Assembly (NCBI RefSeq): GCF_047663525.1
Contig: NC_092612.1
Location: 343,501 to 407,500, forward strand
Direction of reading: 5' to 3'
DNA: 64,000 bases
From: Anas platyrhynchos
Lineage: Eukaryota > Chordata > Aves > Anseriformes > Anatidae
The notes below the pieces were generated by a model that did no database searches, was not told the DNA's origin, and was given only the letters and a program-made list of their open reading frames with translations. Numbering within the stretch: position 1 is the first letter of the stretch; each line of letters begins with the position of its first letter. The translations under genes were made by a program, and so were the position numbers. Below, one piece after another: positions 1 through 64,000 of the stretch.

Positions 1-3000
1 GTGATGCAGTGCTCCCACCTGGTGATGAGGCCCATCGCTTTGGATCAGATGATTGGGCAGCCGGACATCACCCCCCTGGTCTCGGTCGCCTCCTTCCCTG
101 CCGGCAAAGTGGCCGGCGTGGCTCAGGACGCCTTGGCCGCGGCCAACGGGGCTCCGGAGCTCCCCATCCTGCCTCTGAGCAGCGGCTTGGAGCAGACCAA
201 CTACAGCTGCTTCAGGTGCCTGGAGTGCAAAGAGCAGTGCAAAGACAAGGCCGGGCTGGCCGCGCATTTCCAGCAGACGGTGACCACGGGGACGACCAGC
301 AGCACGGTACGTGGCTGTGAGGGGCCCTTCTGGCACGCGGCTCGGGGGTGGCTCGCGTGAGGGGAGCAGCAGCTGGAGGAGCCGCCAGGTCTCTGGGGGG
401 CTCCGTGGGGCAGCTCTTGGGGCAAACGTGTTTCTTGTGCCCGCGTTTGCCAGCCTGCCTTGCGGATGCCTGCTGGGCAGAGCTGGCAGCGAGCTGCAGG
501 AGGAGGCGGGTGAGCGGCAGCCCCATGCTGGCCGCGGAGGCGCTCAGTGGGAGGGCAGCAGCAGGCTGGGTGTTACAGCCCTGAGAAGCACCGGGCAGCA
601 GGGCAGGGCTCTCCAGGTGCCATCTCAGCAGCTCTGCCCCTGCGTGCCTGCTGTGAGAACCACGCAGGAAGGAAAAGGTGAGAGCCAGGATCCAGTCCCT
701 GCCCAGAATCGGGGGGGTTGTTGGCAGGGGGCGCGGGGGGCAGAGCAGTGCCCGGCCTGCCAGGCAGCCCCTGCGCAGCCACGTTGCAGCCGTGGCCGCT
801 GCTTCCTCTTTCTGCTGGCCTGAAGCACAGAGTCTGGGGAAAGCAGGGAGTCTGTTTTTAATCCTGCTTCGAGAGCTAACCTTGAGCTGTGCGCTTCCTG
901 TTGTTGCCAAGACATCCTGGTGTGTTGGGCGGGCAGCACCCAGCAAATGCAGGACTGAGAGGTGACCTCTGAAAGGCAGGCAGAGCGCGCAGGCCCCCAG
1001 AGGAGCAAATGCAGTCCCACCCGGACAGCACCCTGCTCCTCCTCACCTTCCCTTCTGTCCGCCAGCTTCCTCTGCACGGGAGGAATTTGTTGTTTCCTGG
1101 AGCCTCTGATTGCTGCTGCTGCAGCCGAGGCGCTGTCTGGCCGCAGCCCTGCTATTTTGGAGCTCTGCTTTCTGCACGAAGGTCACCACGGCTCACGTGC
1201 CCGTGTGCCTGTTTCGCTGGCAGAGCCTGCAGGCAGCTGGGGGGCCGTGGAGCATTTCTGGGGCACAGGAAGCATCCTCTCACCAGGGAGGATTTCCTAT
1301 TCCCGTCCCCTCTCCTAACCCTGCTGTCGGCAGAGGGGTTGAGCTGTGTGGGATGCAGCAGTGCCAGGACCTGCTCTGGATCTCCGGGGCTGCGGCAGAA
1401 GCAGTGAGAGGGCACAGAGATCCCTGCTGGGGGCAGGGACCTTCTCCTTTATCCCAGCCCGAGGCAGGAGAGGCGGCAGGGGCTGGCCCTGGGTGGTGTT
1501 TGCCTGCAGCAGCCAGCTCAGCCCGCACTTGTGCCGTCCCTGTTCTGGGTTCTGGGCACGTTCCAAGCATGGGGCAGCTCTCAGGGAGCGGTGGGGTGGA
1601 TGCTTGGGCTCCTTGCAGGCGGCTTCTCCCTTCCAGCAGCCTCCTCAGCGGTTCCTGCGCCGTCCTTGCCCCTCGGTGCAGACCCTGCTCAGACCCGAGG
1701 GTGGCCGCAGGACTGGGGCCCAGCCTGTCCCATATCCCTCCCTCCAGGCACGGCACTTGTGTGGGCAGGGCTGGCTGCTCCTGCTGGCTCAGCCTTTGTC
1801 CTTGGCTATAAAAACCCTGCCGTGGTTATGGACCTGCTCCTCTCCTTCCTCCCCCCACCTTTGCTCTGGTTATCACGTCTTTCAGGGCAGCTTCCACTGG
1901 AGGCTCTGTCCTGTTTCCTTGAGCCCTTGCCAGCCTCCCCTCAACATCCTCGTGGCTGTGCCCTGGTGTGGAGGTGGCTGTGAAATGGGTTTGGAAGCTG
2001 GTTTGAATGAGCCCCCGCTCCCTCCTGGCAAAGTGGCTGGTGCCAGGCTGCCCTCAGCACGGTGCAGCTGGGATCCATCTGCGATGAGAAGCCTGGAAAA
2101 GGCATCTGAGCGCGGGGAACACGCTCAGCAGTCACCCAGCGAGCTGCCACAAGCAGATCATCTCCTAAAAGAGCCCTGCGCACGAGCTGCCTGCTCCCCA
2201 CGCTTTCTTTCCCGCAGCAGCACAACGAAAGGGCTGAGAAGTCCCTGCCTGCGCGGTGCGTGCCGGGCTGCAGCTCTCTGCCCTTGTCCCGCAGGTCTGC
2301 ACGACGTGCCCCATGATCATGTCCAACCGCTGCAGCTTCAACGCCCACCAGAGGATGCACAAAAACCGCCCCCCCCACGTCTGCCCCGAGTGCGGGGGGA
2401 ATTTCCTCCTCGCCAACTTCGAGACCCACCTGAAGGAGGCCTGCCTGCACTTCTCCCGGAGGGTGGGCTACAGGTAGGGCTCTGCCTCCTGCCAGGCTTC
2501 TGCTGGGGCCGAGGGTGCTGGGGGGGGGTCCCAGGGCGGGCGGGGGCCCTTCTCGGGCAGGTTTCTGGGCAGCAGATGGGGCAGGAACTTGGGGGCTCCT
2601 GCCAAGTGCTGCCTGCAGGCAGGGAGGGGCGCGCTGCCCCTGCAGCAGCCGTGGGCTCCTTGCTGCTCGTCTGCGCCTCGGCGTGCGCTGCTGTCGGTGG
2701 CTGGCTGAATCCCCCGCGCCGCCCGTCCCCTGCCTCACGCTCTCCTCCGCCCTGCAGATGTCCCAGCTGCGCTGTGGTGTTCGGCGGGGTCAACTCCATC
2801 AAGTCCCACATCCAGACCTCCCACTGCGAGGTGTTCCACAAGTGCCCCATCTGTCCCATGGCGTTCAAGTCAGCCCCCAGCGCCCACGCGCACGTTTACA
2901 CGCAGCACCCCGGCTTCAGCAACCAGCAGTCCAAGTAAGTGTTCCTTCGAGCTGGCCCCTGGCTGGGAGAACCGGGAGCAGTCCTGGTGGGTGGGCGGCT

Positions 3001-6000
3001 GGGGGAAGCGCTCAGCACCAGCACAGAGAGCTGGGACCCCCTCCTTTTACCTTCCCATCGCTTGGTGTGGGCCGGGCTGCTCCCAGGGCTGCTCCCAGGG
3101 CTGCTCCCAGGGCTGCTCCCAGCCCTCCTGCCCAGGGGCGTCCTCCACGGTTCTGGTGACCCTGGGCTGTGCTGACCGTGGCCTTTTCCTCCGGCAGAAT
3201 GATTTACAAGTGTGCGATGTGCGACACGGTCTTCACCCACAAGCCCCTGCTCTCCTCCCACTTCGACCAGCATTTGCTCAACCAGCGGGTCAGCGTCTTC
3301 AAGTGCCCGGACTGCCCGCTGCTCTTTGCCCAGAAGCGCACCATGCTGGAGCACCTCAAGGTAACGCCGTGGCCAGGCTCAGCCTCCTGGTGCCTCTCCA
3401 CTGCCCTCTTGCACCCCTCATGACCGCGATGATTCAGACCCGAGGGGAATCCCTCAGCCCCACGCTGGGGCGGAAGGAGGAGACGGCCCCGCATCGGCTG
3501 CGCGCTCACCGTCCCTCAGAGCTGTGGAGCTGTGCCCATGCCTGAGTGTCCCCTGGGGGACAAAGTCCCCGATGTGTTCCCACACCCTGATCAGGATATT
3601 GGTATTTGGCAAATACTTTTACAGGGGTGTCCTGGGGCTGGGTTATGGCTCATCCCCAACACAGCAGGGCCCGGTGTCTCCCCTCCTGCCCCGAGGCTGA
3701 GGGTCCATCTGCAGAGGGAGGCCTGGAGGGTTTCCTGCAGTGCTGGAGGAAAATCCTGGCCCCGGTCGGCTGCCAACACTCTTGTCTTTGCTTTCCAGAA
3801 CACTCATCAGCCCCAAAAACCCAAGGACGACCTGGCAAAGAAGGCGGCTGTCCTGCTCACACCAAAGCAGGAACCTGTCGAAACCCCCGTGTCCAAGATT
3901 TCGGAGGAGTCATCGTCCTCCACGGAGGAGGATGAGCCTCCCAGCTCACCAGAGCTGCGCAAGACAAAGCGGAGCCGCTTCCAGCGCAAGACAGTCAACA
4001 AGTCGAAGGGCAGCGGGTGGACGTGCGGGGTTTGCCACTCCTGGTTCCCAGAGCGTGACGAATACGTCTCCCACATGAAGAAGGATCATGGCAAGGTGAG
4101 GAGGAGGCCAGGGGCTCCAGCTCTGCCAGAGGGCCGGGCACCCAGGCTCCGTGCTGGGCCTGGAGCATTCCCTGCCTCGGTGCAGGCAGTGCTTCTCCCC
4201 CGGTACAGACCTGGTCAGGAGCCTGCCTGCTTGCTGAGGCTTCGGGGAGCTGTTACCTGTTACGGTGAACAGCAGAGAGCAGATCTTTGGTTCCCCAATG
4301 TGCAGCCGTGGGATAGGCAAGGAGAGATCGGAGGCAGTGCTGAGGCCCCACATCTGGCTTCTCTGCACAGCTGGAGAGCCTGACTCTGGTCTCAGCTCCC
4401 GGCGTGGGACCCACCCGCCTCTTTCTTTCTTACAGTCGGTGAAGAAGTTCCCGTGCCACCTGTGTGAGCGTTCCTTCTGCTCTGCTCCCAGCCTCCGGAG
4501 ACACGTGCGCGTGAATCACGAAGGGATCAAGCGCGTCTATCCCTGCAGGTACCCACGGCACCTTCTGGGTTGGGCTGAAACAGGGGGGTCTGGTTCCAAA
4601 GGGGCGAGTGGTTTCCCTGTCAAGCTGTTGTGGGGAGGATAAAGTTGCAGATGGTTGAAGCATGATGGGGATTTAACAAGGGTCTTGGAAGTCAGATGGA
4701 AAGAAGTTACTGAGGGAGGGACTGAGTTTTACTGAGTTTTATACCCTGTAGAGGAAAGCAGGTGAAAATATTTTCAGTTAGAGCAGTAAACTCGGGGGGT
4801 CAGGATGCTGGATCCAGCTGTCCTAGGGCAGCCAGGGCTCAACACACGCGCAGTCATGCTGAAGCAGGGCTGGGGCTCGGCTCCTCGCTGCAGAGCATCG
4901 CCTCAGTGCCTCCCTGCTCTGGCCCCGCAGGTACTGCACAGAGGGCAAGCGGACCTTCAGCAGCCGGCTCATCCTGGAGAAGCACATCCAGGTGCGACAC
5001 GGGATCAAGGTGACCGACCAGGCAAAGAGCCAGGAGGTCGTCATCGCCCGGATAGGGACTGGCACTACGCAGGTACGAGGTCGCTGGGGGTGCACACAGG
5101 GGCCTTGCAGAGTTCTCAGATAGGGCTGACGACAGCTCCGTGAGCCCTGATCCTGGTCACTTGTGCCTCCACACGTCCCGCAGTGCCTGGGACTGGCAGC
5201 TCCCTCCCGCTGTGAGGTCCAGTGGCTGCCGCATCGTGGCACAGTTTGTTTAGCTCCCGTCTCTGCCAGCATGGTAGGGAATGAACTTGGCTGCCTCAGC
5301 CTCTTGCTGTGTGCTGGGAGAACTCAGAGCTTGCTTGGGAGCAGTCCCAGGCTGCGTGGGGTGAAGGCACTTGGCGTGAGGGGTCAGAGCGACTCAGAGG
5401 CAGTTTGGGGGATCCCCTTGGCCGGGGTTACCAGCGGGGGCGCAGCTCCTGGGGCCAGCCAAGAGCAGTGGAGTCACTGCCCCCATTCAGCCTTTACCTG
5501 AGCAGATACCTGGAGCCCGTTGGGGAATTACTGAGCAGGTTGGGGCTCTGCTGGGAGCTGCTCGGGCCAGGCACCCACAAAACCCAACCTTTGTCCCAGG
5601 TGTCCAGCCGGAAGAGGAAGCTGTCCTCGGACGAGGGCGACTCATGCAGCGAGGAGCCTGACAGCACCACGCCTCCCTCCAAAAACCCCAAGGGCGACCG
5701 CAAGGCTCCCTTCCGCTGCCGCAAGTGCGGCTACCTCGCCAGCAGCTCGGCCGACTTCCAGGAACACATTCCCCAGCACCGGACTGACGAGAGCTCCCAC
5801 CAGTGCCGGGAGTGCGGGCTCTGCTTCACCTCCCAGGTCTCCCTCAACCGCCACCGCTTCATCACCCACAAGAAGAAGAAGGGAGCGGGCGAGATGGAGG
5901 AGCCGGGGCCCCGCAGCCCCCTTGAAGGAGGTGCCCAGCACATGGCCGATGGCAAGCTGTCCTGCAAGGTGTGCGGCCGCTGCTTTGACAGCCAGCTGAA

Positions 6001-6073
6001 CCTCAAGACGCACTTCCGCACCCACGGCATGGCCTTCATCCGTGCGAGGCAGAACGCAAGCCCTGAAAACTAG
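1..6073 (+). CDS. ZNF687: Zinc finger protein 687, 3' part of gene (8 exons, 5' end outside window)
   Basis: Nuclear C2H2 zinc-finger protein thought to act in transcription (known for ZNF687). Exons: 1-306 (partial), 2295-2473, 2758-2934, 3198-3360, 3799-4095, 4436-4548, 4931-5072, 5600-6073. All internal junctions are GT-AG and the frame is continuous, giving 616 residues to the TAG at 6071-6073. About ten C2H2-type fingers are visible, starting with one reading [13 protein letters not shown] in the first exon. Three more lie in the last exon, which ends with [18 protein letters not shown] close to the stop. Between fingers are a Ser/Glu-rich acidic stretch (exon 3799-4095) and a basic [22 protein letters not shown] stretch (exon 5600). 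Many stretches match what I remember of human ZNF687, and the convergent PI4KB neighbour supports this over the paralogue ZNF592. The N-terminal half, including the true start, is upstream of the window. Confidence 0.93.
3062..3123 (+). repeat. Short tandem repeat, 13-bp unit, in ZNF687 intron
   Basis: The 13-base unit gggctgctcccag is repeated about four times in the intron between exons 2758-2934 and 3198-3360. It is a small GC-rich minisatellite with no evident function. Confidence 0.85.
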
Positions 6074-8480
6074 GGCCCCGGTGGAGGGGTATGAGACGTG
6101 TATATAATCAGCACAGAGCAGTTTGTGAGGAGGCTGCTGGAAGCCCACCTGGGTGCCACCTTCCTCCCTCCTCCTGGGCAGCGTTTTGAGGCAGGGCTGC
6201 GTGAAGGAGCTGTGAAGAGATGCAAGCTGGCTGGTGCGCTCCGGCCCAACTCCGTGTGCCCTGCACGTGGAATCTGCTCGGCCACGGCCCTGCGAGGCTG
6301 AGTGTTCGCCCACCCCTGCTCTGTGGGCGAGAGCAGGGCGAAGGCAGAATTTCGGCTGCCTTATTGTATAGCAGATGAGGGGCAGAGTCCAAGCCGGCCA
6401 CCCTGCCCCGGGGGAAACCAAACGATCTGTTTGCTGCTCTGTTGTCACACGGGGCCACAGCTGCCCCACAGCTGGTCGCATCTGTGCGGAGGGACAGTGG
6501 CCTCCCTCGCCCAGGGACGAGGACAGGGAACGACATCTCCCCACCCTGGGCCAGTGTTGGCAAATCACAAGTCGCTGCCTCTTCTGACCTCGGCTTTCAC
6601 ACCGCCTGGACCTTGTGCTGCAGCTCAGTGGCTTTCTTCTTGTTCCCTCGTTCCCAGGAACCTCTCCCACATCCCAAGAACCAGCCCCAGCTGCGGTCAG
6701 CTGTGCTGGGAGCGGCTGTGTTGGGGTTTGCTGCTCCTCTGGGAGGGCTGGAGCAGGGCAGGACCTGGGGACCAGGGGAAGATGTCTCCACCGCCAGGCA
6801 GAGCTGTCTGTGCTGGCAGTGACGTCACAGCAGGATCCACCTTTTTTTTTTTCCTTTCCCTTTTCTATGTTGCTTATTTTGTATCTTGCTGGGAGAAGCC
6901 GATTCCAGACTGGTGGCCGCTCTCCGTTTCCGCAGAGATGCTGCTGCTGCCTGGGCCCCTCCGTGGCTCAGTCCCGGCGCTGCTCACCCGCGAGGTTGCT
7001 CTTTGCCATCGCTTGCACTAACTCGAGCCGGCGCTGGCGTCAGCGTGCTGGTTTTGCACCAAGGGACGGCTGCACAAGGCCCCAGCCTGTGGCCTTTCAC
7101 GGGGAGGAGTCAGCACTGGGAAACAAGCAAACAGAAGCCTCTCGACAAGCTCAGAGCGAGCCCTGGTGGCGTGGGCCACCCCAGCAGCGCTGCACCGAGT
7201 CTGTTCCTCGGAGCCCAGGGAGGTTTCGGGGCTCTCCCTGGGCCCCATCCTGGATCTGGGCCGGCAGCGGCTGCTTGCCAAGCCAAGGGGCCGAGGAGGG
7301 GAAGCTGCTGCCACCGCGCTGATGGGGAAAGCTTTTGCCTGGCTTTTCCAAGGGGCGATGCCATCACCCGGTGCTGCCATCCCAGCACCCAGGGCTTTGC
7401 TACTGCCCGGCCCGCAGCGGGGGCTCGGCCGTGTTCGCTGCTCCTCTTCCACACAACGCCCGCAGCTCCTGGCATGGCCGAGCTCCCCCGAGGCCGCGGG
7501 GAACCACGTCCAGTGTGTGCGGGAGCCTGGCCCCGCGGTGCAGCCCGGCCGTGGTGGGGGCTCACCTGTGCGGGGCTGTCGCTGCATCTCCCCCCCCCCC
7601 CCCGCCCTGTGACCTTCGGGGAAGGAGAAAAACAGCCAGAAAAGAGACTTCCTACTTGTTCTGTTTGTTTAGCGCCTGTGCTTGGGGTAGGGTGTTTGTG
7701 TGAGTAATTATTTCAGTAACTTAACTTTGGGCTCCTTATTTCCTTGTGAATAACATCTAACACGCTGTGTAAAGTTGTATCATACACTAAAAGTGACAAA
7801 AAACTACTGTTGTGATTTGGGTTGCTTTTTTTTTTTTTTTTTTAGTTTTTATGTTCTGGGGTGGGGAAAGATGGTTTGCTGGGGTTGGTTTCTGGTGTTT
7901 TTGTTTTTTTTTTTTGTTGTTGTTGTTTTGTTTTGTTTTGTTGTTTCAGGTGCAAGGAGGGGGTTAATCCTCCCCCTTGCTGCAGGTGGATTCAACTGAA
8001 CGGCACACACGGAAGGGGGGGGGGGGGGAGGCTTTTTAAAAATAAAAGAGAAAATAAATTAGCAGTTCCCACAGCCCCCAGGCCAGTCCCCCCTCCTGGC
8101 AGGGGGCCTCTTTGCCTCCCCAACCCCGTCGACCACGTTGTCGTTTCCTCCATCGTCGTCTCCCCGACCCCTCTCAGCTGTAGCACGTGGGGCTGTGAAC
8201 GTGTAAATGATGTTTAATAATAGAGAAGAACCTAAAGTTTCTACGAGTTTTAGAGGAAGGAAACAAAACAAATTGCTTTGTAATCTCTTGGTTTTCACGC
8301 ACTTCAGTGCCTTTAGATCAACTTCTGTTAAAGCGTGGGGGCGGGGGGGCGTCTGTACACTTGTTTTTAGGGGTTGTGACCTGATTATGCTACATTAAAA
8401 CTACGGGCACTGCAAGAGGCTCTCAGGTATCCTTTATTCTTGTAGTAATAATGCAATTAAACTTTTAGTGGTTTAACCCC
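6074..8480 (+). other. ZNF687: ZNF687 3' untranslated region (inferred)
   Basis: About 2.4 kb of non-coding sequence after the ZNF687 stop with no other gene visible. It contains several homopolymer runs: T at 6841-6851 and 7826-7843, a T/TTG-rich tract near 7898-7943, C at 7590-7604 and G near 8017-8028. The extent is inferred from the polyadenylation-type hexamers near 8394 and 8456. Confidence 0.65.
8394..8461 (+). terminator. Candidate ZNF687 polyadenylation signals
   Basis: ATTAAA hexamers occur at 8394-8399 and 8456-8461 on the plus strand, the second followed by GT-rich sequence (tgtgcctgtgtta). These are the last good signals before the opposing PI4KB 3' end. An earlier A-rich AATAAA cluster at about 8041-8058 may be an alternative site. 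cDNA evidence would be needed to choose among them. Confidence 0.5.
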
Positions 8481-8489
8481 TGCTGTGCC

Positions 8490-10202
8490 TGTGTTACTTA
8501 CGTGGCCCCACAAGGGCTCCAGTGGCTGCCTGCTGCTCTCCTGCCTGCTGCGGCCAGCAGTGGTCCTGCCCCGCAGTGGGGTCCCCCCCGCCCCCGCCTG
8601 CCTCCCCCGAGGGGCCTTGGGCTGCCCTGAGCACCCCCCCCCCCCCCCAGCAGCCCCCAAGCTGGGGGGGGTCTGTCAATGGTGGTGGTCCCCTGCATAA
8701 GCTCAGGGGCCCAGTGGCCTTCCCCAGCCCTGGGCACCTCCTGGCCATTGGATCCCAGCATTTTAAAATAGAATTTTCTGGTTTTTAATGCTAAATAATC
8801 AACATGACAAATAATTAGTGCTAAACAAACAGACTCAGGACGTCGGAGGCTACACACCGGTGCACTGGGCAAGGGAACGGCACCCGGAGCTACGGACATG
8901 GGGTGGGGATGGGGGGGAACAGCTGGTGGGGCTTCGCCTTCTGACCAGCAGGACGGGCCGGGGGCGGGGCAGGGGGGCGCTGAGCTCAGACCAAAGAACC
9001 GGGGCCAGGGGAGCGGCCAGGCTGCGGGTGCCCTTCCCGGAGCCTGCTGCGGTTACGGCCTCAGCGCAGGAATCCCCTTCTCCTTCGGGCCTTCCCGGGG
9101 TGCCTGCTCCATCCTCCCGCAGGTTCCCCCACCCCAAGCTGTGCCCGGCAAGCTCTGGCCCGGTTTGGGGGGAGCCAGGGCAGCACCGGGCACTTTGCTC
9201 CTGCCCCTTCCCTGTCCCATTGCTTCTGGTGAAACCCTCCGCAGGGCTCCCCGGAGGAACCCGCCTTTGCCAGCTGTGTCCCGGCACTCAGCGTGGGGCA
9301 CAGCAGACGTTACTGCAACAGGGAGGGCAAAAGCTTCACAGTCCCAAATCGCTGGAACAGAGTCAAAACAAAACAAAAAAAAAAGGAAAGAAAGAAAGAA
9401 AAGGTGCTCAAAAGGAGCACGAGGCAATGCAGACGCCCCAGGTGAGCGCCAGCCTCAGTGAACCCCAACCTTGACGTACCGGTGGTGGGCGATGGGGCAG
9501 GTGCCACGGGCCGAGGCAGGAGCAGTGACCTATGTGCAGTGGTACAACAGGACCCTCACCCCACAAGGTGGGGGGGACGGGGTTGTGAGACACAAAGAAA
9601 GGGGCTGAATAACGCAGAGGCTGCAGTAGGGGAACATGCAGGGCAGGGGCCGTTGAGATTCCGCTCCGCTGCATTCAAGTGGTACCAGCTCAAGTCACAT
9701 CAGACGCTGAAGGGTGGGGTCGGTCCCTGTTCCCCCCCTTCCACCCCCAGCTCCTAAACATTTCCGAGATTGTGGGAGCATTCACAGGGCACCAACAGGT
9801 GTAATACTGATGGGAGGAAGAGGTGGCTGCATGAGGTCTGGAGCTAACCCAATGTCCTGAGGCCCTTTGCTGGCTTTTGCCTGGCCATCACCAGACTCGG
9901 CGGGCGCATCACATCAATGGTTACCGCATCATCCTTTATGCTTTGATTTTTCACAGGTAGGACTTTTTTTTCTTGCTTTAACTGCTTGGTTTTGTCTTGT
10001 TTCTTTGCTTTGTTTGTTTTTTTGTGTTTTTTTTTTTTTGAGAGTCTGGCAAAAAAACAACCATCCCCAGGAAGATGCTGAGACTCAGCATACTTTTACC
10101 ATTGAGGCCCAAGACCTCTTCCCCGGAGAGGGCGAAGCTCAGGCCCAGGCTGGGCGCCACGGTGGGCGAGGAGCTGTTCTGGGAGCGGGCGGCCCGCTGC
10201 CA
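8490..10202 (-). other. PI4KB: PI4KB 3' UTR and convergent intergenic zone
   Basis: Non-coding sequence downstream of the PI4KB stop. On the minus strand an ATTAAA signal lies at 8784-8789 and an AATAAA at 8433-8438. If the first is used, the PI4KB and ZNF687 transcripts end about 300 bases apart. If the second is used, the two 3' ends overlap. Poly-T/poly-A tracts (10021-10040, 9379-9385) and a C run at 8634-8648 are present. No other gene is seen. Confidence 0.55.
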
Positions 10203-24120
<13,918 letters not shown>

Positions 24121-27100
24121 AGCAGCGGTGGGTCTGCACGCTTCAGAGCTGAAAAAAAAGACAAAAAGGAGTCAGGGACGCAGGCTGTGTGGGATAGAGC
24201 TTCTAGGCTGAAGGTGGGAAAGCAGCAATCCAGTCTGGGACGCACATCTGGGACAAACCTTTCCAAAAAGGCTTTGTCTAGGCAGGATGGACCCAGGTGG
24301 CCAACCCAAAATGGGAATGCCGAGGTGGCTGCTGGGGTTCTAATGGTCTTACTGGTACCCCTGCCACCCAGGCCTGAAAGAGCTGCAAACATCCATCAGC
24401 CACTACAACAAATTCCCCTGTTACCATGACAATAAAAAAACTGAGCAAGCCAAAAAGAGAGGGGGAAAAAAAACCATAACCACATCACCAGGTTGCTTTC
24501 TGTACGCCACGAAAGGAACCCCGCGATGCTGTGTGGCCACCTGGGGGATTAGAGGGTCCCCGGCCGGGTTTATCCCGTGTGAAGGCTTTACCCTGCATGA
24601 AGCTTTCACCTTCACCTCCCCTCTGGGACAGATGCCGACAGCACCGACGGGGTGCTCTGAGGGTGAAATTCCCCGACCGTCCTGGCCAGCGCGCGCAGCT
24701 CCAGAGCAAGATCCAAGGTTTCGTCGTGGCCCTGTTTTCAAAGTCCAGGCACTAATGCCCAGATTACGCATCCTTGCCAATGATCAGCGCTTAATTGCGC
24801 TTTAAAAGTAAGATAAATGCAGGACTGAACACGCTTCCTGGTTTCCCATCTCGATAAGAAGAGCAGCCGCGCACCTCTATGGATAGCCAGCAAGAATAAA
24901 GAAGGCCAGTGCCAAGTGAAATCGCCCTCTAAAAATAAAATAAGGCACCCCATTCACTCCAACATCATTACTGCGGCTCTGACTGCTTCCCTTTATTGCT
25001 CACACGATCCAACAAGACAGCTCGTGATCAGCAGCAGGGCACAATGCCTTTTACAAATGTTAAGCGCTGCAAGCAGATTGCCAATTCCCTCCTGCTTTTC
25101 ATGTCCAGCACGGTGGAAAAAACGACGGTCTTTGGAAGAGAAGTTCACCGAGCAATTTTCTGCCTCTGCTCGCCCCGCAGCCCCCAGCCCCGATTTTGCC
25201 ACAGAAACCGTGCCAGCAGGTCCTTGCAGCAAGGCTCTTCCCCGCTCGTTTAATGCCCTTGTTTTATCTGCTTATTTGTGCAGGCGATTACAGCTCCAGC
25301 CCCGGCCTGCAGCACAACCCCTCGAGGACGAGCGCTCCACAGCAAATGCTGGCTCCCGGGGCTGCGGCGCCTCGTTACTCCCAGCACAATTCCTTCTGGG
25401 ACCACCGGCAGTGGGGACGCCGCTTTATGCCGCGCCACCTCCCTGGCAGGCTAATTAATTAGGGCAGCAGCGCGCCGGGACGAGCGGCCAAGGCCGCTAT
25501 CTGGGTCAGTGCCGGCGCCGTGGCGAGTGGAAACACCAGCAGCACACCCAGGTGCACGCGCTGGCTTCCAGGGACCAGCTTCCTCCTCTTGTTTTAGAAG
25601 CACTTACGCCCTAACGAGGCAGTGAAAGAGCCTGACCAAAGTTCAGCACTTTGAATTAATATGAATAACATCTTTCACTCGGCCCGCACAGCAGCACTGC
25701 ACAACATTTTCCTCTGTGCTTGCCATTCCCTTTGGTCCAAATCCCACATGCTTCAAATATTTGTGGTCATTAGATCCTAAAGACCCTGCGAGCACAAGGA
25801 AGTTGTTTTTCCTTCTCGGTGAGTCCAGCACTGCCCCACGAGAGCCCACACGATGCAATTTTTAAATGAGCACTGCACCAGCGAAGAGGAGAGCCTTCAG
25901 CACGACCCGGGCAGGGGTCCCCTTGCCAGCTTTGCCCCTTTCTTCTTCCTTCTCGTTTGACCCCCTGGGCAGGATGTAAACCCGCTCTGTGGGTGATCCT
26001 GTGAAGGTTCAGCAAAACACCGGGCAAGAGGCAACCCTGCCCTCCCTCCTACCGACCACGGAGGGGCCCGAGGGGCACAGGAGGCCTCGTCCCAACCCCC
26101 AGGAGAAAGAATATTTACATTCTCCTTATTTCTGTATCCTGGCAGCCTCAGACAGGCAGAAGCCCCGGGTCTCTGCCGCACCGGCTGGCTGCAGTTCTGG
26201 ATGTCAAACCCCCACGGAACAGGCTGGGTCCGAGTTGGCATCTAAACCAGGCTCACACAATTTCTCTCAATGCTTTCGAGGCACCTGTGCTTCAAAACGC
26301 AGTCGCTGCCAGCGCTGACTTTCCCACGGCCAGCCCAAAGTCCCAAATTCTTCTTCCAGGTTGATCGGGAACGTGACGCTCGCTCCGCCGCCGCCCCGCA
26401 GTGCTTTGCGCTGACGAAGGGACAGCCCGGCAGAGATTTGTAACTGCTGAGTGGGTTAAACTTGGATTAAGGACCTACGCAAGATAAATCCACCCACGGG
26501 CCTGCAGGGTTACCTCGGCACCACGGGCACGGCTGCGGAGCCAGCGCGCCGCGGTTTTGTTTTGCTCTTCAGCCCCCCCGGCACTTCCACACCCGGCTCC
26601 TCCAGCGACATCCTGGCAGCGGGGCCGTTTGGAGCCTGCCCAGGACACAGCCCCGCTCCCAAATCCCCGGCGAGGGACTCCCCTCCCTGCCTCCTGCATT
26701 TCTCTGCGAGTCGCACCACCCTTTGCCAAACGTGCTATTTACCTCCCTCCGCAGCTCGGCGTGGCTCCCCGCTTCCAAAGCGCCGCTCTCAACGGGGCCA
26801 CAAATCCCATCGGCTACACACAATGAAGCAACGCAGGCTGGAAAACAGGCTGAGCTGAATTCATGTGGCTCATCCTCCACCCACAGCCATAACGGGCCAA
26901 GTTTCTCCCTGGCGGAACTGCACCGAAGTGATTAAACACGAAATAAAGGGAAGCCCCCGTTAGCACAGAAACTGGAGGAGGCAGCGGCACGTCGCTGGAG
27001 CAATTCGAGCGCGCAGCTCCTTCAAGGAGCGACAAAAGCGAAGGGAGATCTCCTGGAACAGAGCTGTGGCTTTACAGGAAAGAAAAGTCTCCCTCCTGCC

Positions 27101-29026
27101 TGACTGGAATAAGAAATATTAGCCCTGGCAAACACCCAGAAGTGCAGGATGAAGCCTCGCTAAGACATCTGGTCCCTATTACGCTGTGTTACTTTTTGTT
27201 TTGCTCAGCACTGACGGCCTTCTACATCTTGCTCTGCCTCGGGGAGGGCCACGAGTTAGGATGGAGGCACGGAGCGTATTGGAGCCGTGCCGTGGGCCGA
27301 AGGCTCCCAGTCCCCTCCACTGCATTAAGGGAAGCAAAACACAGCTCAGGGCCCCCCTCCGGCTCCCTGCAGGCGCAGCAGCTCCAGCAGGCCCAGGGGC
27401 TGGGGAAACTGAGGCACGAAGGGGGTGCCAGTGACTCGGCTCACCACGGGCAGATCGGCAGCACGCTATGAGCTGTGCTTTAGCGGGGGCGAGAAATTCT
27501 CGCTGGGGGAGGCTGCTTCCTCTTTCAAGCCCAAAATCCCCTTCCAAGAGCCTCAGCGCCGGCACAGCCGGATCGCCGCCCGTGTTTCACACTCGGCTGA
27601 ACCAGATTCAGCCCATGCACAGCGCGCGTGCCCCGGTCTGCTACAGAAACAGTGAAATACCAGGCTCCAGACACCCCGACGACAGACCGCCTGTAAAGCT
27701 GCCCCGCTGCACGGCAGCGCCGCTTGGGGGCTTTTTCCCCAACAAAAAGCAGCTTCGCTCCTGGAGGATGCACACCACGGAGCCCTGACACACCTGCCCA
27801 GCAGCTTTCTTAATAAAAACAGAGAGCTGCCGGCAATGCTCCAGTGGAAGCAGCAGCAGCAGCAGCCCAAGCAACTGCAGAGGGGCAGCCTGAGCTCGCT
27901 GACAGCGCCCTGTGGCTCCTCGAACCCCTAAAACACCTGAAATCACGGTACTGCCGTGACAGTGCCCTGCTCCAGCTCAGCCTCGCGGGGCTCCAGGACA
28001 GCCACGACACCAGGGCTGGCACAGAGCAAACGAGGACTCGCTCCCAGAGCTGAAGTCCGCAGCACGATGAGAGGCGCAGCAGAGAGGAGCTGCGGGACGG
28101 CTTCAACAGCTCCTGGGCTCCTGCACGGGGAGACGCCGCGAGCTCCCTGCTGCAAACGTCCCTCCACGGCAAAGCGCTCCCGCTTCTGGCTTTGCGGCAC
28201 CTTTCCTAAGCACCCGTCCTGCCCGCCCGGCCTTCCCGACAGCTCAGCACCGCTCCCCGCAGCCCCAGGTGGGGCCGGCAGGTGCCCCGAGCCGTGCCCC
28301 GAGCCCGCTGCGAGCGGTTCCCTCGCTCCTTCCCTCGCCCCTTCCTCCTCCGCAGCTCGCACAGCCCCGGGCCGGGCCGAGCCCCGGCGCTTTGCCCTGA
28401 ACCCAGCTCCTGCCCCCGCCTCGCCTCGGGACTGCCCCGGCCCTTCAGGAGCGGGGCCCCCGCGGTCCCCGGGGCTCAGCTCCACCGCCCCGTCCCCAGC
28501 ACGCCCCACACCGGGAGGCCCCCCACGGGCACCGGGCGCCGCCTCCCGGTCCCCGCCACCCCTCACGGGTCCGGGCCCGGCTTCCTCCCCGCCGAGTTCC
28601 GCCGCGGGGCGGAGAGAACCAAGGGGGGGGGGGGGCGGGGGGAGCCCGGGGTTCCCCGCGGGAGGCGGCCCCGGCGGGGGAGCGCCCCCGGGGCTGGGCA
28701 GGGCCCGGAGCGCCCCTACCTGCTGCGGGGCCGCCCCGCGCCGCCGCGTCCCGGGGCTCCGGTGCCGGTGCGCGGCGCTGTCCGGGAGCCGCATCCTGGG
28801 CCGGGGCGCTCGGTGCCGGCTGTGCCGGGGAGGGCGCGGGGCTGCGGGACCGGGACCGGGACCGGGAGGCGGCGGCTCGGGAGCGCCGCGCGGCCCCGGC
28901 TCCCCCCCGGCCTCCGCGGCGCGGCCGCTTCCGACTCGGGCCGGAAAAGCGACGCCGGGCCCGGCCCGGTCCGGTCTGGAGGAGGGGGGCGGTGGCGGGG
29001 GGGGGGGAGGCGGCGCCGGGCTCACC
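24121..29026 (-). other. PI4KB: PI4KB 5' leader: non-coding exon candidates and first intron
   Basis: The ATG exon extends to an acceptor at about 24149 (on the minus strand a T run followed by cag), so the leader must begin upstream. Two good minus-strand donors lie in the CpG island: gcagcag/gtaggg with the exon edge at 28720, and gcgcag/gtgagc with the edge at 29026. They are candidate alternative first exons. The 4.5 kb intron between shows no coding exon or recognised repeat. Confidence 0.6.
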
Positions 29027-29450
29027 TGCGCGGGGCCGGAGCCGTGGCGGTGCGGGAGGGGCCCCGCGGAGCGGCGGCAGGCGCAGGCCCCGGCGGCCCC
29101 GGGCTGCCCGGGCCGAGGGGGCGGGGCCGAGCGCGGCGGGGCGGGGCCGAGCGCGCCCCCTGGCGGCCCGGCGGCGCCCCGAGAACGGAGGGAGCGGGGC
29201 CTGATACCGAGCAGGGCGTGGCCTAATGGAGCCCCGCCCCCCTTTGGCCCCGCCCCCTTTGGGGACCCGAGGCACGGCCCCGGTGGCTCCCCCCTCCCCC
29301 CCCCCTCCCCGGTGCCTCCCGGTCCCCCCCCGCAGCCCGGTCCCGGTCGGACACACAGACACACAGACAGACAGACGGACGGACGGGGGGGTTGTGCACG
29401 GCTTTTAATGGCGGGGGGGGGGGCGGGGGGCGGGGCCCGGCCCCGGGTCT
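28150..29450 (-). promoter_or_regulatory. PI4KB: CpG-island promoter of PI4KB
   Basis: About 1.3 kb of extremely GC- and CpG-rich sequence with no TATA box, containing the two candidate first-exon donors. It includes a short gaccgg tandem repeat (28850-28867). Long open frames on both strands here are composition artefacts. The island extends to the 3' end of RFX5, so the two genes are almost contiguous. Confidence 0.75.
29350..29409 (-). terminator. RFX5: RFX5 polyadenylation site with very short 3' UTR
   Basis: On the minus strand an ATTAAA hexamer at 29409-29404 lies only 40 nt after the RFX5 stop. It is followed by a strongly GT-rich downstream element (gtctgtctgtgtgtctgtgt) at about 29350-29380. 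The pairing of signal and downstream element argues for a 3' UTR of roughly 55-70 nt. Confidence 0.65.
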
Positions 29451-32400
29451 AGGTGTTGGGGGGCGCGCAGAGCCCGGCCCCCCCCGGGGAACCCCCCCCT
29501 GGGGAGCCCCCCGGGAGCCCGGGGCCGCAGCGCACCGCGGGGGCCGCCCCCTCGGCAGCCCCGGTGTCAGCCCGGGGGGGGGCGGCTTCCTCCTCCTCCT
29601 CCTCCTCCTCCTCCTCCCCGGTGACCGGGACGGCCCCGAGCCGGTCCCCGGTGGCGGCGGCACCTCCGAGCCCCGCGGCTGCCCCGCCGTGAGGCTTCGC
29701 CGCCTCCTCCGCCGCCCCCGGGCCCCCCCGCGCCTGCTCCTGCTCCGCCGGGGCCCCCCCCGCGCCCCCCTCCTCCGGCCTCTTGCGGGGCCGCCCCCGT
29801 CTCCGCTTCTGCGGCGTGGCCCCGGCCGCAGCCCCCGGGGGCTCCGGGGGCCGCTTGGCGACCTTGGGGCGCTGCGAGTCCTGCGGGCCGGGGCCGTCGG
29901 TCCCCGCGCTGCGGGGCGCTGGGGGGGTCTCGGCGCTGGGGCCCCCCACACCGGGCAGCAGCATGTTGAGCACGGGCACGGCCGCCTGCTGGCTCAGCAG
30001 CCCCGCCGCCCCGTTGGCCCCCGGGGCCAGCCCCAGGGGCAGCGCCGGGGATGCTGAGCCCACCGAGCCCACCGGCAGCGGCAGGGCCACCTTGACCGTG
30101 CCCGCCAGGGGGGCGGCCGTGAGCTTGGGGGCCAGCACGGGCGGGGAGGAGCGCACGGCCGTGGGCCCGGGAGCCACCAGTCTGTCCCCGGGCTGGATGC
30201 GGGGCAGGAGCAGGGGCAGGCGGGCGACCAGGGCGTTCACCTGGGGGCTGCTCGCTGGCCGGGGGGGCTCTGGAAGCTTCTTCTTCTCGGGCCGTGGCGG
30301 GACGGAGGCCTTGGGGCTGCTCTCCTTCTTACTCTGCAAGCAGGAAAGAGGCGTGAGCCAGGGATGTGGCAGCAGCCTCGTGCAGGGCTGGGCTGCTCCC
30401 AAGGTGTCCCCACTGCTTCCTGACACTGAGCACCCATGGCAAGATGAGCACCCCTGGCTCCCAACGGGCACCCTCAGGCCCTCACCTGCCCCTGGCTCCT
30501 GTCACTGCTCTCTGAAGCTTCCAGGCCGTTCTTCTTGGCCGCCAGCGGGGACCGACCGTCACGGTGCAGCTTCTCCGTGCTCTCTGCAGACACACAGCAG
30601 GGGATGAGGGGGACAGCACCCAGCCACCTCTGTGCTCCCCCACAACCGTGGGGGAAACCCATTCCCTGGGCCACCGCGCCCCTCGGGGGTCCCCAGGGGG
30701 CTCTGGGGGGTGCCAGGGGCTCCCTGCCCCCCCGCAGACCCACCTGAGACCACCATGGCCATGACCAGGTCGGCCCGGGCTGAGCGCGAGCTGATGATGT
30801 GCTGCTGGATGAGGAACTGCGCCACCTCCACGATGTTGTTGAACGAGCGCTTGAGGATCTTCTCGGCCCAGTCGCAGGTCAGGGCGCAGGCCGCCTCCAT
30901 CACCTCGCTGTTGTAGGACTGCACCAGGTCCGTCAGCTCCGACTGCTGCCGGCAGGACAAGCCGTGAGCCTCCCCGGCCCAGGCCAGGACTCCCCAGGTG
31001 CACACAGGGCCTGATCCGGACACCCCAGCAGGTCACAAGCCTGCACGGGCAGGCACGTACCTCGTCCGCCCTTCGGGAGGCTCAGGGGACAGAGCAGAAC
31101 CTCCTCCCGGCCTCGCTCGCCCCACAGCCCATGGGAACACAGAGGGCACCCCTCTGCCCCTTGCCTTCGTTAGATCTAACGAGCGGGGTTCGCTCCCCTG
31201 CCTGAACGGGGCTGGCAAAGCTCGAGCCGAGGCGCCCGAGGACTTACAGTCTCCGTAACTTTGAGATCCAGGCTGGGCAGGGGCGGCAGGCTGACCACCG
31301 TCTTCCTCCGGATCCCGCTGTAGCAGTACGTTTGGCAAGGTTAAGGGCTGTCAGCCACACAACACAGCCGCGAGAGGCCACGGGTTACGGCTCGGAGGGA
31401 TGCGGCTGCAGGGCTCACGCCATCGCCGCCTGGCACTGCCGAAAGGGTCTGGGCTCGTCTCTGACTCGGGGCAGCGTCCGGCCCCGCGCCAACCCGCGCT
31501 GCTCCCAGTCCAGCGGGGTGCATGGAAGGGACGCGGCAGCTCCAAGCTGCCCTCGGGTAACCAAGCTGAAACTTCAGGAGCTGAAAAAACAGGAACCAGC
31601 CCCTCTCAGAAGCTACAGAACACCATCTTGTGCACGCACTCGTAAATGGGAGTGACTGGAGACCAAGCAGCTCTTGCCACCAGTTCGACTGCTGCTACCA
31701 TGGGGACTGGTTCCCAGGGCCTCCCCGGCCAGCGGGGCACATGGAAGGATATTTTGATTGTCCTCGGCCTCCCAGCCTTCTGGCTTTGATGTTTGGGAAG
31801 ATTTCCCGGATGATCTTCCCAAAATTGGCGGTGCTCAGAGGGCGGCAGCAGAGGTTATCGCAGTATTGCCTAAGGGACAGGCAGAGACAGAGCTGCAGGG
31901 GAACGTCCCCGAGCCCTCGCTGCCATCCCCACACGTCCACTCCTCCCCTGCTCAGTGCTGGGCAGGGCTGGTCCCAAACACACCCGGGTACCCGCTGCCC
32001 TCCGAACCCCCCCGTGGGGCTCTGCGGCCACAGGGCCAGCCGCTCCTTGTGCCAGGCCCGTCCCCGCGCTCACTTGTAGGCATCGTAGACGTCCTGCTTG
32101 GGCAGGCAGGTGTCCGTGTGCTCCTCCAGGTGGTTCCGGATCCAGTTGCACGCGTGCATGTACTCGGCTGTGCTCAGCGAGCTCAGGTCCAAGCTACTGC
32201 TGCTCCCCGGGGAACACGAGACGAGCGCCGAATTAGCACAAAAGCAGCAGAAGCAGGCCAGGAGAAGGCAGAGCTGCGGCCACCTCCCACCGCCAGTCCT
32301 CCAGCCCCTGCACTCCCAGCCAAGCCCCAAACACAGCCCCAGCTCGCTCCAGCACCCACCTTTTCTCCCCCAGGCTGGGCCCAGACGGCAGCTGGAGGTA

Positions 32401-33551
32401 GAGGTAGAGTTTGTCGTTGTCTGAAAACTTCTGGACATCTTGCTACGGTCAAAGGGTCCGGAGGGAGGGGAAAATGGACCGGAGACAAAGAGAGGTTGGG
32501 GATCCAGAACAGGGACCAGCTGATGCAGGCAGTGCTCTCGTTACCCTTCCTGGCAGTAACTCATGGGGGGTTTAAACCCAAGCATCTGGTGAGGGCAGAT
32601 GCAGCCTGCCCACGAGGCAGCGGGATGAGTAAAGCCGTGTGGAGCAGGGCAGAACTCCGGGGACTGGAAGGGGTCAACCCGTGCAGCTCCCTGCAGGCAG
32701 ATCCCGACCCAAGGGGATGGGGGATCCGGCAGAACCCAGGGTCCAGCCCAGCCAGAAGAGGGGTGGGAGCCCACCAGAGAATGGGGGGCACAGCCTTCGC
32801 CCACCCTCAGTGCCACATCCCGCAGAGGCACTCACCAGGATGGAGTCCACTTTGTTCTGCACGGATTTGCTGCACGGGACAGAGACAGAAGGCATTAGGG
32901 CAGGGCCAGACACCACCACCGAGCCCCAGCCCCTTCCTCAACCCGCCTGCTCCCACCCAGCTCCTGCACAGCTCCCCAGCAGGGCAGCCCCAGCCCCGTG
33001 CACTGCGGTACCGAGAGCCGAAGGCTGCCTGTACGTGATGCTCCGGGACCCCCCAAGCACCCGCAGCCCCACCAGACCCTCAGCCCCTGCCCGTAGGTGC
33101 CGCGTGCTCCACCCTGACCCTGGGGAGGGCAGGGTGGGCATAAACCCACGGCCCGCGCGCTCCTAGCAGAGCAGTCTGTGCTACTGTGAAATTCCACGTT
33201 GGTTTCTCCACCCGAACCAGGCACAAACACCGCCAGCAGCGCCGGGACCGAGCAGCGTGCGCCTGGGGCCGTGCCGCCCGCAGCGCTAAGGCAGGGAGCT
33301 GCCTGGCACCGCAGCCCTCGTCCCTCTGGTGCCTGGGGCTGCCAATTAATCAGCCTGATTAAATGGCACCGCCGTGGGAAGGGTCGGACTAACGGGACGA
33401 GCTGCCCAGGTATGAGCAAGCCGGGCCCTTACGAGATGGTGCTCCGCAGCTTCTGCAGCAGCGTGCTGGGCTCCGTGGTGCCGCTCCGGGAGCTGCTGGG
33501 CGAGGAACTTCCCCTCCTGGCAGCTGGGGCGCTCGGCTCCTCGTCAGCCAT
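29449..33551 (-). CDS. RFX5: Regulatory factor X5
   Basis: DNA-binding subunit of the RFX complex (with RFXAP and RFXANK), which binds the X box of MHC class II promoters. Coding exons: 33551-33433, 32869-32836 (34 nt), 32442-32360, 32199-32074, 31869-31753, 31329-31248, 30945-30744, 30583-30486, 30333-29449; 1746 nt, 581 residues plus stop. Visible in order: an N-terminal helix region ([29 protein letters not shown]); the RFX winged-helix DNA-binding domain, about residues 93-167 ([62 protein letters not shown]); a conserved helical segment ([19 protein letters not shown]); a proline-rich region; and an AT-hook-like [10 protein letters not shown] at about 463-472. A pure Glu run near the C-terminus comes from a tcc/gag triplet repeat at 29589-29618. 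The acceptor at 30946 is a NAGNAG site and could move by one codon. Confidence 0.96.
31330..31752 (-). other. RFX5: U12-type AT-AC intron in RFX5
   Basis: On the minus strand the intron starts ATATCCTTCC directly after CAA TCA AA. It ends CCCTTAACCTTGCCAAAC directly before G TAC TGC TAC. Only these ends restore the conserved peptide [14 protein letters not shown]. The start matches the U12 AT-AC donor consensus ATATCCTT. CCTTAAC is the U12 branch-point motif, with its adenosine 11 nt from the acceptor, inside the usual window. The intron is 423 nt. Confidence 0.9.
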
Positions 33552-34091
33552 GGCATCGGGCTCCTGGCAGGGGGCAACCAAAAACTCAGTGAAGGAAGGA
33601 AGCCCCTCCAGAACCACGCGCCCCCCCCGGCACCCTCGGTCCCCCCGTCCTGCTCTGAAGGTGCCGGGCCCCGTCCGGGCAAGGTCCCCGTGGGGGGCTG
33701 CAGGGGCAGCGGCTGTCCCCAGCCCCCCCGGCCTGGCAGGGGTCAGGGATGCCCGGGGGGACACCAGGAGCCCCCCTCGCCCCGCAGGGTCCCAAGGGTG
33801 GGGGACCCCAGGGGAGGGGACACGGGGACAGGGAGCGAGAGGGGACGCGAGGAGGGCAGCACCCGGGGTCAGGGGACAGCGGGAAGGGCAGGTCCCGGGG
33901 CCAGGGGACCCCAGGGGACCCCAGGGGCAGGGACGCGGGGACCGGGGCCGGGCACCCGGGGACCCGGCGCACCGGGAGCCCCCTGGCGGGCAGCACCCCA
34001 GGGTCCGGGGACACGGCGAGGGGAGGTCCCCGGGCACAGCGACACCGGGGGGCAGCGCCCGGCCCGTCCCGTCCCGGCCCCCCCCACCCAC

Positions 34092-34380
34092 CTCGGGGCG
34101 CTCCGGGCCCGCTCCGCTCCCGGGGCCGCCCCCGCCACGTGCCGCGGCCCCGCGCGCAACAGGAACCGAAAGTGCTGCGCTGCGCCCCGCCGGGCCGCGC
34201 CCGCCGCGCCCGCCGGCCGCTTTTTTCCGATTGGCTGCGGCCCGGCAGGTCTGCCCGGATACTGCGCCCGCTTGAAATGCGATTGGGCGATCCGGCTTTC
34301 CTACCCGGATACAAGCGGGCCCGGTCTCCTGAGTGGCAGCGCGAGGTGAAGTCTGCCTAGTAACAGGCTCCTGATTGGCG
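34092..34380 (-). promoter_or_regulatory. RFX5: RFX5 promoter and non-coding first exon region
   Basis: A minus-strand splice donor (cccgag/gtgggt) at 34092/34091 can join to the acceptor at 33564 just upstream of the RFX5 ATG, giving a leader exon. Upstream there is no TATA. There are an E-box CACGTG at 34136-34141 and three inverted CCAAT boxes (gattgg at 34229-34234, 34281-34286 and 34373-34378) in CpG-rich DNA. This is a typical NF-Y-type housekeeping promoter. The exact start site is unknown. Confidence 0.65.
34356..34378 (+). promoter_or_regulatory. X-box-like plus Y-box-like pair upstream of RFX5
   Basis: CCTAGTAACAGG at 34356-34367 fits the MHC class II X1-box core CCTAGCAACAG with one C-to-T change. 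AGTAAC fits the RFX half-site RGYAAC. It is followed three bases later by CTGATTGG (34371-34378), the Y-box/NF-Y core. The spacing is much shorter than the roughly 20 bases in MHC class II genes, so a full enhanceosome is doubtful. Confidence 0.4.
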
Positions 34381-34429
34381 GGGCCGGGGGAGGAAGCACG
34401 AGGGTAAAGGAGTTGGGGCGCGTGCAGTC

Positions 34430-34650
34430 CGCGCGCAGTGTGGGTGTGTGCGTGCAGGTGGGGCGCGTGCATGCACCGTGCGCGTGCACTGTGTGTGCGT
34501 GCAGGTAGTGCGTGTGCATGCACCGGTGTGCAGTGCGCACAGAGCATATGTGCATGCAATGTACGCACGTGTGCACAAAGCGCCTGCGTGCACCATGTTT
34601 GTGAGTTTGCAACGTGTGTGAGCTGCGCGTGTGCTGGGCACTGGGTGCAG
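34430..34650. repeat. Alternating purine-pyrimidine (GT/GC/CA) tract
   Basis: About 200 bases dominated by gtgcgtgtgcatgca-type alternation, for example gcgtgtgcatgcaccg. Such sequence has Z-DNA-forming potential. It lies immediately upstream of the RFX5 promoter. Confidence 0.7.
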
Positions 34651-34663
34651 CGTGCACACAATG

Positions 34664-34769
34664 CAGTGTGAGCAGTGTGTGAGCAGTGTGTGAGCAGTGT
34701 GTGAGCAGTGTGTGAGCAGTGTGTGAGCAGTGTGTGAGCAATGTGTGAGCAGTGTGTGAGCAGTGTGTG
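34664..34769. repeat. Tandem array, 11-bp unit
   Basis: Between nine and ten near-perfect copies of gtgtgagcagt, with one variant unit (agcaatgtgtg) near 34737-34745. It lies between the RFX5 promoter and the SELENBP1 polyadenylation site. There are no spacers, so it is not a CRISPR array. Confidence 0.95.
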
Positions 34770-34956
34770 CAGCACTGGACACACAGCAGCGGCTGTGCAA
34801 GCTGTGCACTCTGGCCCTGGGGAAGGAGCTGCCCAGGGGCTCCTGCTCCCTGTTCAGGAAAGGTTACCTGGGAGCAGCCCTGACGCCCTCACGCTCCCGA
34901 AAACAGCGACTTAAAGCAATTCGAGATGAGGCGAGCTGCAGTGCAGAGACGTCTGT

Positions 34957-34962
34957 TTTATT
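34957..34962 (-). terminator. SELENBP1: Polyadenylation signal of SELENBP1 copy A
   Basis: AATAAA on the minus strand (tttatt on plus), about 520 nt after the copy A stop, implying a 3' UTR of roughly 540 nt that contains the 35.1-35.3 kb minisatellite. Confidence 0.65.
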
Positions 34963-35103
34963 TCAGCAGTGCCCAGCCATGGGGCACTGAGGGGATGAGC
35001 ACTTCATCCTCTCCTGTGCCCTGGGATTTTTGGCACTGAGGCGTTCTGGGGGCAGCAGCGCAGCGTGCAAGTGTCTGTCGTGCTCCAGGAACGGGCTGCT
35101 GGC

Positions 35104-35290
35104 AGGATGCAGGATTTGGGATGCAGGATACAGGATGCAGGGTGTGGGAAGCTGCATGCAAGATAGGGGGTGCAGGATGTCAGATGTGGGATGTGAAATG
35201 CAGGATAGGGGATGTGGGATGCAGGGTGTGAGATGTGAGATGCGGGATGCAGAACAGGGGATGCAGGGTGCAGGGTGCAGGATGTGGGAT
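35104..35290. repeat. Degenerate minisatellite in SELENBP1 3' UTR
   Basis: Roughly twenty imperfect units of 7-12 bases of the type gatgcaggat / gatgtgggat. On the mRNA strand the repeat reads as atcc(c/t)gcatc-type units. It would be transcribed in the 3' UTR of copy A. Confidence 0.9.
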
Positions 35291-35482
35291 TTTGGTGGCA
35301 CTGGCAGGGAGGAGGGCTTTTGAACACGGACAGCAGCGGGATCTCCAGGTTTGCCATCCCATTGTGCCCTAAGTGTCGAAGGCACTGCGGGAGGTCAGGC
35401 CAATGGCAAAGCCGAGATTTGGAGAGAGCATCCATGAGAGGGGGAGGAAGTGAAGGGCGGCTGCGTGCCAGCCCTGGGGCTG

Positions 35483-38400
35483 CTACACCCAGATGTCGGA
35501 GGTGCAGTCCCCGCCGGGGTAGCGGATCTCGTGTGCCAGGCAGGGCCCGCCTGGCTCCTTCCCGAAATCCACCAAGAAGTTCTGGTTGACGGTCAGGCCG
35601 CCCTTCTCTGTGTCCACATCGAGCTGCAGCATGACAGAGCCGTCCCTGTGGAGGGGTGGGAGCGGGGTCAGGGGGGATCCTTGCCTCCCCCATCCCTGTG
35701 GCTGCCGAAATTCAGCCAGATTCCCCCACCTGATGAGCTGCGGGTAGAACTGCCGGTCCCAGGCGCTGTAGAGGGACGTGGTGACGTACAGCCGCTTCCC
35801 GTCCAGGCTGAGCTGGATCATCTGGGGCCCCCCAGACACCCTCCTGCCCTGCAGCAGGTGGAGGGGAGGACGAGGTGAGCAGGGGACGCCTCCACCTGCT
35901 TTGGGCCGGGCCGGAGGAGCAGAAGCACTGGGACCTGCTCCCCGGGCTTGCCCCCACCGCCCCGCGTGCCTGGAGGCTGAGGGCGGAGGTGGGACAGCAC
36001 GAAGCCAAGCTCACCTGGATGACAAAGGGCTCCGGCTGGCTCTGCAGCTCCTCATCCCCACACACGGTCACGGTCCCTCCCTTGGTGATGCTGCCACCCA
36101 CAAAGACCTGCAGGAGAGCGGAGCTCAGGGTGGCTGAGTTGGGGAAGCGGGGCTGCTCCCACCCCGAGCCGGGGCAGAAGTGGCGGGGCACGCCGGCGCT
36201 GCCTCACCTGTCCCACCAGCCTGGGCCTGCGGGTGTCGGAGATGTCGTACTGGCGGACGTCTCCGTGCAGCCAGTTGCTGAAGTAGAGGAACCTGTCGTC
36301 CAGCGAGATGAGGATGTCGGTGATGAAGCCTTGGGAAGGGGACAGCAGAGTTGTACACCTGTGGCAGCCCCGGGCAGGTGGCTGCACCGCGGCTGACGGG
36401 GACACACTCACTTGGCATGTCTGGGAGCAGCCACCCCTCCACCTTCTTGCTGGGGACTTGGATCACCTTCTCGGCCGCCCAGTCTCCTCGCTGTGGGACA
36501 AAGCACGGCCTGAGGGCTCGGTGCACAGGGCAGAGGCAGGATAAGGCCCGACCAGGGGCGGATGCCGCGTGCACGTCCACCAGCTCCCGTCTCTGGGGCT
36601 GCTTGGTGGGCTGCAGGAAACCTCATCTCTGGCTCTGAGGAGCCACCGCAAGGACGGGCTCTGGGGCATGAGGAAGGGTTTTGGGGGCCAAAAACCTGTC
36701 CGACCTTCCAGCTGGATTAACTGGTCTGGTGGCAGAGGTTCTCCTCACCCAGATTGTTTTTACACACAACAGACACCGAGAAGGAACATTGCTCGAGCTA
36801 TTGTAAATCCACAACAAAGGTATAAATAAACCTCCTCTGAATTAAATCACCTCAGCATAAACTACTGCCAGTCAGAACAGGTCCTCCGGTGAGATTGCCA
36901 CGTACCCAGCACCCCTGCCCGCCGCCCCTTGCCCTCCCGGGGCAGCGGTACCTCGGTCCTGTAGAAGCGGTGGATGGCGCTGCTGATGGTGCACCCCACG
37001 AAGCCCTCGGCGGCGTCCGGGTTGTGGAGGAAGCGGATCTCCAGGGGCGCCGCGTCCTCGCCCACGTCGATGGCCTGGACGTAGGTGTGAGTGGTCCAGT
37101 CCCACACGTTGAGGCGGCGTCCATAGCGCCCTGCGAGGGGGCAAGGGGGGGGCAGAAGGGACACTGTGAGGCACAGGGACTCCGGCCAAGGTGCCACGGC
37201 CCCAGGGGGGCTCAGCCCCACCTCAGTGCAGAGGCGGCCCCGTGGGCTCTGCACCAGCAGCAGTGGTCGCTTTTGGGGCTCTCTTTTGAGGCTTTGTAAA
37301 ATCAGTGTGACCTCTGGGAACTGGTGTGAAATCAGTTTTGCAAGCAAACTGTTTGGACAATCTTATCCGGGTCTGTTAGATGGTCAACGCTCACTCATGA
37401 CAGAGTTGAAATGGGGCTTCACTGCAGCCCTGCTCAGCATCTCGCTCCTGGAGTGCCTAAACAGAAGTTTCCTCACCTTTCTTCAGATCGTTTGGGTCAA
37501 ACCCATATCCCAGGCATTTCGGGACTCCCCATTCAGTGCTGATCAAGACATTGTGGCGTGGCTGGTACCAGAAGTCATAACCCATTGGGGGGCTCTTTTC
37601 CCCCTTCTCCCAGTTCCCCTTGATCTCAAAGGTCTCTCCATCTAGCAGAATAAAGCCACCTGAAGCAAAAACAAACATGCACTGGCGGTGAGGAAATCAC
37701 CCGGATTACCCCTTGGAGTGCTGTAAGACAAACAGCAATAGGCAGATCAAGGCGTTGCAGACCAGCCTGGTGGAGGCTCCAGGACAGCGCTGGATGCCAG
37801 CGCTGCTCCTCCTGTCCTGGCACCCTCTCCCGGGGCACTGGCAAGACCCATACCTTTCCCATTGCCGGCTGGGTCTCCCAGGGTGCTGATCATGATTTCA
37901 CCGCTGCCCAGGCAGTGGGAGGTGTGGGGGTAGCCCAGGTTACACTTCCAGAAGACGTCCTCTGGGTTGACAACCTGCGGGAGTTCACAGGCTCCGTCAC
38001 CTCCCCTGTGCGGGCGAGATGGTGCCTGCTGCACAGGGGTGCAGGGGGCTGGTGCGACCACGGACGGGTGGGAGCTGCCCCACTGTCCTGCTGCACATGC
38101 TGAGCAGGCGAGCCAGCACGTGGCACCACCTCCAGGTTACCTTAAAAAGCCTGGGAGCTCGCGGGTCGGTTCCTACATCCACCACGTAGATGCGGGAGGA
38201 GATCAGGCTGGGGAGGATCAGGCGGTTCCTCTTCTTGGTGGTGTCCCCGAAGCAGCTGCTGCAGGTGTTCCAGCCGGAGTGGTGCAGCTCGTCCCCCAGG
38301 TTGGGCATAGGCAGGCGGTGGATCACCTGCAAAGGGCCATTCCTGCTCACACCGGGACGCAGGACTCCAATGGATCGGACCCGGGAGCTCAGAGCATTGC

Positions 38401-41400
38401 AGACTGCCATGGATGGGGTCAGGAAGCCTCAGGCAAGCCTAACTCTGCAGCTGGGGTGTGCTGGTGCACAAGGGAGCCCAAGGATGGTACACGAAGGGGG
38501 TTTTCCTTACATCTCCTAAGCTCAGGAAGGCTCAGAGTCTGAGGACGAGCTGGGTAGGCACCAGCCTTCGGTACCGGGCCCGCAGCTTTGGGGAATGTGA
38601 GGGAGGGCTTGCACTGAGCTGTTTCCCTTGGCTGGTGTGCGGCCACCAGCTTAGCACAGAGATGAGGCGCTCGGTACCTGGCAATAGTTTGGAGATTTGG
38701 GATTGACATCCACAGTGGCCAGAAAGTCAGGTTTGTTCCTGCCGGTGTTCCTGTAGATGCAGGGCACGTATAATATCTCCTCCCGGGGCCCTTTCAAGAC
38801 AGAAATGTTGCACGAGCGTCAGCAGGAAGCACTGGGCAGAATGAACACCCTGCAGGAGTCTCTGGCTGGATCGGGCTGCCCTGTGGGGCAGTGGGATCTC
38901 CCATCCCTGCTCAGACATGCCAACCCCACCAGTCACACAAAACAAACCACTCTGTGTCTCATCTCCATCACAGGAGAAGCCTTGAAAATACATGAGAAGC
39001 ACAAAGGCAAAATGCTTGCAGGGCTGAGGCCAAGGGCACAATTCCCCCATGCCTCCATGAGGCTCAAAGGTGCCGCCAAGGTCTGCTGGCTCCCAGGCAC
39101 AGTGGGGCGAGCGTGGTGCTGGGATGGCTGCACCCACGGACCCCAGGCCTCCAGCAGCAGCAGCACCCCGACCCTGCAGCCTCCTCGCAGCCGCAGGGGT
39201 GGTACGGGCGCTGCACCGTGTCAGAAAGTGCTGCCAAAGCAAAGCAGGAGGAAGAACAGGTCTGAGAAATGCTGAGGAAGAGGAGGTGGGGACAGGGAGA
39301 GGTGACCTGGGACCTGTCACTGATCCAAAGCAGACAACAGCCGCCTTTTCAACATGACACCTTTATGAGCTTTCGTAACAGTGGTGTCTGCATCGGCCTT
39401 GGGTTCGAGGGCAGCTGCCAGGCACCCAGGGACCCCATCCCTGCAGCTGCCAGGGAACCAAAAGCCAGGGTTCAGGGCACAGGCAGAGCGCAGAGCCTAA
39501 TTCACCTCCCCAGGCATCCCAAGGAGCTTTTCATCACCTGCCTGTGAGCCTGACCAGCTTGATGTCCACATTGAAGAGATTTTTGGTGCCAGGGTTACTC
39601 AGCAACCAGACAGAACCTGGGTATCAAAAGTCCCGAGGGAATCTGCTGGAGTAGCAGAGTCAGTGGGATTTATGTTTACTATTAACTCAAATCACCATCC
39701 AGCCCTGCCAACATCCAGGCATGTTTTAAAGACTCAGCTCTTCACTGGTGTTTGCTTTGTTCAAAGATGTTTCAGGGACAGGAATCACAGACCAGGATCA
39801 AGCTCCAGAGCTGTCTAAGGTTTCAAAGATGTGCTTGCTAAGCACTGGAGAGGAGGATTAAGGGAAGGATAGCAGCAGTCAATGCTTTCATCGGTCCCTT
39901 CACATGAGAGCACTAGTGTTTTGGCAATGCGAACAAAAGGCAAAGTGCCTGAGCAAGCAGCCTGCAAGCCTGTGAGGCTGGTTTTCGCTACAGGAGGCTC
40001 TGTCCTGTCAGAATGCAAGCCATCAGGAGCAGAGCGTGGTGCTGTGTTCCTGAGGGTGCCTGGAAAAAAAGAAAGAGGAAGGGTGCTCCCTTCTTCCCCA
40101 GCCTTCTCTACTCCCTGGAAATCCAAGAGCATTGAGCTCCCAGCAGTGGTGTCATGGGCCTATATGGTGTGGTTGCCTCTGAGAAAATTAAATCCCATTT
40201 GGTTTTGAACAGTGAAGCCACGGGTGACTTTGATGCAAGTTATGACCCATCCCAAGCCACTATGAAGCCTAAGAAGGTTTGTTCTGAGACCAAGCTGTCA
40301 TTATGCAATTGGAGTTTGGCCCTGGGACAGGCCAGATGCAAAACTTTCACTTCTTTGCTTCCCCAATGCTTGCTGGGGAGCCTCTTTGGCGGATGGAGTT
40401 AATTGATAACGCCTCTTTGAAGGCATTATTCTAATCTTTACCTAAATCACAGACAGCACAGGGCTCTTCCCTGAGAGCCCTGGATTTTGGACTTGCCTTT
40501 CATCGCATCCAGAGGAGAGGCGAAGCCAGGGCCACACGCTCCACACCTTTCTGAATCGAGAAGAACAGAAACAAACAGCAATTAGATCACAGAATCAGAA
40601 TGGTTTGGGTTGGAAGGGACCTTAAAGATCACCTAATATTCCCCCCTCCCGCCACGGGCAGGGACACCTCCCCCAAACCAGGCTGCCCAAAGCCCCATTC
40701 AGCTGGCCTTGGGCCCCCCCAGGGATGGGGCACCCACAGCTTCTCTCAGCAATTTGCTCCAGTGCCTCAGCACCCTCGGAGTAAAGAATTTCTTCCTGAT
40801 ATCTGAGCCAAACCTGCCCTCTTCTGCTTCAAGCTGCTATCCCGATGTCCCCACTGCACTCCCTGACAGAGTCTCTCCCCAGCTTTCCTGTAGCCCCCTT
40901 TAGGGACTGGCAGGCTGCTCTGAGTCTCCCCGGAGCCTTCTCTTCTCCAGGCTCAGCACCCCCAGCTCCCTCAGCCTGCCTCCATAGGAGAGGTGCCATA
41001 CAAATCTAGTGCAGAAAGCTACGGGGCTCAAAGCTGCTTCTCTCCACTCTGCTCCCCTCTGCAGTGCCTTGCCCGGGGGTGTGAGTGCTGAGCTTCCCAC
41101 ACGAAGCCCCTGCTCCCACAGCATTTAGGGCTGGAGACATCAGCCAGCCCCAGCCCTGTCCTGCTGCTGGTCTCTGGGTGCTTCGAACCCATCCAGCCTC
41201 ACCCTCCAACAGACTTCAAAACAGTCAAGGAAAGCGCCCTTAGTGCAGGGGGACGAGAGCTTGTTAGGAAACAACCACCACCTCCAAAAGGATCCCTTTT
41301 CCCCATTTATGATGGCAAGCCTGAGGAGAGGGAGGAAACCTGCAGCTAAACTCTACTACTCAGCTTTGCTGACTCGGTTTCTTGTTTGTTTTTTAAGGTT

Positions 41401-42006
41401 TTCTCCTGCAGTCCCTGAGGACATCACGTTCTGCAGAGAGCACAGGACACCAGCATGCAGGTCCCTGCTCCTACCTGAAGCACTGTGGAACCACCATGCT
41501 GCCTTTCTTCCCCCTTCCCCTCATATTAGCCCTGCAGGAAAAGCCCCATTAAACCCAAACTTTGCACTGAGGACTCCCTGTCATGGTATGGCTGATTGTA
41601 ACGAGCACAGTGTGTTGCAGGTGAATATAATGGGAATAAATTAAATAAAAATAGTTAGAAGGCATTTAATTATCAATCTGCCTAAACACTTTCTGGCACT
41701 TATAGTAGCTTGAAAAAAAAAACACTCTCCTGGCAGAGAAGACACCACGCTCATCCCCACACGTCTTTCTACTTTATGCTGTCCGGGTGTCACAGTAATA
41801 AACCCTCAAGACCCAGCTCAGGATAAGTTTTGGAGGCTCCAGAGCTGAGCCCACAGCCAGTAGGCAGCCGGCCACCAAACAGCCCCAAGCCTGCTCCTCT
41901 TGAGAGCAAGCTGCAGCCAAGCGAGAGATCTCTTACCGGTGCTGGAGGTCGTGCTGGAGGGTTTCACCTGCTGGTGAGAAGCAGAAGGAGGTGATGCTGC
42001 CTGCAT
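35483..42006 (-). CDS. SELENBP1: Selenium-binding protein 1 / methanethiol oxidase, copy A (conserved orthologue)
   Basis: SBP56-family beta-propeller enzyme oxidising methanethiol to H2S, formaldehyde and H2O2 (known for human SELENBP1). Exons: 42006-41937, 40550-40497, 38790-38678, 38326-38141, 37974-37854, 37659-37477, 37130-36952, 36490-36412, 36329-36208, 36107-36015, 35848-35730, 35645-35483; 1482 nt, 493 residues. Conserved motifs: CGACGPG, SPNYCQ (Cys78, equivalent to human Cys57), [11 protein letters not shown] (Cys101/Cys104), HTSHC (158-162), [48 protein letters not shown]. The first exon gives about 22 extra N-terminal residues rich in Ser/Pro/Gln compared with human (472 aa); this exon is the least certain part. 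The intron after 40497 starts with GC (gcaagt) rather than GT. Confidence 0.95.
38791..40496 (-). other. Intron 2 of SELENBP1 copy A
   Basis: About 1.7 kb with a GC donor at its 5' end (40496) and an acceptor reading ttgaaag at 38791. No additional exon or recognised repeat is seen. Confidence 0.75.
40588..41190 (-). mobile_element. CR1 LINE 3' fragment
   Basis: The plus strand begins atcacagaatcagaatggtt and continues ttgggttggaagggaccttaaag, the reverse complement of a CR1 3' end. Further in are the CR1-typical gtaaagaatttcttcctgat and gagccttctcttctccagg blocks. About 600 bases lie in intron 1 of SELENBP1 copy A in the same orientation as the gene. Confidence 0.9.
41191..41936 (-). other. 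Remainder of intron 1 of SELENBP1 copy A
   Basis: Unique intronic sequence; AT-rich at 41630-41720. No exon or element is recognised. Confidence 0.65.
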
Positions 42007-42056
42007 GCTGCCTGGTAGGAGCCAGTCGAGTGAGGAGACGCAGCTCTGCAGGGTTC

Positions 42057-42065
42057 AAATATATA
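42057..42065 (-). promoter_or_regulatory. TATA box of SELENBP1 copy A
   Basis: Minus-strand TATATATTT about 50 bases upstream of the proposed copy A ATG. Transcription would start near 42030, leaving a leader of about 25 nt. This supports the assignment of the first exon at 42006-41937. Confidence 0.6.
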
Positions 42066-42820
42066 GGGAGTGGGATGGGGAGCAGCACGGTGTGAAAAGG
42101 ACACCAAGGGGAGGATCCACATGCCCCGGGGTGTGGGAGGTACTGGGGCAGCCTTCAGCGTCTTTCAGCACTGGGATCGTGCAGGGAAGCTATTTCAGAG
42201 CTACCAGAATCTCCTCCCTTCCCACGGGGAAGAGGACATGGCTGTGGCTGCGCTCTGTAGTACATATGTTCTTGTGAAATTCAAAACAAGGGCTTTTAGC
42301 CACAGAGAGAAAGCAGGCAGCTCCTCTCCTCTGATTCTCTGCTAGAAGCACTGTCCTGAGTTTCCCCATGGGGCGCCCCTCATGAGAGATGGGCAAGTGC
42401 TTGCATTTCCAACCACAGAAATAATTTTACGAGGTTGCAGATGTTAATCACTAGGAAAAATGAAAAATGAGGACTGGGTTTCTTTTAATTGCAGGACGAA
42501 TGTTTACTGTGGGATGTTAATTTGCAGGCTGGAAGGAGGGCAGGAGCAGAGTAACAGTTTTCCCCATGACACATCTAACTTAGTCAGTGTCTGCTGCTGC
42601 TTCTGGCTGCAAAGCTGAGTGTCTGCAGGCTCGGTCTCACGGGCAGTGCAGCAGGCTCTCAGCCTCTACAGGCACATCTTTAGCAGCAAGTTGCTGCCCT
42701 GTCCCTGCCAGTGCTCACCCCAGGTGCAGACCAGAAAATCAGCAAGCTCTAACACTAATTCCCTCTCTCATGGAAGGCTGCTGGCCCACAGCTCCTGAGA
42801 ACTGGCACCAAAAGGTGGTC
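42066..42820. other. Spacer between SELENBP1 copies A and B
   Basis: About 750 bases upstream of the copy A TATA box and before the left edge of the B duplication unit. No gene, RNA or recognised transposon. It is the likely upstream regulatory region of copy A. Confidence 0.6.
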
Positions 42821-42940
42821 CAGTGATCTTGTAGAAGTGATTTCCCAGATGTCAACCTTATCATTAACCACTGCTGAAAACATTATAGAAAGGTTCAATG
42901 AAATAAGACACGTGAAGATCTAGGTGATGCAAAGAACAAT

Positions 42941-42946
42941 TTTATT
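42941..42946 (-). terminator. Polyadenylation signal of SELENBP1-like copy B
   Basis: AATAAA on the minus strand about 220 nt after the copy B stop. It is conserved in copy C at 55947-55952. Confidence 0.7.
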
Positions 42947-43163
42947 TGTCTTTAAAGCAGAACACGAGCAAACCAGTGTCAGGAAACAGGCACCTCTTTT
43001 CAGATTAAAGCACTACTCACTCCTTTGGCTGTAATACAATACTGACCCAAGCATGCCACAAGCAAGCCTCAAATGCTCTTGCACCAAAGAAAAACTGTCC
43101 AGGAATCACCTGGATGAAGAACAGCAACTCAGATCAGCGAGAAGGGAGGCTAGGCGATGGCGT

Positions 43164-46100
43164 CTAGGCCAAGATGTCGGAGGTGGAATCTCCGCAAGGG
43201 AAGCGGATAGAACGGGCAAGGCAAGGCCCATTGGGTTCCTTTCCGAAATCCACCAGGAAGTTCTTGTTCACCGTCAGGCCTCCTTTCTCAGTGTCCACAT
43301 CAATCTGCAGCATGACAGAGCCTTCCCTGCAGGGGGGCGAGAGAGCAGGCATTACAGACAAGCACGCGGGGCCCTTCCTGCCCTTCATGAGGTGGAGGCA
43401 TTCTCCCTGACATCTTGTCTTCTCCGCAGAGAAGACAGCAGAGGCCCACTCCCAGCAGTGGCTAACACCAGCACCCATGGCTCCGTGCTGAATTCTCACC
43501 GGAGGCGAGTAAACCACCAGGCATGATGTGACAGACAGGCTGGAGCTTGCCTTTGTGTTGGAGGTCATCGTTACTGAACGAAAACGCCTCTGGTGGAGCA
43601 GAGCTGTGGCCTGGCTCTGAGAGACCCACAGATGGACTCACTCCACCTGCAAGGCCGATCAACGTACGCGCTCCCAAGCCAAGCCCTGCCACTGCAGCTC
43701 CACACAGGGAGCAGGTTCAGAGGTGCACGGGAGACAATTGCGTGTGCAATTCAACAAGAGCAAGCACAGCAACCGCAAGGGATTCCTCGCAGTCCCCTGG
43801 GTGAGGCACCTTCCCCACTTCTAGCACTGAGGCCTTGCAAAAGAGGCCCCTTTCCTCCCCCAGATTTCTTACCTGACCACGTTCGGGTAGAACTGCTTGT
43901 CCCACGTGCTGTAGAAGGAGTTGGTGACGTACAGCCTCTTGCCATCCAAGCTGAGCTGCATCTTACAAGGGCCACCGTACACCCTCTTGCACTGGAGGCA
44001 CAACAGAGAGCAGGGATGTCAGGGCCTCTTTCTCTCAGCAGACAAGCAAAAGCAGAGGCAGCAGAGCAGAGAAGCAGAGCACAATGGCTGCCTCCCCTCC
44101 TAACACAGCTCACCTTGATCACCAAGGGCTCCGGCTGGCACTTCAGCTCTTCATCTCTACACACAGTCACGGGCCCGCCTCTGAGGATGCTGCCTCCCAC
44201 AAACACCTGGAAGCAAGGCAGTGGGAGATGTGTGGCTTGTCTTGTAACCACCACCAGGTACTGATAAGGAAGCAACGCTGCAAGCCCCTCTGCCCGTCCT
44301 TACCTGTCCCACCAGCCTGGGCTTGCAGGTTTTGGAGATGTCATACTGGCGGATGTCTCCGTGCAGCCAGTTGCTGAGATACAGGTATTTGTCATCCAAG
44401 GAGATGACCATGTCGGCTGTGAAGGCTAGGGCACAGAAAAAAGAACTCTGGAGGAGGCGGCGTCAGCAGAAAACTCAGCCCCTCTGGCTCGGCGTGCATT
44501 GGGTTTACAGGGCACAGCCGCTGGGCTTTGCCAGGCTGCACAATGCAACGCTCCGAGAGGAAAAGGGCAACTCCACCTCAGGGCTCACCAACCTGGCATC
44601 TTGCAGAGAATCCATCCCGACACCTCCTTGGCTGGTATCTGAATCGCCTCCTCTACTGACCAGGTATCTCTCTGCAAAGGAGCACAAACACTGTGCCGTG
44701 GGCATTCCTGGCTGCTCAGGACAGAGCCCTCCCCTGCGCTCGCCCGCTTGCACAGCCAGGCAAATCATAGAATCATAGGATATCTCGAGCTGGAAGGGAC
44801 CCCTAAGGATCACTGAGTCCAACTCCTGGCACCGCACAGCTCTCCCCAAACTTTTAGAGCATGTGCCTAAGCGCACAGTCCAATCGCTTCTTAAATTCAG
44901 AGAGTCTGTGTGCAGTGCCTGGGTTTCTGGTGGCTGCGGGCAGAATACTTGCCTCACAACAAGCCTTGTAGAAGCGGTAGATGATGCCACTCAGGGCACA
45001 GCTGACATAGCCCTCAGCAGCATCGGGGTTGTGGAGGAACTTAACGCTCAAGGGCAACGAGTCCTCCCCCAGGTCAAAGCACTGGGTCAGGGTGCGGCAG
45101 GACAAGTTCCACACGTTCAGGCGGCGCCCAAAGACCCCTGAGGAAGAGGAAAGGCGAGAGTCAGGAGAGGGCAGGGGAGCTACGGAGATCGCTCACACCT
45201 AAAGACGCTCCCTGGCAGGGACAGCCACGGCAGCGGCTACCCAGGATTAGCAGCAGCAAAATGCAGTGGCTTTGGGAGCAGAGGGAGAGAACAGGAACCA
45301 GCCTGTCTTGAGGAGAGACGATGAGCGTCCTGGGGCAGTGCCCGTAAAATGGGCCATTTTGGGACAACTCCGCCTGCCCCCTCTCCCCGGTTCTGGACCG
45401 TTCAGCAACCGCATCAACATCCTCCCATGAGCCTGGTCAGTTCTGGCTCAGTGCTTGCATCCCCATTCTCACCTTTCTTCAAATCATCAGGATTAAATCC
45501 ACGCCCCGCACGTTTTGGAACCAGTCCGGCAGAGCTGATGAGAACGTTGTGGCGGGGCTGATACCAGAAGTCATAGCCAGTTGGGGGGGCCTCGCACTCG
45601 TTTTCCCAGTTACCTTTCAGCTCAAAGGTCTCTCCATCCAGCACAATAAATCCTCCTGTGATGCAAGAGGGCATGCACAACAGATCGAATACTCATCTTT
45701 CCAACCAGTCATGTTGTTCATGGTCTTATTGTAGGGAAAAGTACCTTTTCCATTGCCAGCTGGATCTCCCATGTTGGCAATCAGTATATCACCATTAGGC
45801 AGGCTATGAACTATACTAAGGTGACCCTTGTTGCACTTCCAGAAGACATCCACTGGCTCAATCATCTGGAAAAAGAGGACACACAGATGTAAGCCTCATT
45901 TCACACTATATAGCAGAGTCTTTGCCATCTGAGGTTTCTGGCGTTCACAGGAGTTTTCTTTCGAAGAAATCACACCTGCTAGGCCTTGCTCATCCTTGGA
46001 AAGAAGCGAAGAAGCCACTGAGCTCTCCTTTACAAGGACAACATGAATGCAGCAACTCGCAAGAGCTTGTTTGCCCACCTTACTCTTTGGGATGGGGGCC

Positions 46101-48143
46101 AGGCATGGGGTGCTACATGGCTTCCAGTTACTAGACACTCCCTGAATGCAACAGGCACAGGGAAGGCAAGAAAATGGGGATGGAAGCCTCCCCTCAGCCT
46201 GAGAAGGAGAAAGCCGAGGGGGAAGCATGACCCAGGTCTCTAAAATCAGGGGGAAGAAAAGAAGAGGAGGAGAACCTTCTTCCCTGTGCATTATTCCAGA
46301 AGCACCAGTTCCCAAGTCCTTCCCAGAAAGTTGCCTTTGAATCAGCTCAGGCATACCTTACAGAGCTTGGGAGCCCGGCACTGTGAACCCACATCCACCA
46401 CGTAAATACGGGAAGAAATCAAACAGGGGAGAATCAGCTTGTTCCTTTTTGTTGTGATATTGTCAAAGCAGACGCAGCCAGCGCTCCAGCCTGAGGAATG
46501 CAGCTCGTCTTTGAGGTTGGGCATGGGCAGGCGGTGGATCACCTAGGCAGTCAAAGGCAAAGTTAGGGTTCAGTCAGGGAGGCAGGGACAAAAGGGGACA
46601 TTAATGCATCCAACAACTTAGAGGTGATAATACTGTCCCCTGCACCAAAGAAGATCTGGGGAAAGGTCATTTCAAAGAAGAAGAGTGGATGTAGAGAATC
46701 TGCCTAGTATCTTTCAGAGACAGATAATTGCTGATTTCCCATTCAGCATGACATCAGACTGCTTGGTTCAGTGCCTTATAGCATCTCTGAAATTGCAGTA
46801 CAATAGAAACATGCTGGAAGCGCTGGATACTCTCATCCTCCTGGGTCACTAGGGACTATTTTCCCTGTTGAACAGTCATAGGCAGGAGATTCAAACCAGA
46901 AGTTGAATAGCAGCACAAAGATGCTCTGGAAATGAGTTGGGACACAGAGATGCAGAAGATTCAGCTAGAGTCAGGCACACGGGACAGCAGAATAGAGTAC
47001 ATGTTGTGAAGCATGGAGTAAACGTCTGGTCATCACTGCAAATAAAGCGGTGTAGGCACAGGTACCTGGCAGTAATACGGAGATCTGGGGTTGAGATCAA
47101 CAGTGGCCAAGAAGTCAGGTTGGTTGGTGCATGTTTCTCGGTAAGTACAGGTCACATATGCAAGCTCCTCTCTAGGAGCTAGGTATATGGAAAACTTGTG
47201 TTACAATGTGCCATGAAATGAGAGTAAGGGTAAATAAAAAACTTCAGCAGACTCTCAGATAAGACTAAGCTACGCTTTCTGCAGCTACAACCTTCCTCCT
47301 TGGTCAATGACAACTGCCCAGCCCTGGCTCACTCCTGGCCCAGAGCTGAGAACACAACACAAGCAGATCACTGCACAGCTCCAGTTTTCTCCCACCGAGG
47401 GAAGGGACTCAGCACATGCAATTAATTAACGGTGGTCTTTAAAAGACGCAGGCTTTGTCATCATCCAGTCTGAAGCTAACACCCCCCTTTCACAAATGCC
47501 CCCCTTTCCAAACATTCCCGAGAGGACTTGCCTTTCACAACGTCTGGGCAGACGGGGTAGTCGTAGCACTGAAGTTTGCATCTGTCTGAATTGAGAAGAA
47601 GAGAAGAATGAAAGGAGAAACATCCACATCCCTAAATGGTGCCAGTTCAAAAGGCTCCATCCCACCCAGTGGACCTTCGCCCACCCTCGTCATCAGTGGG
47701 GACCTCTGACCAGCATCTACTTGAGTAGATTTAGACTAGATATAAGGCAGAAATTCTTCACTATGAGGGCTGTGAGGCACTGGCACAGGTTGCCCAGAGC
47801 AGCTGTGGATGCCCCATCCCTGAAGCGCTCAAGGCCAGGTTGGATGAAGCCTTGAGCAAGCTGGTGTGGTGGGAGGTGTCCCTGCCCAAGGCAGGGGGGC
47901 TGGGATGAGCAAAGCTAAGCCCCTGGAAGCAGACCAGTAGCAAGATGAAAGAAACCCTTGTGTCCCAGGCTTCAGTCCCACCTTCCAGCAGCGCAGCAGA
48001 GCAACAAAGCTGCCAGTCCACAAGTGGGACTCGGCTTCAAGGTGGGATGTCTGCAGCCCCAGGCAGAGGCTGGAGCCAGGGCCAGGACGGAGCGAGAGGG
48101 CATGGAGCTGCTGTGGGGAGGCTGCAGAGCGTTTCTTACCCAT
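43164..48143 (-). CDS. SELENBP1-like (methanethiol oxidase-like) paralogue, copy B
   Basis: SBP56-family paralogue. Exons: 48143-48140 (ATGG only), 47585-47532, 47178-47066, 46542-46357, 45865-45745, 45655-45473, 45137-44953, 44671-44593, 44425-44304, 44206-44114, 43991-43873, 43326-43164; 1422 nt, 473 residues. The fold signatures [31 protein letters not shown] and [10 protein letters not shown] are retained. Several Cys/His motifs differ from copy [15 protein letters not shown] at the N-terminus, [12 protein letters not shown] instead of [19 protein letters not shown] instead of YPHTSHC, SSAG instead of STEW, and [18 protein letters not shown] at the end. Cys56 (human Cys57) is kept. The introns after exons 2 and 7 begin with GC. 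Every exon keeps the copy A length except exon 7 (+6 nt), so there is no sign of decay. The enzymatic activity is uncertain. Confidence 0.9.
44764..44905 (-). mobile_element. CR1 fragment in intron 7 of copy B
   Basis: Reverse-complement CR1 3' end beginning catagaatcataggatatc and continuing agctggaagggacccctaag and gagtccaactcctggc. It is also present in copy C, so it predates the duplication. Confidence 0.8.
47722..47905 (+). mobile_element. CR1 fragment in intron 1 of copy B
   Basis: CR1-like block: gcagaaattcttcactatga, caggttgcccagagcagctg, ccatccctgaagcgctcaag. It is in plus orientation, opposite to the gene, and 5'- and 3'-truncated. The same insertion occurs in copy C at about 61817-62000. 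Confidence 0.8.
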
Positions 48144-48259
48144 GCTGAAGGCCTTCTGGTTCACTGTCCTCAAGAGCAGAGGTGCTGGGGCTGGAGGAGC
48201 AGCTTGCTGTCTGCCTTGCTGGAGTGGGTCGTGTAGTGCCAGGGCTGCTCGGAGGGCCC

Positions 48260-48266
48260 TTATATA
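48260..48266 (-). promoter_or_regulatory. TATA box of copy B
   Basis: Minus-strand TATATAA about 120 bases upstream of the copy B ATG. The predicted transcription start is near 48235, giving a leader of about 90 nt before the 4-base coding part of exon 1. It is identical in copy C. Confidence 0.75.
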
Positions 48267-48269
48267 CAC

Positions 48270-49903
48270 GACTAAGGGGTGGGGGGCAGAAAGCAAGCTG
48301 CCAAGGGAGGAGCGAATGTTCCCAAGCGTTTGGGAGGTGCCAGACCAGCGCTGTGGCTTGTTTCCGCCTTGCTAACCACCAATCTAGAGGAAAAATCTGC
48401 TAGTCCATGCAGGTCCTTTCCTGAAGCACAAGCCACCCCTATCTGATCCTGGGGCCCTGCTCATCTCCACTGGGACTTCTTTGGGCTCTGGAGGCCTCCA
48501 TGGCCCAGCCAAGACACAGGCTAATTAAAGCCATCCCCAGTGCCCAGCTTCTTGCAATAGAAATGTGCAGCGATTGCAAATTCCAGACGAGGGATGAGAA
48601 GCCCAGCTAGATAATTGGCCCCACCAGCAGCCTCCTGGAGATTACGAGGCTTGAACTCATGGAGGCCACCAAAGGCACCTCCAAAATCTGGACCCTGACA
48701 CAAGGCACGTCTCTGTTTGAGGGCTCAGAGGAAGACACGGGCTCCCTGCCACCAGCTCAGAAAGCCAGGCCCACAGGTTCCTCCACCCGTGAAGAAGACT
48801 TCCTGAGCTCGGAAGAATGGGGATCCAGGGATTCCGAGAGGCAGGGGCTCCACCAGTACTGAGCTCACAGGAGCCCTGAGGAGTTGCCGCCAGCTCCCAA
48901 GCACTCAGAAGATAACTATGGCCAGGGACGGATGCCTCAGGACGTACACTCTGTGCCAGTCTTGACCCAGCACATCTGAGGATCAAGGCATGCCAGCTGC
49001 CTCTCAGGCTTGCACCTGCACACGGGAGAGTCAGTCAACCTGTGAAAAATAGGGACCTCAAGGTTTTGGGGCAGGTCGGCATCACAACACGGCACTGCAG
49101 CAGTGGCCACATCCTCTCCGCACCTCCCTGAAGCAGAACGATGCCATGGAAAACTGATGCTGGAGGTGTCTCCATGTCCACCTGCTTGGACACCCCACTG
49201 CACAGCTCCATGGGTTCTTGGGACAGGGCCCTGTTGGGTGGCACAAAGCCCTACAATCCACCAAGCGCCATGGAACGTGAACGAGTACCATATCTCGTGG
49301 AAGAACTCCTCAATCAGCGGGCAAATTACATCGGGTAAGTAATTGCTCCACGTAGGAATGCAGAAACATCTGACAGAGCCACTAAAGAAGCCCTCAGGAG
49401 ATCCCTATCAGAAGAGAGGACATCTCGCCCAGGCTCTAATTAATGGCTCTGGCTTCAGCACAGCTCTCTAAACAGGTGACGGGGGACATGGGAGCAGCCA
49501 AGCTCTTGGTCTTTTCTGTGAGAGAGGAGCATCAAGCTGACACCATTGCCAAAGGATTCTTACAAGAACTCGTGTGATCTGTTCAGCACAAATGCGCCTC
49601 ATCATTTTCACTGCCAAGGGCAAAGGCAGGCTGGAGAGGGGTTGTTACCTGCCACAGCTGGACCCTTCCACACAAACCATCAATGGACAGTTCGTGCTGC
49701 CACTGTTGCTGCCCAGCTACGCCAAGTTTCTCTGTAAGATGAGAAGAAGTTGGTAAAAGACCATCACGGAGGAGAGCAGAAAGCACGCAAAGCAGTGGCA
49801 CAAAACCTTGTTTGATTAGCTGCCAGAGAAGTGGAGTCCTAGTCAAGGCAAGAGCGGCTCCTGTGAAAGAAATTACATCCTCTGCCAACACCAGGAGGGG
49901 TCA
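48270..49903. other. Upstream flank of copy B
   Basis: About 1.6 kb of non-repetitive sequence, nearly identical to 62365-64000. Short open frames on both strands are shared by the two units, but none shows splice signals or a recognisable family. It probably holds proximal regulatory sequence. Confidence 0.55.
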
Positions 49904-51419
49904 AGAAATGCCATCAAGATCCAAGCCCAGGACTGCCCTTCTGCCTCGATGACCTGCGAGTAACACGTAGGAGTGGGGGGAAATACATGCACGGCAGTGA
50001 AACGCACTGGAATCACCTTCCGTGTGATTGGGCTTGCCAAACGCTTTTGGGTCAGGTGGCAGCAAAGGCAAAATGACTGGCACACAGGCTCACGCTCATT
50101 TTTTCCACAGGATTTGCCTTTCAGGCTGGCACAGCCTGAAGATGTGCTCCAGAAAATGGGCACCAGGGGATGCTGCCCACTGAAGGACACTCAGGCCTGA
50201 TGGCAGGGTGCAGCTGCAGCGGCTGCTCCATCAGAGGCAACGTCAGGGGCTTGGCTGCTGCCCCTGACAGAGTGCTTTTGCAGTCACCATGTGCATGTCT
50301 CAATGCACCTTCTTGTACCCGTACACCTGCTAATTAAAAACTTCATTAGTCTGCTGCTCATTAACAGTGTGCTGGTCATCCTAGTTGGCTTTCCTCGGTG
50401 ACGTCTTTGGCATCCCTCACAAAACCAAGCTGTGGGGCGTAGAGTTTTCTAATTAAAGCTGATAGGAAGAAGGATAAGAGCAGGCTCAGCAACACCAACA
50501 GGAACGCAAGCAATGGTTGGTGGGGAACAACATCGCTACAGCCTGCTCCCAGCCCAAGAAGAGCTCCCTGTGGCAGGCACGGGTAGGAAGCTGTGACATG
50601 GAAAAGCAACTGGGGGCTTCCCGGTGCAGCCCAGACCGTGGTGGCAGCTCCGTCCCTCCTCCTGCCCATCACTTCCAACCCTGATAGGGACGAACATGCT
50701 GTCATTGTGATCATGGGCATGATGGAGTGAAGCATTCTGGCATGGACTGGCACTGCACACCGAATGCGCTGGGAGAAGACCCTGCTTCACTGAGGACACT
50801 GAGGCTTCTCTTAGCACCCAAGCAACAACTCCCCCAATGATGGGACCGTCCTGTGACCTTTCCCCAGCTCTCCAGGGTGGAGACCCTGTCCCTTCCCACC
50901 TGATCCTCGAATATAACCCTGGAGGTGCCCTGGTGTATCTCAGCGTTGCTCACGATCCTGCATTCTGAAATCCCCTTTTCCTGTCCTTTTGGCCTGCCCC
51001 CTTACTCTTCTTACAGCCTTCTACCAGATTCAGATAGTTCAGGTAGGTGCTGTGCATGAAAGGAGCAGCAGAGTGTGGAAGGACTCTCATTATCACCAGT
51101 GCCCCAGCAAAAAATGCCAGCAGAGCTATGTTATCTAAGACCTCACCATGCTGCAGGTCTCTGTTGCAGTCCCTTTCCCCCTTCAGGAAGGGAAGAACAC
51201 CATCCACTGCTTGTGTTAAAACAACCATGATTTTCCCTTCAAACAGCAGGGGCAACACAGGTGTTGGTGGTTAATTTGCAACCTGTTTATGTGGCACAGG
51301 AAGCTTAACAAAGTTCACTGTTAACTTCTTCAAGATGTGGCTTAGAGTGTGTCAGCTTGGAGCTCTCACAGCTCCACACATCAGTGTTTACTGACTAATG
51401 ATCCTAACCCACAGGGAGT
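49904..51419. other. Intergenic stretch between copy B flank and the pseudogene fragment
   Basis: About 1.5 kb. Apart from the hydrophobic open frames noted at 50376-50560 and 50990-51250, no gene, RNA or repeat is recognised. Confidence 0.5.
50376..50560 (-). other. Unclassified hydrophobic open segment (possible exon or relic)
   Basis: A minus-strand frame ends in a 20-plus-residue Leu/Phe-rich stretch (QPLLAFLLVLLSLLLSFFLS) followed by a charged tail ALIRKLYAPQLGFVRDAKDV and a stop. This looks like a single membrane segment with a short cytoplasmic tail. A separate open frame at 50990-51250 on the same strand also has a hydrophobic patch (DNIALLAFFAGALVIM). I do not recognise either and cannot define the splice sites. 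They could be fragments of an unannotated membrane protein gene or chance. Confidence 0.2.
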
Positions 51420-52600
51420 CTGATTATAAGCAGCTGCCAGTCTGTCTTGCTGATGTTATGAAGCAGATCTTGGCTGGCCAATTTATACTCACAGAGTGAG
51501 GCCCAATTCGTTTTTGTCTTTTCTACCTGAACTTCAGTGGGGCCTGACATTTCACCAGCAGCAAGGTACACAGAAATCGCAGCCAATGTGTGGAATGAGT
51601 GGTCCCCATGTTCCAACTCTACCAGCAGCAGTGAACATGAAATAGAGAGGATAAAGAAGACGATTTTTGAAGCAGATTGATATATGCTCACCTGAAACCT
51701 TCCTGTGCATGAGGAAAAATGTATAGCAAATGTGAAACTGCACTGCTGATGGAAAGGAAGGTGACAACAGGAGGTCACCTCACTGGCACTTGCCTGTTAT
51801 TTGCAGATATAAGCCAATGGAGGAACAATATATTTTAAGCTACAGTGGTTCAAGTTGTTGGATAAAGTCTCTGCTGAAAAAAGACACTTTATGTCCTTCT
51901 CTAACCTGAGAACGCAGAAATAAATATGTGCTTTTCCTTGAATTGCTACAACCTGATATCAGATGTGCTGTCTTCAGGAGAGAAGCTCCTATCATGAGCG
52001 TGCAAGGCTCATTGAGTTCCTTCTAAAATCCAACCATCTACTCTGAAAAAGAAAAAAAAAGCTGGTATTATGGACAAAGGAACTGTGTTCTAATATAAGT
52101 GTCTCTCACATTTTGCAATTCTTTCTGTATCTAGGTTAAGATCTCGTTTTTAATGACTTGCATTTTAAGTGACTAGGGATGGGTCCCAGTTCCATATTTG
52201 CCTACACAAGCATTGAGGGGTAATCCAAAAATCCTTTTCCTTGTATCTTCTTCCAAAAGCTCCAGATCCCATCTACTTCCCAGAAGCATGCCACCTCAGG
52301 CATAGTGTGCACAGCTTGGAGCCCATAAGTTTGTTCTCATATCCGTGACATAAAATCAGGAAAAAAGATTAAACTCAGAAGTATCAGTTTGTTCTTTTTC
52401 CCTGATGACACATCATCAAAACATGTGATGCTTCCATTCCATCCTGAAGTGATGACGCTCATCTTTCAGGTTGGACAGGCAGTGGATCACATAGCCAAAG
52501 GCAAAAATATTTCACTCAGAGAAGCAGAGAAAAAAAGGGACCTTAATGCAAGCAGTCACTTAGGCCTTGCTGCTGCTGGGACTGCCTATAGGGATGCCGT
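51420..52600 (-). pseudogene. Decayed SELENBP1-like fragment (exon 4 region, probably also exon 6)
   Basis: Sequence at about 52308-52495 aligns with SELENBP1 exon 4: plus-strand agcttggagccc, gtatcagtttgttctttttc, tcatctttcaggttgg and gcagtggatcacatagcc match positions in copies B and C. Intron homology continues on both sides (cttcccagaagcat; aaaaagggaccttaatgcaa). A second weaker match at about 51440-51540 resembles exon 6 (ttgctgatgttatgaagcag; gaggcccaattcgttttt). Indels and substitutions destroy the frame and the splice sites, and exons 7-12 are not found. It is a relic of another cluster member. Confidence 0.7.
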
Positions 52601-52794
52601 GAGGGTAGTACTGGCCTTGATGCTGCTTTTTGGTAGCACATCTCTGGCTGGGACAGGTGGAGAGATCAAAGCTGAAGTCCGACATTCTTTCAGGAACTGG
52701 ATTACACAGCCCATGCCAATGAATGCCTTAAAAACATTTACCTAAAAAAAATAAGATAGCTGAAAATGTTCCTTTTGAAGACAGAGATAAGAGT

Positions 52795-52918
52795 CTGCTA
52801 GTGCTCTCAAGACTGCATTGACACTGGATCTAGGCCAGGTTGATGGTTGGACTTGACGATCTTGAAAGTCTTTTCCAACATAATGATTCTACGAGTCTGA
52901 ATCTATGATTCTATGAAA
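52795..52918 (+). mobile_element. CR1 LINE 3' end
   Basis: CR1-type 3' terminus, with gatggttggacttgacgatc and aagtcttttccaacataatg followed by the octamer-like tail gattctatgaaaag. The element is strongly 5'-truncated. Confidence 0.85.
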
Positions 52919-54744
52919 AGTTCATCATGCTTTGAAGCATGTCAGGCACAAAGTCTGTGAGGCAAAAGAAATCAGGAGATGATTTTTCTGGCTCTCATTC
53001 ATCTGACCTGTTTGAAATGGCCAACTCTGAGTGACTTGAAACACCCTGCCAGTATGCCATTTTCCCTCTCCATGGGCATAAAGGCAATGAAGGCAACTAC
53101 GCACGTGTCCTCCTCCAGAATGTCCTGCTGTAAGGCTGGGCGAGATGGATCGCACCACAAACACAGGGGTTCACAGAACACCCTTTGCAAGAGCAGGCTG
53201 ACCAGACTAGTTGTTTCAGAAGATAAACTGGATTTACAGCCTCATGAAGGAGATCAAATCTGATTCCTCGTGTACTGTGGGAGTGGGTTGTGAGCAGAGT
53301 GCACAACACAACAGCTTGGCTCTTATGGGGCATGCTCTGCTCTGCCAAAGCTGCTGGGTGCCCTGTGCAGCCAAGCCATCGGGCTTCATGAACCTCGCTC
53401 AGTGGATGCTTCCCCCAGTCTCAGCTACGGAGAGGCTGGAGGCTCAGCCCAGCCCAGAGCAAAGTCAGCCGAGCTCACCTCCTGCAGAGGGACAGCACTG
53501 CAGCATAGCAAGACTGCGTTTCTCCTCCCTCAAGGCACCTGACTCTTTTTTCCATTATTACCCCAGCCACCCTTTCCCCTACAAATCAGCTGTTTGCTTT
53601 TGGAGCAAGAGTCACAGGAGAGGGGGCAGAAATATCTGACCAGAAGCATGGGAAGAGTGGGCTCACTCCTCCCCACTATGTCCCACAGCTATGACAGGAT
53701 AAACCCATCTGAAACCCACATCCTTAGGTTGTGATTTCAGGCACCAGCTAATGAGCAGCCACTTCAGGCTGCCATCGAACAGCCCTGCCACGTGCAGCCA
53801 CAGGGAAATTGTCCACACCAATGGACAGTGAGTCACGTTTCTGGTGGCTCAGGTTTCTGCCGGATCAGGTTGTTGAACTGACTTCTCCCACAGCCCCACA
53901 ATCACTCCACCTGGCACCAGAGGAGTGGCAGCACCATGCAGCTGGGGAGCACGGACAAGCAGCACCTGCCTTTTTTCCTGGCATCCAAGCTACACGACAG
54001 CAGTGGATGCATTGCGAGCCCCGTGTCTTCCGTGTCTCTACCTGAAGACAGGCATTAGCAACTCGGCTAATATATGCAACTCAACTCATATACTGAGCAA
54101 TTTACTTAAACATTTCAGGTTTCACTCCAAGGAACCATTTTATACTTCTTCATATGAGTTTCTGGTGAGTGTCTACGTATCGTGGTAGCAAACATGAAGG
54201 CAGAAAACAGGTTAGTGTCTTCTATTAGAGATTATTTTTATGTATAGTAAAATGACCTAATCAATCCACTTTTCCGTCCTCTGCAATATCCATGGTTCCT
54301 GTGCAAAATTCTTTGAGAAACATTTAATCATAATAGAAGTCATAAAGTTACACTAGCATCCTTATGTCCCTGGCAACATCCCTTAAAGAAAGGTTCGTCT
54401 GAAAAGAAGACCAAGGGCAGAATGGAGCATTCACAATGGCTGCATGGTCAACAGGATTTTTCGGGACACTAGTTTTCAGTCCTGTATCTACAAGCTTTGT
54501 CTTAACCTTGTGCGTGAATGAATTGTGCAGTCCGAAAGTATCCTCAGCTACACATGCAACTCCATCCACCCTTGAAGCTTGTGCCCAAGGGAAAAAAAAA
54601 AAAAAAAAAAAAAAAAAAAGCATTTTGGAGCTACCAAAACACGAGGATGACTTGACAGGCACAGGCAGCAGGGCGAAGCGTATCTTCCGAACCACCACTA
54701 GAGGGAACAAACAAAGCATCCAGCTTCAGATTAAGGGAGCGAAG

Positions 54745-55160
54745 CATCTTCCTTAAGAGGAAAGGCTGAGGGAGCAGGGTCTCTTTAGCTTGGGGAAGAG
54801 GAGACCGAGGGGTGACCTTATTAATGCTTATAAATATGTAAAGGGGGAGTGTCAGGAGGACGGGGCCAGGCTCTTCTCGGTGACACCCCATGACAGGACA
54901 AGGAGCAATGGGTACAAGCTGGAACATAGGAGGTTCTGCTTAAATGCGAGGCAAAACTTTTTTTTTAGAGTGAGGTCGACAGAACATGGAACAGGCTGCC
55001 CAGGGTTTGTGTGGAGTCTCCTTCTCTGGAGATATTTGAGACCTGTTTGGATGCCTACCTGGGCAACCAGTTCTAGGGAATGTGCTTTGGCAGGAGGGTT
55101 GGACCTGATGATCTCTTGAGGTCCCTTCCAACCCCTCTCCAATTCTGTGATTCTGCGAAT
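54745..55160 (+). mobile_element. CR1 LINE 3' fragment
   Basis: About 415 bases in plus orientation with characteristic CR1 blocks: gaggagaccgaggggtgacc, acaggctgcccagggtttgt, gagacctgtttggatgccta, gatctcttgaggtcccttcc. It ends in an octamer-like attctgtgattctgcgaatg. Confidence 0.92.
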
Positions 55161-55946
55161 GGGGATGGGGCCTGGCCCGTCCCAAGGGCAGGTCTCCAGA
55201 GCAGATTCACCTCACCTGGCCTGCAGCCTGGCACAGGGTGCCTGCTGCCCAGACCCTCCCTGCAGCCGATGGAGAGGAGGCGGCGCCTCTGGAGAGACCC
55301 GGGCTTGGCAGGGGTCTGAAGGAAGGGGAGAGCTCATTCCAGAGCCACCCCACCAGCAGGGACATCACCTGAAAGGCTCCTCTGATAGGGAAGCTCTGCA
55401 GGACCTCAGCAAGGGGTCACGCACTCACAAGCGATTGTGGGGCTGAAGAGCAGTACCCCAGGGATGCTTCCCACCCAAGGTTCACCACTGCAACTTGGGC
55501 CCTCATCTAGCCTCATCCTCTCTGCTCCGTGGGGAGAGGAAACCCCCTATCCCTTCCACAAAGGGCAATTCCTTCCAGACTTCTTGGACACCTCATTCAG
55601 GAAGCTATGGAAGCAATCTCCAGAAAGGCTGGATTTTCTCTAGGACCAATAAGGGTGCACAGAAGAACCCAGCAATAAGTTTGCTGATGGAAGGGGTGAA
55701 GGAAGGAAATGAAGTTACTCTTCCAATGTAGATAAGTAAAAAGCTAAAATTTGTAATGATCCACAATATATTGACATTTTTGCAACCTTTGCATCTCACA
55801 GAGACAAACAGGCACTCTTGCACTATCGGTGACTATGTAGAGGTGATTTCCCAAACATCAACCTTATCATTAGCCACTGCTGAAAACATTATAGAAAGGT
55901 TCAATGAAATAAGACACGTGAAGATCTAGGTGATGCAAAGAACAAT

Positions 55947-55952
55947 TTTATT
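55947..55952 (-). terminator. Polyadenylation signal of copy C
   Basis: AATAAA on the minus strand, about 710 nt after the copy C stop. The distance is about 490 nt longer than in copy B because of the C-specific segment at about 56135-56630. Confidence 0.6.
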
Positions 55953-56134
55953 TGTGTTTAAAGCAGAACACAAGAGCAGACCAGTGTCAGGAAACAGGCA
56001 CCTCTTTTCAGATTAAAGCACTACTCGCTCCTTTGGCTGTAATACAATACTGACCCAAGCATGCCACAAGCAAGCCTCAAGTGCTCTTGCACCAGGGAAA
56101 GACTGTCCAGGAATGACCTGGATGAAGAACAGCA

Positions 56135-56630
56135 ATTCGGACAAAATGGATGGTTTGCCTTCTTTGCCCTTCATTTCCAAGTGTGAATGAGCTCTGAATC
56201 ATAACAGAGTTCAACAACTTCCCACCAGGCCCTGCTACGCCACAGCAATTGCTATCAGGCTAGGGCCAGCAAGAAAGGTGCCCAACAGGTCCTCAGCAAT
56301 GACAAACAGCACGGTGGGTATGCAGACATCTGTGAAATGGTGCTGTGCATACTGCAAATCTCTACACGATAAGTAGCAAGCACCCTTAACCCTGCTCTGT
56401 GAAGCGTGCCCAGGGGTTTCTTTGCACTGAAACCAAAGGCAGACACACGGTGCCACAAGGTGAATGCCATGCCATGTGTCTGTGCTCACCACTGGTGTGC
56501 CCGAACCAAAGCCTCCAACAGGACAGCTGAGCTGTAGCTCACATTAGCAGAAACCTAGATTCCAGCAATGAATGGGGACCCCCAGACCCAATTACCCTAC
56601 ACTCTGTTTTAACAGCTGCACCGAAGACTA
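56135..56630. other. 491-bp segment present in unit C but not in unit B
   Basis: The alignment offset between the units jumps from 13006 to 13497 here. The segment lies in the predicted 3' UTR of copy C. It has no obvious target-site duplication, poly-A tail or CR1 motif. It may be an insertion in C or, just as well, a deletion in B. Confidence 0.8.
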
Positions 56631-56660
56631 GAGAGAAGAAGGGAGTCTAGGCAATGGCGT

Positions 56661-59600
56661 CTAGGCCAAGATGTCGGAGGTGGAATCTCCACAAGGGAAG
56701 CGGATAGAATGGGCAAGGCAAGGCCCATTGGGTTCCTTTCCGAAATCCACCAGGAAGTTCTTGTTCACCGTCAGGCCTCCTTTCTCAGTGTCCACATCAA
56801 TCTGCAGCATGACAGAGCCTTCCCTGCAGGGGGGCGAGAGAGCAGGCATTACAGACAAGCACGCGGGGCCCTTCCTGCCCTTCATGAGGTGGAGGCATTC
56901 TCCCTGACATCTTGTCTTCTCCACAGAGAAGACAGCAGAGGCCCACTCCTAGCAGTGGCTAACACCAGCACCCATGGCTCCGTGCTGAATTCTCACCGGA
57001 GGCGAGTAAACCACCAGGCATGATGTGACAGACAGGCTGGAGCTTGCCTTTGTGTTGGAGGTCATCGTTACTGAACGAAAACGCCTCTGGTGGAGCAGAG
57101 CCGTGGCCTGGCTCTGAGAGACCCACAGATGGACTCACTCCACCTGCAAGGCCGATCAACGTACGCGCTCCCAAGCCAAGCCCTGCCACTGCAGCTCCAC
57201 ACAGGGAGCAGGTTCAGAGGTGCACGGGAGACAATTGCGTGTGCAATTCAACAAGAGCAAGCACAGCAACCGCAAGGGATTCCTCGCAGTCCCCTGGGTG
57301 AGGCACCTTCCCCACTTCTAGCACTGAGGCCTTGCAAAAGAGGCCCCTTTCCTCCCCCAGATTTCTTACCTGACCACGTTCGGGTAGAACTGCTTGTCCC
57401 ACGTGCTGTAGAAGGAGTTGGTGACGTACAGCCTCTTGCCATCCAAGCTGAGCTGCATCTTACAAGGGCCACCGTACACCCTCTTGCACTGGAGGCACAA
57501 CAGAGAGCAGGGATGTCAGGGCCTCTTTCTCTCAGCAGACAAGCAAAAGCAGAGGCAGCAGAGCAGAGAAGCAGAGCACAATGGCTGCCTCCCCTCCTAA
57601 CACAGCTCACCTTGATCACCAAGGGCTCCGGCTGGCACTTCAGCTCTTCATCTCTACACACAGTCACGGGCCCGCCTCTGAGGATGCTGCCTCCCACAAA
57701 CACCTGGAAGCAAGGCAGTGGGAGATGTGTGGCTTGTCTTGTAACCACCACCAGGTACTGATAAGGAAGCAACGCTGCAAGCCCCTCTGCCCGTCCTTAC
57801 CTGTCCCACCAGCCTGGGCTTGCAGGTTTTGGAGATGTCATACTGGCGGATGTCTCCGTGCAGCCAGTTGCTGAGATACAGGTATTTGTCATCCAAGGAG
57901 ATGACCATGTCGGCTGTGAAGGCTAGGGCACAGAAAAAAGAACTCTGGAGGAGGCGGCGTCAGCAGAAAACTCAGCCCCTCTGGCATGGCATGCATTGGG
58001 TTTACAGGGCACGGCCGCTGGGCTTTGCCAGGCTGCACAACGCAGCGCTCCGAGAGGAAAAGGGCAACTCCACCTCAGGGCTCACCAACCTGGCATCTTG
58101 CAGAGAATCCATCCCGACACCTCCTTGGCTGGTATCTGAATCGCCTCCTCTACTGACCAGGTATCTCTCTGCAAAGGAGCACAAACACCGTGCCGTGGGC
58201 ATTCCTGGCTGCTCAGGACAGAGCCCTCCCCTGCGCTCGCCCGCTTGCACAGCCAGGCAAATCATAGAATCATAGGATATCTCGAGCTGGAAGGGACCCC
58301 TAAGGATCACTGAGTCCAACTCCTGGCACCGCACAGCTCTCCCCAAACTTTTAGAGCATGTGCCTAAGCGCACAGTCCAATCGCTTCTTAAATTCAGAGA
58401 GTCTGTGTGCAGTGCCTGGGTTTCTGGTGGCTGCGGGCAGAATACTTGCCTCACAACAAGCCTTGTAGAAGCGGTAGATGATGCCACTCAGGGCACAGCT
58501 GACATAGCCCTCAGCAGCATCGGGGTTGTGGAGGAACTTAACGCTCAAGGGCAACGAGTCCTCCCCCAGGTCAAAGCACTGGGTCAGGGTGCGGCAGGAC
58601 AAGTTCCACACGTTCAGGCGGCGCCCAAAGACCCCTGAGGAAGAGGAAAGGCGAGAGTCAGGAGAGGGCAGGGGAGCTACGGAGATCGCTCACACCTAAA
58701 GACGCTCCCTGGCAGGGACAGCCACGGCAGCGGCTACCCAGGATTAGCAGCAGCAAAATGCAGTGACTTTGGGAACAGAGGGAGAGAACAGGAACCAGCC
58801 TGTCTTGAGGAGAGACGATGAGCGTCCTGGGGCAGTGCCCGTAAAATGGGCCATTTTGGGACAACTCCGCCTGCCCCCTCTCCCCGGTTCTGGACCGTTC
58901 AGCAACCGCATCAACATCCTCCCATGAGCCTGGTCAGTTCTGGCTCAGTGCTTGCATCCCCATTCTCACCTTTCTTCAAATCATCAGGATTAAATCCACG
59001 CCCCGCACGTTTTGGAACCAGTCCGGCAGAGCTGATGAGAACGTTGTGGCGGGGCTGGTACCAGAAGTCATAGCCAGTTGGGGGGGCCTCGCACTCGTTT
59101 TCCCAGTTACCTTTCAGCTCAAAGGTCTCTCCATCCAGCACAATAAATCCTCCTGTGATGCAAGAGGGCATGCACAACAGATCGAATACTCATCTTTCCA
59201 ACCAGTCATGTTGTTCATGGTCTTATTGTAGGGAAAAATACCTTTTCCATTGCCAGCTGGATCTCCCATGTTGGCAATCAGTATATCACCATTAGGCAGG
59301 CTATGAGGTACACTGAGGTATCCCTTGTTGCACTTCCAGAAGACATCCACTGGCTCAATCATCTGAAAGAAGTGTATACACGAGTAAGTCTGACTGATCT
59401 GCTCATTTCACACTACATGGCAGAGCAGAGTCTTTGCCATCTGAGGTTTCTGGTGTTCACAGGAGTTTTCTTTCGAAGAAATCACACCTGCTAGGCCTTG
59501 CTCATCCTTGGAAAGAAGCGAAGAAGCCACTGAGCTCTCCTTTACAAGGACAACATGAATGCAGCAACTCGCAAGAGCTTGTTTGCCCACCTTACTCTTT

Positions 59601-62238
59601 GGGATGGGGGCCAGGCATGGGGTGCTACATGGCTTCCAGTTATTAGACACTCCCTGAATGCAACAGGCACAGGGAAGGCAAGAAAATGGGGGTGGAAGCC
59701 TCCCCTCAGCCTGAGAAGGAGAAAGCCGAGGGGGAAGCATGACCCAGGTCTCTAAAATCAGGGGGAAGAAAAGAAGAGGAGGAGAACCTTCTTCCCTGTG
59801 CATTATTCCAGAAGCACCAGTTCCCAAGTCCTTCCCAGAAAGTTGCCTTTGAATCAGCTCAGGCATACCTTACAGAGCTTGGGAGCCCGGCACTGTGAAC
59901 CCACATCCACCACGTAAATACGGGAAGAAATCAAACAGGGGAGAATCAGCTTGTTCCTTTTTGTTGTGATATTGTCAAAGCAGACGCAGCCGGCGCCCCA
60001 CCCTGAGGAATGCAGCTCGTCTTTGAGGTTGGGCATGGGCAGGCGGTGGATCACCTAGGCAGTCAAAGGCAAAGTTAGGGTTCAGTCAGGGAGGCAGGGA
60101 CAAAAGGGGACATTAATACAGGCAGATACTTCTATCTTTGTAGCCTCCATGTGACTAGAGCTGGGAATGCCTCTAGAGACGCAGAAAGGAGAACATTGCT
60201 CCTTACACTAGCCATTGCCCTTTGACAGGTGACTGTGTGCAGCTGGGAAATGTGGAGATATCAAAGATTCATTCAAGAATTCCTCACCCCATGCCACTAA
60301 AATTCAGAAAATTACATATGAAGAAATGATGATTATCATCTTGACATGTCAGGTGATTCACTCTGGAAGCTTCTCCGAACACTGGACTCTCAGAAGTCTG
60401 TATTTTCTTTAAAGTGCATTTGCTCCTAATCTCTTGCACTAACGGAGTAATCAGGTAATATATATACAACCCTGATGTAGACAATATGCCTAGTATTTAC
60501 TTGTTTCTGAAGGATTTCGCGTTTAGGATGACAGCAGACAGGTTGGTTCAGAGCATTCTGAAATTGCAGTACAGTAGAAAAAAGATGAAATCTGCAAAAG
60601 TGCAGGATACCCTAAACCATCTGGGTTACTAGTGAACATATTCCCTGCTGAGCAGCCACTGGCAGGGTGATTCAGAGCATGTGCTCAAAAGTTCACTAGT
60701 AGCACCAAGATGCTATGGAAATGAGTTGGGAAGTGAATCCCTACTGGCTTGTCCCCTGAGACAAAGAGATGCTGATGATTCAACTGGAGCCAGGTACACA
60801 GGGGACAGCAGAAAAGCAGCAGGGAGTTAACATTCATAGCAGACAACATCCCAGGCTGGTGTGTATCACCAGTGGAGAAGCAAGAAATAGGCCTGTCATG
60901 GCAAAATTATTGGTTGCCCAGACAGTCATGAAGAGGACATGAAAAACAAATAGGAAGCAGGATAAAAGAATCAACCAAGAGACAGAAATGAAAATGTGGA
61001 AAGACAAGAAGGTGCAAGGCATAAAAAAAAAACAACAAGCATGACAGAGTGGCTGGAAAGCACTCTGAATTTCCATAGCAGAAAAGAGTAAACGGCATGA
61101 ATCAGGAAGCACAAAGACAGCAGCTAGTCATCAGCTCAGTAGAAACAGTCTAGGCACAGGTACCTGGCCGTAATACGGAGATCTGGGGTTGAGATCAACA
61201 GTGGCCAAGAAGTCAGGTTGGTCGATGCAAGTTTCTCGGTAAGTACAGGTCACATAAGCAACCTCTTCCCTAGGAGCTTCAAATAAAGAAAACTTGTGTT
61301 ACAAAGAGACATAAAATGTCCATAAAAGAAAAAAAAAGTTTCAGCAGACTCAGATAAGACTAAGCTACGCTTTCTGCAGCTACAACCTTCCTCCTTGGTC
61401 AATGACAACTGCCCAGCCCTGGCTCACTCCTGGCCCAGAGCTGAGAACACAACACAAGCAGATCACTGCACAGCTCCAGTTTTCTCCCACCAAGGGAAGG
61501 GACTCAGCACATGCAATTAATTAACGGTGGTCTCTAAAAGACTCAGGCTTTGTCATCATCCAGTCTGAAGCTAACACCCCCCTTTCACAAATGCCCCCCT
61601 TTCCAAACATTCCCGAGAGGACTTGCCTTTCACAACGTCCGGGCAGACGGGGTAGTCGTAGCACTGAAGTTTGCATCTGTCTGAATTGAGAAGGAGAGAA
61701 GAATGAAAGGAGAAACGTCCACGTCCTTAAATGGTGCCAGTTCAAAAGGCTCCATCCCACCCAGTGGACCTTCGCCCACCCTCGTCATCAGTGGGGACCT
61801 CTGACCAGCATCTACTTGCGTAGATTTAGACTAGATATAAGGCAGAAATTCTTCACTATGAGGGCTGTGAGGCACTGGCACAGGTTGCCCAGAGCAGCTG
61901 TGGATGCCCCATCCCTGAAGCGCTCAAGGCCAGGTTGGATGAAGCCTTGAGCAAGCTGGTGTGGTGGGAGGTGTCCCTGCCCAAGGCAGGGGGGCTGGGA
62001 TGAGCAAAGCTAAGCCCCTGGAAGCAGACCAGTAGCAAGATGAAAGAAACCCTTGTGTCCCAGGCTTCAGTCCCACCTTCCAGCAGCGCAGCAGAGCAAC
62101 AAAGCTGCCAGTCCACAAGTGGGACTCGGCTTCAAGGTGGGATGTCTGCAGCCCCAGGCAGAGGCTGGAGCCAGGGCCAGGACGGAGCGAGAGGGCATGG
62201 AGCTGCTGTGGGGAGGCTGCAGAGCGTTTCTTACCCAT
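56661..62238 (-). CDS. SELENBP1-like (methanethiol oxidase-like) paralogue, copy C
   Basis: Exons: 62238-62235, 61680-61627, 61276-61164, 60054-59869, 59362-59242, 59152-58970, 58634-58450, 58168-58090, 57922-57801, 57703-57611, 57488-57370, 56823-56661; 473 residues, identical exon sizes to copy B. The protein differs from B at few positions. In exon 3, REEVAY replaces REELAY, CIDQ replaces CTNQ, and SPYYGQ replaces SPYYCQ, so Gly56 stands where human SELENBP1 has Cys57. In exon 4, SGWG replaces SGWS. In exon 5, YLSVPH replaces HLSIVH. In the last exon, LAHS replaces LARS, keeping the family histidine. The GC donors after exons 2 and 7 are shared with B. The frame is open throughout and splice sites are intact, so it is probably expressed. 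Function is unproven. Confidence 0.9.
58261..58402 (-). mobile_element. CR1 fragment in intron 7 of copy C
   Basis: Same insertion as at 44764-44905 in copy B, at the same intronic site, so it is an ancestral insertion duplicated with the unit. Confidence 0.8.
61817..62000 (+). mobile_element. CR1 fragment in intron 1 of copy C
   Basis: Same insertion as at 47722-47905 in copy B, nearly identical in sequence. Confidence 0.8.
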
Positions 62239-62354
62239 GCTGAAGGCCTTCTGGTTCACTGTCCTCAAGAGCAGAGGTGCTGGGGCTGGAGGAGCAGCTT
62301 GCTGTCTGCCTTGCTGGAGTGGGTCGTGTAGTGCCAGGGCTGCTCGGAGGGCCC

Positions 62355-62361
62355 TTATATA
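62355..62361 (-). promoter_or_regulatory. TATA box of copy C
   Basis: Minus-strand TATATAA about 120 bases upstream of the copy C ATG, identical in context to copy B. The two promoters should respond alike. Confidence 0.75.
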
Positions 62362-62364
62362 CAC

Positions 62365-64000
62365 GACTAAGGGGTGGGGGGCAGAAAGCAAGCTGCCAAG
62401 GGAGGAGCGAATGTTCCCAAGCGTTTGGGAGGTGCCAGACCAGCGCTGTGGCTTGTTTCCGCCTTGCTAACCACCAATCTAGAGGAAAAATCTGCTAGTC
62501 CATGCAGGTCCTTTCCTGAAGCACAAGCCACCCCTATCTGATCCTGGGGCCCTGCTCATCTCCACTGGGACTTCTTCGGGCTCTGGAGGCCTCCATGGCC
62601 CAGCCAAGACACAGGCTAATTAAAGCCATCCCCAGTGCCCAGCTTCTTGCAATAGAAATGTGCAGCGATTGCAAATTCCAGACGAGGGATGAGAAGCCCA
62701 GCTAGATAATTGGCCCCACCAGCAGCCTCCTGGAAATTACGAGGCTTGAACTCATGGAGGCCACCAAAGGCACCTCCAAAATCTGGACCCTGACACAAGG
62801 CACGTCTCTGTTTGAGGGCTCAGAGGAAGACACGGGCTCCCTGCCACCAGCTCAGAAAGCCAGGCCCACAGGTTCCGCAACCCGTGAAGAAGACTTCCTG
62901 AGCTCGGAAGAACGGGGATCCAGGGATTCCGAGAGGCAGGGGCTCCACCAGTACTGAGCTCACAGGAGCCCTGAGGAGTTGCCGCCAGCTCCCAAGCACT
63001 CAGAAGATAACTATGGCCAGGGACAGATGCCTCAGGATGTACACTCTGTGCCAGTCTTGACCCAGCACGTCTGAGGATCAAGGCATGCCAGCTGCCTCTC
63101 AGGCTTGCACCTGCACACGGGAGAGTCAGTCAACCTGTGTAAAATAGGGACCTCAAGGTTTTGGGGCAGGTCGGCATCACAACACGGCACTGCAGCAGTG
63201 GCCACATCCTCTCCGCACCTCCCTGAAGCAGAACGATGCCAAGGAAAACTGATGCTGGAGGTGTCTCCATGTCCACCTGCTTGGACACCCCACTGCACAG
63301 CTCCATGGGTTCTTGGGACAGGGCCCTGCTGGGTGGCACAAAGCCCTACAATCCACCAAGCGCCATGGAACGTGAACGAGTACCATATCTCGCGGAAGAA
63401 CTCCTCAATCAGCGGGCAAATTACATCGGGTAAGTAATTGCTCCACGTAGGAATGCAGAAACATCTGACAGAGCCACTAAAGAAGCCCTCGGGAGATCCC
63501 TATCAGAAGAGAGGACATCTCGCCCAGGCTCTAATTAATGGCTCTGGCTTCAGCACAGCTCTCTAAACAGGTGACGGGGGGGACACGGGAGCAGCCAAAC
63601 TCTTGGTCTTTTCTGTGAGAGAGGAGCATCAAGCTGACACCATTGCCAAAGGATTCTTACAAGAACTCGTGTGATCTGTTCAGCACAAATGCGCCTCATC
63701 ATTTTCACTGCCAAGGGCAAAGGCAGGCTGGAGAGGGGTTGTTACCTGCCACAGCTGGACCCTTCCACACAAACCATCAATGGACAGTTCGTGCTGCCAC
63801 TGTTGCTGCCCAGCTACGCCAAGTTTCTCTGTAAGATGAGAAGAAGTTGGTAAAAGACCATCACGGAGGAGAGCAGAAAGCACGCAAAGCAGTGGCACAA
63901 AACCTTGTTTGATTAGCTGCCAGAGAAGTGGAGTCCTAGTCAAGGCAAGAGCGGCTCCTGTGAAAGAAATTACATCCTCTGCCAACACCAGGAGGGGTCA
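62365..64000. other. Upstream flank of copy C to the window end
   Basis: Nearly identical to 48270-49903. It has no recognised gene and is cut by the window boundary. Confidence 0.6.

Follow-up and report, generated by a model that had tools for sequence, protein, structure and literature searches.

The window (the whole stretch of duck DNA that was analysed, 64,000 nt) is part of a 6.1-Mb contig, and all 35 SBP56 matches in the genome were found in a single cluster adjoining an RFX-type gene. Five 12-exon genes were deduced in this cluster: A, B and C lie within the window, and D and E past its right edge (Table 1). The preliminary description had reported three complete 12-exon genes in tandem, which holds for the window but not for the cluster total, together with an SBP56 relic, which proved to be a single degenerate copy of exon 4 carrying an in-frame stop. 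The exon 4 relic is repeated in the C–D interval outside the window. The exon encoding the RFX DNA-binding domain probably belongs to RFX5; human SELENBP1, like the duck genes, has 12 exons and neighbours an RFX-type gene. A full-length SBP56 domain (PF05694) was detected in A (743 bits), B (580 bits) and C (580 bits), the curated Pfam cut-off being 34 bits. Identity to human SELENBP1 was 73% for A, 75% for E and 60% for B.

The splice phases of A, B and C were identical, with no frameshift or internal stop. The stop codon of gene A ends at position 35483, and the ATG of C begins with its A at 62238. In gene A the ancestral start codon has been lost and translation seems to begin at an upstream ATG, giving a 23-residue N-terminal extension; its exon 1 was deduced by alignment of the donor and promoter. 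An alternative exon 2 at window positions 62888 (C, encoding TGCGTCGPGF) and 48793 (B) was rejected because of its poor splice sites and its location upstream of exon 1; the adopted exon 2 of B and C has 54 nt and a GC donor, both matching A and E. The proximal promoters could be aligned between the paralogues, and an AATAAA signal was present within 1.2 kb in B and C. B and C did not have the marks of pseudogenes: the 12 exons, start, stop, splice sites, TATA box and AATAAA were all intact, which bears out the earlier reading of intact frames, exon phases and promoters.

Table 1. Features of the SBP56 cluster (window positions unless prefixed C26; exons listed from high to low)
Feature	Position	Strand	Basis
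Exon with RFX DNA-binding domain (PF02257)	31749..31868	-	profile search
Copy A, canonical-type SBP56 gene, 493 aa	35483..42006	-	spliced alignment, full model
A exons 1-6	42006-41937, 40550-40497, 38790-38678, 38326-38141, 37974-37854, 37659-37477	-	
A exons 7-12	37130-36952, 36490-36412, 36329-36208, 36107-36015, 35848-35730, 35645-35486	-	
A stop codon TAG	35485-35483	-	
TATA-like TATATATT, 59 bp upstream of the ATG of A	42058..42065	-	
Copy B, divergent Cys-rich paralogue, 473 aa, 26 Cys	43164..48143	-	
B exons 1-6	48143-48140, 47585-47532, 47178-47066, 46542-46357, 45865-45745, 45655-45473	-	
B exons 7-12; stop TAG	45137-44953 (GC donor), 44671-44593, 44425-44304, 44206-44114, 43991-43873, 43326-43167	-	
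TATA box (TATATAAG), 123 bp upstream of the ATG of B	48259..48266	-	sequence and promoter alignment with A, E
Degenerate relic of SBP56 exon 4, in-frame stop	~52310..52490	-	tblastn/blastn
Copy C, divergent Cys-rich paralogue, 473 aa, 25 Cys	56661..62238	-	
C exons 1-6	62238-62235, 61680-61627, 61276-61164, 60054-59869, 59362-59242, 59152-58970	-	
C exons 7-12; stop TAG	58634-58450 (GC donor), 58168-58090, 57922-57801, 57703-57611, 57488-57370, 56823-56664	-	
TATA box (TATATAAG), 123 bp upstream of the ATG of C	62354..62361	-	
D, protein same as C, outside window	C26:414259-419836		
E, canonical, outside window	C26:423688-436213		

Methanethiol oxidase (MTO) breaks down the smelly gas methanethiol to H2S, H2O2 and formaldehyde. 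In human SELENBP1, six sites (H73, H74, H137, H140, D189 and E252) were tested by His to Phe, Asp to Asn and Glu to Gln exchange, and each single mutant strongly suppressed MTO activity (PMC10362175). All six residues were retained in A and E, and three (H73, H140 and D189) in B, C and D, which carry H74S, H137S and E252S; the residue set of a copper-dependent methanethiol oxidase is incomplete in B and C. In the same study, H74F did not lower the copper content of the human protein, and Ser was absent from the substitutions tried. B additionally carries H457R; the corresponding residue of 2ECE is H445, which belongs to a cluster of five invariant His (PMC10277263). Among the animal SBP1 sequences of that study, HxxHC was present in all except the outgroup and CSSC in nearly all; A and E have both motifs. 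In B and C, HTSHC is replaced by SIVHS and SVPHS, respectively, and both have CSSC changed to CVC, the N-terminal CGxC to CKLQC, STEW to SSAG and the C-terminal GGDC to CGDS. The Glu-Trp of STEW and C141, gone from B and C, are invariant in every bacterial row present. The preliminary description had named these five motif changes, and all were found; it had missed the loss of H74 and E252 as well as the cysteine enrichment, the most informative change of all. Its expectation of altered metal and thiol chemistry in B and C is likewise what the loss of half of the experimentally required residues would predict. Across the alignment, 77 columns did not vary among the remaining rows and 59 of these were unchanged in B/C, whereas 25 of 103 family-conserved columns were changed; the copper site lost 3/6 against about one in four of the other conserved columns, numbers too few for a claim of enrichment.

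B contains 26 cysteines, C and D 25, A 13 and E 10; human SELENBP1 also has 10, and the aligned domain of 16 bacterial relatives (two partial) has 2–9. The content of B/C/D is more than twice that of E and of the human protein, and just under twice that of A. On the stem branch leading to B and C, 13 Cys gains were reconstructed against 3.5 expected, a number reached in none of 5000 simulations in the first analysis, and Cys was the most over-represented of the 20 target residues. Across analyses, 3.5–7 gains were expected. When five further null settings were used in a second analysis, simulated gains ran up to 13–16 and the excess had P < 0.01 in four of the five; the most generous null, which is circular as it takes the codon frequencies of B/C themselves, gave P 0.088. 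Two more cysteines sit in a 2-codon insertion, and the stem also lost four, two of them family-conserved (80 and 141). The reconstructed A/E/B ancestor had about 11–12 cysteines and E later lost five, so that the gain is overstated if E alone is used for comparison. Chance gain by CpG decay (Arg to Cys) was rejected, with Arg the source in only one of the 13 gains. According to a model of a bacterial homologue, 9 of the 12 mappable gained cysteines would lie in loops, as against 192 of 423 columns (P 0.036).

The earlier term 'lineage-expanded' covers two separate matters: an old B-type lineage (A–B dS ~1.0) and the recent B, C and D copies (98–100% identical). In the tree (19 rows; the partial rows L032 and L033 were left out), grouping of A with E or of E with B/C was rejected at p 0.025, and A with B/C was favoured with a support of 79/97, below the star of the tool. 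Neither E with human (p 0.36) nor A, E and human together (p 0.39) was rejected, which allows a duplication either before or after the mammal–bird split. Mouse Selenbp2 is likewise a tandem duplicate of Selenbp1 at the same locus; it closely resembles Selenbp1 and is not known to have lost copper residues or become enriched in Cys as B, C and D have. A side question, which does not conflict with any reading of B and C, is whether D, as an assembly error, falsely duplicates C or an allele. In favour of such an error, no difference separates C and D across C26:398093-407336 (9.2 kb), and all but one of the 40 differing columns of their 13.4-kb match are packed into 407337-408372, near the match end. 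Against it, the identity of the two units is incomplete (29 mismatches, 99.70% identity), and we regard an artefact as rather improbable. The divergence of B from C is 1.5% across 3.5 kb, with indels of several hundred bases in addition, so that at least two of the B-type genes are real.

Selection was estimated on the same branches. Omega was 0.50 on the stem branch to B/C, compared with 0.08 elsewhere, and 0.30 on the B and C tips. The dN/dS comparison that had been suggested for A, B and C gave values below 1 for the tips (p 0.01) but not clearly so for the stem (p 0.056), and tips and stem could not be distinguished (p 0.35), which allows a period of relaxed constraint. It may accordingly be asked whether B, C and D are relaxed duplicates in which stop codons have yet to arise, with gene conversion and recent amplification helping to keep them intact. 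The changed family-conserved columns and the long C–D identity fit with this, and since B, C and D are one lineage their joint intactness counts as a single event. However, no stop arose on the stem where about 11 were expected under neutrality (the lowest of 401 simulations had 2), the tips are constrained, the splice sites, start, TATA box and promoter were all retained, and the Cys-biased changes exceed most mutation models tried, with a source contrary to CpG decay. We consider this explanation unlikely. The earlier view of neofunctionalisation rather than decay is thus favoured by the absent stops and the tips, but less clearly by the stem.

It would be about equally unlikely, in our judgement, that B, C and D remain enzymatic or metal-binding at a rebuilt site, in which new Cys and Ser around H73, H140 and D189 would bind a different metal or act on a different thiol or selenium compound, in liver or gut instead of skin. 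The three retained residues, the unchanged majority of otherwise invariant columns and the low omega of the tips are compatible with such an enzyme, and none of the human single mutants lost copper binding fully (PMC10362175). On the other hand, each of the three lost residues was individually needed for activity in human SELENBP1, the Glu-Trp and C141 kept by bacteria are gone, and the gained cysteines, scattered along the sequence, are for the most part modelled in loops.

We propose instead, with the balance of probability about even, that B, C and D encode proteins of the SBP56 family and, as paralogues, were co-opted as a Cys-rich cross-linking or thiol-buffering protein, most likely in cornifying skin. 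The propeller sequence has been retained, the copper-dependent thiol oxidase activity would have been given up, and cysteines were gained, mostly in predicted loops. If transcribed, the genes would yield an oxidation-sensitive product, disulphide-cross-linked or thiol-buffering, in cornifying epidermal cells (feather, scale, claw), the oxidase function being left to E and A. A large beta-keratin cluster is located at 2.16–2.36 Mb of the same contig; at 1.7 Mb from the SBP56 cluster, its position is weak evidence. Chicken LOC425662 (methanethiol oxidase-like, whether of the B type or not) was reported to be co-expressed with the Cys-rich uricase (CRUOX) and keratins in embryonic skin (PMC10517255). 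A feather data set in PMC4594745 assigns LOC425662 to 'regulation of transcription', a label that misfits a methanethiol oxidase and makes the identifier doubtful. Canonical SELENBP1 has been detected in the human hair shaft (PMC5065217), and polar bear fur was reported to contain methanethiol oxidase (PMC11166976).

B, C and D share the full-length SBP56 domain of the SELENBP1/methanethiol oxidase family (human SELENBP1, nematode SEMO-1, bacterial MTO), but half of the six required residues are missing from them, as are CSSC, HxxHC, the N-terminal CGxC and the Glu-Trp of STEW, and they have ~2.5 times the cysteines of SELENBP1. There is also a close likeness to CRUOX of birds and reptiles (PMC10517255): a sauropsid metabolic enzyme with a large rise in Cys, an intact frame and reduced original function, whose co-option in skin its authors proposed and whose co-expression cluster includes the MTO-like gene. 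CRUOX, of which turtles have two paralogues, is an orthologue with a nearly unchanged active site and ~1% of the efficiency, whereas B/C/D are tandem paralogues with a predicted broken active site beside canonical copies. In the same paper, the screen that found the Cys-rich uricase used single-copy orthologues only, so a paralogue such as B or C would escape it. No account of B-type paralogues was found among the literature matches listed, which were largely open-access, and SELENBP and methanethiol terms were absent from the main texts of PMC11816140 (a 2025 skin-appendage protein review), PMC12821399 (egg-tooth) and PMC11099144 (feather).

More tentatively, and with somewhat less confidence than in the co-option itself, birds may have turned a copper thiol oxidase into a catalytically dead, Cys-studded propeller of feathers or cornified appendages, a second case beside the Cys-rich uricase. 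B, C and D amount to a naturally occurring triple mutant at the active site of SELENBP1, and bird genes labelled 'methanethiol oxidase' may have been given the wrong function. If the B-type genes encode skin proteins, they show the recruitment of an enzyme to cornification and may account for the MTO-like gene that clusters with feather keratins. The case, if true, would have been made by tandem duplication and active-site loss, with copy number still shifting (B, C, D), and Cys enrichment of redundant metabolic enzymes would be a repeated sauropsid route to skin-appendage proteins.

In the duck cluster of the SBP56 family (SELENBP1/methanethiol oxidase, PF05694), the canonical genes A and E retain all six residues required for activity, whereas the divergent B type (genes B, C and D) is rich in cysteine and altered at the copper site. 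In a whole-genome profile search (1.26 Gb, 42 contigs), all 35 PF05694 matches fell within one minus-strand interval of contig NC_092612.1 (C26, 6.1 Mb), of which the window spans bases 343501-407500. As an RFX DNA-binding exon was found in the window by profile search, the locus is probably the counterpart of the human RFX5-SELENBP1 neighbourhood, the two genes being neighbours in the human genome.

Coordinates of the SBP56 cluster and associated features of contig C26
Feature	Frame	Position	Strand
RFX DNA-binding exon	window	31749-31868	
Gene A	window	35483-42006	minus
Gene A, first exon	window	41937-42006	minus
Gene A, former ATGG start	C26	385437-385440	
Gene B	window	43164-48143	minus
Gene C	window	56661-62238	minus
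Gene D	C26	414259-419836	minus
Gene E	C26	423688-436213	minus
Second GC donor, B	window	44953	
Second GC donor, C	window	58450	
Intron 1 element, A	window	40644-40804	
Intron 1 element, B	window	47738-47899	
Intron 1 element, C	window	61833-61994	
PF05694 matches	C26	378986-431104	minus
C unit, stretch identical to D unit	C26	398093-407336	
C-D differing columns (39 of 40)	C26	407337-408372	
Beta-keratin repeat	C26	2180400-2250502	

The genes were modeled with a purpose-written spliced protein-to-DNA aligner allowing GT/GC-AG introns, and first exons were completed by sequence. All five have 12 exons with common phases, and stops and frameshifts were both zero; the proteins comprise 493 (A), 473 (B, C and D each) and 471 (E) amino acid residues, those of C and D being identical. 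The first exon in B, C, D and E consists of four coding bases, ATGG, followed by a GTAAGA donor. In A this ancestral start now reads ACCG, and translation appears to begin at an upstream in-frame ATG, with a 23-residue Ser/Thr/Gln/Pro-rich N-terminal extension preceding the CGAC motif. Exon 2 measures 54 bases in 5/5 genes and ends in a GC donor, the GC-AG intron (AG/GCAAGT) after it being kept in all; in the B type, exon 7 is two codons longer and carries a second GC donor. Intron 1 of A also shares with intron 1 of B and C an element of 160 bases in inverted orientation (78% identity), which is probably an interspersed repeat.

According to PMC10362175, mutation of H73, H74, H137, H140, D189 or E252 strongly suppressed the activity of the human protein, and only H137F, H140F, D189N and E252Q lowered its copper content. 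B and C retain H73, H140 and D189 and carry H74S, H137S and E252S, with H457R additionally in B. A genome scan supplied 16 bacterial SBP56 proteins (L032 and L033 partial), which were aligned with A, B, C, E and human SELENBP1. In 422 columns, 12 or more bacterial rows were filled; 103 of these columns were at least 90% conserved and common to human and E. A was changed in 5 of the 103 and B or C in 25. When invariance was demanded of every row except B and C, 18 of 77 columns were changed in B/C, including C141, E203 and W204.

Selection was analyzed with a GY94 branch model (451 codons; A, B, C and E). Omega was 0.08 in the background, 0.50 on the stem leading to B/C and 0.30 on the B and C tips, and a separate stem omega was preferred over one ratio (p 3e-9). 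Comparison with an omega of 1 gave p 0.056 for the stem and p 0.01 for the tips, which were indistinguishable from the stem (p 0.35). For a neutrally evolving stem with a similar number of synonymous changes, about 11 stops were expected (lowest 2 in 401 simulations) and none was observed, B, C and D being a single lineage whose intactness counts as one event. Proximal promoter sequence also remained alignable among A, B and E above shuffled controls, with scores of 83 for A-B (shuffle maximum 43, 100 shuffles), 58 for B-E (36, 200 shuffles) and 49 for A-E (37, 100 shuffles); a TATA element lies at the aligned position in A, B and C and is absent in E.

The B type is old, since dS between A and B is about 1.0, and the B/C copies are young, since dS between them is about 0.03. 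B and C are distinct from each other: they share 98.5% identity in the 3.5 kb that hold exons 4-12, and 99.3% in a 9.4-kb stretch that takes in exons 1-3 and extends past them. C and D matched at 99.70% over 13.4 kb, with no difference over 9.2 kb against the stretch 14098 bases on and 39 of 40 differing columns close to the match end. D may have arisen by very recent duplication or been altered by gene conversion, or it may in part reflect the assembly.

Whole-protein cysteine counts were 13 (A), 26 (B), 25 (C), 25 (D) and 10 (E), and 10 in human SELENBP1; the aligned domain of the 16 bacterial proteins, two of them partial, held 2-9. B and C have 7 histidines each, E has 15 and A has 12. In the codon model, the ancestor had about 11-12 cysteines, of which E then lost 5, and the stem to B/C carried 13 cysteine gains and 4 losses among 119 amino-acid changes. 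Simulated stem gains averaged 3.5 (maximum 11), and 0/5000 simulations reached 13. Cysteine, picked out after the data had been seen, was over-represented 3.6 times on the stem, the highest of the 20 residues. Under five codon-frequency settings, with the remaining parameters fixed at the first fit, null gains averaged 3.7-6.9 and peaked at 13-16. The probability that they reached 11, the lowest posterior count, was 0.001-0.009 in four of the settings; the most generous setting, which is circular in using the codon frequencies of B/C themselves, gave P 0.088. Twelve of the 13 sites could be mapped on an AlphaFold2 model of the bacterial relative L019 (mean pLDDT 82.7), and 9 of these 12, against 192 of 423 columns, lie in loops (P 0.036), as judged by predicted secondary structure of this homologue rather than of B.

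The genome has at least 150 PF02422 beta-keratin matches (150 of the 275 candidates were scored), which form large clusters on C1, C2, C26 and C28. On C26, one set of beta-keratin genes is spaced 4,093-4,106 bases apart (one break) with identical or near-identical scores, and represents either a tandem array of recent origin or an effect of the assembly.

PMC10517255 describes the chicken gene LOC425662 as similar to methanethiol oxidase and reports its co-expression with cysteine-rich uricase and keratins in embryonic skin, and PMC4594745 places it under regulation of transcription; the mapping in one of the two may be wrong. Canonical SELENBP1 was detected by one peptide in human hair shaft (PMC5065217), and polar bear fur was found to contain methanethiol oxidase (PMC11166976); the ancestral protein can therefore be present in cornified tissue. 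We infer the tissue of the B type by analogy and from one co-expression statement. That the B-type genes are intact, functional and devoid of the ancestral oxidase activity is likely, our confidence being held down because the tips are indistinguishable from the stem. We give about an even chance to the whole chain, in which the B-type proteins would be cysteine-rich, catalytically crippled family members that were co-opted, probably for disulphide linkage or redox buffering in the cornifying epidermis.
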